Position numbers and translations under genes: made by a program. The notes beneath the pieces were generated by a model. It did no database searches. It worked only from the letters and a program-made list of their open reading frames with translations, and was not told where the DNA came from. A stretch of 62,662 nt of DNA from IMG/VR virus record IMGVR_UViG_3300032304_002568, positions 1 through 62,662 of that record; one strand, 5' to 3'. Numbering within the stretch: the stretch's first letter is position 1; each line of letters begins with the position of its first letter. Shown here one piece after another: positions 1 through 62,662 of the stretch. The stretch is from a virus.

Positions 1-447
1 CTCATACGCCCTTCGGCGGATTGGATCGTGGAGGCGGGAGCCTTGGAGGTGAATGGCTTGACGCTGGATTTCCTGCGTGATGCGGGTCGCGCCGAGTCGG
101 TGGTGATGACTGATTTTCAACTCTGGATGGATGCTCGGCGTGGGGCAATGGTGGCTGGCTGCAATGTGGCCTTTGACCTCGGGTTCTTGGACGCTGCGGC
201 GAAGCGGTGCGGCTTGAAGTGGCAGGCTGGCCGTTCGCTCGATATTCGCGGAGCGGCATGGCTGGCCTATGAGACGAAGGGGCTAAAACTTGCGATCGGC
301 AAGGATGGCAACCCCAAGCTCTCGCTCGACAGCATCGCGGGTGCGCTCGGCTTGAGTCGCACCAGCGAGAAACACAACGCGCTGGAGGACGCCTTGCTCA
401 CGCTGGCGTGTTTCCGCGAGTTGCAATCTCGTGACAAAATGTCGTGA
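1..447 (+). CDS. DnaQ-like 3'-5' exonuclease, 5' end cut by window edge
   Basis: The frame is open from base 1, so the gene starts outside the window; an internal GTG at 28 is the first in-window start. The visible part has the later exonuclease motifs of the DnaQ/RNase H-like family: an Exo II-like NVAFDLGFLD and an Exo III-like HNALEDALL, where N, D, H and D would bind metal. The first motif (DxE) is absent and should lie upstream, just before the IVEAGALEVNG segment. Likely role: a proofreading or processing nuclease of the phage. The family assignment is fairly secure; the exact role is not known. Confidence 0.75.
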   Translation, partial: LIRPSADWIVEAGALEVNGLTLDFLRDAGRAESVVMTDFQLWMDARRGAMVAGCNVAFDLGFLDAAAKRCGLKWQAGRSLDIRGAAWLAYETKGLKLAIGKDGNPKLSLDSIAGALGLSRTSEKHNALEDALLTLACFRELQSRDKMS

Positions 448-522
448 GAAATGTCGCAAGAGAACTGGAGGAATTGGGATTGCGGCGGCGCGTGGGGTTT
501 CGCGCTGGTTAGCATAGCCCCA

Positions 523-561
523 GGGTCGTAACCGCATAAAAGCGACCCCCTTCATTTTTTT
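523..561 (+). terminator. Possible Rho-independent terminator after the exonuclease
   Basis: A 6-bp stem GGGTCG (523-528) / CGACCC (543-548) with a 14-nt loop is followed by a T-rich tract ending in seven T. It lies in the 145-nt gap after the exonuclease gene. The stem is short, so efficiency is uncertain. Confidence 0.45.
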
Positions 562-592
562 AAAGGATAAAAACGCAGGCACTAATCAAAAA

Positions 593-1093
593 ATGAATGC
601 AATGATGAACGACACACCGGAGACGAACGCGGCAGGTAAATTTTGGCCGTGCGAGCAGTTGGAATTGGTAGATGCGGATTTTGCCCGCCGACTGGAACGC
701 GAGCGCAACGAGGCGCTGATGGATCGCGATGACGGAGACATGGCAATAATGACAAGAAACCACTACGAGCGAATTCTCAAGGAGCGCGATGAGGCGATAA
801 GGCAGTTTGAAAACCTAAAGGCCGCCGCAATCCATACTTGCCACGATCAATGCCAAAGACCGATGTGCGTATTGAGGCGCGAGCGTGACAAGGCGATGAC
901 AAGCATTGAAGACGCAAAACGAGCATTAAATGCAACCGATTACGAAGATATTCTTTTGGCCGCATTACGAGTAAAAGAAGAGCGAGACGAGGCGCGGGCA
1001 GAACTTGCTCACCGCGAATCAGGGCATCATTGCGATTCGCATAGAGACATGATGGGAGATTGCATCGTTTGTAGCATGGAGGGAAAAAAATGA
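593..1093 (+). CDS. Hypothetical phage protein, charged coiled coil with C-terminal Cys/His cluster
   Basis: A 166-residue protein not recognised as a family. It is rich in ERDEA-type repeats predicting charged helices, as in its neighbours at 1137 and 2609. The C-terminus carries closely spaced Cys and His (HHCDSHRDMMGDCIVC), possibly a metal site, and there is a second Cys/His group near CHDQCQRPMC. No clear ribosome-binding site precedes the ATG at 593; other ATGs occur at 602 and 605. The shared helical style of these small genes suggests a related set of early accessory genes, but no function can be given. Confidence 0.6.
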   Translation: MNAMMNDTPETNAAGKFWPCEQLELVDADFARRLERERNEALMDRDDGDMAIMTRNHYERILKERDEAIRQFENLKAAAIHTCHDQCQRPMCVLRRERDKAMTSIEDAKRALNATDYEDILLAALRVKEERDEARAELAHRESGHHCDSHRDMMGDCIVCSMEGKK

Positions 1094-1097
1094 GCGA

Positions 1098-1132
1098 CCA
1101 CCTCTGTATCCTCTGTGTCCTCTGTGGTTAAT
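1098..1132 (-). repeat. 9-mer short tandem repeat (CACAGAGGA type), inverted
   Basis: An intergenic copy of the repeat that on the opposite strand reads AACCACAGAGGACACAGAGG and continues in 9-base units. It fills the whole space between the gene ending at 1093 and the HNH gene starting at 1137. Confidence 0.85.
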
Positions 1133-1136
1133 TTCT

Positions 1137-1691
1137 ATGGATATTAAAATAGCACAGCAAGAGGCCATTACCGAATTGGTATTGGAAAATCAAAAGTTGA
1201 AGCGTGAGCGAGACGAGGCGCGGGAAAAATATACAACCCTTCTGACGGAAAATATGTTGGCCGTGCAAAAGCTTTGCACTCAACGCGACTCGGAGCGGGA
1301 GGCTGCTCGCCGCTGGCGCAAGGTGGCCTCGGCCTACGAGATTCTCACGCCGCCTGTGGGTGGCAAGCGCGTTATGAAGCTCGCTCAGCGCGATGGGTGG
1401 CGGTGTGCCTATTGCGGTGTGGAGACTTGCTTTACAGGGAGGGATGGCCCCAAGGCTACGGTGGATCATGTCGTGCCGAAATCCAAGGGCGGGCTGGATC
1501 ATATGTCGAACTGCGTGGTGGCTTGCGAGGCGTGTAATGCGGCCAAGGCGGATCAAGAGGATTGGTCGCCGCCGGAGGTTGACGAGCCTAAATCGGAGAT
1601 ACCACAGGACGATGCCGCCCATCTTTCCAGTATGCAAAAGACCTGGGAATGGCGGGATGGAATGTTCCGAAAGAAAAAAGATGAAGAATAA
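1137..1691 (+). CDS. HNH endonuclease with N-terminal coiled coil
   Basis: A 184-residue protein. Residues 1-60 form a charged helical region with the ERDEARE pattern seen in neighbouring genes. Residues 85-145 form an HNH nuclease domain: CAYCG, then DHVVPKSKGG and NCVVACEACNAAK, giving two CxxC pairs for structural zinc and the DH catalytic motif. Phage HNH proteins may nick DNA for packaging (often beside the terminase) or act as homing endonucleases; position does not decide here because no terminase is seen. It starts five bases after a repeat and overlaps the next gene by 11 nt. Confidence 0.85.
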   Translation: MDIKIAQQEAITELVLENQKLKRERDEAREKYTTLLTENMLAVQKLCTQRDSEREAARRWRKVASAYEILTPPVGGKRVMKLAQRDGWRCAYCGVETCFTGRDGPKATVDHVVPKSKGGLDHMSNCVVACEACNAAKADQEDWSPPEVDEPKSEIPQDDAAHLSSMQKTWEWRDGMFRKKKDEE

Positions 1692-1947
1692 ATACTGGAT
1701 TATCGACCTCGAAGGATGCGGCATGGCTGAAGACACAAAAACTGCGATTGGGCCTTTCAAATCTGTGGCTGATGCAGAAAAATGGTTAAAAACCAGCGCG
1801 GCAGAATCGTTTGAGTCTTGGAACGAACACGAAAATCTTGGGCCGCAACTGGATTGGGCGGCTCCGGTTTTGATCGTTGAGGAAAAGAAAAAGCTCCAGC
1901 AAGTGCCTGTCGTGAGCTTTGAAATAAAATTGGAGAAAGTGAAGTAA
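1681..1947 (+). CDS. Hypothetical protein, 88 residues
   Basis: Starts at an ATG that overlaps the end of the HNH gene by 11 nt, and its TAA overlaps the ATG of the RNA ligase gene by one base, so translation is probably coupled. The sequence (KYWIIDLEGCGMAED near the start, then a DAEKW helix) is a small alpha/beta protein with no family I recognise. A longer open frame extends upstream through the HNH gene but is a shadow. Confidence 0.65.
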   Translation: MKNKYWIIDLEGCGMAEDTKTAIGPFKSVADAEKWLKTSAAESFESWNEHENLGPQLDWAAPVLIVEEKKKLQQVPVVSFEIKLEKVK

Positions 1948-2612
1948 TGGAATTTCAAGAGTTTCCGAAAATGGCGCGGTTGTCGCGGGAGGTGATCGTG
2001 ACCGAGAAGATCGACGGCACGAATGCCCAGGTGTATATCGTGGGGAATCCCGAGGGGTTCTACACGGCGAAGCATCCCGATCCCTTGGTGATCGCGGAGG
2101 GGAGTTGTGGTGGCGAGCCAGCGGTGATCTTTGCCGGATCGCGCTCGCGGTGGATTACGCCGCAGGATGACAACTTTGGCTTTGCGGCGTGGGTGAGGGA
2201 TCATGCCCAAGAGCTTTTTGGCCTCGGCTTTGGGCGGCACTTTGGCGAGTGGTGGGGCGCAGGCATTCAGCGCAAATACGGAATGAAAGATCGGCGCTGG
2301 AGTCTTTTCAATGTGTCTCGCTGGTGTCTTCACGGGCAGGAACCGCAGCGTGTGCCGAGCGCGGATCCCCGCATAGAGAAATACCAAGAGCCTCTGCCCG
2401 AGTGCTGTGGCCTTGTGCCGGTGCTACATAGGGGGAAATTCAGCACGCTCCAATGCGATCTTGTGCTGGATGAGCTACGCATGGGTGGCAGTAAGGCCGC
2501 TCCGGGGTTTATGAAGCCAGAGGGCATCGTGGTCTTCCATGTCGCGGGAAATGTGGGGTTCAAGAAAACGATTGATAAAGACGAGGAGCCGAAGGGGATG
2601 GGTAAAGTATGA
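1947..2612 (+). CDS. RNA ligase family nucleotidyltransferase
   Basis: A 221-residue protein with the ordered motifs of RNA/DNA ligase nucleotidyltransferases. Motif I is KIDGTN (Lys21, the residue expected to be adenylated), a motif III-like segment is EWWGAGIQRKYG, motif IV is PEGIVVF, and motif V is FKKTI near the C-terminus. It would seal or repair RNA; phage ligases of this group are best known for repairing tRNA cut by host defences. It is short and lacks a large C-terminal domain. It sits in a run of overlapping genes (1-nt overlap upstream, 4-nt downstream). The family call is strong; the substrate is unknown. Confidence 0.85.
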   Translation: MEFQEFPKMARLSREVIVTEKIDGTNAQVYIVGNPEGFYTAKHPDPLVIAEGSCGGEPAVIFAGSRSRWITPQDDNFGFAAWVRDHAQELFGLGFGRHFGEWWGAGIQRKYGMKDRRWSLFNVSRWCLHGQEPQRVPSADPRIEKYQEPLPECCGLVPVLHRGKFSTLQCDLVLDELRMGGSKAAPGFMKPEGIVVFHVAGNVGFKKTIDKDEEPKGMGKV

Positions 2613-2941
2613 AGGATGAAGTAAGAAGGACGATAGAGAAGCTGCGCTCCTACAATAAATGGCGGCGGGGCGATGAGGAACTTCCCCAGCCCGATCCGCG
2701 AGAAATCGGACTCTGGATCGATGAGATTTGCAACTACGCCGAGGAGGTGGGCGCAAAATGCGACCAGCTTCGTGTGGATGCCCAGCGGGAAGCGGAGCAT
2801 CACGACCGCATGGTGGGTGAACTCGAAAGGGTCTATGACGAGCGCGATGAGGCACGGCGGCTGACCGAAGACTCCGAAAAGAAAATCCGCGATTTCATAG
2901 AAAAAGTGGAGCGGGAATTTCGAGCCAAGCGCAAGAGATGA
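2609..2941 (+). CDS. Hypothetical coiled-coil protein whose start lies in a heptamer repeat
   Basis: A 110-residue charged helical protein (ERDEARR, EKKIRDFIEKVER) overlapping the ligase stop by 4 nt (ATGA). Its first codons are written in a GAAGGAT-type heptamer repeat (about 2607-2631), the same family that forms part of the terminator after the capsid gene. The pattern of charged helices resembles the proteins at 593 and the N-terminus of the HNH protein. Function unknown. Confidence 0.6.
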   Translation: MKDEVRRTIEKLRSYNKWRRGDEELPQPDPREIGLWIDEICNYAEEVGAKCDQLRVDAQREAEHHDRMVGELERVYDERDEARRLTEDSEKKIRDFIEKVEREFRAKRKR

Positions 2942-3126
2942 GCGATGACACTCCACTGCCCTCGCGGCGTTACACTTGCATCTCTTGTGGCATGAAGGGG
3001 CGTCGGAGTAATGCGCCCGAGCAGAGGCAACGCGAGCCGATTTGCCCTTGCTGCGAAAGGGGAATGGATCAGCTTGATCTGTATGCGGAATTGATTCCCT
3101 TTTGGCAGGGTCGGAAGGCGAAATGA
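2938..3126 (+). CDS. Small zinc-ribbon protein
   Basis: A 62-residue protein with two Cys pairs (CISCGMKG and CPCCERG) spaced as in a zinc ribbon. It overlaps both neighbours by 4 nt. Such small ribbons often bind nucleic acid or a protein partner; nothing more specific can be said. Confidence 0.65.
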   Translation: MSDDTPLPSRRYTCISCGMKGRRSNAPEQRQREPICPCCERGMDQLDLYAELIPFWQGRKAK

Positions 3127-3398
3127 ATTGCCCAAAGTGCGGGGGCGATACGCGCGTGGTCGAGAGCCGTCCACGCGAGGGCGGTGTGTGGCGCAGGCGC
3201 AAGTGTGCTAAAGCTCACCTCTCCTATACGCTGGAGACGCCGACTGCCGAGCCGATTCGGAAAGTCAGAAAGAAGAAGGAAGTCCCTGTCGCAAAGCGAG
3301 CGGAAATTCCCTACTCTCCTGCTCTGGAGCAGTGGAACTTGAAGGTCACGGCCTCCTCGCCGCTGTGGTTGAGGTCGATGGCGCTCAAGCTCGGTTGA
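3123..3398 (+). CDS. NrdR-like zinc-ribbon protein
   Basis: The ATG at 3123 overlaps the preceding stop and gives a 91-residue protein. The first 30 residues, MNCPKCGGDTRVVESR then a GGVWRRRKC segment, closely resemble the zinc ribbon at the N-terminus of NrdR, the repressor of ribonucleotide reductase genes, but the ATP-cone domain of NrdR is missing. This may be a stand-alone DNA-binding ribbon. The last codons contain the GTTGAC box (3394-3399) that precedes the next gene. Confidence 0.65.
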   Translation: MNCPKCGGDTRVVESRPREGGVWRRRKCAKAHLSYTLETPTAEPIRKVRKKKEVPVAKRAEIPYSPALEQWNLKVTASSPLWLRSMALKLG

Positions 3399-3416
3399 CT
3401 GCGATGCGCTGTGGGC

Positions 3417-4238
3417 ATGGGGATTGACCACAGAGAACACAACCGAGCGCCGGGGCAGGCGGGAGGTAGAGCAACCGAAGGTTGGCCCCGTAGGGGCGAG
3501 ACGAGCGGGAGCGAGCGAGTCAAAGGACACAGAGAAAGGTTGCGGGAATTGGCGCGGGTGAGTGGGCGGTTGGTGGAGTTAGCGAGAGTGCAGTCCGTGA
3601 CGGGGCAGATTCTTAATATAAACCCTGTGCCGCGAAAGGTTGCTGACCCGATTCTTAAATCTTTGCGGCGTAAATTGGAAAAGGGCGGGGATCGGGAGGC
3701 TGTGCGGGCGGCGTTCTTGGGGCCGGAGGGGCCACGGATGCGGCGTGCTTCTGGGGAAGCTCCTCCCTCAAGAATACATAAGGAGACTGATTTATGGAAG
3801 CCGAGATTGGTGGACATTGATGGGAAAAAGTCGATTTTGCATTATCGGATAACAAAGCAGGAAAGCCACTTAAAGCCATCCAATGCAGACCTCCCTGCTC
3901 CTCCAAATATGACTTCTGAAGATATCATGCGAAATCACATTGGTTTTTCTTCGGGCAGAGCTATTAGCACATCCACACGACGAGCTTCCGCGATGCGATT
4001 GGTGTCTGAATATGGCGGCAAGACTCCCGTTGAGGGCGTTTATGCCACTCCTTTGGATGAACTCATTAAAAATCAGCGAGAGAAAATCAAGGGGGCGATT
4101 ACTAACGCAAGGTATCCAGCAGAAAGAGAGATCACGCAAACACACGGCGACAATCTTCTGAAAGTGAGGAAGCACAAAGCCATCGTCGATCCCACGCAAA
4201 GACCAGGAGATGATGTTACCTACACACGCCAGCGTTGA
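3417..4238 (+). CDS. Candidate ADP-ribosyltransferase (R-S-E type) with repeat-encoded N-terminus
   Basis: The ATG at 3417 lies 17 nt after a GTTGAC box, the spacing used by the portal gene, so I prefer it to the GTG at 3411. The first roughly 40 codons are made of an expanded copy of the 9-mer repeat, ending in the tag ERLRELARVSG. The last 140 residues have the order expected of an R-S-E ADP-ribosyltransferase: HYRIT (Arg), ISTSTRRA (Ser-Thr-Ser) and YPAEREI (an ExE pair). This is a motif reading, not a search hit. An inverted copy of the same repeat follows the gene at 4258-4385, so the gene is bracketed by inverted repeats just upstream of the portal. Possible role: an effector that modifies a host protein early in infection. 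Confidence 0.5.
   Translation: MGIDHREHNRAPGQAGGRATEGWPRRGETSGSERVKGHRERLRELARVSGRLVELARVQSVTGQILNINPVPRKVADPILKSLRRKLEKGGDREAVRAAFLGPEGPRMRRASGEAPPSRIHKETDLWKPRLVDIDGKKSILHYRITKQESHLKPSNADLPAPPNMTSEDIMRNHIGFSSGRAISTSTRRASAMRLVSEYGGKTPVEGVYATPLDELIKNQREKIKGAITNARYPAEREITQTHGDNLLKVRKHKAIVDPTQRPGDDVTYTRQR
3423..3541 (+). repeat. Expanded repeat: 9-mer ends around an 85-nt hairpin-rich core
   Basis: Begins and ends like the CACAGAGGA repeat but contains about 85 nt of other sequence with short hairpins (CCCCGTAGGGG, and a GAGCGGGAGCGAGC segment). An inverted copy lies at 4258-4385. It is translated as the N-terminus of the gene starting at 3417. Confidence 0.8.
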
Positions 4239-4257
4239 TATGCTAGACCTCCCCTCT

Positions 4258-4385
4258 CACCCCTCCGTGTCCTCCGTGTCCTTTGACTCGCTCGCTCCCG
4301 CGAGCCTCGCCCCTACGGGGCAACCTGCGGTTGCTCTACCTCGCGCCTGCCACGGCGCTCGGTTGTGGTCAATCTCCCGTTGACC
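4258..4385 (-). repeat. Inverted copy of the expanded repeat
   Basis: The reverse complement matches 3423-3541 closely, including three small hairpins CAACCGCAGGTTG, CCCCGTAGGGG and GCTCGCGGGAGCGAGC in a row. It fills the 163-nt gap between the ADP-ribosyltransferase-like gene and the portal. Its left edge in this orientation contains the portal's GTTGAC box (4379-4384). Confidence 0.8.
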
Positions 4386-4401
4386 AGTCCGCAATGAGCG
4401 T
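4379..4401 (+). promoter_or_regulatory. GTTGAC box 17 nt before the portal start; one of 14 such sites
   Basis: A GTTGAC hexamer is followed 15-18 nt later by the chosen ATG at 14 genes. Box starts (gene start) are 3394 (3417), 4379 (4402), 17852 (17874), 22671 (22692), 23262 (23285), 24954 (24976), 26081 (26104), 29641 (29662), 34277 (34299), 38414 (38436), 39205 (39229), 43707 (43731), 44224 (44247) and 47954 (47977). Copies without a start codon at that spacing are at 18393, 22437 and 51251. The box resembles a -35 hexamer, but no -10 box can fit before the ATG, so its role is open. Confidence 0.6.
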
Positions 4402-6117
4402 ATGAACTTTCTGGATCGAGCAGTTTCTTTTTTTGACCCCGAGGCGGGGGTGAATCGGGCGCAGGCGCGGGAGCGGTTGAAGGCATTTGGGTATGATTCC
4501 GCGCAGCCTGGAACGAATCGCGGCGGCAGTGGCGGGAGGCAGAAGAACTCCTCCTCCGAGACATGGCGGATGCAGCGGGATCGTCTGGTGCTCTTGTGGG
4601 ACGCGCGCGATGTGGTGCGGAATTTTTCGATCCTGCGCGGCATCATTTCACGCATCGTTCAATACACCGCCGATACGGTTCAGTATGTCTCGCAGACGGG
4701 GGATGAGGAGATCGATTCGATGTATCAGGATTATTTCCATGCGTGGTGCGAGCGTGCGGATATTACTGGCCGTCACCGGCTGGGCGCTCTGGTTTCCATG
4801 GCGATGTGGAGCCTGCTGGTGGATGGCGATCACGGCTGGCACTTGGTAGAGATCGATGCGGGCGGCAAGCGGCAACTCCGCATCCAATCCATCGAGGCCG
4901 ACCGCATCGGGGATCCGAATAATCCGATGAGTCCTGGCAACAACAACGATATCGGCGGCATCATCGTGGACGAGATGGGTCGCCCTGTCTCCTATCGCAT
5001 CTTCAAGCGCGAGCGGCGCACGGCGTTGTATTCCTTTGAGCGGGAGATTCCTGCCGACCAGTTCATTCACATCTTCGACCCGATGCGGGTGGATCAATAT
5101 CGAGGCGTCACGGCGCTCTCGACCGTCATCGCCCCCGCGCGGGATTTGTATGAGGTGTATCACTTTGAGAAGCTGGCGGCGAAGTGGCAGGTCGGTCATG
5201 CGGGGTTCGTGAAGGTCTCAGACCCGACACGGCGCGACGGCGGCATCTCGGCGTGGAATGGCACGAAGGATAACCGCCCCGACTCTCCCGGCACGATGGC
5301 GATGGAGGCAGGAAAAATCCAACGACTCTCGCAGGGCGAGGACATCCAGTTCGCCCCTGGCACGAACCGCCCGAGCGGAGCGTTCATGGCGCTGGTGCAG
5401 ACGATGGTGCGCGAGATCGCCAGTGGGCTGAATATGCCCTACGGATTCCTCTACGACATGACGGCGTTCTCGGGTCACACGGGTCGCATCGAAATCGCCC
5501 AAGCCATGCGCTCGATCCGTCGCTACCAGAAACTTCTTAGCGAGAAAGCCCTCGACCCGCTGCGGGATCGCGTGATCGGCCTTGGCATTTCTCTTGGGGA
5601 TTTGCCAGCGCATCCGAAATGGCGTAGTGGCCGCTGGGGCTTTGGCCGCTCGCTCACAGGCGACTACGGCCACGACACTACGGCGAATCTCCAGCTTCTC
5701 TCTGCCGGACTCGTCACAGCGACCGACCTCATCGCCGAGACAGGACAATCTTTCGAGGAAGTGGTGCGCCGTAGCGCGAGCGAAGTGGCTTACCTGCAAC
5801 GAGTCGCCACAGAGACAGGTGTGCCGATCGAACTCATCAATCAACGCCTGCCTGGGCCGACTCAAGCCCTCGCCGCCATGGCCGAGCCGCCACAGCCGCC
5901 GCCACCTGGACTCGTGCCGCAGGGCTTGGATGTGAAGCCGCTCTTGGAGTTGCTGAAAAATGTGGGCGAAGGGATATTGGATCGCGAAAGCGCGATTATC
6001 AATCTGATGAACCTGTATGGCGTGGAGCGGAATGCGGCTGAGAAGATGATTCCTGATGGGCCGAAGGAGAAGAGTTTAACCACGGAGAACACGGAGAGCA
6101 CGGAGGGGGAGAAATGA
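4402..6117 (+). CDS. Phage portal protein, lambda type
   Basis: A 571-residue protein that would form the dodecameric ring at the head vertex through which DNA passes. Hallmarks of the lambda gpB family are the R..RDVVRNFSILRG start, a conserved HIF..MRVDQYRGVTAL segment near residues 224-240, then AKWQVGHAGFV, GKIQRLSQGEDIQFAPG and REIASGLNMPYGFLY. The start lies 17 nt after GTTGAC. The C-terminus is odd: the last dozen or so codons are a copy of the 9-mer repeat read in a different frame from other embedded copies, giving a TENTEST-like tail. Overlaps the next gene by 4 nt. Confidence 0.93.
   Translation: MNFLDRAVSFFDPEAGVNRAQARERLKAFGYDSAQPGTNRGGSGGRQKNSSSETWRMQRDRLVLLWDARDVVRNFSILRGIISRIVQYTADTVQYVSQTGDEEIDSMYQDYFHAWCERADITGRHRLGALVSMAMWSLLVDGDHGWHLVEIDAGGKRQLRIQSIEADRIGDPNNPMSPGNNNDIGGIIVDEMGRPVSYRIFKRERRTALYSFEREIPADQFIHIFDPMRVDQYRGVTALSTVIAPARDLYEVYHFEKLAAKWQVGHAGFVKVSDPTRRDGGISAWNGTKDNRPDSPGTMAMEAGKIQRLSQGEDIQFAPGTNRPSGAFMALVQTMVREIASGLNMPYGFLYDMTAFSGHTGRIEIAQAMRSIRRYQKLLSEKALDPLRDRVIGLGISLGDLPAHPKWRSGRWGFGRSLTGDYGHDTTANLQLLSAGLVTATDLIAETGQSFEEVVRRSASEVAYLQRVATETGVPIELINQRLPGPTQALAAMAEPPQPPPPGLVPQGLDVKPLLELLKNVGEGILDRESAIINLMNLYGVERNAAEKMIPDGPKEKSLTTENTESTEGEK
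6073..6112 (+). repeat. 9-mer repeat coding the portal C-terminus
   Basis: A copy of the AACCACGGAG family with 9-base units. Here it is read in the frame giving Thr/Glu/Ser residues, whereas copies at 10586, 13768 and 21978 are read as FNHGGHGEHGG-like peptides. Confidence 0.85.
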
Positions 6118-8351
6118 AGTTTCCTTTGAAGAAGTCTTTATTGGTTTACCATGGCACGAATACGAAGAGCGGCCTTGGTCAAAAAAGCGGATTCTATCCG
6201 GGGACTTATACATCAAAGAGCAAGGAAGTCGCCCAAGGGTTTGGAGAAAACGTAGAAACATTACAGGTTGATTCCTCCAAGATTTTCCCGCTTGCGGATG
6301 CTGATGATCTCAAGCGGAAAGCCTCGAAGGCGGGATTTGGTTTTCATGGGGCAAATGGACGAAGCGAAGCGAATTACCTTAAGTCGCATGGATATATCGG
6401 TATGGCGCGTGGGAATGAAGTGATTCTGTTCCCTTTCAAGAAGCAAAGTGTTCGCTCCTACATAGCAAAGAACCTCTCCGCGAAGTTGCGCTTGCGGGAG
6501 TTTGTTCGTGTGATGGGTGGGGCGGATATACCGGCGAGTATGTCGCAGATTCGCTCGGTGTGGCGCACATTCAAGAATGCTGCGCCTGGCAAGATCGTTC
6601 GTAGCACCACGCAGGGTTCGTCTTTTGGGCCTCGGGGCATGGTGGTTCAGAAGGCGGCGTCGGGAGCCAAGATCGATAGGGAGGCTTTGTTGGCGGGAGC
6701 GACGAATACGACGAACTACCCGATCACCAGTGCCTTGCATGAAGGGGGCCATGCGTTGTTCAACAAGGCTATGACAGGCTCCGCGAACCAGCAATTCCTG
6801 CCGCGACTCGGCAGGGGGCCGACACCGGAGAAGCACCCCTTGCGCGGCGTTCAGATCATGGCCAACGAGATCGGGGCGAATAACTCCGCTGTGCAAGTCT
6901 TGCGCGGGGCGGGAGTGAAGCAAGATGCCGTATCCGATTTTATGAAATTTCGCCAACGGGGTATCGATAGCCACATGAGGTCTGCCCGAGATCATGTCGC
7001 CGCCGCTCCGGTCGGCCTCACTCCCCAAAGGCACCAGGAGATCAAGGGAGCCTTTAACCGCTGGATCACGGATTGGAAAAGATCGCCAGCCAGCCCTAAT
7101 GCCAAGCTCAGCGTCGATGCTCCAGAGTTGGTGAAAAAGGATTTCGAGGCCGTGAAGCTGCGGTTGCGGGAATTGGCGCGTGGAGACTATGCGATTCCTG
7201 CGCTGGGGAAGATGCTGCGGGATCGTTCCATGTTGGAGGAGTTTCTGACAGGCAATCGTGGGCCGAAGATGGGGGATTTTAGGTCTTTTCGATGGGGGCC
7301 GCCGCTTGACCTCGGAGGCAAGGCACCGATCAGGGGTAAGACGGCGATCGTTCCGCTTCACGGGACTTGGGTTGGAACGGAGCCCGTTGTTGCCGTGATT
7401 AAAAACCAAGGCATGTTGAGGCAAGAATCCCGCGAGCAACTCGCCAAAATGCTTCGCAAAGGCCGCGCTGGCGGAGATGTGTATGAGGGCATAGACCGCA
7501 GGTTTTTCTCCGCGAAGCTGCGTTTGCGGGAACTGGCGCGGGGGGATTATGCGATTCCTGCGCTGGGGAAAATGCTGCGGGATCGTTCCATGTTGGAGGA
7601 GTTTCTGACAGGCAATCGTGGGCTGGGGGATTTGAGGGCTGGAAAATTAAGAGGATGGCATAATAATATAAGGCTTATTTCCCAGAAGCCGATTTTTGCA
7701 AGCAATTCTCGCATTGGTAATTTTACAGAGTCGGTAAACGATGCTGCTCGGAACTCAACTTTACGGGCAAGAGAAGGAGATGATTTTCTGCAAAAAGAGA
7801 CTCAAGCGAGAACTGCTGCACGGAATCAGTTGGCTAAAATTATACGCAAGGGGCGTTCTGGCGGTGATGTGTATGATGAGATAGATCGTGGAAAATTCTC
7901 TGGCCGTCTTGTTGGCGATCACGGTCTGTCTGCGAAGCTCCGCTTAATCGAGATGGGCTACACGAAGCCGGGGTTGCGGGATCGGATCAAGGCGCGGATT
8001 ATGGCGAGTGGTAAGGGTGGGCGGCCTGGGCAGTGGAGTGCGCGGAAGGCGCAACTCGTCGCGCAGGAGTATCGTGCCGAGGGCGGTGGCTATAAGGGCG
8101 GGAAGACGGAATCCCAAAAATCCCTTCGCAAGTGGACTCGTGAGAAATGGGGCACGCGATCTGGCAAGCCCAGCACGCAGGGGTCGGAAGCCACGGGCGA
8201 GCGGTATCTGCCTGAGTCTGCGAATAAATCCCTCAGCCCACAAGAGTATGGAGCCACGACCCGCGCCAAGCGCGAGGGCACTCGGCGGGGCGAGCAGTTT
8301 GTGCGACAGCCCGAGCGCATCGCCAAGAAAACAGCCAAGGAGCGTCAATGA
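6114..8351 (+). CDS. Modular polyvalent-type protein: ADP-ribosyltransferase-like, HExxH peptidase-like, duplicated module, DUF5872-like tail
   Basis: A 745-residue mosaic. Residues 1-117 resemble an H-Y-E type ADP-ribosyltransferase: YHGT at 12-15, GTYTSKSKEVAQGFG, and EVILFPFKKQSV near 108-115. After the tag SAKLRLREF, residues 140-340 hold a metallopeptidase-like domain with HEGGH at 209-213 and a downstream NEIGAN segment. A module is then present twice, starting KLRLRELARGDYAIPALGK; its first part is nearly identical at DNA level, 360 nt apart. The last 110 residues (KIRA-type basic region with GQWSARKAQLVAQEY and GGGYKGGKT) recall DUF5872, a family seen in phages and large viruses. Likely packaged or injected rather than structural; this is inference. 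Overlaps both neighbours. Confidence 0.65.
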   Translation: MKFPLKKSLLVYHGTNTKSGLGQKSGFYPGTYTSKSKEVAQGFGENVETLQVDSSKIFPLADADDLKRKASKAGFGFHGANGRSEANYLKSHGYIGMARGNEVILFPFKKQSVRSYIAKNLSAKLRLREFVRVMGGADIPASMSQIRSVWRTFKNAAPGKIVRSTTQGSSFGPRGMVVQKAASGAKIDREALLAGATNTTNYPITSALHEGGHALFNKAMTGSANQQFLPRLGRGPTPEKHPLRGVQIMANEIGANNSAVQVLRGAGVKQDAVSDFMKFRQRGIDSHMRSARDHVAAAPVGLTPQRHQEIKGAFNRWITDWKRSPASPNAKLSVDAPELVKKDFEAVKLRLRELARGDYAIPALGKMLRDRSMLEEFLTGNRGPKMGDFRSFRWGPPLDLGGKAPIRGKTAIVPLHGTWVGTEPVVAVIKNQGMLRQESREQLAKMLRKGRAGGDVYEGIDRRFFSAKLRLRELARGDYAIPALGKMLRDRSMLEEFLTGNRGLGDLRAGKLRGWHNNIRLISQKPIFASNSRIGNFTESVNDAARNSTLRAREGDDFLQKETQARTAARNQLAKIIRKGRSGGDVYDEIDRGKFSGRLVGDHGLSAKLRLIEMGYTKPGLRDRIKARIMASGKGGRPGQWSARKAQLVAQEYRAEGGGYKGGKTESQKSLRKWTREKWGTRSGKPSTQGSEATGERYLPESANKSLSPQEYGATTRAKREGTRRGEQFVRQPERIAKKTAKERQ
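7151..7622 (+). repeat. Two 112-nt direct copies, 360 nt apart, inside the modular gene
   Basis: Bases 7151-7262 and 7511-7622 are almost identical and code for the tag plus GDYAIPALGKMLRDRSMLEE and following residues. The offset is exactly 120 codons. A diverged third copy lies at about 10621-10731 in the next large gene. The sequences after each copy differ but share a QLAK-(M/I)-(L/I)-RKGR end. Confidence 0.9.
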
Positions 8352-8611
8352 GTAGCCGAGCAGGAGAAAATTCGTTAAAAGGGTCTGGTTGCTTGTCTTT
8401 TGGGCAGGCGGGGAAGAGGCGGAAGTATCTCACGCAGGAGGAACAGGAACAGATTTGGATGGAGCATCTCAAGAAGGATATGGAGCGCGCTGAAGAATAC
8501 TTCTGGCGGCAGACGCCCGAGCGGCGGCGGGCGCGGGATATCTACCTGGAGACGCACAAGGGATTTGGAAATAGAGACTTTATTTTTGGAAGGGGAAAAA
8601 ACGATGAGTGA
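8348..8611 (+). CDS. Hypothetical small charged protein
   Basis: An 87-residue protein whose ATG overlaps the preceding TGA by 4 nt and whose end overlaps the next start by 8 nt. It has a basic, Glu-rich helical middle (LTQEEQEQIWMEHLKKD). No family is recognised. The tight coupling suggests co-production with the large proteins on both sides. Confidence 0.6.
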   Translation: MSSRAGENSLKGSGCLSFGQAGKRRKYLTQEEQEQIWMEHLKKDMERAEEYFWRQTPERRRARDIYLETHKGFGNRDFIFGRGKNDE

Positions 8612-11600
8612 GTTCATTCGCAAAGCAATCGAGAAAACAATTATTTTGAAGAAGAAGCCGCATCTCAAGCCACCTGCATCGAGTGGCGTGAATGTGGTGG
8701 GTCAGCACCGCACGCGCCAAGCCTTGCGTCGGTATCTGCGCGAGGCGAATCCCGAGCAGGCACATCGCTGGCCAGAGCTTCCCGATATCGAGGATAATGG
8801 GCAGTTGAGGCTGTTGACGCGAGGGCGGCTGGGTATGAGGCTCAAAGAATTTCGCTATTATCAACCTCCTGGTGGTTATTACGGAAATCCTTACGATAAG
8901 GATTTTGCTCAGGAGAGGCAGAAAGAGCGACGCAATGGGTTGATCAAAGCGGGCATCGTCGGCGCGGGTTTGCTGGGTGGTGGAGCTTTGCTGGGCCGTG
9001 GTTTGTATAAGGTGGGAAAAAGCGGAGCCGTGCGTCGAGCCGAGGATCTGGCCGAGGAAATCTCCAAGCTGCGCGCCAGTAAGGCCGCTGCCAATGTCGG
9101 GAATGTCGCCCCCGCTCCGCGTGGTCGCCCGAAGACCGTCGTTCAGCCTGCTCCGCAGACACCGCAGGCTCAGACGCCTACCCCTACGCCGCCGCCACAG
9201 ACGCCGCCTCCCTCTGCACCGCCCACACCGCCGACAGGCAAAAAGACCACGCCAAAAAAGATGGTCGAAAATTTGAATCAGTCAGGCGAATTACCCGCAG
9301 GTGCCGCCGCCGCCGAGATCGATGAGATCACTGCAGCGGCAGCAGAAGCAGCCAGGCCGCCGCGCAAGCTCACGGCAAGGCAGCAAAAATTAGCGAACCG
9401 GCAGGCTAAAGTCGCCAAATTCGCGGCCGCTCAATCTGGAGGGACGGCCTCCGTGCCGTCCCCTGCTCCCGCAGCGCCGCCTGCAGTCGTTCCGAAGCCT
9501 GATTATAAGCGCCCGAGGGCACCCGTTGGCGGTTGGTTCGGTGGTCCGCCCGATGCTCCGAGCACTGCCGCGCCCAAGCCTCCAGTCAAGACCCAAGCTC
9601 CAGCCAAACCCGTCGCAAGCGCGACGGATCAGGAGTTTTGGGAGAAAAAAGGCGTCGGCAAAGTGCCGCTCACGGGAACGCCCGAGCAGAACGCCGCCCT
9701 GCGCAAAAAACTGGAAGACACTCATGCCGCTGGGGGGTTCAATGGCAAGGTCGCTGCCGATGTGATCGATGAGGCGCGAGCTTCGCTGAAACCGAAATCC
9801 GATTTTCCAGAGGGACTCAGCGATAAACTTCGTGCGGCAGGGAAGGAAAACAATCCGAAGCCTAAAGGTAAGAAAAAGTCCAAGGCCAAAAAACAGGATG
9901 CCGATGAGGCTGACGATCTCGATGATTTGGATGAGGCTGACGACATCAATGAACCGGATGCCTCGGCGGAAGAAGCCGATTGGGAAGCAAAGCTAAAGGA
10001 GAATCCTCAAGTGCGCGCCAAGAAGTCTGCCGCAAAGTCAGATTCCAAAAAGCCTGCCGCAAAAGCTGCTGCTACCAAGCCTGCCGCGAAACCCAAGAAA
10101 GGTAAAAAAGAGGCGGCTCCGCTTTCTTTTGCCGAAAGGATCGCTGCCAAGGTCAAGGCGAAGCGCGACAAAAAGAATGGCAAGAATCTCTCGGCACTCT
10201 TGCGCCGTGTGCGCTATTTCAATCAATTTCAAACCGACGAGGCGGGCATCCCGCTGACAGGGCGCGTGGCGAGGGATCGCTTCGTGAAGAAGCTCCGTGA
10301 TGAGGACTTGGATCGCCGCGATGCGAATATCCTTCGTGCCGGTGGCGCGGGTGCGCTGGCGGGGCTTATGGCTCGTGGCCGCATCGGCGCGAGCAAGCGC
10401 GCACTCATCGGGGCTGGTGCTGGCGGACTCGGCGTAATTGGCATCCGTGCCCTCACGAATAACGACCGCGACATCTACGGCGAGCGGGATCGCGGCAGCA
10501 AGCGCGCGGAGCTGCTCCCTGCTGTGGGTGGACTCGGCGCAGCGGCATGGCTGGCGGGTAAGCGGCTGAAGGCGTTTGCGAGGAAGTTTAACCACGGAGG
10601 ACACGGAGAGCACGGAGGAGGGTTGAAGGAGTTTGCTCGCGGCAAGTATGCCATTCCGGCTCTTGGGAAAATGCTGAAAGATCAGTCGTTGCTGGAGGAG
10701 TTTGTGTCTGGGCAGCGCGGGCCGAAATTGGGAGATTTGGATATTTCAAAAGACTTGAGGATAAAACTTGCGGGGAATCCCAAATTGGCGCGAAGCATGG
10801 CCAAAAAGAATACTCTCCTTGGCCCAGGTCGCCTCACTCATGCAAACACTGACGCTCGAAACTGGGCGGCCGATGCTTTGCGGAGGGGCAGGAAGGGCGA
10901 TCAAATCCTTACGCCGGAAAATCACATTCGTATAACGGCAAGGAGTTTCTCTCCGACTCATGGAAGTGTTACCTTAAAGAGTCCCAGGACTTATATTCAA
11001 TGGCCTCCAAGAAATCTGGAATCAACTGATCTTGCTGCCCGTCTGCGCGGCGTGAAGAACTTTGACGACTACCGGCTCTATTATTTCAAGGGGCGGAATA
11101 CGGGCATTGCCGCGCGGAGTGCGGAGGAGGCTCGTAAAAAGAAGAAGCGGGGCGGCGATGAGTTGGTGGCCGTGCGGACACCGAGCGATTCCGAGCGCGG
11201 CCAGATGGCGCGTGGCGTGTGGGTGCGGACTCGGCGCGATGGGAAGTCGCCTGGGCAGTCCCGCTACGGCAAGGGCCGTGGGCAGGGGCCAGCGCGGAAG
11301 AGCCTTTCTGCAAGATTTGACCACAGAGGACACGGAGGACACGGAGAGATTTCAGGGAAACTGCGGGAGCTTGCGTGGATCTCGGTAAAAACAGATCGGG
11401 TTTCGGCAGATCATGCTGCAGCCAGAAGGGCGATTATAGAAAAATACGGCAAGCCGCAGGTGGAAGCGCGCGATCCGGGTATCGCCGTAGAAAGGAAAGA
11501 CGGCCCTTCTATCTTCGCATCCATGAACAACCCTGATTCGCCATTCTATGTGCCTCCAGAAAAAAGAGAAGAGCGACGCCTGCGCGCAAAAGAATGGCAC

Positions 11601-13196
11601 AGAATAAATCGTCTCCGCCATCTGGCTTCACGCAAGGAGTCCAACCTGGCCTCCCGTCTTCGCGCCGTGAGATATTTTGAAAAAAACAACAAGCGGGACA
11701 AGCGTGGCATGAACCCCTATGTGGGTGCTGCGCTCTCGGGCTTTGGCAGCGGTGCGGCGCTTGGCTCTCTGGCGCTCTTGCGGCGCGGGGCGACATTCCG
11801 TGGCGCGGCGAAGACGGCGGGCAAGCTGGGGTTGGCCTCAGCGGGTATCGTGGGCGGCGGGGCATTGCTCGGCAGCAAGATCGTGGGCGATCCGCGTAAG
11901 GAGGAGTCCGCTCCCTTTATGAAGCGGGCGGCGATCGGCGGCACGCTGGTGGGTGCAGGCGCAGGACTCGGCGGGGCATTGCTGCTTCGCCGCACGAGTG
12001 GCGGCGCACGGGCGCTGGTGGCGGCATCCAAGAAGAGCGAGCCATTTTCACGGCCTGCCATGTGGCTGCGCAAGGCTCCGCTGGCGGGAGCGGCAGGCAT
12101 CGGGGCCGTGGGCGGCGCGCTCTATGGCGGCGGCATGGGACTCGATGAGGGCCAGCAAGTGGACTCGATCCGCAATCTAAGAAAAGATATGAAAAAGTTT
12201 TCAGTTGGCAGTTTTCAGTTTTCAGGCAAGCGGCTGCGGGAGTTTTCCGCGAAGCTGCGGTTCTTTGGCCGTGGCGACCAAGCGCGGTGGGATGCCCGCA
12301 AGGGCGGTGGCGTAGGGGTCAACGAAGACTCGCAATTTGCAAATGTGGGTTGGGGTTGGGCGACAGACCGCCCGATGTATATCCCTAAGAGGAACAGCCA
12401 GGGCCGTGTCGAGAAAGATCCCGATACTGGCGATACGATCCGTATGAAATGGGATCCGAACTCGGGTCAGCTCTGGAACTCGATAGCCCGCGAGGCGAAA
12501 AATAAGCGCGTCACGGTGCAGCGCGGCGGTCGGCTCACGAGAGACGCGGCGGCAGTCATCCAAGGCAAGGAACGCGAGCGCGATGCCAGCGGGCGCATCA
12601 AGAAGCGTGAGTGGGAGAAGAGCTGGTTCCACAACAAGGCCACCGAGATCGGCATGACAGCGGCGGGATTGGGCGGACTCGCCACCGTGCGCTATGCCAA
12701 TAACAACCCGGATACCAAGATCGGCAAGGCCTACACAAATACCCAGGCAAGCCTTCGCGCTACGAAGGATGGCCTCTCGGAGATCGGTGGGAACATTTTG
12801 AAAGGCCTCACCAAAGTCACCGCGAAAAGAGCATTCTCCGCGAAGCTCAAGAAGCTCCGCGAACTCGATGCGATCGCGGAATACGAGGGCTGGGATGTCC
12901 GTGATCCGCGTGGCCGCTCGGCCCGTGTCTTCGCCCCCGGCAGCCGCAAGCGCGAACGCCGCCAGAAGGAATGGCATGAGAAGACGGAAAACGAGCGCAA
13001 GCTCTGGAAGGCAGGCATCGCCGCAGGCGTGCTCGGCGGCGCAGGAGCCATGCTCGTCGGCCAACGCCTCGTCTCCGGCAAGTCGCTCATCCCCTCGCGG
13101 TTTCTCAAGAAAAAGCCGATCGACCCAAGCAAGTTTGCGGACGCGCCACCCTCAGCAAAAGAAGCCGACGAAATCTTAAAAAGGTTCAACAAATGA
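8604..13196 (+). CDS. Giant modular protein (1,530 residues) with tag repeats and glycine-rich membrane-like segments
   Basis: I chose the ATG at 8604, preceded by GGAAGGGG, giving MSEFIRKAIEK; the open frame runs further upstream but overlaps another gene. In order it has a basic N-terminus with MRLKEFRYY, a glycine-rich hydrophobic stretch, a long Pro/Ala linker (residues about 170-290), a Lys/Ala-rich acidic-basic region, and then alternating modules. Each module is introduced by an LREL/LKEF/LRAVRYF tag and often contains a Gly/Ala hydrophobic hairpin (for example AGIVGGGALLGSKIV). Two 9-mer repeats and one heptamer repeat are translated within it just before tags. No catalytic motif is recognised. 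The membrane-like segments fit a protein ejected with DNA that enters or crosses the host membrane, but this is inference. Confidence 0.6.
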   Translation: MSEFIRKAIEKTIILKKKPHLKPPASSGVNVVGQHRTRQALRRYLREANPEQAHRWPELPDIEDNGQLRLLTRGRLGMRLKEFRYYQPPGGYYGNPYDKDFAQERQKERRNGLIKAGIVGAGLLGGGALLGRGLYKVGKSGAVRRAEDLAEEISKLRASKAAANVGNVAPAPRGRPKTVVQPAPQTPQAQTPTPTPPPQTPPPSAPPTPPTGKKTTPKKMVENLNQSGELPAGAAAAEIDEITAAAAEAARPPRKLTARQQKLANRQAKVAKFAAAQSGGTASVPSPAPAAPPAVVPKPDYKRPRAPVGGWFGGPPDAPSTAAPKPPVKTQAPAKPVASATDQEFWEKKGVGKVPLTGTPEQNAALRKKLEDTHAAGGFNGKVAADVIDEARASLKPKSDFPEGLSDKLRAAGKENNPKPKGKKKSKAKKQDADEADDLDDLDEADDINEPDASAEEADWEAKLKENPQVRAKKSAAKSDSKKPAAKAAATKPAAKPKKGKKEAAPLSFAERIAAKVKAKRDKKNGKNLSALLRRVRYFNQFQTDEAGIPLTGRVARDRFVKKLRDEDLDRRDANILRAGGAGALAGLMARGRIGASKRALIGAGAGGLGVIGIRALTNNDRDIYGERDRGSKRAELLPAVGGLGAAAWLAGKRLKAFARKFNHGGHGEHGGGLKEFARGKYAIPALGKMLKDQSLLEEFVSGQRGPKLGDLDISKDLRIKLAGNPKLARSMAKKNTLLGPGRLTHANTDARNWAADALRRGRKGDQILTPENHIRITARSFSPTHGSVTLKSPRTYIQWPPRNLESTDLAARLRGVKNFDDYRLYYFKGRNTGIAARSAEEARKKKKRGGDELVAVRTPSDSERGQMARGVWVRTRRDGKSPGQSRYGKGRGQGPARKSLSARFDHRGHGGHGEISGKLRELAWISVKTDRVSADHAAARRAIIEKYGKPQVEARDPGIAVERKDGPSIFASMNNPDSPFYVPPEKREERRLRAKEWHRINRLRHLASRKESNLASRLRAVRYFEKNNKRDKRGMNPYVGAALSGFGSGAALGSLALLRRGATFRGAAKTAGKLGLASAGIVGGGALLGSKIVGDPRKEESAPFMKRAAIGGTLVGAGAGLGGALLLRRTSGGARALVAASKKSEPFSRPAMWLRKAPLAGAAGIGAVGGALYGGGMGLDEGQQVDSIRNLRKDMKKFSVGSFQFSGKRLREFSAKLRFFGRGDQARWDARKGGGVGVNEDSQFANVGWGWATDRPMYIPKRNSQGRVEKDPDTGDTIRMKWDPNSGQLWNSIAREAKNKRVTVQRGGRLTRDAAAVIQGKERERDASGRIKKREWEKSWFHNKATEIGMTAAGLGGLATVRYANNNPDTKIGKAYTNTQASLRATKDGLSEIGGNILKGLTKVTAKRAFSAKLKKLRELDAIAEYEGWDVRDPRGRSARVFAPGSRKRERRQKEWHEKTENERKLWKAGIAAGVLGGAGAMLVGQRLVSGKSLIPSRFLKKKPIDPSKFADAPPSAKEADEILKRFNK
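10586..10621 (+). repeat. 9-mer repeat in frame inside the giant gene
   Basis: Read as KFNHGGHGEHGG and followed directly by GLKEFARGKYA, a tag plus the diverged third copy of the duplicated module. Confidence 0.85.
11316..11348 (+). repeat. 9-mer repeat in frame inside the giant gene
   Basis: Read as ARFDHRGHGGHGE and followed directly by ISGKLRELAWISV, again a repeat placed just before a tag. Confidence 0.85.
12197..12229 (+). repeat. Heptamer (TTTTCAG) repeat in frame inside the giant gene
   Basis: Four 7-base units, one varied (TTGGCAG), are translated as SVGSFQFS and are followed directly by GKRLREFSAKLRFF. This is a different repeat family in the same kind of place, before a tag. Confidence 0.75.
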
Positions 13197-13208
13197 AACC
13201 GGGTCGCT

Positions 13209-13239
13209 GCTTAAAACTTAATTCTTAAAACTTAAAAAA
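13209..13239 (+). repeat. Heptamer CTTAAAA repeat before a small gene
   Basis: Tandem CTTAAAA units with variants fill the short gap before the ATG at 13240. Similar runs lie at 13534-13562, 22632-22663 and 23657-23689, always between genes. Confidence 0.8.
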
Positions 13240-13536
13240 ATGAAAGCGGCACACATTATCGAAAAATTGAAGGCGTTGGCCGGGGCGAATGATTTGCGCC
13301 AGGCAAGGTCAGCGACGGGTGCCCTGCGTGAGCAGTTGGGGCGATTCCACAAGGGGAACGCAGCGAGTTACTGGCGGAATCGCCTGGATGATATTGGAGG
13401 CATCGAGGGTCTCCACATGGCGCGTTCCCGTAAGATCGGGCGACTGGGTGTGGTCGGCGCAGTGACCGCAGGCGGGATCGCTGGTGCGGGTGGGTATGCC
13501 GCGGGTCGCTCCAAAAGCACGCAAGGCGACTCTTAA
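13240..13536 (+). CDS. Small protein with C-terminal glycine-rich hydrophobic segment
   Basis: A 98-residue protein: a helical N-terminal half (MKAAHIIEKLKALAG), then a Gly/Ala-rich hydrophobic stretch near residues 68-90 (VVGAVTAGGIAGAGGYAAG) that could enter a membrane. The same type of segment is found in the large neighbouring modular proteins. CTTAAAA repeats flank it on both sides and no classical ribosome-binding site is visible. Function unknown. Confidence 0.6.
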   Translation: MKAAHIIEKLKALAGANDLRQARSATGALREQLGRFHKGNAASYWRNRLDDIGGIEGLHMARSRKIGRLGVVGAVTAGGIAGAGGYAAGRSKSTQGDS

Positions 13537-13562
13537 AACTTAATTCTTAAAACTTAAAACTT
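13534..13562 (+). repeat. Heptamer CTTAAAA repeat before the 592-residue gene
   Basis: Second intergenic run of CTTAAAA-type units, ending one base before the ATG at 13564. Confidence 0.8.
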
Positions 13563-13563
13563 C

Positions 13564-15342
13564 ATGGACTCAAGACCACGCAACAACAACGGCCAATTCG
13601 CTCCCGATGAAATGAGCGGCGTAGATGCCAACACCACCTCTGCGGCCTACAACCCCCAGATCATCGAGGCCCGCAAGGCGACCCTCGCGGAGAAACTTCG
13701 CCGGGCCGTCGGGATTCGCCGTGGCGTGGAGGAAAGCGTGCCGCAAGAGCAAAGGGTTCTTTCCAGGTTTAACCACGGAGGACACGGAGAGCACGGAGGG
13801 GTGAGGGAGTTTTCGATTCTTAATAAATTTTCCAACCTCACCGGCATGGCGCAGATCAAGGCCGGGCGCGAAGCGTTGGGTGCGGCAAAATACAACAGGA
13901 GCCTTAGGGATGCTTATCGAGAAAGTGCCATCAAGGAAGCCAAGTATCCCTACCATGATGCTGATCTTAGGTATAGGCTTGAGAGCAGTGCGAGGCATGC
14001 CGCGATAGAGAGAGGCTTTTATGCTAAGAATGATGTGCGGCGAGCCAGAAAACTCATCAATGAAGGAGTGCGCCGCCGTAACATTTCGATTGGCGTCGGC
14101 GCAGGCGTGGTGGGTGCTGGCGCGGGGGCTGGGTATCTTGCGACGCGCGAGAAAGGCCTCTCCGCGAAGCTCCGCTTGCGCGAGTTGGCGGATATTTCGA
14201 TTGGGACGGCAAAAAAAGTTTTGCGGGAAATCCGGGCGGGGAACCCTGGGTTAAGGATTTTTCGCCCTGAATCAAGCCCTATGATGGCGCAGTATATATC
14301 GCCTCATACATCGAAAAAAATGATCAAAGCGGCAAGAGAGCAGATTGTCGATTTCCAGCCGCATGGACGGGATTTTAAGCTCGCGCCAAATAGCATGATT
14401 GTTCCAAGGGATGTGGCTCGTCGTGATCCAGACCTCAAGGAGCATGTCGAGGATATGAAGAAAATGGTCCTTTCAAGTATCCCTAAGAAATTAGTTCCGA
14501 TTCAGCAAGCCGCATACAAGAAAGCAGAATCACTCAATTCGCCTGTCGGCATGGCTCTGCATGAGGCGGGGCACGCCACCATGCCCGAGAGTGTGTCTAA
14601 AAACATTTCTAAGCTTCAGCAAGCTGCCGCAAAGAATGGCGGGATTTCCATGACGGATCCATATTTCAAGACGGGAATCGATGAGGAGTATAGAGCGAAC
14701 CGTGAGGTTCTTAATAAGATAAAACAGCACGGGACGCCACAAGAGGCTGATAGCTGGAGGAAACGCTCGCAGGATCAGATTAAAATTGGGTATCGCGCTC
14801 CAGTTTTTAATGCCGCGATGATGCAAGAAGCATCTCCAGAAGAGCTTGAAAAAGCCATGGCTGGTTTAGCGCCGTTGTCTTTGAAGCGGCGTGTATTGCA
14901 GAAGTATCCACACATTCGCAAACAGCAACTCTCCGCCAAGCTCCGCTTGCGCGAGTTGGCGCGGCAGGCGGCTTATGATCCCTATGCGGTGCAGGCGCAG
15001 CCTGCGGAGCCGTGGCAGGCAGGCAGAGATTTTCGTAATGCAGCGCTCGGGATCGGGGCTTTGGGTGCTGGTGGAGGCGTGGCCTATGCAGGGTTTCGCG
15101 GAGCGCAGGCGGCCAAGAGCGCGCAGACACTCACGGATGATGCGCTCAAGACCTCGGGCGAGGCTCGCAAGGCGGCTCGCTCGGCGAGGGTTGCGGCAGC
15201 GCGGGTAAATCGTGCTGGCAAGGTGATCAAAACGCAACTCACGACCTTCCCGACTTTCAAGAAGGTGGCTTCCAAGATTTTTGAAGAGGATTTGCAAGGT
15301 CTCAAGGAACTGGCGGCTCGGAGCGTGGAGTTGAACTCATGA
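13564..15342 (+). CDS. Modular protein with HExxH metallopeptidase-like domain
   Basis: A 592-residue protein. It begins MDSRPRNNNGQFAPDE, a flexible opening of the kind seen on phage head proteins. A 9-mer repeat is read as FNHGGHGEHGG before VREFSIL. After SAKLRLRELAD comes a peptidase-like domain with HEAGH at residues 333-337 and a downstream DEEYRANREVL segment; the protein at 6114 has the matching pair HEGGH and NEIGAN, so the two domains are probably homologous and Glu may be the third zinc ligand. After another SAKLRLRELAR comes a Gly-rich hydrophobic segment, a helical region, and a C-terminal LKELAARSVEL. Overlaps the next gene by 4 nt. Confidence 0.65.
   Translation: MDSRPRNNNGQFAPDEMSGVDANTTSAAYNPQIIEARKATLAEKLRRAVGIRRGVEESVPQEQRVLSRFNHGGHGEHGGVREFSILNKFSNLTGMAQIKAGREALGAAKYNRSLRDAYRESAIKEAKYPYHDADLRYRLESSARHAAIERGFYAKNDVRRARKLINEGVRRRNISIGVGAGVVGAGAGAGYLATREKGLSAKLRLRELADISIGTAKKVLREIRAGNPGLRIFRPESSPMMAQYISPHTSKKMIKAAREQIVDFQPHGRDFKLAPNSMIVPRDVARRDPDLKEHVEDMKKMVLSSIPKKLVPIQQAAYKKAESLNSPVGMALHEAGHATMPESVSKNISKLQQAAAKNGGISMTDPYFKTGIDEEYRANREVLNKIKQHGTPQEADSWRKRSQDQIKIGYRAPVFNAAMMQEASPEELEKAMAGLAPLSLKRRVLQKYPHIRKQQLSAKLRLRELARQAAYDPYAVQAQPAEPWQAGRDFRNAALGIGALGAGGGVAYAGFRGAQAAKSAQTLTDDALKTSGEARKAARSARVAAARVNRAGKVIKTQLTTFPTFKKVASKIFEEDLQGLKELAARSVELNS
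13768..13801 (+). repeat. 9-mer repeat in frame inside the peptidase-like gene
   Basis: Read as RFNHGGHGEHGG and followed at once by VREFSILNKF. DNA sequence is nearly the same as the copy at 10586. Confidence 0.85.
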
Positions 15343-16097
15343 ACCTCAAATCCCGACTTAAGGAACTGGCGGCGAAGTCCGAGGAGAAGCGCAGTGGCGT
15401 GGGCCGTGCGGCTTTGATCGGGGGCGGTGTGCTGGCGGGTGGTTTGGTGGGTATGCGCACGCTGCCTCGTTTGCTGCCGAAGGGTCGCTTGGTTCAGGAG
15501 GGGGAATCCCTTCTTGGCAAGGTGGTCTATAACAACCAGGGGCTCACGACGCCTGCGGAGATCATTCATTTGCCGAATGGGCGGAGCCTGCGCGGTGTGC
15601 TGCGGAAAAATCGCGAGGCGTCGGGCGTGAAGGGTGCGCTCTCGCGTGCGGCGCTGAAGGCTGATGAATTCTTGGGCGTGCCGCAGCGGCACTATGGCGT
15701 GGGTGTGGGCAGTGGGCGGATCGCCGAGGTGAGCAAATCGCGTGGGCGTAAAATCGTGGATCAGGGCGAATTCGGCAAGAAGGTCTATATCGACAACGAT
15801 GGCAAGGTGCTGCGTGAGCGGGGTATCCCGCAGCGTGCGGAGGGGCGCGCTGGCACGATGAACGATGCCGAGGTGGAGGCTTTCAACAAACGCTACGAGG
15901 CTTCGCAGGCGGACAAGCGCTGGGACAGGAAGAGCGTGTGCCCAGCGGGAGCGAATAACTGCGAGGCGTATGCGCGCGGCATCGGCACGGGCAAGGCGGT
16001 GAGCCGCCAGGTGCAGGCGATGCGGGTCGGGGCGATGGCTGGGGCTGTGGGTGGCGGCGGCGGTGCGGCTTGGCTGACACAGCGCAAAGAAAAATAA
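15339..16097 (+). CDS. LRAT/NlpC-like (permuted papain fold) protein
   Basis: A 252-residue protein starting with the tag MNLKSRLKELAAK and a hydrophobic segment (residues 24-40). The middle resembles LRAT-like domains of the NlpC/P60 superfamily: HYGVGVGSGRIAE with His118 and, after a strand-rich region, NNCEAYARG with Cys208, followed by SRQ. This His-before-Cys order is that of permuted papain-like enzymes, which act as acyltransferases, lipases or amidases. A second hydrophobic Gly-rich segment ends the protein. Its position in the tagged cluster suggests another effector. The domain call is moderately sure; the reaction is not known. Confidence 0.6.
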   Translation: MNLKSRLKELAAKSEEKRSGVGRAALIGGGVLAGGLVGMRTLPRLLPKGRLVQEGESLLGKVVYNNQGLTTPAEIIHLPNGRSLRGVLRKNREASGVKGALSRAALKADEFLGVPQRHYGVGVGSGRIAEVSKSRGRKIVDQGEFGKKVYIDNDGKVLRERGIPQRAEGRAGTMNDAEVEAFNKRYEASQADKRWDRKSVCPAGANNCEAYARGIGTGKAVSRQVQAMRVGAMAGAVGGGGGAAWLTQRKEK

Positions 16098-16101
16098 CTT
16101 T

Positions 16102-17103
16102 ATGAAAAAAACAACCCAATGGGGAGCGGTGGCACAGGCCGCGCAGGCGGCGGATCATAAGTCGAAACTCGACCAGGCTCTGGCCGACCTCGATGCGGAG
16201 CGCAAGGCGCACGCGGAGACGGTTCGTGCGCTGGAGAAGGCTCGCACGGGCACTCGCCCAATCGTGAAGGCGAAGCCTACTTCGCCGAAGCCGGGAGCGG
16301 GTGACATTGTGGAGGTGATTTTTTCGGATGTGCACGGGAACAAGCATGACCCAGCGGCGTTCTCGGCTTTTCTGGGCGATCTCAAGACACTGCAGCCGGA
16401 TCGCATCGTGATCGGTGGCGACTTTATTGATTGCGGCGGGTTCCTGGCGGAACATCACACGCTGGGCTATGTGGCCGAGACGGAGGATAGCTACGAGGAC
16501 GATGTGCGTGTGGCAAATGACTTGCTCGATGCCGTGATGCACCACTCGGGCTGCGGGGACATCCACTACATCGAGGGCAACCATGAATGGAGGGTCGAGA
16601 GATGGGCGCTCACGCAGCGGCTCGCGCACCACAAGGACATTGACCTACTTCGCCGCACCTTCTGCGCCGAGCATGTGCTCAAGCTCGCGGAGCGGGGCGT
16701 CAAATACTACCACCAGGGCAAGACGCATGGAGGCTGCGATGTGCCGGGGTGGATCAAGATGGATAAGATGTTTTTCGTGCATAAAATCTCCAACTCCCGC
16801 GATGCGGCGGATGTGGCGATGAGCAAGGCGGGGGGCAATATCTGCTACTTCGACACGCACCGCGCTTCATTCAAGCCCAAGAACATTCCTGGGCTGGGGC
16901 TGATCTCCGCATGGAACCCCGGCTGCCTCTGCAAGCGGCAGCCACTCTATGCGAATACGCGGCCCACCGAGTGGACGCATGGCTACTTGATCCGCTTCAT
17001 TTCCCGCAAGACGGGCGCGTTCCAGATGATCAATGTCTCGATCAACGACGGCGTGAGCTACGCGGGGATGCTGCTCAAGGGCAGCGGACAGAAAAAATCT
17101 TAA
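16102..17103 (+). CDS. Calcineurin-like metallophosphoesterase
   Basis: A 333-residue protein. Residues 1-65 are helical and basic; the catalytic domain has the metal-binding series FSDVHGN (Asp76, His78), GGDFID (Asp107), EGNHEWR (Asn160, His161), and later His in FFVHKIS and FDTHRAS. It would hydrolyse phosphodiesters or phosphomonoesters; the substrate is unknown. Phage members have been linked to nucleic-acid metabolism and to head genes by position. It lies between the tagged proteins and the protease. Confidence 0.85.
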   Translation: MKKTTQWGAVAQAAQAADHKSKLDQALADLDAERKAHAETVRALEKARTGTRPIVKAKPTSPKPGAGDIVEVIFSDVHGNKHDPAAFSAFLGDLKTLQPDRIVIGGDFIDCGGFLAEHHTLGYVAETEDSYEDDVRVANDLLDAVMHHSGCGDIHYIEGNHEWRVERWALTQRLAHHKDIDLLRRTFCAEHVLKLAERGVKYYHQGKTHGGCDVPGWIKMDKMFFVHKISNSRDAADVAMSKAGGNICYFDTHRASFKPKNIPGLGLISAWNPGCLCKRQPLYANTRPTEWTHGYLIRFISRKTGAFQMINVSINDGVSYAGMLLKGSGQKKS

Positions 17104-17115
17104 CACCTAAATCCT

Positions 17116-17604
17116 ATGGCAAACCTCTGGCAGCGCATCGTGAAGCAGCAAATGGTCGAGGAGTATGAGAATGATCCGAAATATCAATGGGAAACCTACG
17201 CCAAAGTAGGCTGGCACAAGCGCGAGCAGGTGGCAGAGGCGCTGGACTGCCATGAAGGTAAGGTGCAGTGCGTGCTCAGGAGTGCCATCACCTCAAAGAA
17301 GATCGAGCGGCGCGACATACCGATCTGGTGCAAGCTCAACAAGGAGTTGATCAAGGTCGTGGCCTACCGCGAAAAGGGCAAGCACGCCGACCCCAAGGAG
17401 GAGAAGCCTGTGAAGTCCAAGCCCGCCAAGGGCAGCAAGCGCCCCAAGCCGGTAGCGGGTATGACGGTGCGCTCGCGTAGGGGTGGGATGGGAAAAATTG
17501 CTGAGATCGTCCGTGGCCGTATGCGGGTGGACTGGGATAGTGGCAAGAAGACGGAGGCTGCTGTGAGGTCGATCGCTAAGGGCGATATTTTCTTGGAGTT
17601 TTAG
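17116..17604 (+). CDS. Predicted DNA-binding protein: winged-helix-like plus KOW/SH3-like domain
   Basis: A 162-residue protein. Residues 25-80 read like a winged helix (WHKREQVAEALDCHEGKVQ, then a SKKIERRDIP wing region), followed by a Lys/Pro linker and a C-terminal strand-rich segment GMTVRSRRGGMGKIAEIVRG with DWDSGKK, as in small SH3/KOW-like barrels. The two-part layout suggests nucleic-acid binding. No family name is certain. Confidence 0.55.
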   Translation: MANLWQRIVKQQMVEEYENDPKYQWETYAKVGWHKREQVAEALDCHEGKVQCVLRSAITSKKIERRDIPIWCKLNKELIKVVAYREKGKHADPKEEKPVKSKPAKGSKRPKPVAGMTVRSRRGGMGKIAEIVRGRMRVDWDSGKKTEAAVRSIAKGDIFLEF

Positions 17605-17606
17605 CC

Positions 17607-17849
17607 ATGGCCGCGAAGCGCCAGCGCGAAAAGTGCGAGAGCCGCGCGGATGTGGTGGAGCGCGTGGAGCGTATGCTGGCCGAGCACTTTGATGCGGGTG
17701 TGGGTATGGTTTCGTGGGCTGAGGATGGAGAGACGCAATATCTCACACTGAAATTTGGCAATTCCTTTGCCGTGGAGGGTATGAGCGAGCAGCTCCCGAT
17801 GTGTCTGGAGATGCGCGGCGAGGATGAGGACGAAGGGGATGAAGACTGA
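17607..17849 (+). CDS. Hypothetical acidic small protein
   Basis: An 80-residue protein starting two bases after the previous stop. The N-terminus is basic and the C-terminus strongly acidic (GEDEDEGDED). The middle (MVSWAEDGETQYLTLKFG) looks like beta strands. It directly precedes the protease; function unknown. Confidence 0.6.
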   Translation: MAAKRQREKCESRADVVERVERMLAEHFDAGVGMVSWAEDGETQYLTLKFGNSFAVEGMSEQLPMCLEMRGEDEDEGDED

Positions 17850-17873
17850 TTGTTGACGCCTGTGCTGTGTGGC

Positions 17874-19196
17874 ATGGCGACGACAGCAAGTCTTAAAGAA
17901 TTTTACACCCCCTATAACTGCGCGCAGAAGGTGGACGCTCTCAATGGCGTGATCCACGGCGTGGCAGTGATCACCAGTGGGGTGAAGGCGCGCGGGCACG
18001 ATCTGGAGGTGGATGCGAAGACGCTCAACCAGATCAAGGAATGTGCAGAAAAGCTCGGCACGGTGCCGGTGAAGTGGAATCACCGCACAGGGGCGGATGC
18101 CGTGAATGGCTACCTGGATAATTTCCGCATCGAGGACGCGAAGCTCCTCGGGGATTGGCATCTTCTCAAGAGCCACGATCGCTATGCGCAAGCCATCGAA
18201 ATGGCCGAGCGCATGCCAGGGAATGTGGGTCTGTCGGCGGCATTCATGGGCGAGGACGAGATGGAGAACGGGCAGAAGAAAGCCCGCTGCTCGGAGTTGA
18301 TCAGCGTCGATCTGGTGGCAAATCCCGCCGCGAATCCATCCGGCCTTTTTGAAGCAAAACTTCCTGCCGCTCCCACCGAATTCGCGGGGTCAGTTGACAC
18401 GCGAGCAATGGGCGAACCTTTTATGGACAACCAAAACAACCAAGCAAGTGCCGCCGCTGAGCCCACCATGGGCGATCTTCTGGCTGCTATCCAAAACCTC
18501 ACCGAGCGCGTTGCCGCACAGGATGAGACCATCGCGGCTCTTTCGCAAGAGGGTGCCGAAAACGACAACGAAATTTCCCTCGAAGAGATCATGGATCTCT
18601 CGCAGGAAGATATCGCCGCCCTCGTCCAAGCTGGCGAGATCACTGAGGAAGATGCCGCTGGCATCCAAGCCTACCAAGCAGAAGTCATCGCCGCTATCGA
18701 GGCCGATGAAGCTGGTGAGCAGGGCGAAGGCAACGAGCCCGCTGGCGAACTCGCTGGTGCTGGCGCAGGAGTCGAAAGCTCCACAGGCGGCTCCGAGGGC
18801 ACTGCTCTCTCCGCTCTTCAAAAACAAGTCCGTGAACTCTCGGCCCGCTTCGAACGCGAAGACGCCGCCGCTGAGAACAACGAGATCTCACATTATTTCG
18901 CCACTATCGAAGGCAACATGACCCAGCTCGCCGCCGAGCGCGCCGAGTTGAAGGAATTTGCCGACAACCTCGCCGCCGAAAACGACGCGCTTCGCAACGC
19001 TCTCAAAACTGGCATCCGCCCGCTGGCATTCAGCGCCGAGGGTGCTGCCATCAACGGCAAAAACGGCGAACTCCATGAGTTCGAAGCCCGCGTGCAGAAC
19101 CACAAGAGCCAAGGCAAATCCCACGCCCAGGCCGTGATGCTCGCCCACAAGGAAAATCCTGAAGCGCACCAAGACTGGATCCGCAACCAGGGCTAA
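17874..19196 (+). CDS. Prohead protease fused to scaffold
   Basis: The ATG at 17874 is 16 nt after GTTGAC; the open frame begins at 17850. The 440-residue protein has an HK97/S78-like protease at residues 15-170, with candidate catalytic His70 (VKWNHRTG) and Ser121 (NVGLSAAF), and the typical ELISVDLVANPAANP end. Residues 180-440 are acidic and coiled-coil-rich, as in a scaffold. It would direct capsid assembly and then cut head proteins. The N-terminus contains SLKEFYT and the scaffold contains VRELSARF, ELKEFADN and ELHEFEAR, matching the L-x-E-[L/F] tag of the modular proteins and hinting at self-cleavage sites. Confidence 0.85.
   Translation: MATTASLKEFYTPYNCAQKVDALNGVIHGVAVITSGVKARGHDLEVDAKTLNQIKECAEKLGTVPVKWNHRTGADAVNGYLDNFRIEDAKLLGDWHLLKSHDRYAQAIEMAERMPGNVGLSAAFMGEDEMENGQKKARCSELISVDLVANPAANPSGLFEAKLPAAPTEFAGSVDTRAMGEPFMDNQNNQASAAAEPTMGDLLAAIQNLTERVAAQDETIAALSQEGAENDNEISLEEIMDLSQEDIAALVQAGEITEEDAAGIQAYQAEVIAAIEADEAGEQGEGNEPAGELAGAGAGVESSTGGSEGTALSALQKQVRELSARFEREDAAAENNEISHYFATIEGNMTQLAAERAELKEFADNLAAENDALRNALKTGIRPLAFSAEGAAINGKNGELHEFEARVQNHKSQGKSHAQAVMLAHKENPEAHQDWIRNQG
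18423..19196 (+). CDS. Possible nested scaffold from an internal start
   Basis: An in-frame ATG at 18423 begins MDNQNNQASAAAEP exactly where the protease part ends and the scaffold begins, as in lambda where Nu3 is nested in the protease gene C. A GTTGAC box is at 18393, but its spacing (24 nt) is outside the usual 15-18, and no strong ribosome-binding site is visible. Inference only. Confidence 0.35.
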   Translation: MDNQNNQASAAAEPTMGDLLAAIQNLTERVAAQDETIAALSQEGAENDNEISLEEIMDLSQEDIAALVQAGEITEEDAAGIQAYQAEVIAAIEADEAGEQGEGNEPAGELAGAGAGVESSTGGSEGTALSALQKQVRELSARFEREDAAAENNEISHYFATIEGNMTQLAAERAELKEFADNLAAENDALRNALKTGIRPLAFSAEGAAINGKNGELHEFEARVQNHKSQGKSHAQAVMLAHKENPEAHQDWIRNQG

Positions 19197-19219
19197 TTCA
19201 ACCAAAGGAAAAAAATACT

Positions 19220-19579
19220 ATGAACTTCAATACCGTTGTTTCGCTCCCCGCCGCAGTCGATCTGTCCGGCCAGGAGCACACCGCAGTCAAACTCACCTCC
19301 TCTGGCGTGGATATCGCCGGGGCTTCCGACACCGTGATCGGCACCGTGATTCGTGGCGCTGTCGCAGGACGTGCCGTGGACGTGTTTCTCTCCAAGGGAA
19401 ATGGCCTGCGCTTTGTCCGTGTGGGCAATGCCACCGCCATCCCTATGGCTAGCGCACTGGAGCAAGCCGCAAACGGCACCTTCGTGGTCAAGACCACCGG
19501 CACCACCGCTGGCTACGCCGTCGAGGCCGCGCCCGCAGGCAGCAATGGCGGCGGAATGATCCGCGCCATCATCCTCTAA
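19220..19579 (+). CDS. Capsid decoration-like protein
   Basis: A 119-residue, beta-rich protein with AAAGGA before the start. It lies between protease/scaffold and capsid, the usual place of a head decoration (cement) protein. The sequence (DLSGQEHTAVKLTSSGVDI, then VIRGAVAGRAVDVFL) is rich in small residues like such proteins. Assignment is by position and composition. Confidence 0.6.
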   Translation: MNFNTVVSLPAAVDLSGQEHTAVKLTSSGVDIAGASDTVIGTVIRGAVAGRAVDVFLSKGNGLRFVRVGNATAIPMASALEQAANGTFVVKTTGTTAGYAVEAAPAGSNGGGMIRAIIL

Positions 19580-19608
19580 AAATCAACACTTAATAGAAGA
19601 AAACGATT

Positions 19609-20565
19609 ATGGCATACAATACTTCAGACTCCGTTCCACGGCAGGACATCTCCACACTTTTGATGGAAGGCGTCCACCAGGAGAAACACTACGTCGCCTC
19701 CAGCCTCCTGCCCGTCTACGGCAGCCAGCGCGAGGTCGGACGCTACCCGAAATTCCGTCTCGGCAAGGGCGAGCTCTTGAAAAAAGAGAGCCAGAAGCGC
19801 AATGCGACCGGCACCTACAACGAATCCGAAGAGCAATTCGAGTGGGACAGCTATCAGACTCAAGAATACGGCCACGAGAAGCGTGTGGACGATGTTGTGA
19901 AGAAGCAAATGGGCGACTTCTTCGACGCGGAGATGGTCACTGCGAAGTTCTGCATGAATAAACTCATGCTCGACTACGAAGTGGAAGCCGCCGCAGCGAT
20001 CATGAATCCCGCGACCTTCACAGCGACTGCCGCAGGCACAGCCTACACCGAAGCGAACCTCGCGACGATGGACTTCCCCGCCGACATCAACGCCACGATC
20101 GAAGCCCTCACCCTCAATGGTGAAGAGCCAAACACGATGGTGTTGAGCCTCTCGGTCTACAACCGCTTGAAGCGCTCCAAGCTGCTCCAGACCTACCTCT
20201 ACGGCCACCTGAACACCACTCAGGGCGGATCAAACATCACCCCGAATCTCATCGCCGAGGCCTTTGGCATCCCGAATATCGTGGTCGCCAAGAAGTCCTA
20301 CGACAACGCGATCAAGGGCAAGATGAATGTCGTTCCTGTGTGGGGCAACGAATACATCTGGATCGGCGAAGTGCAAGGCGGTGACTTCATGACCGGCGGC
20401 TGTGGCCGCACGATCATCTGGGACGCCGACAGCGAAGGCGGCCTCTTCACCACCGATCAATACCGCGACGAGCCTCGTCGTGGCGACAAGATCCGCGTGC
20501 GCAGCAATCGCGTGATCAAAATCGTGAACCCGAACTCGGGCCGACTCATCACCACCGGACTCTAA
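19609..20565 (+). CDS. Major capsid protein
   Basis: A 318-residue protein likely of the HK97 fold. It follows protease/scaffold and decoration genes. The N-terminal arm is helical (ISTLLMEGVHQEKHYVASSL), and the TMVLSLSVYNRLKRSK segment and the C-terminal RRGDKIRVRSNRVIKIVNP strand are typical of capsid P and A domains. No L-x-E tag and no long N-terminal delta domain are seen, consistent with a separate scaffold. A strong terminator follows. The exact family was not identified by search. Confidence 0.85.
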   Translation: MAYNTSDSVPRQDISTLLMEGVHQEKHYVASSLLPVYGSQREVGRYPKFRLGKGELLKKESQKRNATGTYNESEEQFEWDSYQTQEYGHEKRVDDVVKKQMGDFFDAEMVTAKFCMNKLMLDYEVEAAAAIMNPATFTATAAGTAYTEANLATMDFPADINATIEALTLNGEEPNTMVLSLSVYNRLKRSKLLQTYLYGHLNTTQGGSNITPNLIAEAFGIPNIVVAKKSYDNAIKGKMNVVPVWGNEYIWIGEVQGGDFMTGGCGRTIIWDADSEGGLFTTDQYRDEPRRGDKIRVRSNRVIKIVNPNSGRLITTGL

Positions 20566-20576
20566 GGAAAGGTATG

Positions 20577-20626
20577 AAGGAGGAAGGATGAAGTAGGAAA
20601 CTGCTGAATCCTTCCTCCTTTTTTTT
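20577..20626 (+). terminator. Strong Rho-independent terminator after the capsid gene
   Basis: A perfect 13-bp stem AAGGAGGAAGGAT (20577-20589) / ATCCTTCCTCCTT (20608-20620) with an 18-nt loop is followed by a run of T. The left arm is part of a GAAGGAT heptamer repeat, so the terminator seems to be built from a repeat and an inverted unit. Confidence 0.88.
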
Positions 20627-20639
20627 GAAAGGAAATTTT

Positions 20640-21152
20640 ATGAAGAATATTAACCACAGAGGACACAGAGAACACGGAGTGAAGGATCTCAAGCCTGCGC
20701 TTCGCGAGCTGGCGGCTCGCAGCGAGGCGATTACGGAATTCGCCATGGTGCGTGACGCCAATGGGCAGTTCGTCGAGGTCGAGGACGAAGGCGGCATGGG
20801 CGTGGGCACGGCGGTCAAAGCCGGTGCAGGTGCTGCTGCTCTCGGTGGCGCTGGCTATGGAGCTTATCGTGGCCATAAGGCTGTGATGGGCGTCGGTGCA
20901 GACGAGTATGCAAAAAAATCTGCCATGGCAGCGACTGCGGCGGATCGTGTTGGCTCTACTACTCCGATTGCTCAGCGTGCGGCAAACTACAAAATCGCCA
21001 AGGCAGGTGCTGCGGGTAACTTCGATCGCATGGGCTTCATGGATAAGGTCAAGACTGGTTACGGCATGGCTGGGCAGTCCGCTATGAACTCTGCGGCTGG
21101 TCGTTCCGGGTTGCTTGGGCGGCTCGGTCGATTTGCGCTAAAGCTCCGCTAA
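20640..21152 (+). CDS. Tagged protein with repeat-encoded N-terminus and glycine-rich segment
   Basis: The ATG at 20640 follows GAAAGGAAA and gives 170 residues. The first codons are a 9-mer repeat (INHRGHREHG), then the tag LKPALRELAARSEAITEFAMV, then RDANGQFVEVEDEGG, and a Gly/Ala hydrophobic segment near residues 55-80. The protein starting at 21288 has the same order. Both resemble small versions of the large modular proteins. Function unknown; placed after the capsid terminator. Confidence 0.6.
   Translation: MKNINHRGHREHGVKDLKPALRELAARSEAITEFAMVRDANGQFVEVEDEGGMGVGTAVKAGAGAAALGGAGYGAYRGHKAVMGVGADEYAKKSAMAATAADRVGSTTPIAQRAANYKIAKAGAAGNFDRMGFMDKVKTGYGMAGQSAMNSAAGRSGLLGRLGRFALKLR
20649..20682 (+). 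repeat. 9-mer repeat coding an N-terminus
   Basis: Copy with CACAGAGGA units directly after the start codon region of the gene at 20640. Confidence 0.85.
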
Positions 21153-21161
21153 ATAACTCAC

Positions 21162-21232
21162 TGCAGGATGGAGAAACGGTATCTCACGAGGCCCATAACC
21201 TTGCGTTCCGGGTTCGATTCCCGGTCCTGCTA
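21162..21232 (+). tRNA. tRNA-Met (CAT) with initiator-like features
   Basis: A 71-nt cloverleaf. Acceptor 21162-21168 / 21225-21231 has six pairs and a T-T mismatch at the first position. D stem is GAGA/TCTC, anticodon stem CGAGG/CCTTG with loop CCCATAA (anticodon CAT at 21194-21196), variable loop of 4, T stem CCGGG/CCCGG with loop TTCGATT, discriminator A. CCA is not encoded. The missing first pair and an A11-T24 pair are marks of bacterial initiator tRNAs. C at position 33 instead of T is odd, as is A29-T41 instead of G-C. Confidence 0.75.
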
Positions 21233-21287
21233 ATTTCCACACCACCACAACCGCTGGCAGGCCGGTATAAAGTCTGCTTCTTTTTTT

Positions 21288-22286
21288 ATGATTAACCACA
21301 GAGGACACAGAGAGCACGGAGGAATGAGGCTGAAGCTTCGCGAATTTGCTTTGGTAAGGGATGCCAATGGGCAGCTTGTCGAAGATGGGAATAATGGAGG
21401 CAGCGGGTTCAAGACGGCTGCAAAGGTCGGGCTTGGCGCTGCTGGTGTAGCTGGCGGGGCTGTGCTTGGAACAAGATGGTATCATGCTAACAAGGCTTAT
21501 CAGGCAGAGGGTGGCATCGGTAAGGTCTATGGCGATGTAAAGAAGATGTATGCTGCTGGGGATTCTAAGGGTCTTCAGAACTTACACGGGAGGCTGTCTT
21601 CCAACGCTCAAGCAAGCGCCAGAGCCGGATGGATGGGGAAGCTGGGCAAAGTCGGAAATGTTTTAACAAAATTCTCTGCCAACCTCGCGCCTGCTTTGCG
21701 CGAGCTTGCTGCTCGCAGTGGGCGGATCGTGGAGTTTGGCGATGGCGAGGCCGATGAGGCGGTGATTGCGGCTTTGAAGGCTGCGGCGAGCGCGGATGAG
21801 ACGCCGGCACAGCGGGCGATGCTGCTCAAGCGCGGCCTCATCGAGATAGTGAAGGGCCAACTGGTGATCAATGAGCGTGGCTATGACATGATGAAGAAGG
21901 CAGGCGTGCCGCCGAAGCTGACTCCCGAGGAACGCCGCGAGGAGATCATGGGGACTGAGGAGAAGCGGCTTTCCAGGTTTAACCACGGAGAGCACGGAGG
22001 ACACGGAGTAGAATTTGCTCGGGGGGATTATCTCAAGTCAATAATGGGGCGCAGGGGCGTGCCTACACCCCACATTGATGCGTGGCTGAAAGCAAAAAAA
22101 TCTCCGGGCAGTATGACTCGGGTTGGTGATCTTCCAGATTTTGTCCATGCCATGCGAGGAATGAGGGAGCAGGGATATAAAAGGCCCGCATTTCCTTTTG
22201 AGATAGAAGATGGCTCCCCTGATTGGGTTCCTGTGAAATGGAAGCTGCGAGGGCCTGAGGCATCGGATTCGTATAGTAACCCGTGA
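21288..22286 (+). CDS. Tagged modular protein, 332 residues
   Basis: The ATG lies directly before a 9-mer repeat, so the protein starts MINHRGHREHGG, followed by RLKLREFALVRDANGQLVED, close to the order in the 170-residue protein upstream. A Gly/Ala hydrophobic segment follows, then LAPALRELAARSGRIVEFGDG, a helical region, a second in-frame repeat (RFNHGEHGGHG) and VEFARGDYLKSIMG with an unfamiliar C-terminal domain of about 70 residues. No catalytic motif seen. Part of the tagged family. Confidence 0.6.
   Translation: MINHRGHREHGGMRLKLREFALVRDANGQLVEDGNNGGSGFKTAAKVGLGAAGVAGGAVLGTRWYHANKAYQAEGGIGKVYGDVKKMYAAGDSKGLQNLHGRLSSNAQASARAGWMGKLGKVGNVLTKFSANLAPALRELAARSGRIVEFGDGEADEAVIAALKAAASADETPAQRAMLLKRGLIEIVKGQLVINERGYDMMKKAGVPPKLTPEERREEIMGTEEKRLSRFNHGEHGGHGVEFARGDYLKSIMGRRGVPTPHIDAWLKAKKSPGSMTRVGDLPDFVHAMRGMREQGYKRPAFPFEIEDGSPDWVPVKWKLRGPEASDSYSNP
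21291..21323 (+). repeat. 9-mer repeat coding an N-terminus
   Basis: Copy of the CACAGAGGA type at the start of the 332-residue protein. Confidence 0.85.
21978..22009 (+). repeat. 9-mer repeat in frame inside the 332-residue gene
   Basis: Read as FNHGEHGGHG just before VEFARGDYL; unit order differs from the other copies. Confidence 0.85.
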
Positions 22287-22599
22287 GTTTTCAAATCTTC
22301 CGGCGGGGCAGCGAGGGCACTACGCCACTCAGTCGTAGCCTGGGGCGGGTCGATGTTCGGTCGGCCCTGACTTGCTGAAAAAGTGCAAGGAAGCGCATCG
22401 GGCAGGTGAGCGACCTGGCCCTCGTCGGACCTTTTTGTTGACCTTCGGGTTTGGCTGTGAGGCGAAGCCTGGAGTCAGGCGGCGAGCGGGGAGCCTTGAA
22501 ACCCGTATCCTAAAAAGGAATCACCACCCAAGCGGCAATACACGGGGCCGCTACTGAAACCGTGATCCGGCTTCACGCCCGGACGCCTCCTTCTTTTTT
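22287..22599 (+). ncRNA. GC-rich structured region, candidate non-coding RNA
   Basis: A stretch of over 300 nt with no convincing gene. It can form several helices: CGGGTTTGGCT (22446-22456) with AGCC-TTG-AAACCCG (22492-22505), enclosing the hairpin GCCTG/CAGGC (22467-22480); GGGCAGGT with ACCTG-G-CCC (22400-22421); AGCGGC/GCCGCT (22531-22552); and TCCGG/CCGGA (22566-22583), followed by a T-rich end at about 22594-22599. It lies 1 kb after a tRNA. I do not recognise it as tmRNA, RNase P RNA or a known phage RNA. Confidence 0.4.
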
Positions 22600-22663
22600 A
22601 CCACGGAGGACACGGAGAGCACGGAGTGGGGCACTTAAAACTTAATGCTTAAAACTTAAAACT
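22599..22663 (+). repeat. 9-mer repeat followed by CTTAAAA heptamers
   Basis: A CACGGAGGA copy (22599-22628) and a CTTAAAA run (22632-22663) lie side by side before the SSB gene. The same pairing occurs at 23606-23689. Confidence 0.85.
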
Positions 22664-22691
22664 CTTGTGCGTTGACTCGCTTTTGCGGGGT

Positions 22692-23123
22692 ATGGCGAAT
22701 GTAAACAAGGTGATACTGATCGGGAATGTGACGCGGGATGTGGAGGTGAAGACCACGCCGAGGGGTTCGGCTGTGGCTGGCATTACGCTCGCGGTGAATC
22801 GAAACTACAAGGCGGACTCGGGCGAGAAGCGCGAGGAGGTGACTTTCGTGGATGTGGAGCTATGGGGCCGTGTCGCGGAGATCGCGGGAGAGTATGTGAA
22901 GAAGGGCAATCCGCTCTATGTCGAGGGGCGGCTCAAGCAGGATTCTTGGGAGGACAAGGAATCGGGACAGAAGCGCACGAAGCTGAAGGTGGTGGCGGAA
23001 AACATCCAGCTTCTCGGCTCGCGCCAGGGGGCAGTGAGGGCGGCAACCGAGGAGCGGCCTGTGGAGGCGGCTTCCGAGTCGCCGCGCGTGGTGGAGCAGG
23101 AGAGTGATGATATTCCGTTCTGA
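22692..23123 (+). CDS. ssb: Single-stranded DNA-binding protein
   Basis: The ATG at 22692 is 15 nt after GTTGAC and gives 143 residues. The OB-fold start NKVILIGNVTRDVEVK, the FVDVELWGRVAEIAGEYV segment and the acidic C-terminal DDIPF tip (which recruits partner proteins) are classical for bacterial SSB. It would coat ssDNA during phage replication or recombination. The place is unusual: it sits among head and tail genes, 35 kb from the primase, and shares the GTTGAC box with structural genes. Confidence 0.95.
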   Translation: MANVNKVILIGNVTRDVEVKTTPRGSAVAGITLAVNRNYKADSGEKREEVTFVDVELWGRVAEIAGEYVKKGNPLYVEGRLKQDSWEDKESGQKRTKLKVVAENIQLLGSRQGAVRAATEERPVEAASESPRVVEQESDDIPF

Positions 23124-23126
23124 GAT

Positions 23127-23154
23127 GTTGAAAAAACAGGGTCGTTTTTTCAAC
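23127..23154 (+). terminator. Terminator after ssb
   Basis: A perfect 11-bp inverted repeat GTTGAAAAAAC (23127-23137) / GTTTTTTCAAC (23144-23154) with a 6-nt loop lies 4 nt after the stop codon. The T tract is inside the arm, so it may act in both directions. The AT-rich gap up to 23261 may hold a promoter, but no clear one is seen. Confidence 0.6.
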
Positions 23155-23284
23155 AAATTCAATTTGATATACGCCGCCTCGCATATACGAAGAATATCCG
23201 ATCGAGCGTATCGTTTTGACGGAAAAAAAGGGTTGTTTTTCTGACAAAACTTTCTTCATCCGTTGACTTGCGCGGGGTGGAATT

Positions 23285-23608
23285 ATGGCTTTCGACGATT
23301 CCTTTGCACTTTCTGATGCCGTTGCTTTTACGGAAATGGGCACGCGGGTTACGATCAATGGCACGCAGATCGTGGCGATCCGGCAGCCGAACGAGATCAC
23401 GAACATGGCGGTCGATGGCGGACTGGCCCGTGATGACTCGGCGAAGTTTGAGGTATCGTTCTCGGATTTTACGCAGTTTGCCATAAAGGTGGGCGTGCGT
23501 GTGCAGCAGGGGGCTGAGTCGTGGCGTGTGGGGGCGGTGCGCAGGCGCGGCGGCACGGTGGATCTGGTCTGCATGAGCACGAGCGGGCAGAGCGGACGCG
23601 AGTTTTAA
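23285..23608 (+). CDS. Head-tail joining-like protein
   Basis: A 107-residue protein starting 17 nt after GTTGAC. It lies between capsid and tail-tube genes and before a tail-terminator-like gene, the place and size of lambda FII-type joining proteins. Its beta-rich C-terminal half (VGVRVQQGAESWRVGAVRRR) fits. Assigned mainly by position. Confidence 0.5.
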   Translation: MAFDDSFALSDAVAFTEMGTRVTINGTQIVAIRQPNEITNMAVDGGLARDDSAKFEVSFSDFTQFAIKVGVRVQQGAESWRVGAVRRRGGTVDLVCMSTSGQSGREF

Positions 23609-23689
23609 CCACAGAGGACACAGAGAGCACGGAGGGGGAACAGGGCTGCGGCGAAAACTTAATTCTTAAAACTTAAAACTTAAAACTTT
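23606..23689 (+). repeat. 9-mer repeat followed by CTTAAAA heptamers
   Basis: The 9-mer copy begins at the stop codon of the gene ending at 23608; the heptamer run is at 23657-23689, seven bases before the next ATG. Confidence 0.85.
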
Positions 23690-23696
23690 TCTAACT

Positions 23697-24110
23697 ATGG
23701 ATGAAGTCACAGGGGTTATTGAGAGTGAGATCGTGCGTCTGCTGCTCGATGGGGCGGTGGTGGATTGCGATGTGCTGCCAGGGCGCGCGGAGCCGCAGGA
23801 GCGGGCCGACGAGTATGTGAGCGTGGTCGCGCTGGAGGCCGAGTATCGCGCGGGGAATACCTATCTCGTGGAGTTGGAATTCCGCGTGGTCGTGCCGGTG
23901 GATGATACCGATGCGATCGTGCGGCAAAAGGAACGGCTGCGCCAGATCGTGGACTGGGTGCAGTGCGAGGACTCGCCGCTGCGGGGCTTTGAGAGCGAGG
24001 TGCTGCGCTTGCACGGCCATATCATGCGCCGCCTCTTCAGCAAGGTCGGCGAGCGTAGCCGCGCGGAGATCGCCCATGTGCGATTCGGGGCGACGGCGCT
24101 GCGTAGTTGA
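23697..24110 (+). CDS. Tail terminator-like protein
   Basis: A 137-residue alpha/beta protein before two tail-tube-like genes. The size, the mixed fold (helical start, then VELEFRVVVPVDDTDA and a helix) and the position suit a tail terminator (lambda U-like), which caps the tail tube at the head end. This is a position-based call. Confidence 0.5.
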   Translation: MDEVTGVIESEIVRLLLDGAVVDCDVLPGRAEPQERADEYVSVVALEAEYRAGNTYLVELEFRVVVPVDDTDAIVRQKERLRQIVDWVQCEDSPLRGFESEVLRLHGHIMRRLFSKVGERSRAEIAHVRFGATALRS

Positions 24111-24143
24111 CGGCAGGCAGGGAGGGAACAGAAGGAATTTTTT

Positions 24144-24503
24144 ATGGCACTAAAATTAGCGAGCGGGTCAGATCAGCTTAAATTCGGCACAAAGGTCGGT
24201 GGGGGTCTGGAATTGGATATTCTCAGCCGTTCCACGCAGAAGAAATACGGCTCCGAGGTGGAGATCGTGAAGGGGAATGGCGAGGTCAATGATGTGATCT
24301 ACTCGGGCGCGGAAAATACCGTCACCGAGACCAAGATTATAGATTCTATCACTTTCCCCACTGAAAAGATCGGCGACGGAACTCTCACGAACGGTGGAAT
24401 TATAACCCGTATCTCGCTGCAAGCCTCCAACGAGGATCTTGTGCGCGTGGAGACAGAAAAACTGGAAATAGAAATCGGGAACTCTGGCGGAAACGGAAAC
24501 TAA
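24144..24503 (+). CDS. Tail tube-like protein 1
   Basis: A 119-residue beta-rich protein with a good AAGGA site. It begins MALKLASGSDQLKFG, and a GNGEVNDVIYSGAENTVTE segment is followed by strands. The next gene begins MAL and has a similar GLGDVKAVL segment, so the two may be distant paralogues. Position before the tape measure points to tail tube or tube-related function. Confidence 0.45.
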   Translation: MALKLASGSDQLKFGTKVGGGLELDILSRSTQKKYGSEVEIVKGNGEVNDVIYSGAENTVTETKIIDSITFPTEKIGDGTLTNGGIITRISLQASNEDLVRVETEKLEIEIGNSGGNGN

Positions 24504-24534
24504 ACTGAAAATCGAACTTTAAGGAGAATTTATT

Positions 24535-24891
24535 ATGGCACTCATGCTACTATCTGGTGGAACATTTGCAGGCATCACGCCTACTGACGCCTCGCAGGCA
24601 GGCATCTCGCACATCACGCAGGCTTCGATCGAGAAGAGCGCAGGCACGGTGGTGCGCGCTAAGGATGGGCTTGGTGATGTCAAGGCCGTTTTGACTGGTA
24701 AGGAGATTATCACTATGAATGTGAGTGGCTACTCAACCATTGCGGATGGTGCAGTGTTGGGGTCTGATATCAAGGTGGCGGGCATTACTGGCAAGGTCAT
24801 TTCTTCGAGCATTGAGGCCACGGCAGAGGATTTTACGAAGTATAACGCGCAGGGCCGTGCGCTTTCGCCGACTAAGGATTCGCTGACTTGA
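24535..24891 (+). CDS. Tail tube-like protein 2
   Basis: A 118-residue protein with a strong AAGGAG site. The sequence is beta-rich with small residues (TVVRAKDGLGDVKAVLTGK, SGYSTIADGAVLGSDIKVAG). A strong terminator follows it, as often seen after an abundantly made tail tube gene. Function inferred from place and composition. Confidence 0.45.
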   Translation: MALMLLSGGTFAGITPTDASQAGISHITQASIEKSAGTVVRAKDGLGDVKAVLTGKEIITMNVSGYSTIADGAVLGSDIKVAGITGKVISSSIEATAEDFTKYNAQGRALSPTKDSLT

Positions 24892-24923
24892 TCGCTTAAA
24901 AGATTCGCTGTTGTGTATCAAAG

Positions 24924-24953
24924 AAGCCCGCTGAGCAATCGGCGGGCTTTTTT
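24924..24953 (+). terminator. Strong Rho-independent terminator after the tail tube-like genes
   Basis: Stem AAGCCCGC (24924-24931) / GCGGGCTT (24942-24949) with a T run to 24953. The GTTGAC box of the next gene starts on the very next base. Confidence 0.9.
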
Positions 24954-24975
24954 GTTGACTCGCGAAATCTGAGGC

Positions 24976-25779
24976 ATGGATGGTCAGCATTTTGTATTTG
25001 ACGAGCGGTTTGCGGAGGCATTTTTACATGAGGGGCGTCCGGCAAGGGTTATGGGAATGCGCCTGCGGCCCTTTTCCTACTGGCACAAGGTGCAGTTGGA
25101 GTATGTGCAGAGCAAGGTGCTCTTGGGTGGGGCGGGATTGTGGGATGCGTGGGTGGCGGCAAAGGTGTGCTCCACCGAGTATCCGCAAAATGCGAACTTC
25201 CGGAAAAACTACTCGAATCTCTGGATGCTCTACTGGCACGCCCGCTATGGATGGCGCAGCGTGAAGCGCGAGATGGAGAAGCTCACGGCACACATCGCCG
25301 ACTTCGCCAGCCCGCCGAAGCTCTGGAGTGGTAAGGGTAGCTCGAAAGTGCGTCTCGCCGAGGCGCTGGAAGAGTTGGGCCGCCTCACAGGCGATGCTTC
25401 ACTCCTACAACGCGCCGCCGCGTGGCGCAACGATGCCGCGCTGGAGAAGGGCAAGCAACGCGATATCGACGACTCGATCGAGCAAGTCGCCCTCTACATG
25501 AAGCAGGCCGGGCGCTCCGCCGAGGAGGCTTGGAATATGCCCATGGGCGCGCTCCTGTGGCTCAATGCTTGCTTTCTCAAAATGGAGGGCAGCGAGGTGG
25601 CGATCTGGACGCCGATGGATGAGCAAGTCTTCGAAGCGCACAAGCGCACCCGCTACCAAAACATCGCCAAGATCGCTGATGAGCTTCAGGCCAAGACGCC
25701 GATCCTGCCTCGCGACATGGCCTTCGCCCAAGCAAGCGTGCAGTATTGGGAGAAAGTGGTCGATTCGCAGAAGGCGTGA
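24976..25779 (+). CDS. Protein in tail assembly chaperone position
   Basis: A 267-residue, mostly helical protein 16 nt after GTTGAC. It lies between tail-tube-like genes and the tape measure, where tail assembly chaperones are encoded. It contains FSYWHKVQLEYVQSKVLLGG, then a mainly helical C-terminus. I saw no frameshift slippery site linking it to another frame. Function is inferred from position only. Confidence 0.45.
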   Translation: MDGQHFVFDERFAEAFLHEGRPARVMGMRLRPFSYWHKVQLEYVQSKVLLGGAGLWDAWVAAKVCSTEYPQNANFRKNYSNLWMLYWHARYGWRSVKREMEKLTAHIADFASPPKLWSGKGSSKVRLAEALEELGRLTGDASLLQRAAAWRNDAALEKGKQRDIDDSIEQVALYMKQAGRSAEEAWNMPMGALLWLNACFLKMEGSEVAIWTPMDEQVFEAHKRTRYQNIAKIADELQAKTPILPRDMAFAQASVQYWEKVVDSQKA

Positions 25780-25782
25780 GGG

Positions 25783-26040
25783 TTATCTGGTCTGGTAGGT
25801 TGGTATTGGGCTGTCCAGACCGGCTTTGTCCCGTATTTTCTGAATTCTTTCATCTACTCTGGACACAGTTGCTTGGTATTGGGCTGTCCATAAAAAATAC
25901 AATATCACGAGCAGGATCGCGGCAATAGGAAGGCTGCGCTTAATGATGGTCAATGCTTCTATTCCAAATTTGTGCCCGCAGGATGGGCATGTGGTGGCAT
26001 TGTCGCTGAGGCTTTTTTGACAGGTCGGGCAGGGTTTCAT
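25783..26040 (-). CDS. Zinc-ribbon membrane protein on the opposite strand (moron-like)
   Basis: An 85-residue protein read against the late operon. It has two Cys pairs (CPTCQKSLSDNATTCPSCGH), then a transmembrane helix (residues about 36-53, IAAILLVILYFLW) and a charged tail. It sits alone between the tail chaperone-position gene and the tape measure, as morons do, so it may be expressed from the prophage. The zinc-ribbon plus membrane layout is common in bacterial small membrane proteins; no role is known. Confidence 0.7.
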   Translation of the reverse strand: MKPCPTCQKSLSDNATTCPSCGHKFGIEALTIIKRSLPIAAILLVILYFLWTAQYQATVSRVDERIQKIRDKAGLDSPIPTYQTR

Positions 26041-26103
26041 AGTCCCGAAGCTTTAAGGTGTTGGGTAATGTAAATCAAGTGTTGACCGTGGTGTTTGCCG
26101 TAT

Positions 26104-29100
26104 ATGGCGATGCAAATACCAGGGATCGATCCCGACAAGCTCAAGGGTGGGTGGAAGATGGTGCGGGATATGATTGCGGACACCGTGGGGCCGATGGGTG
26201 TGCTGGCGATCGCCGCTGGGGCGTTTGTGAAGGCTTCGGCGGGGGCCGCGCTCAATGCGCAGAGGATGGCCGAGGCGCTCAAGGCGAGCGATGGGGCCGA
26301 GCGGCTCAAGCAGCAGTTTGAGCAACTCCTGGGCAGTGCGTCCGCAGCCAAGCGGCAGGTGGAGATGCTGGCGAAGGTGGCCTCGGGCAGCGCATTCACT
26401 TTCGATTCACTGGCAGATGCCAGTAAAAACCTGCAAGTGCTTACGAATGGCGCGCTCAATAGTGAAAAAGCTCTCAAGAAAGTGCAGGATGTGGCGGCGG
26501 CCACGGGGGCTCCCGTGGATACCATGGCGACTGCCGTGGCAGATCTTTACAATGCACTCAAAACTGGAGACGGTGTGGAGGCGGCGAGTGGGCAGCTAAA
26601 AAACATGGGGGCGATCTCGGGTGAGACGGCTCAAAAACTCCAAGCGCTGAATGCCTCGGGCGTGGGGCTTGCCACGACTTGGCAGGTCGTGGAGGCGGAT
26701 TTGAATAGAGCCAATGGCGCGGCGAGTGCTCTTGGTGGCACGATCGCGGGCTTGCAGCAGCAGCTTGCCAATATCCAGCAGGGTAGTGATACGAAGATCG
26801 GCGAGATGTTTGCCGAGGGTGAGAAGGCGGGGTTGCGGGCAGCGATTGGGTTTAAGAAATTCACTGCCGCAGTCGAGGAGGCGAATGCGGGGCCGTGGTC
26901 TGCTTTTATCGGGGCGATCAACTCGGTGAAGGAAGCTGTGGGCGGGATGCTCGGCGCGTTTGCCGAGACGGGGGCGGTGAAGGGCATTTTCCAGGCGTTG
27001 GCCGTGGTGGCGATTGGTGCGCTGGTAGCGATCAATTACACTATTGTCGCGTTGATTGTGGGTATCGGGAAGTTTATCGTTGCTACGGGCGCGCTTCGTG
27101 CGGCGATGGTGGCTACGGGTGCGGCGATGAGGGTGTTTGCGACTCTTGTTTCTGGCACGACTTTGGTTGCGAGCCTTGCCGCTACGGCAATTATTGGAAT
27201 CGGAGTGGCGGCAATCAGTGCCGAAAACAACCTGCGTGGCTTGATCGAGAAGATGAAGGAATTCACCTCGGAGGCCGATAAGTCCGCGTCTGCAAGCGTG
27301 GGGGCTTCTCAGAATATACGAAGCCCGGAAGACCAAAAGAGGCAGGAGGACAGTATCGACCAGCAGTTGCAAATGCTGGAATCAGCTAAAAAAGAGGCTC
27401 AAAAAACAATCGAACAGGGCAGGGAGAAACAGTCGGGCGTATGGAATACGATTTCTTCCTTTGGGTTTAATAAAATCGAAGGGCCAGGCATGGTGGCTGC
27501 AGGTGAGGCGACGCTCGCCAGTGTGGAAAAGCGGAGGAACGAGTTAATGGCATTGAAAGCCAAGGTGAGCGGAGCTGATGTCGGCCCAGACAATGCCCGC
27601 TTCGAAAAGGAGGAGGCGCAAAGAGTCCAGGAGAAGCAGATTGCCAAAAACGCCCGCGAGCGCATTCAGAGCACTGCGACGCCGCAGAAGGCTCTGGAGA
27701 TGGCTGAGCAGCAACAAGCAAAGGCAAACGAAGAATTAAACGCGGCGGTGGCTGCGCGTGAGAATGTCTATAAAGATGAAAAAAGGCTGAACACGACTTC
27801 TACGAATTTTGCAGAAGGCCGAGACAAGATTGAATCGGCAAGGGGTGATTATTTTTCTGCAAAAGAATCGAATGATGCCGCGATTGAAGCTGGGATGAGG
27901 GAAATTCGTCCTGATGACGCCTTCCTTGAGTCGTTGGGGGATCGTAAACAAGCTTATTTGGATAATCAAAGAAAGGGCGTTGTTTCGCGTTTGCAGAAAA
28001 ACAAGTCTTTCCGTGATAATGAAGCGACAATCGAAGCGGGCCTCCCGACGGAGACGCTCTCTGTCGAGGGTTTTGACCAGGCTGGAGCGGAAGCGGTCTC
28101 AAAGAGCGGTAAGTTGCAAGCCGAGAGGGCTAAGCGGGAAGCATTGTTGCAGGAGAGGCAGTCCGCGCAGACGGCTTTAGACCTCGCTAAGAGGCAGGGC
28201 GACGAGGCTGGTGGAAACGATGCGCTGCGTAGGCTGGCCGATGTAGATCTGCAAGCTAGGAATTTGAGGGATCTGGACACGGGCAAGCAGCTCGGGGAAG
28301 CGGCCCTTGATCCGCTGCAGATGCGGGGGTTGGACTCGAAAATTGCTCAAGCCATCGAGGAAGAGGATGATGGGAAAAAAAGAGAGCTAAAGGAGGCCGC
28401 TGATATTCGAGCACAGCAAGCCAAAGAGGCTGTCGCGGCGGATACGGCATCTACCGCAGCAGGGCAGCGCAAGCTCAATGTGCAGAAGCAGATCAACGCC
28501 TTGCAGGGCATGGAGGGCGGGGGCGGGGCGGCGGCTGAGGCGGAGTTGGAGCCTGAGATTGCGCAGTTGCAGAAAAAGCAAGAGGCTATGAAGAAGCTGG
28601 TCGCCGCCGAGGAAGCGGTCGATGCAGCTCAGCAGAGTGGGGATAAGGGTAAGATCGCCGAGGCGCAGGCGAACTACAACGCCCAGCGGGTAGAGGCTAT
28701 GAAGGTGGGGTATGAGGATGGGGATACTTTGGAATCAGTCGAACAAGAAGTGAAAGGCATGAATCAGATATTGCAGATTCGCAAGCAGCAGGCCGCGATC
28801 GAGCAGGCGGCGGCGCAGCGGCGGCGGGATGATCTCATGAATGAGATCAAGCTATCGAACCAGATCAACCAGATTCGCTTGCAGCGCACGGAGGGCGGCA
28901 TGGGCGGTAAGGGAGATAAGGACAGGACGAAGACCGAGCGGGATGCGAAGCTCGATGACTTGAAGCGTAAGCAGGGCGATCTGGAAAAGGCGGGCGGCGT
29001 GATGGCTGAGCGCGATGCGGCTCTGAATGCGATGAAAAACGCTGGAAGCGAAGATGAAAAAAATGCAGCAGCCGACCTCGCGCAGAAGAAAAAGGCGGAG

Positions 29101-29640
29101 CTTGAGGCGCTGGGTGTGAGTGGAGATGCAAGCGCGGGAGATTTGAGCACGAAGCTGGCGCAGAATAAGAATGAGCAGCAGAATGTGAAGGTAGAGCAGG
29201 TGCTCCAGCGCAAGGGCTATGAGGATGATGTGAGGATCGCTATGGCGCGCACGAAGGAGGACTATGGGGTGACACGCGATGAGCGGGAGTCAGGCCGTAA
29301 TGAGCGCCGGTCGGCAGAGGATGAGAAGATGAAGAAATCCTTGAAAGAGGACTATGAAAAGAACCAAGGCTTAAACGCGGGCGAAGCGGAGCAGATGGCT
29401 GAGTTGGAGACCAAGAAGCAACGGCTTCTGGCCGATGATGCCGAGGCGGGCACGCCGCGTATCGATAGCCTCACGGCGGTGGGGGGTGGTTCGACAGGCT
29501 CTGTGGGGCCGGTGAAGGATATCCAGCAGGAGATCAAGAAGATCAATGAAGAGATGAAATCGCTTCTGGAAACCATTGTCAGCGAGACGCAGAACCAAGC
29601 TCGAATGGTCGGGCAATACCAGGATAGCCCGAATTACTAA
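26104..29640 (+). CDS. Tape measure protein
   Basis: I chose the ATG at 26104, 17 nt after GTTGAC; an upstream TTG at 26095 is also open. The 1,178-residue protein has an N-terminal tape-measure domain (residues 50-200, with KQQFEQLLGSASAAKRQVEM and VAAATGAPVDTMATAVADLY), a hydrophobic Gly/Ala region at about 280-370 with several membrane-like helices, and a very long charged coiled coil to the end. It sets tail length and may help DNA pass the host membrane. By the usual rule of about 1.5 A per residue the tail would be roughly 175 nm, which suits a siphovirus. Confidence 0.9.
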   Translation: MAMQIPGIDPDKLKGGWKMVRDMIADTVGPMGVLAIAAGAFVKASAGAALNAQRMAEALKASDGAERLKQQFEQLLGSASAAKRQVEMLAKVASGSAFTFDSLADASKNLQVLTNGALNSEKALKKVQDVAAATGAPVDTMATAVADLYNALKTGDGVEAASGQLKNMGAISGETAQKLQALNASGVGLATTWQVVEADLNRANGAASALGGTIAGLQQQLANIQQGSDTKIGEMFAEGEKAGLRAAIGFKKFTAAVEEANAGPWSAFIGAINSVKEAVGGMLGAFAETGAVKGIFQALAVVAIGALVAINYTIVALIVGIGKFIVATGALRAAMVATGAAMRVFATLVSGTTLVASLAATAIIGIGVAAISAENNLRGLIEKMKEFTSEADKSASASVGASQNIRSPEDQKRQEDSIDQQLQMLESAKKEAQKTIEQGREKQSGVWNTISSFGFNKIEGPGMVAAGEATLASVEKRRNELMALKAKVSGADVGPDNARFEKEEAQRVQEKQIAKNARERIQSTATPQKALEMAEQQQAKANEELNAAVAARENVYKDEKRLNTTSTNFAEGRDKIESARGDYFSAKESNDAAIEAGMREIRPDDAFLESLGDRKQAYLDNQRKGVVSRLQKNKSFRDNEATIEAGLPTETLSVEGFDQAGAEAVSKSGKLQAERAKREALLQERQSAQTALDLAKRQGDEAGGNDALRRLADVDLQARNLRDLDTGKQLGEAALDPLQMRGLDSKIAQAIEEEDDGKKRELKEAADIRAQQAKEAVAADTASTAAGQRKLNVQKQINALQGMEGGGGAAAEAELEPEIAQLQKKQEAMKKLVAAEEAVDAAQQSGDKGKIAEAQANYNAQRVEAMKVGYEDGDTLESVEQEVKGMNQILQIRKQQAAIEQAAAQRRRDDLMNEIKLSNQINQIRLQRTEGGMGGKGDKDRTKTERDAKLDDLKRKQGDLEKAGGVMAERDAALNAMKNAGSEDEKNAAADLAQKKKAELEALGVSGDASAGDLSTKLAQNKNEQQNVKVEQVLQRKGYEDDVRIAMARTKEDYGVTRDERESGRNERRSAEDEKMKKSLKEDYEKNQGLNAGEAEQMAELETKKQRLLADDAEAGTPRIDSLTAVGGGSTGSVGPVKDIQQEIKKINEEMKSLLETIVSETQNQARMVGQYQDSPNY

Positions 29641-29661
29641 GTTGACTGGGGGTAAACGGGT

Positions 29662-30363
29662 ATGATGCGCTTAGGAACTGAGGCCGGGGCCTACATGATC
29701 AGCGACGATGCGGATATCGCCAATGGGCGCACGATCGTCTGGAGAAAGCAGAAGGTCATGCCGAGTAGTATGAAGCTCGTGGAGGGGGATTTGAAGCCGC
29801 CTAATCCCGGTGTGCCGTGTGGGCTTGTAAGTATCAGCGTGCAGTGCGAGGGCGGTGTGGCCGATATCGTGTGGACATTTCGCTCAGACTGGGGCTACCC
29901 GAGCTACGAGCTACAGGGTTCGACCTCGCAGGAGCCGATCACTAGCCATCGGAAATACCAGCAGCTTTACGAGAAATACGCGGTCACGGAACGCGGAGGT
30001 GAGCCGGTGTGGATGGAGAAAGATCCGGATGGCACGAGTGGCACGACAGGGCTCTCCAGGGATGGGACGGTTGTTTCCAATATAAGCCCGCTGTATGGAG
30101 TGCGCGACTACCTCGCGGCGGCTGCGGTATATCGCTATACGAAGTATTATCAGACCAGGGGAGACATCCCGCAGGACTTGGTGAGCAAGGTGGGGAAAAT
30201 CGATACGCCACTTGAACTCCAAAACCCTGGCCCTAGCGGAAGATGGCTGCGGGTGGGGGCGAATATCCGGCAGACGGGCGATGCGTTCCAGGTCACGATC
30301 TCATGGATGGCGAGTCAGAGCGAGCTTCCGGAGGGGCTGTGGAAAAAAGAAATCTATGGTTAA
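29662..30363 (+). CDS. Tail-tip protein, paralogue 1 of 3
   Basis: A 233-residue protein starting 15 nt after GTTGAC (a second ATG follows at once). It shares with the next two proteins a beta-rich layout and a QEPIT-x-H motif (STSQEPITSHRKY). It directly follows the tape measure, where distal tail proteins lie. Family not recognised. Confidence 0.55.
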   Translation: MMRLGTEAGAYMISDDADIANGRTIVWRKQKVMPSSMKLVEGDLKPPNPGVPCGLVSISVQCEGGVADIVWTFRSDWGYPSYELQGSTSQEPITSHRKYQQLYEKYAVTERGGEPVWMEKDPDGTSGTTGLSRDGTVVSNISPLYGVRDYLAAAAVYRYTKYYQTRGDIPQDLVSKVGKIDTPLELQNPGPSGRWLRVGANIRQTGDAFQVTISWMASQSELPEGLWKKEIYG

Positions 30364-31093
30364 GATTCACGAATCGTTAAATGACTCCGTGAAGCTGGAG
30401 AGTATCACCTGGCGCAAGCCTGCGCTGGTGGAGATCACGATTTCGCAGTATGAGGATCCTGCCGCTCCTGCGAGCGAGCCTAGGCTCTCGGATTTTACGG
30501 ATTTTGAAGCAACACTCCATGGATCGCGGGTCGAGGTGGCTGAGGGGGTGCGTCGGCGGTTTTTCACTTTCCGTATGGCGCGTAATATCCCTATGTCGCC
30601 GACCGATCGGCAGGGCTCGACAAACTACCAGGAGCAATGGGGTATGAATACGGTCTTGGGGCAGGAGGAGATACAACGCCACCCGGATTTCCCGAAGATC
30701 AGGAAGCGCTATAATGGCAATGTGGTGAATGAGGTGGTGATCTGGCCCAGATACATCCAAGACCCTGATTCCGAGGAAAAAAAAATCATCAAAAACCCGA
30801 TGTTTGGCGTGCGGAGCTTCCTGTCGCCGGAGGTGGAGGTGTCGGTGGATATCGGGTATAGCCTTTTCCCGATGGATTTCGAGCAAATGAATGAGGTGGG
30901 CTTTGTGGATACGCCTTCGGGATTTGCCTATTTCTCAGTTGCGGAGGATGGGGCGAACTGGATTTTGACAGAAAAAACTTTTACGGAGGCGGGGATCGAT
31001 CGCATGGAGCGTCGGGCATGGCGCAGCAGGCGGCTCGGCTGGCCTACGGAGGTGTATGCTGGCGGTATACAGGGGGCAAATTTCTCGCCATGA
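30356..31093 (+). CDS. Tail-tip protein, paralogue 2 of 3
   Basis: A 245-residue protein starting inside the end of the previous gene (8-nt overlap). It shares SITWRKPALVEITISQY, SPTDRQ and a QEEIQRHP segment with the next protein (SISWRKPGLVEVEVSCY, SPTDRQ, QEPITCHP), so the two are clear paralogues. Probably part of the tail tip. Confidence 0.6.
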   Translation: MVKIHESLNDSVKLESITWRKPALVEITISQYEDPAAPASEPRLSDFTDFEATLHGSRVEVAEGVRRRFFTFRMARNIPMSPTDRQGSTNYQEQWGMNTVLGQEEIQRHPDFPKIRKRYNGNVVNEVVIWPRYIQDPDSEEKKIIKNPMFGVRSFLSPEVEVSVDIGYSLFPMDFEQMNEVGFVDTPSGFAYFSVAEDGANWILTEKTFTEAGIDRMERRAWRSRRLGWPTEVYAGGIQGANFSP

Positions 31094-31926
31094 TTCCTAT
31101 CGTATCTCCCAATGCAGGGTCGATCCCGTATAAGCTCGATAGCATTTCTTGGCGCAAGCCGGGCTTGGTGGAGGTGGAGGTATCGTGCTATGCGTTGTCG
31201 GACGGGTTTACGATGCCTGCGGATCCCGTTGCAGAAGAATATTTTGAATTGGAAGAGAATGTGAAGCCGCGCCTGGAGGCTCGGCGCGTGCGCAATGAGG
31301 GCACGGTGACGCGAGTTTCCTGGGTCTTCCGAGCGGGAAGGGAAATGCCCGACTCGCCGACCGATCGGCAAACGAGCGATACCAAGTCGCAGTGGGGCTT
31401 GAATGTGTCGCTCATGCAGGAGCCGATCACTTGCCATCCCAACCTCATGAGAATCATGGAGGTGGGTGGGGGAATCATCAAGGATGGTGAGGTGGACTTC
31501 CCGAGGATGCTCAATGGGAAAAAAAACCCGTATTACGGCACGCGCGACTTTCTGGTGCCTGGGGTGACGATGAGTTGCGAGACGATCGAGCCGAGTTCGA
31601 ATATGTCGTTTAGCCAGATCGATAAGCTCGGGTATTCGCTAAAAGACGGCATCGAGCAAAAGCCTACAGGAAAGGGCGGGGCGGATATCGCGTTCAAATT
31701 TGTGGATATGTCTAAAGGAGAAGGTCGTAAGCCATGGTTGCTTGTCGAGCACAATGTGCGCCGAGCGGGATTCGAGCAAGCCGAGAGCAAGACCTGGCGC
31801 TATGGCGGTGTCGCGGGCTGGGCCGATCCCATGTATAATGCCGACTACAGCTTTAGTAATACCTCTGGCGGTGGGAACGGTGGTGGCAATGGCGGCGGGA
31901 ATCAAGCGCCGCTGGGGGCTGTATGA
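31090..31926 (+). CDS. Tail-tip protein, paralogue 3 of 3
   Basis: A 278-residue protein with a 4-nt overlap upstream. It has the same SISWRKP, SPTDRQ and QEPITCHP motifs as the neighbour, plus a Gly/Asn-rich C-terminal linker (SGGGNGGGNGGGN). The linker could join it to a partner. Probably tail tip; no family recognised. Confidence 0.6.
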   Translation: MIPIVSPNAGSIPYKLDSISWRKPGLVEVEVSCYALSDGFTMPADPVAEEYFELEENVKPRLEARRVRNEGTVTRVSWVFRAGREMPDSPTDRQTSDTKSQWGLNVSLMQEPITCHPNLMRIMEVGGGIIKDGEVDFPRMLNGKKNPYYGTRDFLVPGVTMSCETIEPSSNMSFSQIDKLGYSLKDGIEQKPTGKGGADIAFKFVDMSKGEGRKPWLLVEHNVRRAGFEQAESKTWRYGGVAGWADPMYNADYSFSNTSGGGNGGGNGGGNQAPLGAV

Positions 31927-32561
31927 TCCCTCTTCTCGTCATGCCTCGTCCGGCTAAGCCCGTGCATGTGGATGCTGGGGCTGGTGTGGCTGTGCGCAGG
32001 GTTGCGGGGCGGCAGTTGGTCTCGGTGCGGCGGCGGCAGGGGGCGAGACTTGAAGGGTCGTGGTGGGTCACGGTAAATACAAGCGGTCCGTCGCCCAAGA
32101 TTACGGTGGATCGTGGGTATGTGAACAGCATGGAGCCGACGATCGGCGGGGTGCCGATAGGTGGCATTATGCCCGATGGCGAGCCTGCGGCGGGTGGACA
32201 GCCCTCACTGAGCTTCAGTGGGGGTGGTATGGCGTGGGTGTGCTTGAAGATCACGCCGGATGCCGCTGGCAAGCTCAACGCCAAGAGTGGGGAGCCGAAG
32301 CTTACGGAGGATGTGACGCTGGAGATCATGCAGCAACTCAATGGTAAGGCGGTGGGGAAGACTTGGTATTACCCGCTCGCTTCCTTCTCGCAGCACGGCA
32401 AGGTCGCGCAGATGGCGTATTTTGACATGACGCATAAAGCTTACAAGAAAAGCGGCGATAAGGACTGGCGGCATCGATTGAGCTTGGAGGCGCTGACTTG
32501 GAGGAACTTGGACGAAATCATCGCCGAGGACGAGGCGATCCGAAAGGCAATCGCATCATGA
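31923..32561 (+). CDS. Tail protein, second paralogous family, member 1
   Basis: A 212-residue protein. Together with the next one it has a WW/WEV-T-V-x-x-G start, a VDRGYVNSMEPTIGGVPIGG segment, then LEIM, YYPLASFSQHGKVAQMAYFD. Beta-rich and likely part of the tail tip or baseplate. Its last 30 residues form a helix not found in the relative. Confidence 0.55.
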   Translation: MIPLLVMPRPAKPVHVDAGAGVAVRRVAGRQLVSVRRRQGARLEGSWWVTVNTSGPSPKITVDRGYVNSMEPTIGGVPIGGIMPDGEPAAGGQPSLSFSGGGMAWVCLKITPDAAGKLNAKSGEPKLTEDVTLEIMQQLNGKAVGKTWYYPLASFSQHGKVAQMAYFDMTHKAYKKSGDKDWRHRLSLEALTWRNLDEIIAEDEAIRKAIAS

Positions 32562-33010
32562 AAAAATTCATAGGAGCCTGGGAGGTGCGCGGTGGCGTGA
32601 GTGGCGGCGACAAGCTCATCGTCACCGTAGGGCGTGGCACGGTGAATGGTTTCGAGCCGGTAGTGAAAGGCAAGCCGATCAGTGGCACGGGGTCGGATGG
32701 GCGGTTGATGCAGGGCGGGCAGCCTCAGATCGAAGGCGCGCTGGAATTTGATGAATTTTACCGCTGCTATGTGTGCATCAAGATCAAAATAGATCGAGAA
32801 ACGGGCAAGATGCCCACGCCGCCTGCGGAGGATGATCTCACGATCGTGATCTCCAAGGGCACGCGGCTCGACCACGCCTACGGCAACTCCTACTGGCTGC
32901 ACCCGATCGCAACCTACTCCCAAGCGGGTGTGCTCGGGCAGGTGGCCTACTTCGACTATATGCACTACACCAGCAACAAGGGCAGATACCACTACTTCGC
33001 CGCGCTATGA
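32558..33010 (+). CDS. Tail protein, second paralogous family, member 2
   Basis: The ATG at 32558 overlaps the previous stop. The 150-residue protein aligns by eye with the neighbour: VTVGRGTVNGFEPVVKGKPI versus VDRGYVNSMEPTIGGVPIGG, and WLHPIATYSQAGVLGQVAYF versus YYPLASFSQHGKVAQMAYFD. Tail component of unknown detail. Confidence 0.55.
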   Translation: MKKFIGAWEVRGGVSGGDKLIVTVGRGTVNGFEPVVKGKPISGTGSDGRLMQGGQPQIEGALEFDEFYRCYVCIKIKIDRETGKMPTPPAEDDLTIVISKGTRLDHAYGNSYWLHPIATYSQAGVLGQVAYFDYMHYTSNKGRYHYFAAL

Positions 33011-34077
33011 TTCTGAGACCTCGTAAAAAAGCGAAAAATACGATCGATTCTGGCTCGGGCGTGGGCACGCGCTCGTATGGGGAGAAAAAAATCTTCCACG
33101 AGCGCGACGGCGTGCAGGTGCGCGAGCGCAAGATGGGGGAGCGCATCCTCTACACGGCGGAGTCGCTCGGGCAGTGGATTCACCCATGGTATACGACGGT
33201 GAGTTGGTTCACAAAGGAGTCGGGAACGCTTAAAAACAACAAGGGCGAGGAGATCGAGGGCTTTGCGGCTCTAGTGAACCCAGGGTTTGTGAATGGCATA
33301 GACCCGGTGTGTCCTGGCTCGCAGAAGATCAACGTGGGCGAGGAGGAGACTTCCAACGATCTCCTGAGCGGCGGGAATGTGCAGGATGTGCTGGCTGAGG
33401 CGGGGTTGCTCGACGGGCCGCTGATCCCGCTTTTTAATACCTTTTCGCTTATTACCAGAAAGGGCGGGATTCCGGCAGGCTTGGCTGATCTGGGGGCGGT
33501 GCATTATTCGGCATTGGAAGAGGGGCCGGAGAACCCGAGATATGTCGCTTCCACTGGCCTCTACCTGCAATGTGCGCGGCCTACAGCAAAAATGGATGTC
33601 TCGACTTCTGACTACCCGTTTGACTCGATCGAATACAATGTCTCCTTCGGCACGGCGGCTCTCGACAGCTACGGCATTCGCGCACGACTGGAAGTGGGCG
33701 CTCCGCCGCCGAATCAGAAGCCGACGATCATGGACAAGCTCACGGGAGGCTACACTGATCCGGGTCTTGATTGCTGGATGGTAGCTACCATTTATCTCCT
33801 CTCGCCCGAGAATCCGGAGGTAGGGGAAAAGGGGCCGAAGATCACTCAGGCGTGGGTGCCTTATGTGAGGCACCACACCTACTGGAACCTCGAATACCGC
33901 TGGAAGCTCGTCGTGCCACAGAGTAGGCCCGCGAAATTGGATCCATCGCTCTTGCCGATCACGGGCAGCTTCATGCTGGCGCGGGGGGTGCTCGCTGCGG
34001 GGGGCTCGGAGTTGAATCGTCTCATGTCGGTGGTCTTTAACGCTAAAAATACGCAGGGGAGGTTCTGGACGGTATGA
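33007..34077 (+). CDS. Tail protein, second paralogous family, large member
   Basis: A 356-residue protein beginning with a basic segment and then YTTVSWFTKESG and ALVNPGFVNGIDPVCPGSQK, which follow the pattern of the two smaller relatives. The C-terminal half (ITQAWVPYVRHHTYWNLEYR) is beta-rich. Overlaps its neighbours by 4 nt. Tail tip or baseplate, not further assigned. Confidence 0.5.
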   Translation: MILRPRKKAKNTIDSGSGVGTRSYGEKKIFHERDGVQVRERKMGERILYTAESLGQWIHPWYTTVSWFTKESGTLKNNKGEEIEGFAALVNPGFVNGIDPVCPGSQKINVGEEETSNDLLSGGNVQDVLAEAGLLDGPLIPLFNTFSLITRKGGIPAGLADLGAVHYSALEEGPENPRYVASTGLYLQCARPTAKMDVSTSDYPFDSIEYNVSFGTAALDSYGIRARLEVGAPPPNQKPTIMDKLTGGYTDPGLDCWMVATIYLLSPENPEVGEKGPKITQAWVPYVRHHTYWNLEYRWKLVVPQSRPAKLDPSLLPITGSFMLARGVLAAGGSELNRLMSVVFNAKNTQGRFWTV

Positions 34078-34277
34078 GCCTGAATAAGCAAGCTGTTTCA
34101 CGGGCTGATTATCTAAAATCATTGCGGCCTGCGGCGGCGCTGGATCCTGCATTTCCGTATTTTGACGAATGGGCGGTCAAATCGAATGGGCTGGGGGATG
34201 ATGGGTGGATCGGCAAATCGCCCTCGGGCTTCGATCCCGCGTATTTCGAGGCGGAAATCTCGCTGCCAGACCCATAG
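34074..34277 (+). CDS. Small hypothetical tail-cluster protein
   Basis: A 67-residue acidic protein (SRADYLKSLRPAAALDPAFP, then GLGDDGWIGKSPSGFDPAYF) with a 4-nt overlap upstream. Its TAG overlaps the GTTGAC box of the next gene by one base. No family recognised. Confidence 0.5.
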   Translation: MSLNKQAVSRADYLKSLRPAAALDPAFPYFDEWAVKSNGLGDDGWIGKSPSGFDPAYFEAEISLPDP

Positions 34278-34298
34278 TTGACGCTTGGCGGGGCAGGG

Positions 34299-37200
34299 AT
34301 GGCTGGTAACGAGTATATTTACGCGAATCTGAGCACGCGCGAGGCGACGGGATCGACAGGATCTCCGCTGAATTTTTCTTGGGTGGCGGGGCAGAGCGTG
34401 TCTTACGCGCTGCGGTTTCTCCAGCGCGATAGCGCGGGGGCGCTCGGCGAGACGCAGTTGAGTATCTTGAACCTGCGCGCGGCGATCGGTCGTGAGGGGG
34501 CATGGCCCGAGAGTGGGTGGTATAAAATCAAGGTCGGCACAGCGCCAAGCACTGCCGCAAATACCACGGAGAGAATTGATTTTAATGCCGGTGCGCTGGA
34601 AGTCGAGGAGGCTCTTAATGCGCTCACGGGCAAGCCTGCCGCGTTCCGCTGCGATGAGGGGGCGAATGCGATCCTGATCCGCCGCGTGGATGATGGCGAG
34701 GTGGCGCTTTCTGTAGTGGGCGACGGATTGCGGCCGACTTCTTTTGGCAAAATCCTTGGCGGCAGGAGATTCCCCGAGCGCAAAGCGCGGCTCTCTATAG
34801 GGGGGCTTACCTTCATTAGCAAGCTGGAAGGCGAAGCGGGAAATGCGATCTCGGTGCGATATGTCGCGGGAACTTCGCTTTCGGTATCTGTGGCAGGCAC
34901 GAAGATCACGGTGAATATTCTCAATAGCACCAGCGAGGAGGCGATCCAGACGGCGATCCAGGCCAGCGCGTCGGCGAACGATCTTGTGGCTGTGGGGTTG
35001 CGTAATGGCGCGACAGCGGTGGTGCAGGCAGAGGTCTTTCTTTCTGGCGGTATGGACTCAAGGGGCGGCTATGAATACTCGCTGCAACTGGCTCAGGCTC
35101 CAGTGGTTTTCACGGATTGGACTCTGCGCAATCTGCCTCCAGCGCCTGTCATTACGCGCGTGCAGACGGGGGGGCGGTCGGGTGGATTCCCGGCTACGAC
35201 TTGGAATACGATCCAAGCTCTCGCCGTGCCGCCGGATTTCCGTGGGGCGTATCAATTTAAGCGCGGGCTGAAGCGCTCGGCGCTGGCGAGTAAGGAAGAT
35301 GGCACGGTGGCGATCGGGCGCATTCTTAACACTCTGCTCGCTGAGGAGGGTGGCACTGTGACCGTGACAAATCCGAATAACAATGTGGCGCATATCGAGT
35401 TCGGCGGCACCTTTGCGGGCTACGATATAGCGGACTTGGAGATTTCGGTCTACTCGACGCCGCCGCCAGATTATGTTTTCGACCTCGACCTGGGGAGCGC
35501 GGACTTGGCGGAAATGCTACAGGACAAGGAAAGTGTCACTCTGCCTTTCGAGGTGGATGCCACGGTGTGGCAGAACCCCGCAGACCCGAGTGAGGGCACG
35601 AAAACGATTAAGCTCTGGAAAACCACGGCGACGATCAAGCGCAATGTGCTGTGGGATGCGCTGGCGGTGCGCCCGCCGATCGATTGGCTGCGCCGCCCGA
35701 TGCCTGTGGACTATGTGCCGTTCTCGGACACGCAATTTCTTGTCGGGCAGCAGGCGGCCTACACGGCGGTGATTGGCAACGGGAGCGCAAAAAATTTCAC
35801 GATTACTCACGGCTTGGGTGGCGGGGTGGAGCAGGTTGGGCAGAGCTACATCTACAAGGATGAGGGGGTCGTCTCCGTGGATGTGCGTGAGAACAAGCCC
35901 TCGGGTCGCCAGCTTCGGGATGATGAATATGTGCTGAGATTTGAGTCGGCGGGAAGTGTCTCGCTGGAGTTCGACGAAGCGCCGGATGAGGATGGCTTGG
36001 TGGTCATAGTGCTCGGCTACGGGCAGGAAAGCGCCTTCACGATCCACACGCACCCGATCGACCAGATCAAATCTGTCGGGCAAGACGGGGCTGTTGGTGA
36101 GTCGCTGCGGGTCATTTTGGAGGATTTTCAGGCTCGTATCGCTCGATTGGAGTTGTTGCTCCCGAGGGGTAGTGTATCCTCGCTCGGCAGCGGCCTGGAG
36201 AAGAAAAAGGTGCAGATCCCGCCGATCGGCGAGATTCTGCCAGACATCGCGATGGAAGGCGGCGACGGCGAGCCGCTCTCGCTGGCGAGCCAGATCATCG
36301 CGCCTGCTGGCAAGGGGCAAGATCCCAAGGTCGTGGCGGGCACGGAACTCGAAGACCAGAAGAAACTTTTCGACGCCGAGTTGCTACGGGTCAAAGCCGA
36401 GGCGGCGGCGGAACTCAAGGCCGCACAGGAGGCTGCTGCCAAGGCAGCGGTGGAAGTGAAGGTCAAGGCCGATCAAGAGGCCGCTCAGAAGAAAACCAGC
36501 ATGATCTCTCGCGTTTCGATCGCCGAATTTGCCACTCGCCTCACGGCGGCTGGCACAGCATCCCCCGCAGCCTTGCCAAATCTCTATCCCGCTATGCGAA
36601 ATGGCAAATACGCCTGGCTGCTCCCCGCGATCCACGATGCCGCTGCGGAGGATGTATCGGCCCTGCCAACGCTCTCGGCTGCGGCGGGGAATGTGTATCG
36701 CAATGCAGGCTCGGTGGCCCTCTCGCTGCCTGCCGGGGGCGGGCGCAAGGCGCAGAGCGTGCCTGTGGGTGGATTTTTCGGCGGCGACGGGCGTGCGCTC
36801 TACGCGCTGCGGCGCGCAGGCACCACGACGAGCTACCACCCGATCGAGATGGAGCGCGAGTTGGTGCGCTTGGTGGTGCGGTCGGCGCAGTTCCCTCTGG
36901 CTTCCGACTTGAGCCTCGCGTGGCAACTGGATCTTTCCTTCCTCACTGAGACGGTGGTTGCGGGCGCAGGGTATGTCATGTCTGTGGAGGCGGCTCCGCT
37001 CTCTTCGGCCAGCACTCCCGCTACGACAGGTGCCAATGTGGGGGCGGTGGGGCAAGCGGTGCTTCTCGCTGCGCCGCGTATCGGATTTTCCCGAGGTGTC
37101 TCGGAGACGCGGCAATTCGCACTCAAGCTCACTCGCAAGCTCAACGAAAGCGGACAGGCTATCGGCGCAAGCCAATTCACCGATTATGTCGAATCCATCG

Positions 37201-37340
37201 GGCCAGAATTGCCACAGGGCGACTTCCTCCTCACCGTGCGCTTGGCGCAGTGGGACGTGGATGACAGCACGCCTGCGCCGACTGGCCAGGTGAGCGTGCT
37301 CATGCCTGCCACGCAGATGACAGTGGAGCAAACGCTATGA
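34299..37340 (+). CDS. Large tail-tip/baseplate protein
   Basis: The ATG at 34299, 16 nt after GTTGAC, gives 1,013 residues; a TTG at 34278 would be earlier but would overlap the box. It is beta-rich for the first 600 residues, then has a helical Ala/Lys/Glu segment (about 680-735), and then a domain (LLPAIHDAAAEDVSALPTLS to the end) that is repeated in the next protein. It could be the tip or central fibre, but no gpJ-like motif was recognised. Confidence 0.5.
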   Translation: MAGNEYIYANLSTREATGSTGSPLNFSWVAGQSVSYALRFLQRDSAGALGETQLSILNLRAAIGREGAWPESGWYKIKVGTAPSTAANTTERIDFNAGALEVEEALNALTGKPAAFRCDEGANAILIRRVDDGEVALSVVGDGLRPTSFGKILGGRRFPERKARLSIGGLTFISKLEGEAGNAISVRYVAGTSLSVSVAGTKITVNILNSTSEEAIQTAIQASASANDLVAVGLRNGATAVVQAEVFLSGGMDSRGGYEYSLQLAQAPVVFTDWTLRNLPPAPVITRVQTGGRSGGFPATTWNTIQALAVPPDFRGAYQFKRGLKRSALASKEDGTVAIGRILNTLLAEEGGTVTVTNPNNNVAHIEFGGTFAGYDIADLEISVYSTPPPDYVFDLDLGSADLAEMLQDKESVTLPFEVDATVWQNPADPSEGTKTIKLWKTTATIKRNVLWDALAVRPPIDWLRRPMPVDYVPFSDTQFLVGQQAAYTAVIGNGSAKNFTITHGLGGGVEQVGQSYIYKDEGVVSVDVRENKPSGRQLRDDEYVLRFESAGSVSLEFDEAPDEDGLVVIVLGYGQESAFTIHTHPIDQIKSVGQDGAVGESLRVILEDFQARIARLELLLPRGSVSSLGSGLEKKKVQIPPIGEILPDIAMEGGDGEPLSLASQIIAPAGKGQDPKVVAGTELEDQKKLFDAELLRVKAEAAAELKAAQEAAAKAAVEVKVKADQEAAQKKTSMISRVSIAEFATRLTAAGTASPAALPNLYPAMRNGKYAWLLPAIHDAAAEDVSALPTLSAAAGNVYRNAGSVALSLPAGGGRKAQSVPVGGFFGGDGRALYALRRAGTTTSYHPIEMERELVRLVVRSAQFPLASDLSLAWQLDLSFLTETVVAGAGYVMSVEAAPLSSASTPATTGANVGAVGQAVLLAAPRIGFSRGVSETRQFALKLTRKLNESGQAIGASQFTDYVESIGPELPQGDFLLTVRLAQWDVDDSTPAPTGQVSVLMPATQMTVEQTL

Positions 37341-38410
37341 TCATAAGTTCCATGAAATCGATCGAGTCGGTTCCGGCTCCCGCCTTGGGGCTTCTGCCCG
37401 CGATTCACGACGCTGAGGTAGAGGATACTCCGTTGGTCGATGGGTTGCCTTCTCTCCCGCTGGCTGAAGCTTGTAAGGGCCGAGTCTTTCGCAACCAGAC
37501 GGCCAAGGCGATCACGCTCCCGCAGACGAGCAAGTGGCCTGCGCGCAGCTTAGAGGCTGGCGGTGTCTTCGGCAGCGATGGGCGGCTCTTTTATAAAGTG
37601 CGCCAGAAGCTGGGCACTACGAGCTACTATCCCGAGAGCTTTGAGCGCACGCTCTATACCTTTGCCTTCTCGCCGCAGAGTTTCTCTTTCGGTTCGGAGT
37701 TCGAGCTATCTCGGCTTTTTTATTTCCGCTTGATGGCAAATACCTCCTCGGCGGTGTGGAGTGTGATCTTCGAGATCGGCGTGCGCACGAACCAGACAAC
37801 GCCCACGCTGGCGCTTACGATGCAGGGCGCGCTTACCAGCGGTTCGGCAAATGTCACAATCTCAGATCCGCAGCTTGGCAGCCTCTTTTACCGCATGGTC
37901 GTGACGGGGGCTGGCATTTCCAGCGGCCTCGATGGCACGACCTACATCAAGAGCATTGACCTCGCTACCAGCACGCTCGTGCTGAGCCGCCCGGCTACCG
38001 AGAGCAGCGAGGAGGAACTTACCTTCACAGCTCCCGTGGGGCCGAACTTGGGCGATTTCCTCTGGCTGCCGCCTCTCATGGAGCAGGAAGTGCTCCTCAC
38101 GGAGATGAAAACAATCAATCCCATGGGCATCTGGCTCAAAAACTGGGGCGATAAAAATGTGCTGGGGCCGGATGGCAACACCGCGCCTGACCCGTATCGC
38201 AACGATTTCGGCTACCAGGGCTACGCAAAACTTTTCGACAAGGCGACTCCTGTGCCGCTCGACTCGCTGCCCACCGACCGCGACTTCCTGTTGCGCGTGC
38301 GCATCGGGCAGTTCGATACAGAAAACAGCGTCGCCGATCCGAAGGGCTACGCCGCCTACATGGTGCGCGCGATCGATGATGAAGAGGACTCTGCGGCTAC
38401 GATGACTTGA
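37337..38410 (+). CDS. Tail protein related to the C-terminus of the preceding gene
   Basis: A 357-residue protein. GLLPAIHDAEVEDTPLVDGL, GGVFGSDGRLFYKVRQ and LGTTSYYPESFERTLY match the preceding protein's LLPAIHDAAAEDVSALPTLS, GGFFGGDGRALYALRR and TTTSYHPIEMERELVR. A domain duplication is therefore clear. It overlaps the previous stop by 4 nt. Likely part of the same structure. Confidence 0.55.
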   Translation: MIISSMKSIESVPAPALGLLPAIHDAEVEDTPLVDGLPSLPLAEACKGRVFRNQTAKAITLPQTSKWPARSLEAGGVFGSDGRLFYKVRQKLGTTSYYPESFERTLYTFAFSPQSFSFGSEFELSRLFYFRLMANTSSAVWSVIFEIGVRTNQTTPTLALTMQGALTSGSANVTISDPQLGSLFYRMVVTGAGISSGLDGTTYIKSIDLATSTLVLSRPATESSEEELTFTAPVGPNLGDFLWLPPLMEQEVLLTEMKTINPMGIWLKNWGDKNVLGPDGNTAPDPYRNDFGYQGYAKLFDKATPVPLDSLPTDRDFLLRVRIGQFDTENSVADPKGYAAYMVRAIDDEEDSAATMT

Positions 38411-38435
38411 TGCGTTGACTTGCTCCGCGTGGGGT

Positions 38436-39209
38436 ATGGCCGCACCAGTCGTTAATTCCAATCAATCGATCCTGGCCTACGGGATCGGGCAGGACTTTAC
38501 CTTTCGCTTCATCGCGGATCAGCCTGTGGCTGAGTGGAGTGTAGACTCAGCCCAGCCGCTTCCACACGGCTTGATGCTCCATGCTGCCAGCGGCACGCTC
38601 TCCGGAGCGGGCACGGTGCCTGGCATCTGGCAACTCGCCGTCTCGGCTAAAAATGCCACAGGTGAGGTCTCGGAGCCTGTGGTGTTTCTGCTGGGATTTT
38701 TTGAGACCGCCGAGGTCGAGGTGGCGAAGGTCGTGACCATTCACACTGGCACCTGGGATGTCTCGCTGCCGGATCCCGTAGTGGCATCCACCACGAAGCC
38801 TGCCGTAGCGGGCACGGTGCGCTATGGGGATGATGTGGTCTTCGACCTCCAATTTATCGCCCCTGGCACCTCGGCTGCCGTCGTGCCGCGGCTGCGCATG
38901 GCGCGATTCTCGCTGCGCGGGGATGATACGACGACCTCGTTTTTCACGACGGATTCCACAGCCTTCCGCAAGACGACGCAGCTCGTCGCGGGCCTCTACG
39001 AGACGCGCTTCCTGCTCTATGTCTCCTTGGAATCTCCCGAGCTGGCGACATGGCTCAGTGACTTTGAGACAGAATCCGGCACCGAGGGCGATGCGATCGC
39101 CGAGTTTGAACTCGAAATCGACCGACCCAGCGGCGCACCAGGGCCAGCGATCAATAAAATCACCACACAAAAGTTCCTGCTGCGCGTGCGGCGGGATCTC
39201 GTGCGTTGA
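38436..39209 (+). CDS. Tail protein with Ig-like (He_PIG-type) domain
   Basis: The ATG is 16 nt after GTTGAC; 257 residues. Residues 30-95 read LPHGLMLHAASGTLSGAG then PGIWQLAVSAKNATGEVSEP, the pattern of putative Ig domains (He_PIG) found on phage tails and adhesins, which bind weakly to carbohydrates. The C-terminal half is a second beta domain. The stop codon lies in the next gene's GTTGAC box. Confidence 0.65.
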   Translation: MAAPVVNSNQSILAYGIGQDFTFRFIADQPVAEWSVDSAQPLPHGLMLHAASGTLSGAGTVPGIWQLAVSAKNATGEVSEPVVFLLGFFETAEVEVAKVVTIHTGTWDVSLPDPVVASTTKPAVAGTVRYGDDVVFDLQFIAPGTSAAVVPRLRMARFSLRGDDTTTSFFTTDSTAFRKTTQLVAGLYETRFLLYVSLESPELATWLSDFETESGTEGDAIAEFELEIDRPSGAPGPAINKITTQKFLLRVRRDLVR

Positions 39210-39228
39210 CAAGGCGTGAAGGGCTTGT

Positions 39229-39627
39229 ATGAGCGCACTATCTGACTACCTCGAAAATAAAGTTCTCGACCAGCTCTTCGGAGCTACGGCTTACACGGCT
39301 CCTTCGACATTGTATTTCGAGCTCTTCACGACGGCTCCCACGGACTCGGGTGGGGGCGTGCCGGTGTCTGGAAACGGATACACCCGCGCGACCTTTTCAA
39401 ACACAACCTCAAATTGGCCGTCAGCGACCAGTGGCAGTAAGTCGAACGCTGCGCAGATCACCTTCCCGTCGGCCACGGGAAATTGGGGCTCAGTTGTGGC
39501 TATAGGTATCTTCGATGCCTTGAGTGGCGGCAACCTGCTTTTCTGGACGACCATCCCTGCGCGCTCGGTCGTAACCGGCGATGTGCCGCGCTTTGCTGCC
39601 GGGGGCGTTACAATCACGCTGAACTAA
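39229..39627 (+). CDS. Conserved phage tail-associated protein
   Basis: A 132-residue protein, 18 nt after GTTGAC. The opening LSDYLENKVLDQLFG, then STLYFELFTTAPTDSG, ITFPSATGNWGSV and GGNLLFWTTIPARSV, matches from memory a small protein conserved in many phages beside tail fibre genes. Its exact role is not established. Confidence 0.7.
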   Translation: MSALSDYLENKVLDQLFGATAYTAPSTLYFELFTTAPTDSGGGVPVSGNGYTRATFSNTTSNWPSATSGSKSNAAQITFPSATGNWGSVVAIGIFDALSGGNLLFWTTIPARSVVTGDVPRFAAGGVTITLN

Positions 39628-39643
39628 GGGTAGGGAAGCCGCT

Positions 39644-42193
39644 ATGAGCTTCCAGCCTGTGCTCTCGGCTTGCGTTTTAAGAAACGGCACAGCCTCTTCG
39701 TCAACAAGTCTTGCCTCTCTCTACATTGACGCCGATCGTGTGCTGCGGGCTGCTGGCGGCTCGGTGCCTGGCGGCCTTTCTGGCCTCACCGACTGCGTGG
39801 AAGTGCGCGCCTCCAGTGGCATGGATTTTGCCGTGCGGCGACGCGACGGGTCTGCGGTGTGGTGCTACCGTTACTTTTTGGGGGATTGGACATATCAAGA
39901 GTTTAAGCCGGGGGATGTGATCGATGGCGTAGCACTGGGTTTTATCGAGGAATGCGAGGCGGGCGAGGATGGTTCATACGCCTCTCTCACGCTCCGCGAT
40001 AAAAATGGTTGCGTTTTTTGGCTCACGACTGACCGCTCGTTTCTCCTCCGGTCTTTCACGCACAGGCGCTTGGCGGCATCTGGAAATCTCATACGGGCCG
40101 TCTCGGTGGGTTCGGGTTTGTATGTCGGTGCGGATGGTATTCTGACCAGCCTTAGCCTTAGTTCGGAAGGGCGGTTAGTGGCTTACCAGAGGGCTACGGG
40201 ATTGGCTAGCGTATCTGGTAGATACGATTCCCTGAATTCCTATATCGGTATTACTACTGCCGGAAAATTATCGGGTCCACTCGGTTTGTTTGACTTTTCC
40301 TCCTACACTGCATTGCAGGTGAGGTCGTTTGCACATGCCCGATATGTGCCAGGCGTGGGAGATAGAAGAATCTCTGCGGCGATCGTGACGAATGATGGAA
40401 AACGATATGCTGTATCGATTTATAATTTATATGATGTCATTATGCTGGAGGCTCCTACGGTTGTGGCTTTGTGGGAGTATGGGCATATCACAGTCGATGG
40501 CGCGGTGGTGTGGCACACGGGTAGGGCAGCGACTTATAATGCCAAATCGCCGAGTTTTTTCGGTCCGCTTGCGACGCAGTGGGGAAATGAGGTGGTCGGT
40601 GGTCAAGCCTCAATTCAGGTCGATCTTCAGAATAAAATAGACGATTTCGTATGCTACTTCACTGCTGAGTCGGGGTTTTCTGCTCTTTTCCAGTCGCTAC
40701 TTACGATCGAGGTGAAGTTTGAAAGCGTGGGCACGCTGGCGGTGCGGTGGAGTCCAGAGTATGGCAATATCGTGCAGATTCAGGCGACTTTTGCAGCGGT
40801 GGGTGTGCTCTCGGCGAGTTTCAGTATCGTTACGACGCCGGCTACCGTGGCTTCCTTTGCAGGGGTGTGTGTCTTGGCGACAAGTATGCAGGTCGAGCGC
40901 ACGCTGGTTGCCGCTTTTGAAGGCGTGGGCAGGATCAGCACCTTGCTGGATGATAAGTCGGTATTTCGCGATGGAGTCACCTTCCGCATGGTGGGAGCTT
41001 TCTCAGCGCGCATGGAGATAGGGCGCGTCTTTCCCGATGCCGTCGTGCGCTTGTTCCGCAAGGTCGTGGCGGGCGGCATGTCTGTGGAGCCATATAACGA
41101 TGTGACGCTACGGGGGGCGAGGTATAGGAATGCGCGGTGGACTCGCGAGGGCACTATCCCGCTGGGGCTGAACTGGGGGTCTTCGCCGGATGGCTTGAGA
41201 TTCTGGGGCACGCCGCAGGAGACTGGCGAGATGACTGCGATCTTCGAGGGGCCGTATCCCGATGGCTTTCAAAGCAATCTCACCGATGCGGGGCAGCAGT
41301 CGGGCGGGGTCGTGGGCTGTGCCAATCTGAATACAGTAGGGTCATTCCTCGTGGATCGCTATGAGGTGAAATTTATCGTGGAGGAGGTGCCTGCCGATGT
41401 GACTTCTGGCGGCACGGTGCTGCCGAGCGACTTCACGCTGGGCGAGGTGCTGGCTGAGTTGCTCACAAATGCTTCTTCGGCCCAGTGGGCTACTCGCTCG
41501 TCCTGGACGAGCGGAGTGCGGGTCCGCACACGTGGCGGCACGGCTTCCGTAGCCAGTAGCAATAGCGCGGCCTCGGTGCCAGCGAGCGTGCCAGCCAGTA
41601 AAAAGCCGCCGCTTTTTTATACCGATAGCGCTCTCGTGCAAGCGGGATTGCTCACGCCGACCGATATGGCGGCGAGCGATTGGAAATTCGCTCTTCCGGC
41701 GGCGACCCCGAGGGGTAGGCAGGGCGTCTTACGCACGGCAGGCGTTGTGTTACAGGCTATTGCCACTGAGACGGATGTGAACTACGCCGACTATGTGGGC
41801 GAGGCGCTCGACGGGCAGCGGCGGGTGTGTGCCTTCCAGTCCGAAATTCCCCTGCTCCCTGGCGTGAGTTGGGGTGAGTTCTATCTCCGTGCGGCCTTCT
41901 CGGGCGTCGTGAGCATACTCTTCTACACGACGCAGGCAGGCGCGCTCACTCCAAGTCTCGCCGCGAGGCTGGGGGTGAAGACTTTTGCCCGTGTGCAGGA
42001 GTCCACTGCCAGCCGATACCGTGGCGCACGCGAGGACTTGGGGTATGACTTTACCTCAGGCGAGACCATGCAGGTCTGCCGCGCCGCCGTGCCTATGGAG
42101 GGGCGGCATGGCGTGTATCGCCTGCATGTGCCGCAAGACATCGCGCCAGGAACTATGGCAAACCTATCGATCTTTGTGAAGGAGGGTGCATGA
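39644..42193 (+). CDS. Large beta-rich tail protein/adhesin
   Basis: An 849-residue protein. The first half has repeated short strands (IRAVSVGSGLYVGADGILTS, LSLSSEGRLVAYQRATGLAS) a little like RCC1/propeller blades, and the middle has tandem ASFSIV/ATFAAVG segments suggesting stacked beta repeats. Likely a receptor-binding or tip protein. No certain family. Confidence 0.45.
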   Translation: MSFQPVLSACVLRNGTASSSTSLASLYIDADRVLRAAGGSVPGGLSGLTDCVEVRASSGMDFAVRRRDGSAVWCYRYFLGDWTYQEFKPGDVIDGVALGFIEECEAGEDGSYASLTLRDKNGCVFWLTTDRSFLLRSFTHRRLAASGNLIRAVSVGSGLYVGADGILTSLSLSSEGRLVAYQRATGLASVSGRYDSLNSYIGITTAGKLSGPLGLFDFSSYTALQVRSFAHARYVPGVGDRRISAAIVTNDGKRYAVSIYNLYDVIMLEAPTVVALWEYGHITVDGAVVWHTGRAATYNAKSPSFFGPLATQWGNEVVGGQASIQVDLQNKIDDFVCYFTAESGFSALFQSLLTIEVKFESVGTLAVRWSPEYGNIVQIQATFAAVGVLSASFSIVTTPATVASFAGVCVLATSMQVERTLVAAFEGVGRISTLLDDKSVFRDGVTFRMVGAFSARMEIGRVFPDAVVRLFRKVVAGGMSVEPYNDVTLRGARYRNARWTREGTIPLGLNWGSSPDGLRFWGTPQETGEMTAIFEGPYPDGFQSNLTDAGQQSGGVVGCANLNTVGSFLVDRYEVKFIVEEVPADVTSGGTVLPSDFTLGEVLAELLTNASSAQWATRSSWTSGVRVRTRGGTASVASSNSAASVPASVPASKKPPLFYTDSALVQAGLLTPTDMAASDWKFALPAATPRGRQGVLRTAGVVLQAIATETDVNYADYVGEALDGQRRVCAFQSEIPLLPGVSWGEFYLRAAFSGVVSILFYTTQAGALTPSLAARLGVKTFARVQESTASRYRGAREDLGYDFTSGETMQVCRAAVPMEGRHGVYRLHVPQDIAPGTMANLSIFVKEGA

Positions 42194-43506
42194 GCGCCGC
42201 TTGCGACCCCGTAGTGGAGGTGTGCTGCGAGGGCGGCTCGCCGGGGGAGGGGTGGATCTGGTTCCGCTGCGCCTACAATGGTTGCCACCCTGGCGTGGGC
42301 CATGTCATCATCGAGTCCAAGGCGGGCGAGATCCTCTATGACGACTGCCCGACGGAGTCCACGCGCAAACTGACTTGGCTCGACTTCCCTGGGGCCGCAA
42401 AGCTCTGGGAGGGCGGACTCATGCAGGTAAACTACGGACTGCCTGGCTGCTCGGGCGCGGGGCATGTGTGTAACCGCGCCACCTTCGAATGGGGCTCCTA
42501 CCAGGACACGGCGAACCCGCTTGGTGTAGCCTACCTCGATAATGCAGGCGGGCCAAATGACCGAGGCAATGTGTGCGACGGGGCGGCACTGACTGTGTGG
42601 CGGTCGATCGTGCAGGGCGGCGTGCCTGATACATCGTATATTGAGTCGAGTCCTCCGTGGGGTTTTAATCTCCCTGGCGATGTTGGCGCATCCAATTTAC
42701 CGGATCATATCCTGGGGCCATACGCGGATGATCGATGGCTTTTTACCGGGGATATAGGTGCTGATGACGATCTCATGGTCGATGGAGTGAAGGTCTTCGA
42801 GGACGGTTGGGCGAATCAGGTGGGTGGGGGTAATGTTTTTCTGAAATTTCTCCCAAAGGGGAGCACGGCCCGCATCAATGTCTGGAACGCTGGCGGGTGG
42901 ACGGGGGCGAGTGGGGCGTTGCGCCTTTATTCCAGCACGGGGTCTGTAGGCTCAATAAGCGGTAACTTTTCGCGCTGCAATGCTTTCATTATCCCTCCAA
43001 ATACGATCGGGGCGATTAAGTCGAGACTCCCCGTAGCAGGGCAGCGCAAGGTGTGCTACCGCCGTGCGGGAGTGCCTGCGGTGGCTGCCTGCCCCGACGC
43101 ACTGCGCGTGCCGAGCGGCTACAAGCCAAAGATCACCGGTGTGTTGGTGGGGTTGCCCACTGGGCCGCTCACAGCGACAGCGAGATTTATGCAAGTCGTC
43201 GGGAGCGTCCCGCAGCAAGTGCCGCTCGCGAAGCGGACGCTCTTCGGTGAAGCCGAGATGTGGCGGGTCAAAATATTCCGCAACGGGTCAGAAGTGGCGG
43301 GCTTTTACTTGGTATTATTCTTCCCGCAGGAAGGCTACCAAGGCGGGATGATCGAGGTCGGGGCGGCGATCGACTATACGGATTACTATACCACGGAGGT
43401 CGTGAGCGTGGGGGAAAATGCGGCGTTGAGTCTCGTATACACGCCCTATGGAGAGGCGGCGATCACTTTAGCTCTCCAGGTCGATATGGTCTTTATCCCT
43501 GTATGA
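42190..43506 (+). CDS. Tail-cluster protein with Cys-rich N-terminus
   Basis: A 438-residue protein with many Cys in its first half (CDPVVEVCCEGG, FRCAYNGCHPG, YDDCP, GCSGAGHVC), unusual for a cytosolic phage protein and perhaps metal-binding. The C-terminal half is beta-rich (GAAIDYTDYYTTEVVSVGEN). Overlaps both neighbours by 4 nt. Function unknown. Confidence 0.5.
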   Translation: MSAACDPVVEVCCEGGSPGEGWIWFRCAYNGCHPGVGHVIIESKAGEILYDDCPTESTRKLTWLDFPGAAKLWEGGLMQVNYGLPGCSGAGHVCNRATFEWGSYQDTANPLGVAYLDNAGGPNDRGNVCDGAALTVWRSIVQGGVPDTSYIESSPPWGFNLPGDVGASNLPDHILGPYADDRWLFTGDIGADDDLMVDGVKVFEDGWANQVGGGNVFLKFLPKGSTARINVWNAGGWTGASGALRLYSSTGSVGSISGNFSRCNAFIIPPNTIGAIKSRLPVAGQRKVCYRRAGVPAVAACPDALRVPSGYKPKITGVLVGLPTGPLTATARFMQVVGSVPQQVPLAKRTLFGEAEMWRVKIFRNGSEVAGFYLVLFFPQEGYQGGMIEVGAAIDYTDYYTTEVVSVGENAALSLVYTPYGEAAITLALQVDMVFIPV

Positions 43507-43727
43507 ACCCGCTCGCGGCAGCCTATCGCGCTGGGGGCGAGATTTCTACTTGGGCCAAGGCGGGCTTCCCGCTCGCGCAGGCTGAGGGGCGCTTGAGCAT
43601 CTGCCGCGAGTGCGCGAGCTACCACGCGGGCGTATGCGGTGAGTGTGGGTGCTACATGCCGCTCAAGGCGCGTCTGGCCACGGCGCAGTGCCCGCTGGGG
43701 CGGTGGGTTGACGCGCGGGCGGAGTAA
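43503..43727 (+). CDS. Small Cys-rich phage protein
   Basis: The ATG at 43503 gives 74 residues. The core CRECASYHAGVCGECGCYMP then RLATAQCPLGRW has a Cys pattern seen in small conserved proteins beside phage tail genes. Probably zinc-binding; precise role unknown. A longer frame opens at 43260 but overlaps the previous gene. Confidence 0.65.
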   Translation: MNPLAAAYRAGGEISTWAKAGFPLAQAEGRLSICRECASYHAGVCGECGCYMPLKARLATAQCPLGRWVDARAE

Positions 43728-43730
43728 AAA

Positions 43731-44228
43731 ATGCGCCTTTCGATCGATCTGGACACTTTGGCAGTGAGCGACTACACGGGCAGTGCCGTGCAATCGCTCT
43801 CGGCGCGACGGGGCGACACATTTCCCGTGCATGTGCGCTTCACGCAGGGTGGGGCGGGTAGGGAACTCCCGCATACGGCCACCGGCAGGCTCTCGATCAA
43901 GAATGCCCGCGATTACTCCGGTGCGTTAGTGGCTGGGAGCGCGGAGTGGCGCAAGGTGGGGCATGGCGCGGCGGCGTATTATGTTTTTCCGCTGAATCTG
44001 GCTACGCAGCAGCTTGTGGATGCCTTTTCCTCGCCGAGCGGGGAATTGGCCCAGGTGAGCTTCGTGCTGGAGGTCGAGTGGTCGTATCGCGGGGCGCGGC
44101 AGACGAGCCGCTCGGTAGCGTTTGTGGTGGATAATGACTACACGCGCACAGACGAGGTGCAGCCACAGCCGCCACCACCACCGCAAGCCGCCGCCCAGCA
44201 AATCGCGCTCACCATCGCGCTGGGTTGA
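43731..44228 (+). CDS. Baseplate/fibre N-domain protein, paralogue 1
   Basis: A 165-residue protein 18 nt after GTTGAC. Its layout (MRLSIDLDTL, LSARRGDTFPVHVRFTQGG, LEVEWSYRGARQTSRSVAF, VDNDYTR) is repeated in the protein at 47977. Such domains join fibres to baseplates in other phages. The C-terminus is Pro/Gln-rich. The TGA lies in the next gene's GTTGAC. Confidence 0.55.
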   Translation: MRLSIDLDTLAVSDYTGSAVQSLSARRGDTFPVHVRFTQGGAGRELPHTATGRLSIKNARDYSGALVAGSAEWRKVGHGAAAYYVFPLNLATQQLVDAFSSPSGELAQVSFVLEVEWSYRGARQTSRSVAFVVDNDYTRTDEVQPQPPPPPQAAAQQIALTIALG

Positions 44229-44246
44229 CATTTTAATGTAAAAAAT

Positions 44247-44882
44247 ATGAAGCAAATTGCCAATCTCTACACTTTCGACGCGGCGGCCCGCCGAGTCACT
44301 ATTACAGGCATCACGATCCCGCAAGCGCGCCTCCTCCTCATCGTGAATGCCACGCTCGGGCAGATCATCTACAACTTCGCCGCCCCCGGCTTGGGGGCCA
44401 CGAACTACCAAGCATCGGGAAATACGGTGGTGACACTGGCTTGCGATACCACTGCACACTCCAACTCCGACCAACTCACCATCTTCTACGAGGATGGCAT
44501 GAACGCCGAGGAGGTCGTGATGCTGGCCGACCTGAATACTGTAGGCGGCGCGGATCCCGCTCCCTGGCTCAAAAATGGTGGCGGCAGCGTGCCTGTCACG
44601 CTCGGCGGATCGGCGGCAGGGGTTTCCCTGGCTGAAGTCACGGGCACAGCCGCTCTCACCTCCAGCGAGGTGCTCGTAGCCAATGCCTCCCGCAAATACC
44701 TGCTCATTCAAAACCTCTCCACCGCCACCATGCACCTCTCCCTCGGAGGCGTGGCTAGCACATCGACCCTACGCCTCGATGGCGGGGCCTCCCTGTGCTT
44801 CGAGGGCAATACCGTAGCCACAAACGCTATACGCCTCATCGGCACCGTGGCTGGTCAAAAATACTACATCGCTCACGCATAA
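44247..44882 (+). CDS. Fibre-associated protein
   Basis: A 211-residue beta-rich protein, 17 nt after GTTGAC. It begins MKQIANLYTFDAAARRVTIT; the second half (KYLLIQNLSTATMHLSLGG, LRLDGGASLCFEG) looks like a small beta barrel found on phage virion proteins. Placed before a large fibre. Role inferred. Confidence 0.5.
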   Translation: MKQIANLYTFDAAARRVTITGITIPQARLLLIVNATLGQIIYNFAAPGLGATNYQASGNTVVTLACDTTAHSNSDQLTIFYEDGMNAEEVVMLADLNTVGGADPAPWLKNGGGSVPVTLGGSAAGVSLAEVTGTAALTSSEVLVANASRKYLLIQNLSTATMHLSLGGVASTSTLRLDGGASLCFEGNTVATNAIRLIGTVAGQKYYIAHA

Positions 44883-44888
44883 CATCAT

Positions 44889-47432
44889 ATGGCTCTTCAA
44901 TCCACCATCGCTCACCAATCCACCCACGCCGCAGGCGCTGCAGATGCGCTCACACCTGCCGATATCGGGGCTGTAAAAGGTTTTGTAATAGACGGAACAC
45001 CTAATACAGACATAGCTCCAATGGCGATGGAGCTGGGCGATAGTGAAGTCCCCGCTCGCACAGCACTAAAATGCGATGGCACTTTGGATACTTCTTTGGA
45101 TACGGATAATCCGTGGTCTGTTAGCTTTCCCGACAAGTTCCGCGCAGCCATCGGGGCGGCTCCTGCCGCCAGCGAGTTGAACTCGCCGCACGTCGCTCGC
45201 GCTGCGATGCAGTTGTGGGACCCTGCCAATGATGCGCCTGCTCTAAAAATTGAGGATTCCCAAGTTTATTTAGCTGGCGAGCAGTTTGACTTAGCTGGAG
45301 GAAATCTGGAGCCAGCCGCCGCGCTTAAAAAAAACTTCCGTGCTGCGATAAACACTGTGCGCCGTCGCTTTGATTCTGACGCGGAAGGCGAGCCTGACGG
45401 TGCTCAGGGCTTTGTTGACCAGGCCGCGCAGCTTTGGGATATAGTAAATGGTGCGACCGCACTAAGCATTAGTGATGGCGCGGTCTCTTTTGGCCCGTAT
45501 GCCGAGAATACCAATGTCGCAGCTAACTTCCGCAACGCCATTAGCGCGGTTCCTAAAGTTCAAGGGCTTATAGTTACAGGATTATCTAATAATCTTTTTA
45601 ACGGGTTTTATGTGGAGCAACCCGATAGAAGAAATGGGAAACCACAATATAAAAATTCTCAGAATGTTGATGTTTATTGGGATGTATATGTGGATGGTGA
45701 CTTGTATGGGGGGTATTGGCTTATTAGCGGCGGTGAAGATAAATTGTATGGTAACGACACTCAAAATCGCGCCTACCCTTGGCAAGTTGTAAATTGGGAA
45801 AGAGAAGACGGTGACATAGACCCCGCAGGAATACTTGTAGAGCAGGCTTATGGCATTACGATCAATGGTAATGTCGGTATCGGCACCGAGACTCCAACCG
45901 AGCGGCTTGAGGTTTCTGGTAACGTTAAAATTAGCAACCAAGATGGTGAGCTTCGCGTGGTGCGAGGCACTGCTCACGATGCTGAAGAGTATGTCGCTGT
46001 TACTTCCTACGGAATCAAAAGTGGATGGGGTAATTCGGTTTTGAGCTTTGAAGAGCGGTCTCTTTACTCTAACACCCTGGTTGTTTTGAACTGGGGTGAT
46101 GACGCGAGCCTCTCAGTAGGCGAGCGCACTCTCAAAAACCTTGGCGCACCAGTAGAGGACAACGACGCCGTGCGCAAAGTCGATTTGGATGGGCACGTCG
46201 ATGCCCGGCTCCCTCTTTCGACCAGTAGCTACATCATTGCCCAGCCTGGCGACAACCTTGCCGACAAATATAATGCTGCAAAACTCTTGCAGCCAAATGG
46301 CGTGGCGAAGTCAAGTTCAAACCGGGCGGCTCTCATTATCTTACCGGGCACATATAATTTGACTGGCACTCTGACTTTTGATGCAGAATTTGTAGATGTG
46401 ATTGGACTGGGAAGTTGCTTTCAATCGCCTGCTGTGCGGTTGAAATTTCAGGTTCTTCAGTCCTTGTCTGTTAGTGCCAATAACATCCGGGTTGTTGGAA
46501 TTGAGGTTTTGGCGGAACTCAATCCAGCAAATAGTAAGCCGCTTCAGGTTTACGAAAATTGCAAGTGTATAAAAGGATTTGGAGCCCGAGGAGAGGTCAG
46601 CGGGACTTTTATCGGTTGCATTGCGGAGTTTGCGTCGTTTGGCTCTACTCTTTTCTCCTCTGGTGCGAAGCGGCCTGTGGCCAGCGGGACATACATTCGG
46701 TGTAAATCGGGGCCTAATAGTTTTGCGAGCGGGGGGCTTGCCAGCGGTAAGTTTACAGACTGCGAGGCGGGATATGGCTCTTTTGGGGGGGATGGTAGCG
46801 AGAGTGACTTGGTAGGCGAGGCGAGTGGCGAGTTTATCAACTGCAAGGCCGAAGACTTCAGCTTCGGCGTAAACGGAGCATTTCTGGACTCGCCTGCGGC
46901 AAGTGGAGTATTCACGAACTGCTCTGGAGGACTGGGTAGCTTTGGTGGTTATAGCCATGCTTCGGGCACTTTTACAAATTGTTCTGGAGGGTTTGAGGCT
47001 TTTCGGGCTGGCGTGGCGGCAGGCAAGTATATCGGCTGCAGGGCAGATTCGCCCTTTTCTCTCTCCGCTCCCCCGTCGAGTGCGGTTGTAAGCTACAACG
47101 GTGTAAATTGGATCAGCATTTACTCGACGGCAAATCCTGGCACAAAATTTCTTGGTCCAAGTAATTTCCGGGAGGGTGATTGTGTGATTTTTTCTGGGCT
47201 TGTCGGCGGTGCTCCATTGCAAAACGGAGTTCCTTATTATGTCACAAACGCTAGCCTCAATGTTCCCGCAAGCAACGGCTACCCAGAGGGGTTTAGATTC
47301 CAAGTCAGCGGGCAACAGGGTGGGTCGGTGATTTCAATGACAAGTAATATCGTTTTTGGCCGCGTCAGGCTATTGGCGTTCCAACAGAACTGCATCGACA
47401 TGAACGGCAATATTTTTGAGGGACAGATATGA
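44889..47432 (+). CDS. Tail spike/fibre
   Basis: An 847-residue protein. An adaptor-like N-terminus (DALTPADIGAVKGFVIDG) is followed by repeated LWD-type units, then a GNVGIGTETPTERLEVSG fibre motif, and from residue 430 on a right-handed beta-helix-like part: an IILPGTYNLTG start and many short turns of the pattern C-x-x-G-x-F-x-N-C (for example SGEFINCKAEDFSFG). Such proteins bind or cut surface glycans. The base composition here is less GC-rich than its surroundings, hinting at exchange. Confidence 0.7.
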   Translation: MALQSTIAHQSTHAAGAADALTPADIGAVKGFVIDGTPNTDIAPMAMELGDSEVPARTALKCDGTLDTSLDTDNPWSVSFPDKFRAAIGAAPAASELNSPHVARAAMQLWDPANDAPALKIEDSQVYLAGEQFDLAGGNLEPAAALKKNFRAAINTVRRRFDSDAEGEPDGAQGFVDQAAQLWDIVNGATALSISDGAVSFGPYAENTNVAANFRNAISAVPKVQGLIVTGLSNNLFNGFYVEQPDRRNGKPQYKNSQNVDVYWDVYVDGDLYGGYWLISGGEDKLYGNDTQNRAYPWQVVNWEREDGDIDPAGILVEQAYGITINGNVGIGTETPTERLEVSGNVKISNQDGELRVVRGTAHDAEEYVAVTSYGIKSGWGNSVLSFEERSLYSNTLVVLNWGDDASLSVGERTLKNLGAPVEDNDAVRKVDLDGHVDARLPLSTSSYIIAQPGDNLADKYNAAKLLQPNGVAKSSSNRAALIILPGTYNLTGTLTFDAEFVDVIGLGSCFQSPAVRLKFQVLQSLSVSANNIRVVGIEVLAELNPANSKPLQVYENCKCIKGFGARGEVSGTFIGCIAEFASFGSTLFSSGAKRPVASGTYIRCKSGPNSFASGGLASGKFTDCEAGYGSFGGDGSESDLVGEASGEFINCKAEDFSFGVNGAFLDSPAASGVFTNCSGGLGSFGGYSHASGTFTNCSGGFEAFRAGVAAGKYIGCRADSPFSLSAPPSSAVVSYNGVNWISIYSTANPGTKFLGPSNFREGDCVIFSGLVGGAPLQNGVPYYVTNASLNVPASNGYPEGFRFQVSGQQGGSVISMTSNIVFGRVRLLAFQQNCIDMNGNIFEGQI

Positions 47433-47725
47433 AAACAATCGAACTAATCAACGGCGAATGGAAGGTCCGCACAGACCTGCATATTACAGACGAGCAAACT
47501 AAAATCCTCCAAAGCCGTCCGCTCTGGAACGAGCAACGCCAAGCACTGCTGCGGGAGCTTTCTTTCTATTCCCAAGCTGAGCCAGATGATGCGGCTTCAG
47601 CGCAAGCTATCTTTGATAAGTTCAAGTTGGACGGCGAAATCATTTCCGCAAGCGTCTCCCTGCCAGATGGCAGTGGGATCATCAACTGCCGCGTGAATGG
47701 TGAGTATCAACAAATCCGCTTTTAA
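47429..47725 (+). CDS. Small fibre-associated protein
   Basis: A 98-residue protein overlapping the spike gene by 4 nt. It has a helical middle and a C-terminal SLPDGSGIINCRVNGEYQQI. Placed directly after a spike, it may be a chaperone or an accessory, but this is only inferred from position. Confidence 0.5.
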   Translation: MKTIELINGEWKVRTDLHITDEQTKILQSRPLWNEQRQALLRELSFYSQAEPDDAASAQAIFDKFKLDGEIISASVSLPDGSGIINCRVNGEYQQIRF

Positions 47726-47727
47726 CA

Positions 47728-47910
47728 ATGGACAAAAAATTTAACGCAACCACAGTCGAAACCAACGGAGTCCGCACCGTCGAAGGGGGCGGCACAGGCG
47801 CGACCACCCCAGCGCAAGCTCGCGTCAATCTCGGTATCCCCGCCCCTCCCGCCTCCGGCACCTACGCCCTCCGCTCCGTGAATGGCGTGCTTTCGTGGGT
47901 CGAGGTCTAG
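47728..47910 (+). CDS. Short fibre-tip-like protein
   Basis: A 60-residue protein starting two bases after the previous stop. It carries GGGTGATTPAQARVNLG, a motif common at the ends of phage tail fibres, and a final GTYALRSVNGVLSWVEV; a similar ending (GTHALKAVDGVLTFVAD) closes the protein at 52150. It may be a remnant or module of a longer fibre. Confidence 0.6.
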   Translation: MDKKFNATTVETNGVRTVEGGGTGATTPAQARVNLGIPAPPASGTYALRSVNGVLSWVEV

Positions 47911-47911
47911 C

Positions 47912-47942
47912 TTCCCCTCTCCGTGTCCTCCGTGGTGAACCC
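47912..47942 (-). repeat. 9-mer repeat, inverted
   Basis: A reverse-strand copy of the CACGGAGGA family in the 66-nt gap between two fibre genes. It is the only full copy seen right of 24 kb; the GTTGAC box follows at 47954. Confidence 0.85.
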
Positions 47943-47976
47943 CGCCGAGCAGAGTTGACGCCAAGGCGTGCGGGTA

Positions 47977-48771
47977 ATGCGCCTATCGCTCGACATAGAC
48001 ACTCGCAAGCCGTCCTCTTGGAATGGGGGATTCTTGGAGCGTTTGTGGGCGGCGAGGCACGACCGCATGCCGGTCGAGGTGCGATTCACGCGCGGCCATG
48101 TGCCGTGCGCGCTGCCCGAGGGGGCCGTGGGGCGAGTCGGCATCAAGGCACCTGGCAACCAAGAGGGCGCGCTCATCGTGTTTTCCAACGAATGGGTCGT
48201 CTCGACGCCAGAGGGTGATCCCGCCCCCACCTATACCTTTACGCTTGATCTTAATACTGTCGCCATGGAGGCGCTCTTTGCCGACTCTCCCGAGCGCGTG
48301 CCGCTCACTCTGGAGATCGAGTGGCAATACGAGGTCGGCGGCACGCTCTGCACCCAGACCTCCCGCCCGCTGCCGATCAATATCACCAACGACTACATCA
48401 AAGGCACCGAGGGCACTCCCGGCTCGCTGCCCGACTACAAAGCCACTCTCGCCGAAGCGCTTGCAGGAACGGCTAATGATAAGTGGATGACGCCGCTCCT
48501 CGTCTCGCAGATCATTAACAACCGCGACGATGTGCTGGACTTCACCGATGTGAGCCAATTCCCCGCTCAGGGCGATAAGGGCAAAATCTACATGGCAGAA
48601 ACCGTGGCCTACGCATGGACAGGAACAGCTTACGAGAAAATCTCGCGCGATAGCGTGTTCAATGGCCCGACTCCGCCCGCCGATCCAGAGGAAAACGACC
48701 GCTGGATCGATTCGACCACTTTCATTGCCTACGATTATGTCGGGGGCAACTGGATACAAACGTCAGTATAA
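47977..48771 (+). CDS. Baseplate/fibre N-domain protein, paralogue 2
   Basis: The ATG is 17 nt after GTTGAC; 264 residues. Residues 1-145 match the protein at 43731 (MRLSLDID, LWAARHDRMPVEVRFTRG, LEIEWQYEVGGTLCTQ, NDYIKG). After it, VSQFPAQGDKGKIYMAETVA and PTPPADPEENDRWID are a fibre-module pattern. It probably anchors the long fibre encoded next. Confidence 0.6.
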   Translation: MRLSLDIDTRKPSSWNGGFLERLWAARHDRMPVEVRFTRGHVPCALPEGAVGRVGIKAPGNQEGALIVFSNEWVVSTPEGDPAPTYTFTLDLNTVAMEALFADSPERVPLTLEIEWQYEVGGTLCTQTSRPLPINITNDYIKGTEGTPGSLPDYKATLAEALAGTANDKWMTPLLVSQIINNRDDVLDFTDVSQFPAQGDKGKIYMAETVAYAWTGTAYEKISRDSVFNGPTPPADPEENDRWIDSTTFIAYDYVGGNWIQTSV

Positions 48772-48797
48772 CAACAAAAAAACAATAAATAAATAAT

Positions 48798-51197
48798 ATG
48801 GCAGCTCTAAACTTCCCGCCTTCACCGGCCCTCAACGACATCTTCACCTCGGGCGACCGCTCGTGGATTTTCAACGGCACAGCCTGGCAGCTTCGTCCTC
48901 GCACGACGGATAACATCGCCGAAGGCACCACCAACCTCTACTACACCGACGCTCGCGTAGCAGCCGCACCGGCAGTCACCGCGCTCCAGACCGACTTGGC
49001 CGCAGAGGTTTCCACCCGCACGACCGAGATCGCTCGTATCGACACTCGCGTGGACAATGTTCTCTCGAATATCGATCCCGCTGCGCTCGACTCACTTACA
49101 GAGGTCGTCACAGCATTTCAAAATGCTGACGGTTCGCTGAGCGATGCCATTACAGCACTCAGCACAGCCGCCACCTCGGCCCTGGGCGTAGAGCGCGATG
49201 CCCGCATCGCTGCAGATTCCGACCTGCAATCCGCCATCGATGCCGAAGCCACTCGCGCTCAAGGCGTAGAGGCTCAGATCAATACCGACCTCTCTGCCGA
49301 GGTCACAGCACGCCAAGCGGCGATCACTGCCGAGCAATCCGCTCGTGCCACAGCGATCTCCACCGAGCAGACTGCCCGCGCCGCAGCTATCTCCGCCGAG
49401 CAATCCGCTCGTGAGACAGCCATCTCCACCGAGCAGACCGCCCGCGCCGCAGCCATCTCCGCCGAGCAATCCGCTCGTGAGTCAGCGATCAACACCGAGC
49501 GCACAGCCCGCGAGACAGCCATCTCCTCCGTGAACACACGGGTGGATAATGTCCTGTCCAATATCGATCCTGCTGCACTCGACTCGCTTACAGAGGTCGT
49601 CGCTGCCTTTCAAGATGCTGACGGTTCCCTCGCGGACACCATCGCCAACCTGACATCCAGCTCTGCCTCAGCGGTCGCCGCCGAAGAAACTCGCGCTCTC
49701 GCCGCCGAAGCTGGTCTTCAGGCTGCAATCGATGCCGAAGTCACAGCTCGCCAAGCAGCTATCACCGCCGAGCAATCCGCCCGCGCAGCAGCCGTCACTG
49801 CCGAAGAAACCCGTGCGCTCGCCGCAGAAGGCGTTCTCGCTGGCGACATCGACAGCCTGGAAACCGCTCTCGCCGCCGAAGTCTCGGCCCGCGAAGCAGC
49901 TATCACTGCTGAGCAGACAGCTCGCGCCGCAGCCGTCTCTGCCGAGGAAACCCGCGCCCTCGCAGCCGAAGGGGTTCTTGCCAGCGATCTCGCAGCCGTC
50001 AATACCCGAGTGGATAATGTCCTCTCAAATATCGACCCAGCCGCTCTCGACTCCCTCACGGAAGTCGTAAGCGCCTTTCAGAGCGCTGATAGCAGCATCA
50101 ATGGGGCCATCACCAGCCTCGCCGAGTCCGCTTCGACGGCCCTCAACACCGAGCGCGATGCCCGCATTGCCGCCGATACAGCGATCAACACCACCGTAAG
50201 CACCCTCACCGACTCGATCCCCGATCGCGTCCGCGCCGTGCTCCTCAGTGGCCTCTCGCTGGCTACCAACGCCGCCATCACCGCAAGTGACTCGGTATTG
50301 AGCGCCTTCGGCAAACTCCAAGCACAAGTCACCGCAGCCTTCAGCGCGATCGACTCCGAGGTTTCCACTCGCACCAGCGAAGTGAGCCGCCTCGACGGCC
50401 GTGTGGATACGGAAATCTCCGACCGCCAAGGCGAAGTCTCTCGCGTCGATGGTCGCATCGATACCGAGATCAGCGACCGCACCAGCGACGTCCAGAGCGT
50501 CCGCGACGCCCTCGCCACAGAGGTCTCCGACCGCACGAGCGATGTGCAAAGCGTCCGCGATGTCACCGACAACCACGAGGGCCGCCTGAACACCGCCGAG
50601 TCACAACTCGCCGGCCTGGGCACCATGTCCACGCAGAACTCGGATGCTGTAAACATCACCGGCGGCACCATCACCGGGGTCACAGTGAATGCGCAGAGCA
50701 TGGAAGTCGGCACAGGCGCGACCGCCGATCTCTTCGTCGGCAACGACGGCAAAGTCGGCATCGGCACAGAGGCTCCTACAGAGAAGCTCACAGTCAATGG
50801 CAACATCGACATCCTCGGCGGCGAGATTAAGAATCTTGCAAAGGTTTCTACGCAAGAAGGCTTAGTTGTTTCACTCTCGGGTGATGAGCTAACTCTCAAG
50901 CCTGGGGAAATAACCAGCAACTATGGCAATTCAAAGCTAAATTTTGAAGAAGGTTTTCTTAAGGTAAATGACGAGGTTAGGGTTTCATGGTATGGTTCCA
51001 ATGGTCTTGGAAGCACATATGTGCCTAATGCTGATATGGATGTTGTCCGTATGCTTGAGCTGAACACCAAGCAAATCAAGCTCGTCGTCAGCGACACCGC
51101 GCCTGAGCACATCGACGGGAGGGAGTGGCTCGATACCACCGACTTTCGCCGCTACATCAGCATCAGCAACGCCTGGGTAGAAAGCATCACGGCTTAA
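48798..51197 (+). CDS. Long tail fibre with trimeric coiled-coil repeats
   Basis: A 799-residue protein. The start (FTSGDRSWIFNGTAWQLRP, TTNLYYTDARV) is a phage fibre attachment pattern. Three copies of VDNVLSNIDPAALDSL are separated by many TARQAAITAEQSAR-like units, which suggest a long thin rod. The end has GTEAPTEKLTVNGNI. From memory, the IDPAALDSL module is common in fibres of cyanophages and other aquatic phages. Host-binding fibre. Confidence 0.8.
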   Translation: MAALNFPPSPALNDIFTSGDRSWIFNGTAWQLRPRTTDNIAEGTTNLYYTDARVAAAPAVTALQTDLAAEVSTRTTEIARIDTRVDNVLSNIDPAALDSLTEVVTAFQNADGSLSDAITALSTAATSALGVERDARIAADSDLQSAIDAEATRAQGVEAQINTDLSAEVTARQAAITAEQSARATAISTEQTARAAAISAEQSARETAISTEQTARAAAISAEQSARESAINTERTARETAISSVNTRVDNVLSNIDPAALDSLTEVVAAFQDADGSLADTIANLTSSSASAVAAEETRALAAEAGLQAAIDAEVTARQAAITAEQSARAAAVTAEETRALAAEGVLAGDIDSLETALAAEVSAREAAITAEQTARAAAVSAEETRALAAEGVLASDLAAVNTRVDNVLSNIDPAALDSLTEVVSAFQSADSSINGAITSLAESASTALNTERDARIAADTAINTTVSTLTDSIPDRVRAVLLSGLSLATNAAITASDSVLSAFGKLQAQVTAAFSAIDSEVSTRTSEVSRLDGRVDTEISDRQGEVSRVDGRIDTEISDRTSDVQSVRDALATEVSDRTSDVQSVRDVTDNHEGRLNTAESQLAGLGTMSTQNSDAVNITGGTITGVTVNAQSMEVGTGATADLFVGNDGKVGIGTEAPTEKLTVNGNIDILGGEIKNLAKVSTQEGLVVSLSGDELTLKPGEITSNYGNSKLNFEEGFLKVNDEVRVSWYGSNGLGSTYVPNADMDVVRMLELNTKQIKLVVSDTAPEHIDGREWLDTTDFRRYISISNAWVESITA

Positions 51198-51216
51198 TTC
51201 AACAAGCCAACTCGCG

Positions 51217-51239
51217 CCGGAGGGAGTCACTCCCTCCGG
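51217..51239 (+). terminator. Hairpin after the long fibre gene
   Basis: A perfect 10-bp stem CCGGAGGGAG (51217-51226) / CTCCCTCCGG (51230-51239) with a 3-nt loop, but no T run, so it may be a weak terminator or mRNA stabiliser. The gap also holds an orphan GTTGAC box (51251) with no start codon at the usual spacing. Confidence 0.45.
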
Positions 51240-51312
51240 CCTTGCGGTGCGTTGACGCCGCGCTCTCCGTGTGTGGAAACAAATTTAACGCAGTAAAAAC
51301 AAAACAAAAATT

Positions 51313-52146
51313 ATGGCACTTACAGACAACCTACAGGCTTTTTATAAACTCTCTGACCTCTCCGACTCCTCCGGCAACAACCGCACCCTTACAAATAACA
51401 ATGGCGTTTCATTTGCTGCTGGCAAAATTGGAAATGCTGCTGTTTTTAATGGAACAAATTGTTTATCGGTTGCTCCATTTAATATCGGGACATCATTTAC
51501 TATGGGTTGCTGGGTAAATTCAACACAGCTAAATAATTATGATGTGTTTCTCGCGCAATATGTAGGAGCGGGGTTTTACACAATGTCGGATGGAAGCGTT
51601 CAGTTTGGAGATATATCTACATGGAATGCAGCAAGTTCACCTAACGTTGTAACAGCAAACACGTGGCATCATATCGTATTGGTATCCAATGCTGGCAGTG
51701 GAACATTATACGTTGATGGGGTTGTTGTTGCTTCTGATAGTTCAAATACTTTAGACTTGAACAATAATAGCGATAACCCATTTGGTATCAATGGTGATCC
51801 AGCAGGTGGAGTGAGTTCTGTTGCAAGACAAATCGATGCGGTGGGCATCTGGAGCCGCGCATTGAATGATGCAGAAGTCGCCGAACTCTACAACAACGGA
51901 AATGGCTTGGAACTCAACCCGGCGAACTACCGTGGAGAGTGGGATAACTTCACCGACTACGGCCAAGACGATGTCGTCAGCGTCAGCGGCGTATACTGGA
52001 AGCTCACGGGCCTCGGTGGCTGGACAGTCGGCGGCGCGCCTGGTCTCGGCTACGGCTGGACTCTGCTCGCCCCAGCTCCCGTGGGCGGCAAGGTCAGTCT
52101 CTCAGGCCGGATCAGTCTCTCGGGTCGTGTGAAATTCGGGGTTTAG
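51313..52146 (+). CDS. Fibre protein with LamG-like (concanavalin) domain
   Basis: A 277-residue protein. Residues 1-205 have the LamG/concanavalin pattern: LQAFYKLSDLSDSSGNN, FNGTNCLSV, MGCWVNS, WHHIVLVSNAGSGTLYVDGV and IGIWSRALNDAEVAELYNNG-like end. After it, YRGEWDNFTDYGQDDVVSVS looks like a carbohydrate-binding CBM5/12-type segment. Probably binds surface sugars. Its base composition is more AT-rich than the flanks, and it starts without a GTTGAC box at normal spacing. Confidence 0.75.
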   Translation: MALTDNLQAFYKLSDLSDSSGNNRTLTNNNGVSFAAGKIGNAAVFNGTNCLSVAPFNIGTSFTMGCWVNSTQLNNYDVFLAQYVGAGFYTMSDGSVQFGDISTWNAASSPNVVTANTWHHIVLVSNAGSGTLYVDGVVVASDSSNTLDLNNNSDNPFGINGDPAGGVSSVARQIDAVGIWSRALNDAEVAELYNNGNGLELNPANYRGEWDNFTDYGQDDVVSVSGVYWKLTGLGGWTVGGAPGLGYGWTLLAPAPVGGKVSLSGRISLSGRVKFGV

Positions 52147-52149
52147 GCC

Positions 52150-52455
52150 ATGAGCTTCCCTACCGATCCGGTGGACTACCAAGTCCACACCGATGCTGGC
52201 CGCACTTGGGTCTTCATACCCGAGCGGCAGACCTGGCAAGTCTGCAAAGAGCCACCGATTCCGCACAAGTCGCAGCACATCAGCGGGCCAGACTCGATCA
52301 CGCCCGCTGAGATCGGGGCGGCGAGCCTCACACAGCTCGCGGCGGTGCTACAGCGCCTCATGGCGCTGGAAACCCGCCTGCCGCAGACTCCTATCTACGG
52401 CACGCACGCCCTCAAGGCGGTCGATGGCGTCCTAACCTTCGTCGCAGACTCATGA
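52150..52455 (+). CDS. Small fibre-associated protein
   Basis: A 101-residue protein: DAGRTWVFIPERQTWQV, SITPAEIGAASLTQLAAVLQ and the ending GTHALKAVDGVLTFVAD, which matches the end of the protein at 47728. Likely an end-of-fibre accessory. Confidence 0.55.
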   Translation: MSFPTDPVDYQVHTDAGRTWVFIPERQTWQVCKEPPIPHKSQHISGPDSITPAEIGAASLTQLAAVLQRLMALETRLPQTPIYGTHALKAVDGVLTFVADS

Positions 52456-52823
52456 AGGCGCTGCTCCTCATCCTCGCTCTCCTCGGCTCGACAGGCTGCG
52501 CGGTCACACCGCAAAGCCCCGAGCCATGGATGGCGAGGGAGCGCAACGCCTGCCTACCCACGGCCATCGCCATGTCGCAGGGGCTCAAACGCCAAGGCAT
52601 CACGGCGAAGGTCGTGCGCTACAGCTACCGGCTCCAGGGGCGTCTGCTCGGCCACGCCATCACCGCCTACCTCTACCCACCCGGAGCAAACACACTCTAC
52701 ACCTACGACTACGAAGGCTCGTGGCGCACGCGCGCCTACTGGGGCGACGACGCAGGCATAGCCCGTGCCGCCGAGTCCCTCCGTGGTCGCAACGCCCCGA
52801 TTCTCAGCTCCGAGGAACTCTAA
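52452..52823 (+). CDS. Predicted lipoprotein with possible Cys-His-Asp enzyme core
   Basis: A 123-residue protein with a signal peptide and lipobox LGSTGC (Cys16). The mature part has NACLPTA (Cys34), LLGHAITAY (His68) and YTYDYEG (Asp86), an order and spacing like papain/transglutaminase-type proteins. It opens the lysis cassette. Possible roles are a cell-surface peptidase or a superinfection factor. The enzyme idea is inference. Confidence 0.5.
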   Translation: MKALLLILALLGSTGCAVTPQSPEPWMARERNACLPTAIAMSQGLKRQGITAKVVRYSYRLQGRLLGHAITAYLYPPGANTLYTYDYEGSWRTRAYWGDDAGIARAAESLRGRNAPILSSEEL

Positions 52824-52824
52824 T

Positions 52825-53010
52825 ATGGACGAACATCAATTCAAAACACTCGCCACAGGCGTCGTCGGCGCGAGCACCAGCATAGGGGCCGCTCTCTACA
52901 GCCTCCTGCCGCAACTCGAAATGTGGATGCGCGTCGGCTCCGTCGTGATCGGCCTCGCTGTCGGCCTGCTCACGCTCGTCAAGCTCATCCGCGACTGGAA
53001 TCATCGATGA
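52825..53010 (+). CDS. Holin-like membrane protein 1
   Basis: The ATG at 52825 gives 61 residues with two hydrophobic stretches (about 11-28 and 37-54) and a charged C-terminus RDWNHR. Size and place before the endolysin suit a class II holin. Confidence 0.6.
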   Translation: MDEHQFKTLATGVVGASTSIGAALYSLLPQLEMWMRVGSVVIGLAVGLLTLVKLIRDWNHR

Positions 53011-53204
53011 GCCGACGCACGCGCCGCGCCATCTGGCAGAGCCTGCTCGCAGCCACAATAGCAGGCACGCTCAACTCCCTCGTCATCGTCCTCGCCGATC
53101 CGGCGATATTGACCGACCTACGCCGTCTCGCCCTCGCCGCCGCTGCCGGTGGGGCCATAGGACTCTGCGGCTACCTGCTCAAAAGCCCGCTCCTCCGGCC
53201 ATGA
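53007..53204 (+). CDS. Holin-like membrane protein 2
   Basis: The ATG at 53007 overlaps the previous stop. The 65-residue protein has two hydrophobic helices (about 13-30 and 40-58) and a basic N-terminus (MSRRTRR). It may be a second holin or an antiholin paired with the gene just upstream. Confidence 0.55.
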   Translation: MSRRTRRAIWQSLLAATIAGTLNSLVIVLADPAILTDLRRLALAAAAGGAIGLCGYLLKSPLLRP

Positions 53205-53719
53205 ACACCAACGCTAAACTCACCGCGCTCCTCGTCTTGCTCGCCTATCTCCTCATCGCCGCCTTCACAGGCTGCGCAAGCAAGAGGGTCGCCAGCCCGT
53301 CGGCTCCCGTCATCGGGGCCACGGCCAGCACCTTGGCCCGCGCCACCGCCGCCACCACCCGCGCCACCTCCACAGCCAAGCGCATCGCCGCGACCGCTCC
53401 CGCTCCCGTCCAAAAAGAAATCGCCACCCTCCAAAAAGACCTCACCGAAACCACCGAGGCTCTCACGCTCGCCAGCACACAGCTCGACACCCTCGCCGCC
53501 GCCGACTCCGCCCGCGAGGCTGAACTCCTCGTCACCACACTCGCTCTCACCAAGGCTACCACTAAGCTCACCCGCGCCTCCGCCGCCATCGCCCATCGCA
53601 ACCTCATCATCCTCGTCCTCGTCGCCTCCCTCGGCGGCACGCTCCTCTACATCTTCCGCGTCCCCGCAGGCCGCCTGCTCGCCTTCGCGCTACGCAAGCC
53701 GCTTGGCATCCCGCTATGA
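53201..53719 (+). CDS. Candidate unimolecular spanin
   Basis: A 172-residue protein with an N-terminal hydrophobic segment ending in AAFTGC (a lipobox, Cys25), a long Ala/Thr-rich coiled coil, and a transmembrane helix near residues 135-152 (IILVLVASLGGTLLYIF). A lipoprotein N-terminus combined with a C-terminal membrane helix is the layout of u-spanins, which link outer and inner membranes for the last lysis step. This would imply a host with two membranes. It sits between holins and endolysin. Confidence 0.55.
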   Translation: MNTNAKLTALLVLLAYLLIAAFTGCASKRVASPSAPVIGATASTLARATAATTRATSTAKRIAATAPAPVQKEIATLQKDLTETTEALTLASTQLDTLAAADSAREAELLVTTLALTKATTKLTRASAAIAHRNLIILVLVASLGGTLLYIFRVPAGRLLAFALRKPLGIPL

Positions 53720-54228
53720 TCCACAGACTCCTCTCCATCGCACAGGCCGAAATCGGCGTCCGCGAGCAAGGCGGCAACAACCGAGGGGCCAGAATCGTCA
53801 CCTACCAGCAAGCCACCGAGCTTCCGCCTGGAGCGTGGCCATGGTGCGCCGCGTTCGTGGATTTCACGATCGCTGAGTGGCTCCGCAGCCCAGGCGTCGT
53901 CGCATGGCTTGGGCTAGCAAGAGAGCCAGAAGAATGGCGACCAAAAACCGCCCGCGCCTACGGCCTCACCGAGTGGGCACGAGCGCGTCCTAAGACGACA
54001 ACTCTCCTCACCGAGCGTGACCAAGCCGAGCCAGGCGATCTCGTCACATTCGACTTTTCCCATGTCGGCATCGTCCTCGAAGACGATGGAAAAAATCTTG
54101 TCACCGTCGAGGGGAACACAAACGGGCGGGGGGATCGGGACAGTGAAAGCGGGGACGGCGTGTGGCGCAAAATCCGAACCAAAAGCCTCGCAAAAGATTT
54201 CATCCGCATCCACCCGCGCAAGGGGTAG
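53716..54228 (+). CDS. Endolysin, CHAP-type amidase/peptidase
   Basis: A 170-residue protein. The CHAP/NlpC-type centre is PWCAAFVDF (Cys44), FDFSHVGIVL (His116) and VEGNT (Glu132/Asn134), and the GDLVTFDFSHVGIV segment is typical. It would cut peptidoglycan to free virions. It has no signal peptide, so it needs the holin. It is the last gene of the lysis cassette; the 99-nt gap that follows has no clear terminator. Confidence 0.85.
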   Translation: MIHRLLSIAQAEIGVREQGGNNRGARIVTYQQATELPPGAWPWCAAFVDFTIAEWLRSPGVVAWLGLAREPEEWRPKTARAYGLTEWARARPKTTTLLTERDQAEPGDLVTFDFSHVGIVLEDDGKNLVTVEGNTNGRGDRDSESGDGVWRKIRTKSLAKDFIRIHPRKG

Positions 54229-54327
54229 AAAAAATTCCAAAAACTTTCTCTTGACACCCGCAGAGGCCGATAAAATCAGGGATTCACGGCGGATCTGTGG
54301 TATATTCTGTGATATCGTGAATGTCTC

Positions 54328-54672
54328 CTATCCAGCCCTTCGGTAGCGATCCTTCCCAGCCGTTGAGGACAAAGTGGCGGAACTCGCGGATGGACTGATA
54401 GTCCCTGCACCAACACTCGAAGGGGCCGCTGGAGTCTTCTTCTTGGTGCTCGATGCTTTTCCCGCCGGCTCGTGAGGGCCATCCGCAGCCTCCTCGCGCT
54501 CGATCCGCGCCTTGAACTCAAGCAATGCCTGCTGCACCACCAGGCTGAAGCTGGATTTCATTGTAGGATCTCCTGTAGAGCGCTTCGCGTAATTCTTCGC
54601 CCAGGAGTCCAAATCGGGCGGAAGCGACACACCTGTCACAACGCTTTTTTGTCCGGGTAGTTTCTTTTTCAT
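54328..54672 (-). CDS. Ribbon-helix-helix-like regulator on the reverse strand
   Basis: I chose the ATG at 54672 (MKKKLPGQKSVVTGVSLPPD), giving 114 residues; an upstream Cys-rich extension to 54720 is open but unlikely. Residues 10-55 (GVSLPPDLDSWAKNYA, then FSLVVQQALLEFK) look like a ribbon-helix-helix DNA-binding domain; the rest is a disordered Ala/Ser/Lys tail. It is divergent from another such protein at 54847, so this may be the lysogeny control region. Confidence 0.55.
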   Translation of the reverse strand: MKKKLPGQKSVVTGVSLPPDLDSWAKNYAKRSTGDPTMKSSFSLVVQQALLEFKARIEREEAADGPHEPAGKASSTKKKTPAAPSSVGAGTISPSASSATLSSTAGKDRYRRAG

Positions 54673-54772
54673 TTGCTGTAAACAATAGCAGCAATGGCAG
54701 CGGTGGCAACATGGGGTCATCCCCCCATAGCCCGCAAACCCTCTCCCAGAGCCGATGTCAAGTAAAAAAGCG

Positions 54773-54799
54773 CACTAAAAAACTTTTTTATTTTTAGTG
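54773..54799. promoter_or_regulatory. AT-rich inverted repeat between divergent regulators
   Basis: CACTAAAAA (54773-54781) and TTTTTAGTG (54791-54799) are perfect inverted arms around a 9-nt AT-rich loop. It lies between the two divergent ribbon-helix-helix genes, so it may be an operator or a terminator. The two genes' promoters must lie in this 174-nt gap, but no clear -35/-10 pair is visible. Confidence 0.45.
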
Positions 54800-54846
54800 T
54801 TGAAATCACTTTCAGCGATGAAATGATTGTCAGCGTCAAATTTCCA

Positions 54847-55002
54847 ATGAACTACAAAGCACTGAATGTCTCGCTCCCCGTGGAGCTTCACAACTGGGTC
54901 AAAAGCCGCTGCAAAAACGGCGGCATCGAAGTCCCCGTGAGCCGCGTCGTCGCCCACGCCCTTCAGGAACTCAAAAACAAAGAGGAGCGAAAAAAGAAGT
55001 AA
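54847..55002 (+). CDS. Small ribbon-helix-helix-like protein
   Basis: A 51-residue protein: MNYKALNVSLPVELHNWVKS followed by a CKNGG loop and VPVSRVVAHALQELKNK. The strand-helix-helix layout is that of Arc/MetJ-type DNA-binding dimers. Its TAA overlaps the next ATG by one base (TAATG), so it is probably translated with the excisionase-like gene. Divergent from 54672, to which it is similar in layout. Confidence 0.6.
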   Translation: MNYKALNVSLPVELHNWVKSRCKNGGIEVPVSRVVAHALQELKNKEERKKK

Positions 55003-55259
55003 TGAAATACTCTGTCATCATGGCCGAGCGGCGTGGAGCCGTGGGAGTCGAGGATGCCGAGCGCATCGTCGGCGGCGGGCAGATGCTCGCGCTCATGCGG
55101 CGGGCAGGCTGGCTCTCCCCGAGAGTCACGGGCAACCGACTCACCCTTTTCGACTACGACGAGTGCCTTGGGGCGTGGAAGCGCGTGGTCTTGGAAGGGA
55201 TGGAGGCGCTTCGCTGCGCCGCCCGAACAAAAGCTCAATCTCGGAGTCCGAAGGGATAA
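55002..55259 (+). CDS. Excisionase-like small DNA-binding protein
   Basis: An 85-residue basic protein with a winged-helix-like core: GGGQMLALMRRAGWLSPRVT then NRLTLFDYDECLGAWKRV. This pattern resembles small excisionases (helix-turn-helix followed by a wing). It converges on the integrase gene and overlaps its 3' end by 119 nt, so the two cannot both be read freely. Assigned by place and pattern. Confidence 0.5.
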   Translation: MKYSVIMAERRGAVGVEDAERIVGGGQMLALMRRAGWLSPRVTGNRLTLFDYDECLGAWKRVVLEGMEALRCAARTKAQSRSPKG

Positions 55260-56280
55260 GTCTCGCGTAATGTCTCTCCACGACTCTTACATCATCTCCC
55301 ATCCACTGCGCGATCTTGAAGATCGAGCATCCGGCACTGGCGAGGAGGCTCGCGAAGGTGTGCCGCATCACATGGGGCGTCACCCACGGGCAGCCCTTCT
55401 CCTCCATATACTCCTTGAAGGGGCGGGTGAAGTCGTAGCGGTAGAGGCTGCGTCCCTTTTCCACATCGGGGGCGATCATGTAGGGTTTGTGAAGCCCGAA
55501 TTTTTGCAAGAAGCCTTTGAACTCTCCCGTGAGGGGGATCGTTCGCTCCTCCTTGTCCTTGAAGTCGATTCCCGCGTGTTTGCGCAGGTGGAGCAGTCCC
55601 GCCTTCAAGTCGAACCAGTCGGCCTTGGACTCCACAATTTCATTAAACCGCAAACCGGCATGAAACCCACAAAACAAAACATACTTCAGTTCTTCCCTGG
55701 GGCACTCAAGGATCAGGCTGTCGCGCAGTTCGGGCTCGCAGAATTTCTTTCGCACGCCCGGCTTCGGAGCCTTGATCTTTTGGGTGCTTCGTCTTTCGGT
55801 CAGCGGGGTAACGGGGTTGGAAGCGCAGGTGCGCTTCACCTCCTTGCACCAGTTGAAAAATCCTTGAATGGTCATGAGGTTCCCGTAGGCCGTGCTTCGG
55901 GCAACCTGCGTGCAGCGAAAATCGTGGTAGGCCCGAATGCGATCGGTCGTCACTTGGGAAGGCTCCACGCGCCCCGTCCATTTCGCCCACTGCTTCAAGA
56001 CAGGCCCCTTCGCGTCCAGCGAGGCTGCCGTCCACTTCGCGCTCGACTCGCAAAAGCGGATATAATCGAGAACGGCAAACTCCAACCACTCGCCGTCGCT
56101 CAGAGCCTCGGCGTTGGTGAGGGCCGAAATCGCTTGAACCGCCTTGAAGGGGTCTCCCGTCTCCAGAGACACGAAATTTCTCTTCCCGTTAATCTGGCGG
56201 GCATACCAATAAGTGGTGCCCCGAAGGTAGAGTCCTTTGACTTTGAGGGCAGGAGAGGGGGCGCGGGGCGGGGTTTTCAT
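55141..56280 (-). CDS. int: Tyrosine integrase
   Basis: A 379-residue recombinase. Residues 60-160 form the SAM-like core-binding domain; the catalytic domain has HAGLRFNEI (Arg211), Lys near 241, TPHVMRHTFAS (His303, Arg306) and VERHYARL (Tyr338). The usual LGH box reads MGDD, so the second His is replaced. Its start lies 88 nt from the tRNA-Val half site. It would integrate the phage into a tRNA-Val gene. The C-terminal 30 residues (Pro/Arg-rich) are unusual. Confidence 0.93.
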   Translation of the reverse strand: MKTPPRAPSPALKVKGLYLRGTTYWYARQINGKRNFVSLETGDPFKAVQAISALTNAEALSDGEWLEFAVLDYIRFCESSAKWTAASLDAKGPVLKQWAKWTGRVEPSQVTTDRIRAYHDFRCTQVARSTAYGNLMTIQGFFNWCKEVKRTCASNPVTPLTERRSTQKIKAPKPGVRKKFCEPELRDSLILECPREELKYVLFCGFHAGLRFNEIVESKADWFDLKAGLLHLRKHAGIDFKDKEERTIPLTGEFKGFLQKFGLHKPYMIAPDVEKGRSLYRYDFTRPFKEYMEEKGCPWVTPHVMRHTFASLLASAGCSIFKIAQWMGDDVRVVERHYARLIPSDSEIELLFGRRSEAPPSLPRPRASTPQGTRRSRKG

Positions 56281-56367
56281 AGAAGTGTTACAATTTCATT
56301 GTCACACTTCACTGTCACACTTTCAAGTTCTGTATGGAGCCGTATGGGGCTACATGGGCTTGAAGAG

Positions 56368-56412
56368 TGGTGCGCGATGGCAGGTTCGAACTGCCGACCC
56401 CTACCGTGTCAA
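56368..56412 (-). other. Putative attP core: 3' half of tRNA-Val (GAC)
   Basis: On the reverse strand the sequence gives an anticodon loop TTGACAC (anticodon GAC at 56408-56410), the 3' anticodon-stem strand GGTAG, variable loop, T stem and loop GGCAG-TTCGAAC-CTGCC, the acceptor strand ATCGCGC, A and CCA. No 5' half follows, so it is not a full tRNA gene. Integrases often use such tRNA 3' ends as attachment sites and restore the host tRNA on insertion. Phage genes on both sides suggest attP rather than attL/attR. Confidence 0.75.
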
Positions 56413-56468
56413 GATTGGGATTCATTAGGGAATGTAACACTTTTTTGTAACACTACGGGAGGCGGGTT

Positions 56469-57569
56469 ATGAGTGTGGATGACGAGTATCACGCTCATAA
56501 GCGCCGGCAGGAGGCTTTGTATGTGCTGGCCTTTGATGAGTTCGAGAAAAATCTCACCCCCGCTCAGCGTAGGACGCTGGGTTCGGCGGCGGTGCCGGAT
56601 GTCGAGGATCCTCGGTCGCATAGCTCGCGGCGTGTGTCGCTGGGCGTGTTGACGGATGCGGCGGAGCGCGTGTCGGCCTCCTACTCCCCTAATGTCACCG
56701 AGGCTCTGGATGGGACTCTGGATAATCCCTCGCACGAGTTGTTGGCCGAGGTGCTGGGCATTCCTCTGAATGTGGTGATGGGGGCTGTGCTGGAGGAGTT
56801 GAATCCAACGCCAGAACTTTTGGCTGAGAGTCTGGGAGTATCGCTGGATGTGGCGCAGAGGATTTTCGATTGGCACAACGCAGCGGCTGCACGCAATGCA
56901 GAGAGAATTAGGATGCGGGCGATTGTTCGCATCGCGGGGGTTTTTCTCGACTGCGCCAATACGAAGCTGGCGGCGGCTGGGCTTACCTTTGCGGGTGGTC
57001 TTGCTCTCCAATACGGGCTCGGTTCGATCCAGGATTACGCAACGAGCATCGATGTGTCGCGGTCGGCGATTACTAAGAATGTGAAGTTCTGGCAAAGCGA
57101 ACTGGATTTGCCTGAGCGATTGGCCCCAGAGCTGCGCCATCTTTCGGATCAGCATTATCTGGTCGTTCAAAAACTGGCTTTCCCGAGCGAGCAGGGGTCC
57201 ATTTTGGGTCGTGGCATTCTGGCTTGGCACTATCGGGCTGCGGCGCGGAAGGCTGAGAAAATCAAGGTGCGGGCGATCGAGCGGATCGTAGGGGGATTTC
57301 TTGATTGTGCGAACTCGAAGCTTACGGCGGCTGGTCTGGCTTATGCGGCGGATCTGGCTCTCACAGCGGGGCTGGGGACGATGCAGGATTACGCACTGAA
57401 GATCGCAGTTTCGCGGGCTGCGATCAGCAAAAATGCAAAGTTTTGGCAGCGCGAATTGGGCCTGCCTGCGGCGTCCAATATGCGGGCTGCCGAAAAATGT
57501 CGCGCCTACAGCGAGGCTCAAAAAGCCAAGCACTGGCGCAACCGAAAATTCACCTTAGTCGAGGTGTAA
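56469..57569 (+). CDS. Tandem helix-turn-helix protein
   Basis: A 366-residue protein after a GGGAGGCGGG site. It has an internal duplication: FLDCANTKLAAAGLTFAGGL and then GSIQDYATSIDVSRSAITKN (residues about 155-205) match FLDCANSKLTAAGLAYAADL and then GTMQDYALKIAVSRAAISKN (about 277-327). Each copy has a helix-turn-helix and ends (V/A)KFWQ(S/R)EL. Two HTHs in one chain could bind a two-site operator or an origin. A replication or regulatory role is likely, but a small-terminase role cannot be excluded. First gene of the replication module. Confidence 0.55.
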   Translation: MSVDDEYHAHKRRQEALYVLAFDEFEKNLTPAQRRTLGSAAVPDVEDPRSHSSRRVSLGVLTDAAERVSASYSPNVTEALDGTLDNPSHELLAEVLGIPLNVVMGAVLEELNPTPELLAESLGVSLDVAQRIFDWHNAAAARNAERIRMRAIVRIAGVFLDCANTKLAAAGLTFAGGLALQYGLGSIQDYATSIDVSRSAITKNVKFWQSELDLPERLAPELRHLSDQHYLVVQKLAFPSEQGSILGRGILAWHYRAAARKAEKIKVRAIERIVGGFLDCANSKLTAAGLAYAADLALTAGLGTMQDYALKIAVSRAAISKNAKFWQRELGLPAASNMRAAEKCRAYSEAQKAKHWRNRKFTLVEV

Positions 57570-57577
57570 AACAAAAA

Positions 57578-57754
57578 ATGAAAACCATAACAAAAGAACA
57601 GGCAAAGGCCGAGGGCTACCGTCCCCTAACGACGGCATACACGCTCCCTCAAGAGGAGTGGATGATTAACAACATCGTCGCTGATCTGCAGCGCGCAAAT
57701 ATCAACTTCGTCTTCGTGGCGGAATCAACAGGTGTGGAGGTCTGGAAACAATGA
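57578..57754 (+). CDS. Small hypothetical protein, 58 residues
   Basis: The ATG at 57578 gives MKTITKEQAKAEGYRPLTTA, then VADLQRANINFVFVAESTGV. It overlaps the next gene by 4 nt. It looks like a small alpha/beta protein; unknown role in the replication operon. Confidence 0.55.
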   Translation: MKTITKEQAKAEGYRPLTTAYTLPQEEWMINNIVADLQRANINFVFVAESTGVEVWKQ

Positions 57755-58440
57755 GCAATCAAGAAGAGGGATTGGATTTGTGGGAGCTGACGCTCTCGGT
57801 TTCTGGCGGCGGCAAGGAAGTGGAGGACGGGGCGAAGGCTCGCTGGACTCCGACGGGGCTGGACTTGCCGGAGACGACGACACTGGAAAATATCAAGGAA
57901 ATCCTCACGGCTTTTAAGGCTTGGGATACGGCGGGCGCGGTGGCGCTGGCGGATCTTTTTAGCTTCGTTCGCAGTAACGGCTGGGAGCGTGAGGTGGAGG
58001 CGATGCTGGCGCAGATGGAGTTTGATTTGGCTTTGGTGAAACGGGCGCGGGCGGTGAGCGATGTGCCGAGAGGGCTGCGGCATCCGAAGCTGACGGCGGA
58101 GCATTATTTCGTGGTCGCAGGGCTGGAGTATGATTGGCAGGCGCATTGGCTGGCGAAGGCGGTGAAGCACAAGATGACGGGGCTTGTGCTCAAGCGTTCC
58201 ATTGAGGCCAAGCGGGTGCTGACGAAGGAAGAGATCGAGATGATGAGCGGCCAGGGAAGCGGCATCCTGAACTATCACGGCGTGCTGAACCGCTGGGAGC
58301 GTTGGGAGAAGAAGGTGGGTGGTGAGGAAGGCATCCTCTCATGGCCGCCAGAGACGCTGGAACGCTGGGTCGAGGATGTGGCTCCCATCGCGAAGCTGCA
58401 TGATAAAGCTGTGGCGAAGCTGAAGGAGGCATCGAAATGA
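57751..58440 (+). CDS. Hypothetical replication-module protein
   Basis: A 229-residue protein, acidic at the N-terminus and helical afterwards. Residues 90-135 (VKRARAVSDVPRGLRHPKLT, then AEHYFVVAGL) are like a segment of the tandem-HTH protein (LAPELRHLSDQHYLVVQKLA), which hints at a shared domain. It may be a DNA-binding or decision protein; no family known. Confidence 0.5.
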   Translation: MSNQEEGLDLWELTLSVSGGGKEVEDGAKARWTPTGLDLPETTTLENIKEILTAFKAWDTAGAVALADLFSFVRSNGWEREVEAMLAQMEFDLALVKRARAVSDVPRGLRHPKLTAEHYFVVAGLEYDWQAHWLAKAVKHKMTGLVLKRSIEAKRVLTKEEIEMMSGQGSGILNYHGVLNRWERWEKKVGGEEGILSWPPETLERWVEDVAPIAKLHDKAVAKLKEASK

Positions 58441-58859
58441 GCGTGCGATTTGTGGTGGATGCGGATGGTGAGGAAGTGATCGAGCATCGTGATTCAAGAA
58501 TCCTCGGAGATATGGAGGATATTTTGTTGGAGGCATTGGATTTTTCCTCCACAGGGCGCGAGGAGACGGCGGCGAAGGCTGCGGTGTTGACTGAGCGCGG
58601 GTCGCATGTGTCGGGCTTCGTATTGAGGCCCGACGATGGAGTTTCGGATGTGGCGATTGTTTGCAATGGCTGCACTCGGAGGCTCTCGCCTGCGGAGATG
58701 CAGTGGCTCATGCACGAGTCGCACTCGCCAATCACGATGGATGTGGCTGGGCTTCTGGAAGAGAACCGGAGACTGGCTCGCAGGCTGGATGAGATGACAT
58801 CGACCAACATGCTGCAGCAGGCGGTGGTGCGCGAGCTGCGGGCAAAACTTAAAAAATAG
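58437..58859 (+). CDS. Hypothetical replication-module protein
   Basis: A 140-residue protein: a beta-rich N-terminal half and a C-terminal coiled coil (LLEENRRLARRLDEM, then VVRELRAKLKK). It overlaps the previous stop by 4 nt and directly precedes the primase. Function unknown. Confidence 0.5.
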   Translation: MSVRFVVDADGEEVIEHRDSRILGDMEDILLEALDFSSTGREETAAKAAVLTERGSHVSGFVLRPDDGVSDVAIVCNGCTRRLSPAEMQWLMHESHSPITMDVAGLLEENRRLARRLDEMTSTNMLQQAVVRELRAKLKK

Positions 58860-58877
58860 AGAGGCTAAAAAAAACCT

Positions 58878-60197
58878 GTGGTGGATGTGAGCGAAATAAA
58901 GGCTCGGGTGACTCTGCGTGAGTTGCTGGAGCGGGATGGGGTGTCCCTGCGTCGAGCAGGGACATCCTGGGTGGCGTGCTGTCCCATCCACAATGAGACG
59001 ACACCTTCTTTCCACCTGCATGAGAAGGCGGGTGGGGATTGGTTCAAATGCTTTGGCTGCGATGCCAAGGGGGATGTGGTGGAGTATATGCAGTTGGCGC
59101 ATGGGATGGATTTCATCCAAGCGAAGGATGCGCTGGCGGCACTCGCGGGGTTGGGCGGCTCGCGGGATGCGATCCCGAGGCCGCTGCCGAAGCGGGAGTT
59201 GCCGCAAGAGGAGGCGGTGGTGATCGACGCTCTGGTGGGTGAGTCGGCTCTGAAGTGGGAGCGGGCTTGCGCGGAGCTATACACGGATGGGGCTGAGGTG
59301 GCGCGCTGGGCGGTGTGGCGTGGCATTCGCCCAGAGGTGATCGCTTGGGCTGGTAGGCGGCAACTTTGCGGGCGGGTGATGATGTATGGCGCGTGGCGGG
59401 AGGCGTTCCTGATCCGCGATGTGGTGGATGGTGTGGTGAGGGATATCGGCTTCCATGTGCGCTTGGCTCCTCGCAAGGAGGGGGAGAAGGCGAGCTGGCG
59501 CTACTCGAATCGCTGGGTGGAGGGTGAGCGGCTGGAGTGCGATACCTCTCGGGGGCTGGGGGCGTGGCCTTTTGTGGTGCTGCCGGAGGGTGGCAGTGAG
59601 GCGGCGAAGTATATATTCTGCTGCGAGGGGCAGTGGGATGCGCTGGCGCTGATCGATGTGATGGGCTGGGAGGCGAAGTGGCCTGCCCAGGTGGCGGTTT
59701 TCGGAATGCGGGGGGCGACGAGTTGGAAGCGGATGCTGGAATACGCGCTGCGGAATGATGCGACGGCTTTTCTGATGGCGGATAATGATGAGGCGGGCCG
59801 GGGTTGGTTTGTTGGCGAGGAAAATTTCGCGGAGGCTCTGCGGAAGCGGGTGAAGGCAATCCATGGATACTCGCCTGTGGCGAAGGATCTCAATGATGAT
59901 GTGCGGGGCTTGGATGAGGCGGGGCGTGAGGCGTTCCGCGCGAATCTGCGGAAGCGGATCGCGAAGCAGAAGGGGCTGGTGAAGATGAAACCGACTTTCC
60001 TGAAATGGCTCTCGGGGGAGAAAAAGAAGGGGCGCACGGATGGGGTGGTGGAATTTGCGAAGGTGGTGACGCGCCGTGGTGCGCAGGTGCCGAAGGGGCG
60101 GGCGCGCAAGAAGGTGTGGGTGCGATTCATGCAGGCATGGCCGGAGCATGAGGGCGCGTTTTTTAAGGCTTGGGCTGAGTGGGAGGCGATCCAGTGA
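58878..60197 (+). CDS. Phage DNA primase (CHC2 zinc finger plus Toprim)
   Basis: Starts at GTG 58878 after AGAGAGG; 439 residues. The zinc finger is Cys35-x2-His38-x19-Cys58-x2-Cys61 (CCPIHNETTPSF, WFKCFGCDAKGD). The Toprim-like part has FCCEGQWDALAL and later FLMADNDEAGRGW, giving the Glu and Asp-x-Asp metal site. It makes RNA primers at the phage fork. The last 60 residues are basic (KKGRTDGVVEF, RRGAQVPKGRARKK). It overlaps the next gene (GTGA). Confidence 0.92.
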   Translation: MVDVSEIKARVTLRELLERDGVSLRRAGTSWVACCPIHNETTPSFHLHEKAGGDWFKCFGCDAKGDVVEYMQLAHGMDFIQAKDALAALAGLGGSRDAIPRPLPKRELPQEEAVVIDALVGESALKWERACAELYTDGAEVARWAVWRGIRPEVIAWAGRRQLCGRVMMYGAWREAFLIRDVVDGVVRDIGFHVRLAPRKEGEKASWRYSNRWVEGERLECDTSRGLGAWPFVVLPEGGSEAAKYIFCCEGQWDALALIDVMGWEAKWPAQVAVFGMRGATSWKRMLEYALRNDATAFLMADNDEAGRGWFVGEENFAEALRKRVKAIHGYSPVAKDLNDDVRGLDEAGREAFRANLRKRIAKQKGLVKMKPTFLKWLSGEKKKGRTDGVVEFAKVVTRRGAQVPKGRARKKVWVRFMQAWPEHEGAFFKAWAEWEAIQ

Positions 60198-60697
60198 GCG
60201 CAGCGGCGAATACGGCCGTGCAGGCAAGTGCGTCTCTCGGGCTGCATGAGGTGCTGACGGGCTCGATGGCGGCGCAATATGGGACATTGCCGCTCATCCC
60301 GCTGCCGCAGGAGGAGGATTTGCTGCTGAAGTTCATCCGCCAGATGGGGGCGGTGCTGGCGGACAAGGGGATATACCGACGGGATATGGTGATCGTGCTG
60401 GTGGATGCGGAGATGCCGAGGATGAATATCTTGGAGCCGGAGGTCTTCTGCTCGTGGGCGCAGAACTATGTGGTGAACTACAAGCTCCGCTACGACAAAA
60501 ATGGTGAACCTTTTACGACATACAAGGATATGCCGACCGAGATCGCGAAGAAGACGCTGATGAGCCCGACTTTCTCGCCTTTCGTGCCGAAGATCGATGA
60601 GATTTTCCCGATCCCGATGCCGTGCGATAACGAGGACGATGTGGCATTGATGGCTCCGGGTTTCGATGAGGGCAAGTTTATATTTGTATTTGAATAA
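60194..60697 (+). CDS. N-terminal half of a split helicase-like protein
   Basis: The GTG at 60194 overlaps the primase stop. The 167-residue protein has MPTEIAKKTLMSPTFSPFVP, then a region ending GFDEGKFIFVFE, which reads like the part that precedes the ATPase in D5-type phage helicases (a loading domain, then a PGYD-like turn). The ATPase itself is in a separate gene at 60965. The proteins may work as a complex or be the outcome of an insertion. This reading is inference. Confidence 0.5.
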   Translation: MSAAANTAVQASASLGLHEVLTGSMAAQYGTLPLIPLPQEEDLLLKFIRQMGAVLADKGIYRRDMVIVLVDAEMPRMNILEPEVFCSWAQNYVVNYKLRYDKNGEPFTTYKDMPTEIAKKTLMSPTFSPFVPKIDEIFPIPMPCDNEDDVALMAPGFDEGKFIFVFE

Positions 60698-60700
60698 TTT

Positions 60701-60959
60701 ATGAAAAAAACAAAAAACACACAAAATAAAGAGCAGATGGCGTTTGCGGTAACGCGCGGTAGTATTTAACAAAAACGAGTCGTTGTATGGTGAATACTCG
60801 ACAGATATTGAGTTGTATCATGATGGGACAGACTCCTGGCTGTGTATCACGCAAGAAGGGATAGGTAGGGGCTCTATTGAGATAAATTTTGATGAGTGGC
60901 CTTTATTGCAGGCTGCTGTTGAACTTTTAATAAAAACCCAACCTCCAAAATTCAATTAG
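60701..60959 (+). pseudogene. Small AT-rich gene between helicase halves, probably frameshifted
   Basis: A first frame (ATG 60701, stop at 60767-60769) reads MKKTKNTQNKEQMAFAVTRG. A second frame, shifted by one base, is open from about 60752 to the stop at 60957-60959; its in-frame TTG at 60783 gives a 58-residue protein (YGEYSTDIELYHDGTD, DEWPLLQAAVELLIK). Joined by one frameshift they make a plausible small protein of about 85 residues. The stretch is much more AT-rich than its surroundings, suggesting a recent insertion. Confidence 0.45.
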
Positions 60960-60964
60960 CCTTT

Positions 60965-62236
60965 ATGGAAATAAGAAAAACACCAGTAACAAGAGAAAAT
61001 CCTTACTATGAATGGACATTGCAAGAGTCTACGGATTATTTGCGATGGATTTTAAGGGAGTTCCCATTTGGGGATTGGAAGACGGTAGAGGTGTCGGAGG
61101 CTGATGGGGGCACGGGCGAGCCGATCCGGCAGAGTCGCTCGCAGGCTGTGCAGGTGGCGGCGATGTTGTCGCTTTTCTGTATGGGTTTGATCCCGAAGGG
61201 GTCAAACAGGATGGGCTTCATCTATAATGCGAATAGCCAGCGGTCTGGAAAGACGCTGCTGGCGAAGCTGGCGATCATGACGGTGACAGGAACCTTCAAG
61301 GCTCAGCCTTGGAAGGGGAATGAGGAGGAGTTGAATAAGCTGCTGGATGCGGAGATGTTAGCCGGATCGATGTATGTATGCTTCGACAATGTGAGGGGCT
61401 ATATGTCAAGCCAGACGCTGGAGGGGCTGATGACTTCTCCGCAGTGGACTGGGCGTGTGCTGGGCAGGACGCAGATGTTCACAGCGGAAAACCGGATGAA
61501 TCTCTTCATAACGGGTAACGACTGCATTGTGTCGCCGGATATGTCGCATCGTTGCTTGATCTGCGATCTTTTTGTGGAACAGGGAGATGTGCAGGAGCGC
61601 CAGGTGGAGAACCTCATCGATGAGCCTTGGCTCATGGACAAGGAGAACCGGCGCAATACGCTCTCGGCCCTGTGGGGGATCGTGAGGGCTTGGGGCAAGG
61701 CTGGGAAACCGAAGGCGGCGAGCTTCGGCTACAAGCCGCGCCTAGGTTTCGAGCGTTGGGGAGAGATCATCGGCGGGGTTGTAGGGTTTGCCGGGTTTGG
61801 TAATCCGCTGGAAAAAGTCCAGTTGGAGCAGGCTGGTGACTCGGAGGAGAGGAACATCCGCAAGCTGATAGATAAGATGCGGCAAATGACATTGGGTGAT
61901 AATCGCGGAGAGTTTGACTTCCAGACTGTAGTGAACTTTTGCCGAGACGAGGGGTTGTTTGACTATATGCTTGATGGGAGAGAGGGGGCGGATGGATTCA
62001 AGCTCAATCCCTCATCGGCAAGCAAGTTCGGGCTGACGATCGGACGATATGCGCCAAAAGTAAGTGGAGGATATTGGGGCAAGGATAATGACAAAAGCAG
62101 GCCACCGAGAAAGTATCGCCGAAAGGTGCTGGAGGATGATTCAGGTCGCAAGAAGCCAGTTGGATCAGAGGAAGTTGTTGTGTTTGGTTGTTTTGGAGAA
62201 GGCAGGGGAAGGAAATTCTATATCGAGTGGAATTAA
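60965..62236 (+). CDS. Helicase-like P-loop ATPase, C-terminal part of a split protein
   Basis: A 423-residue protein. Walker A is NANSQRSGKT (Lys96), Walker B is MYVCFDN (Asp141), and a sensor-like LFITGND follows at about 179-185. The pattern QAVQVAAMLSLF, GFIYNANSQRSGKTLLAKLA is like SF3/D5-type phage helicases that work with primase. The C-terminal 110 residues are a winged-helix-like region with a basic tail (SRPPRKYRRK). It starts 5 nt after the inserted small gene, so its N-terminus is probably new. Confidence 0.75.
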   Translation: MEIRKTPVTRENPYYEWTLQESTDYLRWILREFPFGDWKTVEVSEADGGTGEPIRQSRSQAVQVAAMLSLFCMGLIPKGSNRMGFIYNANSQRSGKTLLAKLAIMTVTGTFKAQPWKGNEEELNKLLDAEMLAGSMYVCFDNVRGYMSSQTLEGLMTSPQWTGRVLGRTQMFTAENRMNLFITGNDCIVSPDMSHRCLICDLFVEQGDVQERQVENLIDEPWLMDKENRRNTLSALWGIVRAWGKAGKPKAASFGYKPRLGFERWGEIIGGVVGFAGFGNPLEKVQLEQAGDSEERNIRKLIDKMRQMTLGDNRGEFDFQTVVNFCRDEGLFDYMLDGREGADGFKLNPSSASKFGLTIGRYAPKVSGGYWGKDNDKSRPPRKYRRKVLEDDSGRKKPVGSEEVVVFGCFGEGRGRKFYIEWN

Positions 62237-62258
62237 GTGGTAACACAATGGTTCTTGA

Positions 62259-62286
62259 GGGTGACAGGAAATCCCTGTCACCCTTT
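62259..62286 (+). terminator. Strong Rho-independent terminator ending the replication operon
   Basis: A perfect 10-bp stem GGGTGACAGG (62259-62268) / CCTGTCACCC (62274-62283) with a 5-nt loop and a following T run. Confidence 0.92.
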
Positions 62287-62339
62287 TTCTTTTATACCGA
62301 CCTTGCAACGGGTTCATTTTCAAGGGCTGCAATGGTCTT

Positions 62340-62608
62340 GCAGGGGTTATGCAGGGGTTCATTGAAACCATGCTAAATGGAAGTTACTCGATGCAATTTA
62401 CTTATAAATTCAGTGCAGGGGTTGCAGGGGTTGCAGGGGTTTTTTGTAATATGAAAAAAATCAAAGAAATTCAATTTTCAGATATTTTTTTATAAATGCG
62501 GAAAATACCCCTGCAACCCCTGCAAGTGGTGATGAGGCGTTATTAAGTCTCGCATCCATATTCTGTTGAGTGGTGCATTGGTCTCTGGCAACCCCTGCAT
62601 AACCCCCG
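62340..62608. other. Iteron array, candidate origin of replication
   Basis: The 9-mer GCAGGGGTT occurs at 62340-62348, 62351-62359 and as three perfect tandem copies at 62415-62441. Inverted copies lie at 62507-62514 (8 of 9), 62515-62523 and 62590-62598, with a partial one at 62601-62608. Between the direct and inverted arms lies an AT-rich part (62442-62500) that could melt first. The location just after primase and helicase supports an origin. No gene was seen in 62287-62662. A recombination or regulatory role is possible too. Confidence 0.6.
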
Positions 62609-62662
62609 ACCCTTTTCAGCCACCACCATGGTAAAGGAATCTTTTACTACAGGAAACAGCGA

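Follow-up and report, generated by a model that had tools for sequence, protein, structure and literature searches.

The window analysed here is the whole 62,662-nt virus record IMGVR_UViG_3300032304_002568 (~62.7 kb). On its plus strand a portal gene and a major capsid protein (MCP) gene enclose a block of long cargo-type genes and a probable protease-scaffold gene, and a short peptide tag with an L-x-E-[L/F] core recurs across this region:

3411-4238, + strand: tagged ORF upstream of the portal gene, with a double tag LRELARVSGRLVELA at 3540-3584
4402-6117, + strand: portal protein (PF05136, 8.7e-49), with a single LLEL and no full-form tag
6114-8351, + strand: 745-aa tagged cargo protein, tags at 6492, 7164, 7524 and 7944
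8604-13196, + strand: large tagged cargo protein, tags at 8841, 10623, 11361, 12234 and 12855, C-terminal WDVRD module
13564-15342, + strand: 592-aa tagged cargo protein, tags at 13801, 14176, 14947 and 15301
14161-14931, + strand: 771-nt HEAGH cassette, between two near-identical SAKLRLRELA tags
15339-16097, + strand: 252-aa tagged protein, N-terminal tag LKELAAKS at 15357; LRAT-like signal non-significant (E 0.25)
17874-19196, + strand: probable fusion of an assemblin-type prohead protease with a coiled-coil scaffold; four tag-like sites (17892, 18828, 18948 and 19071)
19609-20565, + strand: MCP (phrog_1005, 1.1e-34), no tag
20640-21152 (ORF opens at 20625), + strand: tagged protein after the MCP, double tag LRELAARSEAITEFA at 20700-20744
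21288-22286, + strand: tagged protein, tags at 21336, 21696 and 21726

The tag is concentrated in the cargo block between portal and protease, in the genes right after the MCP gene and in the ORF before the portal gene, for which no Pfam, PHROG or PDB match was found. The 745-aa protein consists of an HExxH module, two copies of a tag plus RGDYAIPALGKML module and a DUF5872-like C-terminus. The large cargo ORF opens at 8400; its true start is probably the ATG at 8604, giving 1,530 aa, because relatives begin this protein with MSE[FL][IL]RKA. Downstream of the MCP gene, a tRNA-Met gene (anticodon CAT) at 21162-21232 separates two tagged genes. The 252-aa, weakly LRAT-like protein (15339-16097) has a similar-looking counterpart in a far relative (L049:8479-9540), which starts without an N-terminal tag.

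Enrichment of the tag in the window and in related loci

A sequence-only reading of this DNA had described the tag in eight proteins, close to N-termini and at module borders, and each motif place that it named was found: SAKLRLREL-type tags, LKEFARG at 10623, LKELAAR at 15301, SLKEFYT at 17892, VRELSARF at 18828, ELKEFADN at 18948 and ELHEFEAR at 19071. The described location held as well, and the MCP (19609-20565) is tag-free, as that reading had said. Together the eight proteins, 4,417 aa in all, have 24 matches to L-x-E-[L/F], against a shuffled mean of 2.15 and a maximum of 7 over 500 shuffles; four of these matches are not tags, being LLEEF in a single repeated module (three) and LDELI (one). 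In the remaining 52 proteins (14,933 aa) there are 13 matches (shuffled mean 9.1), and the tail and late genes, with 6 per 9,937 aa, have no excess, so that the comparison with shuffled sequences and tail genes by which the reading had proposed to be judged came out in its favour. The stricter pattern [LIV].E[LF][AS] gave 18 matches in the eight proteins (0.89 shuffled) and 4 in the others (3.8 shuffled). Single LREL or LREF cores do occur outside the eight proteins, for example at 47549, 58914 and 61052.

Indeed, the tag stands out without a motif chosen beforehand, since an open search for gapped 5-mers in the 60 window proteins ranked LRELA first, with 8 occurrences for 0.05 expected; HG.HG, whose over-representation has its source in a DNA repeat, came second, and SAKLR third. 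The L-x-E-[L/F] tag is real, beyond chance. Its codons vary from gene to gene, and on this ground a mere mobile DNA repeat was rejected.

A protease search of virus contigs yielded 9 loci and a protease-profile search 32, copies included. The profile also matched five genome contigs, titled Spartobacteria, Verrucomicrobiales, Akkermansiaceae, Verrucomicrobium sp. BvORR034 and Chthoniobacter, which we take all to belong to one phylum; the phage group is linked to Verrucomicrobia. A strict DNA pattern for SAKLRLRELA found 13 stretches on 12 contigs, 8 of them already among the loci of the first protease search. In relatives at 51-71% protease identity the tag is kept as protein, in genes of the same position.

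Because the eight window proteins had been chosen for the tag, the count was repeated on ORFs of relatives picked by position rather than by tag, with every ORF of the block counted; the boundaries of the block were drawn by hand, and ORF calling was mechanical, on a single strand. For [LIV].E[LF][AS], the seven near relatives gave 67 matches in the cargo block (4.9 shuffled) versus 0 in other genes, and the four mid relatives 25 (1.8 shuffled) versus 3. The eleven far relatives gave 14 in 14,126 aa (2.2 shuffled) versus 14 in 41,082 aa of other genes (p=0.005); with plain L.E[LF], their cargo was not significantly richer than other genes (p=0.063). These counts include 13 untagged block ORFs (11 near, 2 far); a first count, in which a pattern had removed them, had found identical hits.

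Form of the tag, its junctions and exchangeable cassettes

Across 136 distinct sites from 12 genomes the consensus is approximately [LF]-[SA]-A-[KR]-x(1-4)-[RK]-L-[RK]-E-[LF]-[AS]-x-R-S, its core being biased because L-x-E-L/F served for selection. In a second, double form, LRELAARSxRxxEFA, two cores lie ten residues apart. The seed [LFM]-[SAC]-A-[KRN] is followed downstream by hydrophobic-[RKVHI]-x-[FLM] in 73 of 113 cases; x is E at 55 of these 73 sites, and the residue after that E is L, F or M in all 55. With a slightly narrower seed, the core follows in 56/104 cases in cargo versus 1/30 in other genes. In the consensus, position-specific scoring matrix (PSSM), seed and N-terminal counts, as in the first enrichment count of relatives and the first HExxH count, mutual-copy loci (for example L005/L006/L007 and L001/L023) were counted once, and untagged block ORFs such as a calcineurin-like phosphoesterase were dropped by a pattern. 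When 72 largely unrelated cargo proteins were aligned (from 83 of at least 110 aa, 11 having been omitted by hand as unlikely cargo; 20 of 24 loci), 'LxAxxxxLxEF' was the most recognisable consensus stretch. The first tag lies within 30 aa of the N-terminus in 24 of 54 tagged proteins, for 10.3 expected, so that a short peptide at cargo N-termini, as would be expected of a capsid-targeting sequence, is present, along with many internal copies.

Conservation at the joints between tag and module was counted by eye, and only identical contexts were dropped, which gives near relatives more weight. At the WDVRD junction, L or F stands nine residues before W in 15 of 16 contexts, preceded by E in 7, and in 0/9 of the mid and far contexts. 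At GGIP (15 contexts, one a free start, plus L029 and L034), F occupies the joint in 13 of 16 fused contexts, with E before it in 4. All seven fused forms of RPRN-GQF have F and three have E; the distance from F to RPRN in four of the seven equals that from the initiator Met to RPRN in five of nine free forms; the start lies one residue later in the window and in three others. E is kept at RGDYAIP in 13/13 contexts, the far relatives L041 and L048 among them, and at GGY in 4/4 joints. Judged from these contexts, L/F is the more constant position, and E is usual but not obligatory. The sequence-only reading had proposed, on T4 logic, a cut after L-x-E. The conserved E at RGDYAIP and GGY agrees with this; at WDVRD, GGIP and RPRN the E is often replaced while L/F is kept, so a cut at that point is possible but not singled out. 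The module RGDYAIPALGKML directly follows E-[L/F]-[A/M] in 13/13 contexts (window 7150-7263, 7510-7623 and 10609-10722; L041:8938).

Members of the 592-aa protein family have in common the N-terminal 60 residues and a KLRLRELA...PY part. At the site between these parts the window holds the 771-nt HEAGH cassette, L001 a different cassette of 291 nt, and L004 no cassette and a single tag, with flanks 93-97% identical among the three. The two tags of a pair around a cassette are 1 nt in 33 apart in four of five genomes, and 5 nt apart in L006. Such near-identity indicates that part of the tag copy number comes from recombination; taken with the differing codons between genes, it suggests that DNA exchange and peptide-level selection are both at work. 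A structure model of the 592-aa protein (mean pLDDT 35) was not interpretable, and a PDB search with two cargo modules returned nothing of use.

A separate DNA repeat of ACCACGGAGGACACGGAGAGCACGGAG type has ten copies in coding and non-coding sequence (at 1102, 6079, 10591, 11320, 13772, 20653, 21295, 21982, 22600 and 23608; 0 in 100 shuffles). At 10591, 11320, 13772 and 21982 it lies in frame inside a tag, between LSAKF-like and KEF-like halves. A shorter core of the repeat occurs in 19 of 57 loci, comprising near relatives and tag-pattern matches.

The probable protease-scaffold and the cargo modules

From sequence and layout, the product of 17874-19196 is probably an assemblin-type prohead protease fused to scaffold. 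Twelve members share H70, S121 and D146 without exception, and the His and Ser stand in the H...GYL and [GL]-S-x-x-F contexts of assemblins. A profile match to the head maturation protease of Bacillus phage Riggi (probability 94.9, E 4.5e-8, His and Ser aligned) supports the earlier claim that a probable prohead protease adjoins the tagged cargo genes. In structure searches with a protease model (mean pLDDT 63), T4 gp21 was the best match (Z 7.6, below 8; 125 aa, 4.1 A), followed by KSHV, PRV and HCMV proteases at Z 3-5, interspersed with unrelated Mce/LetB rows; Foldseek gave gp21 at E 0.2-0.4 (probability 0.54-0.80), with ribosomal chains above it by E-value. Alignment by hhalign to single T4 gp21 and P2 gpO sequences gave no match, Pfam, NCBIfam and PHROG scans named no family and returned weak coiled-coil-like matches only, and a PDB sequence search with the protease profile gave weak coiled-coil matches to the scaffold half only. 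The second half is a predicted coiled-coil with a conserved end (19050-19190), which in near members reads HEFExxV...GKxxAQAxxLAxKENPExH and is possibly the shell-binding end.

The tag-like sites within this protein fared less well than those in the cargo. The N-terminal LKEF of the protease, which the sequence-only reading had taken for a tag, is not conserved, F alone being kept, and in the alignment of this family the scaffold sites do not keep the tag form; some tag-like stretch does occur at varying places in 17 of 24 protease-scaffolds, whose best PSSM window exceeds the 95th percentile of shuffles. As proof of tag function, these sites were set aside.

A Pfam scan of the 72 cargo proteins of 20 loci matched InPase (2), DUF6321 (4), DUF5872 (2) and LRAT (1, at 1.6e-5), among others; the InPase match reached 3.5e-45 with the module alone as query. 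PHROG matches in the relatives' cargo (DarB-like antirestriction, 2e-29; virion structural; endolysin; minor head protein) fall in one region of two proteins. In L034 this is also the InPase region, so the DarB-like and InPase matches are not independent. HExxH occurs in the cargo of 9 of 24 loci; in the window it appears as HEGGH in the 745-aa protein and HEAGH in the 592-aa protein. The window's DUF5872-like match (2.8e-5) lies under the curated cut-off, its ART-PolyVal match is non-significant (E 0.11), and a PF03420 scan of its record gave no match but was uninformative, since the controls were silent too. Several disparate domains per polypeptide, the hallmark of polyvalent proteins, are thus found in the relatives through InPase, HExxH and the DarB-type PHROG, whereas by the same domain searches the evidence from the window's own proteins is thinner. 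Polyvalent proteins are regarded as cargo that is packaged in the head and injected (PMC5512222). Hydrophobic, often Gly-rich segments number 1.14 per 1000 aa in cargo and 0.70 elsewhere.

Readings of the tag and comparison with known systems

For the tag as a whole, we put at about even the chance that it is a selected protein-level joint, serving both head-targeting and processing of modular polyvalent cargo. Like a T4 capsid-targeting peptide, the tag would draw cargo into the prohead's scaffold core. There the protease would trim N-terminal copies and cut internal ones, so that a single long precursor would give rise to a number of separate effectors, ready to be ejected; such cuts may fall after E, the position first proposed, or after the L/F that varies less (L-x-E-[L/F] / [A/S/G/D]). 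Packaging, cutting and ejection of the tagged proteins are steps that we infer. N-terminal copies would be odd for cutting alone, and several internal copies odd if targeting were the sole function; a dual role accommodates the two. A bolder form, which we advance tentatively and rate somewhat short of even, is a polyprotein system in which cassettes, each bounded by one universal peptide, would be swapped by recombination, loaded by the tag and released by the protease at L-x-E-[L/F]/[A/S]; a virion would then deliver a custom set of separate enzymes.

The tag could instead be an amphipathic helix that docks on scaffold, portal or shell, with cargo loaded uncut. Cleavage motifs are usually 4-6 residues long, and the conserved stretch, rich in L, A, K, R and E, exceeds this at ~15 residues; E is dispensable at some junctions, and a similar stretch is present in the scaffold (LSALQKQVRELSARFER), as in the 17 of 24 protease-scaffolds above the shuffle threshold. 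Docking, however, needs no multiple tags per protein at module borders, and the scaffold matches are spread over several positions that are not homologous to each other, including one within the protease domain. We consider docking alone unlikely, but the alternative to be taken most seriously.

Somewhat less probable still is a joint of value to the DNA, a short shared sequence for cassette swaps that leaves the peptide an inert linker. The near-identical paired tags (1 nt in 33 in four of five genomes) and the empty, filled and differently filled sites are what such a joint would produce, but codons vary among tags of different genes, the tag persists as protein at 51-71% protease identity, and N-terminal tags require no joint. 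That the cargo's own HExxH (zincin) modules, rather than the prohead protease, cut the tags is an idea in print for polyvalent proteins (PMC5512222, in the parts used here), and HEGGH and HEAGH in the 745-aa and 592-aa proteins would supply the enzymes; yet only 9 of 24 loci have HExxH in their cargo, some loci being cut off at an end, and L001, L004 and L008 are tag-rich with no HExxH in their cargo as sequenced, which makes this reading very improbable. Chance, or the composition of charged helical proteins, could account for the LLEEF and LDELI matches but is contradicted by the shuffle counts in the window and in the position-picked ORFs of relatives, and we give it practically no credence.

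Little is settled about the way in which multi-domain head-packaged proteins are loaded and matured. Here the joint recurs with a defined consensus, the adjoining protease is its likely cognate, and sites occur naturally in empty and filled form, which makes the question directly testable. If the dual targeting and processing role is true, the tag would offer phage heads a plug-in cargo signal, and head-packaged effectors of uncultured phages could be found by sequence alone. In the open-access literature, within the portions that we drew on, we found no account of such a recurring inter-module peptide, which is not proof of novelty.

The Riggi protease resembles the present one in the profile match over the protease domain, but the Riggi scaffold is a separate gene. 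Head proteins of SPN3US and phiKZ are cut at A-x-E or S-x-E (PMC10052503, PMC5694885). In the sections of these papers used here, several head and ejection proteins have repeated protease motifs in propeptides, a likeness to the present system; unlike here, the cuts fall after Glu, 13/14 of them in N-terminal propeptides and not at module joints. The P1 Dar system (DarA, DarB, DdrB) and polyvalent proteins at large share with these loci the multi-module cargo and, in relatives, InPase and HExxH. According to the parts of the P1 papers used here, DdrB and DarA are processed before packaging (PMC5512222) and a reporter enters the capsid when given DarB's 30 N-terminal residues (PMC9024508), but a recurring inter-module peptide was not found in those portions. 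Set against T4, the present peptide also turns up within long multi-module proteins, some of its copies lack E at the proposed P1, protease and scaffold form one polypeptide, and no sequence match to gp21 was found. In T4, as far as the excerpted accounts go, the internal head proteins IPI-III and Alt carry a capsid-targeting sequence and are cut by gp21 (PMC9958956, PMC5694885), and the likeness on that basis lies in a short N-terminal peptide on several cargo proteins, a prohead protease, a scaffold core and effector-type cargo.

Follow-up and report, generated by a model that had tools for sequence, protein, structure and literature searches.

The initiator tRNA governs every round of protein synthesis. 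Among phage records, E. coli tRNAfMet matches 294 of 50,697, including 125 mycobacteriophages and 38 Caulobacter phages; initiator marks were read in a subset of the 294, and most of the tRNAs so read carry A11-U24. The tRNA of Caulobacter phage CcrSC is annotated as tRNA-fMet, and the initiator pattern has at least 120 matches in IMG/VR. These matches contradict an earlier note on the DNA studied here, which held initiator-like tRNAs to be unusual on phages. The literature surveyed gives little attention to whether phage tRNAs are initiators, and the phiCbK paper does not mention it. This kind of tRNA is therefore known in records and little studied.

The window analysed here is a virus record of 62,662 bases, taken at its full length. 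Its sole tRNA gene is a tRNA-Met(CAU) at 21162-21232 on the + strand (ARAGORN). This tRNA shares A11-U24, GG/CC at 30-31 and C32 C33 with the tRNA-Met of Pseudomonas phage D3 (NC_002484) and of Detrevirus FBPa47. In both phages, direct reading gives C1xU72 and a GGAGA...TCTC D stem like that of the window. The D3 tRNA-Met (L339, 201-276) differs in having G29-C41, an encoded CCA and a position near orf84/orf85. It combines the initiator marks C1xU72, A11-U24 and GGG/CCC with C33 and is annotated only as tRNA-Met. The CcrSC tRNA-fMet and the corresponding tRNAs of Mycobacterium phage Myrna, Gordonia phage GodonK and Janthinobacterium phage Donnerlittchen also share A11-U24 and GG/CC at 30-31. 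CcrSC, Myrna and GodonK have U33, whereas Donnerlittchen does not, and position 1:72 varies (U-A in CcrSC, AxC in Myrna). Unlike the window tRNA, those of Myrna and GodonK lie inside tRNA clusters.

A second set of comparable systems consists of phage tRNAs for which evasion of tRNA-cutting defences is proposed or shown. VapC toxins cut tRNAfMet in the anticodon stem-loop between A38 and C39 (PMC4105405; PMC5175333). According to PMC10264068, tRNA-fMet is generally not encoded by phages where it is a VapC target, and phage tRNAs whose anticodon loops are altered are proposed to evade nucleases of this kind. Phage tRNAs also rescue phages from tRNA-cutting defences (PMC11555353). Proposed or demonstrated cases are those of mycobacteriophage C1, T5-like tRNA-Tyr against retron-Eco7 and T5 tRNA-Lys against PARIS. 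The window tRNA resembles this set in being phage-borne, and the mycobacteriophage members likewise have anticodon-loop changes relative to the host. The set consists of elongators, unlike the initiator of the window.

The tRNA gene and its cloverleaf

The tRNA is genuine by both ARAGORN and Rfam, where it matches the tRNA family RF00005 with 51.6 bits over model positions 1-71 (cmscan; cut-off 29). The features of the window that bear on it are as follows.

1947..2612, + strand: RNA ligase gene (PF09414, E 4.8e-12, Pfam; phrog_548, E 1.2e-22)
19609..20565, + strand: major capsid protein gene (phrog_1005 major head protein, E 1.1e-34)
20576..20627, + strand: strong terminator-like hairpin directly 3' of the capsid gene (-31.5 kcal/mol, z -7.1), then a T-run
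20625..21152 (nearest ATG 20640), + strand: small ORF between the capsid gene and the tRNA, without a PHROG or Pfam match
21162..21232, + strand: initiator-type tRNA(CAU) (ARAGORN, Rfam, initiator versus elongator model, covariation)
21256..21287, + strand: intrinsic terminator directly after the tRNA (7-bp stem, 9-nt loop, then TTCTTTTTTT)

Read directly, the acceptor stem has U1xU72, G2-C71, C3-G70 and A4-U69, followed by A73, and the D stem has A11-U24. The anticodon stem is C27-G43, G28.U42, A29-U41, G30-C40 and G31-C39, and the loop is C32 C33 C34 A35 U36 A37 A38. The gene does not encode CCA (CTGCTA, then ATTTCCA). Every feature that the earlier note had described base by base is present: T-T at 1-72, A11-T24, G-C at 30-40 and 31-39, A29-T41, C33 and the lack of CCA. 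The note had named a covariance score in the pseudogene range as evidence against its proposal; the 51.6 bits lie well over the cut-off of 29 and outside that range. The minimum-energy fold of the tRNA alone is not the cloverleaf (z -1.8), an uninformative result.

The four arms covary across nine distinct phage versions, which are the window and eight others. In these versions, 94.7% of pair cells are standard and 13 of 21 pairs have substitutions in both partners, a level that no shuffle out of 500 reaches. For example, G28.U42 is swapped for A28-U42 in L010 and for G28-C42 in L102, and C49-G65 is swapped for U49-A65 in L010. The tertiary pair 15:48 covaries as well (A-U in six versions, G-C in three). 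Position 1:72 is never Watson-Crick: it is open in eight of the nine versions and G.U in the ninth, whose 2:71 is open. In L009, U1 is replaced by C1 and the 1:72 mismatch is kept. A11-U24 is invariant in all nine. At the level of sequence, conserved arms with an open 1:72 and a fixed A11-U24 are the pattern that selection for a working initiator would be expected to leave.

Host group and initiator identity

The window capsid protein has one relative in the cellular genome collection, on a contig of a Verrucomicrobiaceae MAG (L017). Of 384 genomes searched, a single one, of this class (G318), has the window-type tRNA, on a contig with phage genes. From these two finds the host is inferred to be Verrucomicrobiia-like, at the phylum or class level only.

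The initiator pattern is matched in 119 of 141 Verrucomicrobiia genomes. Nearly all of these have the stem-loop TCAGG-CTCATAA-CCTGA, which gives A29-U41. Host initiators are CxA, CxC, CxU (MAG G012) or U-A at 1:72, and CCA is not encoded in at least 7 of 30 extracted host initiator genes. In the Verrucomicrobiia CAU elongators, 11:24 is C-G and 1:72 is paired, and G31-C39 is missing. A second initiator in the Verrucomicrobiaceae MAG (G012:C141:33807-33880) has three G-C pairs and the loop TTCATAA, unlike the class consensus, and may be a contaminant or an element.

The window tRNA resembles the Verrucomicrobiia host initiator (L073; C1xU72 form of MAG G012) in its open 1:72, G2-C71, C3-G70, A11-U24, A29-U41, G30-C40, G31-C39, CAU anticodon and A73. 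It differs from this initiator in U1xU72, in a D loop and a variable loop that are both shorter, in having A15-U48 where the host has G15-C48, and in C27-G43, G28.U42, A4-U69, C33 and the lack of CCA. Three of the features had been listed in the earlier note as departures from host-type initiators. C33 is a true departure, whereas A29-U41 and the missing CCA both occur in Verrucomicrobiia initiators. A29-U41 is the state of the host class and was dropped as a phage-specific mark. The missing CCA was likewise dropped as a defect, since CCA is present in sister phages and is variable among host initiators. C33 is the real oddity of the window tRNA relative to the host class.

Covariance models were built from 17 host initiators and 15 host CAU elongators. 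The window tRNA scores 56.0 bits with the initiator model and 42.2 bits with the elongator model, a gap of 13.8 bits between two models whose scores are only roughly comparable. The initiator model is preferred by all ten phage versions scored (the window and nine others). The gap is smaller in L017 (74.5 for the initiator, 67.0 for the elongator). The L017 tRNA-CAU (7965-8041), an exception to the conserved pattern, has an initiator-like open C1xC72 but an elongator-like C11-G24 and an A31xC39 mismatch, and is a possible hybrid.

Of the determinants given for the formylase Fmt (PMC7949028; PMC9976931), the window tRNA has A73, G2-C71, C3-G70 and an unpaired 1:72, with A4-U69 in place of the additional pair G4-C69. 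For MetRS, the CAU anticodon and A73 are present. U33 is also listed as a base that MetRS recognises in the E. coli initiator (PMC9976931); the window tRNA has C33 at this position, so charging could be weaker. Of the three G-C pairs in the initiator rule (29-41, 30-40 and 31-39), 30-40 and 31-39 are G-C and 29-41 is A-U. Since the host class itself has A29-U41, the rule from E. coli cannot be carried over as it stands. The model scores, the conservation of 1:72 and A11-U24 and the host comparison agree in supporting the initiator-type identity that the earlier note had proposed, and the window tRNA is probably an initiator by descent.

Relatives and linkage to the capsid gene

Relatives were collected by a capsid protein search. 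The tRNA is carried by L006-L012, L014, L112, L113, L115, L116, L117 and L017, and is the sole tRNA of its record in nearly all of them, as in the window. The capsid-found relatives L013, L015 and L016 have no tRNA, and L119 is a fragment that ends within the capsid gene. Searching phage records directly with the DNA of this region of the window gave no match.

In every relative that has the tRNA, it lies less than 3 kb from the capsid gene. It starts 56-58 nt past the capsid stop in L010-L012 and L014, 13 nt past it in L113 and 65-73 nt past it in L115 and L116. It lies upstream of the capsid gene in L112 and L117 (about 2.3 kb) and in L017 (2 kb). The small ORF that precedes the tRNA is inserted in the window clade; L010-L012 and L014 lack it, and their tRNA begins less than 60 nt after the capsid stop. 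The IMG/VR contig G009 stops exactly at A73 of its own tRNA (G009:C1:1-71, the end of L014); close relatives continue with CCA.

In the MAG contig G318:C79, the same kind of tRNA precedes an unrelated capsid gene (phrog_3437) by about 170 nt. It is placed between a scaffold/protease-like gene and this capsid gene, next to a head-tail adaptor from a different type of phage. The tRNA is thus present in unrelated phages yet stays beside capsid genes. This 56.8 kb contig (L330, L331, L126) apparently contains two different phage packaging and capsid sets and an integrase, and may represent tandem phages or a chimera. Its metallophosphoesterase belongs to the same PHROG as that of the window at 16102-17103.

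The terminator after the tRNA consists of GGCAGAC..GTCTGCC followed by a T-run, and the same element lies 3' of the tRNA in L006-L012. A consensus terminator scanner missed this hairpin because its loop exceeds 8 nt; by fold energy alone, the hairpin shows no excess over shuffles. In the window, the strong terminator between the capsid gene and the tRNA means that the tRNA may depend on read-through or on its own promoter. A promoter scan of the window found none near the tRNA better than chance.

Eleven ACCACAGAGRNCACRGAG-type repeats occur in the window, at 6079, 10591, 11320, 13772, 20653, 21295, 21982, 22600 and 23608 on the + strand and at 1128 and 47936 on the - strand. Some copies lie in ORFs and read NHRGHREHGG. 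The copies at 20653 and 21295 are at the starts of the ORFs flanking the tRNA.

Distribution of C33 and of the RNA ligase

C33 is present in 11 of the 15 family records that have the tRNA. The tRNA of L116 is identical to the host initiator L073 except for one base, U33 to C33. L112 and L117 keep a host-like loop. L113 keeps U33 and has C38 and C30-G40, and L017 has A31xC39. The L113 tRNA (5968-6041) is a phage initiator in which C30-G40, the M1 change that loosens start-codon discrimination in E. coli, occurs together with C38. Outside the family, the C33 initiator pattern occurs in 53 IMG/VR contigs, many of them large and clearly different. Direct reading also shows C33 in the tRNAs of Pseudomonas phage D3, FBPa47 and Janthinobacterium phage Donnerlittchen.

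No C33 initiators are found in 132 Verrucomicrobiia genomes. In the phylum, 4 of 241 genomes have C33 initiators (L349-L352, in genomes G606, G645, G548 and G635), all with U1xU72 like the window, so the loop change is not specific to phages. An early impression of C33 as a phage-only adaptation was given up on this result. L350 and L351 lie among ordinary chromosomal genes, including SmpB and a methylase of the SpoU type (both identified by eye), and their C33 is a natural but rare form of the host initiator loop. In the class of one C33-bearing genome, 43 of 45 matched genomes have U33. The viral frequency (5 C33 among the 120 matches listed) is not significantly above that of the phylum (p 0.32, with a host denominator of about 190 estimated from a 45/57 match rate).

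Eight relatives in the clade of the window have the RNA ligase gene (G001-G004, G006, G007, G009 and G401), and it is absent from G008, G010, G011 and G396-G400. The contig of G005 stops short of the expected position. A role in tRNA repair is proposed for the RNA ligases of jumbo phages (PMC7824862). The window ligase would possibly fit such a role; no partnership with the tRNA is claimed. Among initiator-bearing IMG/VR contigs, an RNA ligase is found in 2 of 44 with C33 and 9 of 50 with U33, and a general partnership of the ligase with C33 tRNAs was therefore rejected.

Role of the tRNA

The reading preferred here, with a probability of about 0.6, is a functional phage-borne tRNAfMet that derives from a Verrucomicrobiota-type host initiator, is kept under selection and supplies initiators at peak capsid translation. 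The tRNA would be transcribed with or beside the capsid gene and ended by its own terminator. Host RNase P and 3' processing would release the tRNA from the transcript, and a host enzyme would add CCA where the gene lacks it. Host MetRS would charge the tRNA, host Fmt would formylate it and it would be used in the P site, enlarging the initiator pool while capsid translation peaks. Supply of initiator tRNA in late protein synthesis is the simplest role and the most likely one. The following points count against it. The loss of the MetRS determinant U33 could weaken charging. A terminator separates the capsid gene from the tRNA, and no nearby promoter rises above chance. The relatives L013, L015 and L016 manage without the tRNA. 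Compensation for codon usage was rejected as a role because the sole tRNA reads AUG and is of the initiator type.

An elongator, either tRNA-Met or tRNA-Ile2 after lysidine modification of C34, would share the CAU anticodon, and the initiator model is ahead by only 13.8 bits for the window copy. The host CAU elongators, however, all have C11-G24 and a paired 1:72 and lack G31-C39, whereas in the window family 1:72 stays open and A11-U24 is retained, and C33 is ill suited to elongation. With A11-U24, the open 1:72 and the model scores all opposed to it, an elongator is highly improbable and was rejected. It is scarcely credible that the gene is a decayed tRNA or the relic of an integration site. 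The lack of CCA in the window clade and the contig that ends at A73 would fit such a relic; the high score, the compensating changes in all arms, the conserved terminator and the site inside the structural gene block do not. The earlier note had also suggested that the tRNA redirects initiation, for example to starts that lack a Shine-Dalgarno motif or are not AUG. Many starts without the motif, as that note had supposed, are plausible: in 48 mechanically chosen + strand genes whose start calls are uncertain, an SD-like 4-mer or longer stands in the right place at 13 first starts (27%), against 16% of random positions. The count rises to 30 of the 48 genes once downstream starts are allowed, and nothing was given to link such starts to the tRNA. 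The M1 change seen in L113 also favours redirection, as it loosens E. coli start-codon discrimination; it lowers initiation 20-fold in that bacterium (PMC11497404). In the window, however, the anticodon is unchanged and the pairs 29-41, 30-40 and 31-39 are those of the host, so the grip of the P site should be normal. Redirected initiation has no positive evidence in the window and is very unlikely.

A further reading extends initiator supply without excluding it: the phage copy would serve as a replacement initiator able to withstand host defence. The C33 loop would be spared by a putative VapC-type nuclease, translation of the phage would continue and the phage RNA ligase might add repair. 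The VapC cut at 38/39, the phage tRNAs proposed to escape such nucleases and those that rescue phages from tRNA-cutting defences argue for this reading. It is also favoured by the anticodon loop, which differs from the U33 loop of the host class, by the single-base difference between L116 and L073, and by the altered loops or stems of other relatives (C33, or C38 with C30-G40, or A31xC39). C33 is found in 11 of 15 family records and in none of the 132 Verrucomicrobiia genomes, and the phage genome also contains an RNA ligase gene. On the other side, C33 occurs in cellular initiators of the phylum, two of them beside ordinary genes such as SmpB, and may therefore be inherited. The viral frequency does not exceed that of the phylum significantly, the RNA ligase is not commoner with C33 than with U33, and the loop of L112 and L117 is host-like. 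The controls do not favour nuclease evasion by C33 over inheritance, and a replacement initiator of this kind is a tentative proposal. A fuller version, in which base 33 of the family's lone capsid-linked initiator would be changed so that VapC-type toxins cannot stop translation, and in which the same C33 would have arisen repeatedly in unrelated phages including D3, is doubtful.

Arguments from codon usage cannot account for a phage that carries this tRNA alone. Nuclease evasion by C33 would be notable, if true. The cultivated Pseudomonas phage D3 has an initiator-type tRNA with C33, which makes the question testable at the bench. A conserved, capsid-linked initiator is a clean case for the supply or defence-evasion roles of phage tRNAs.
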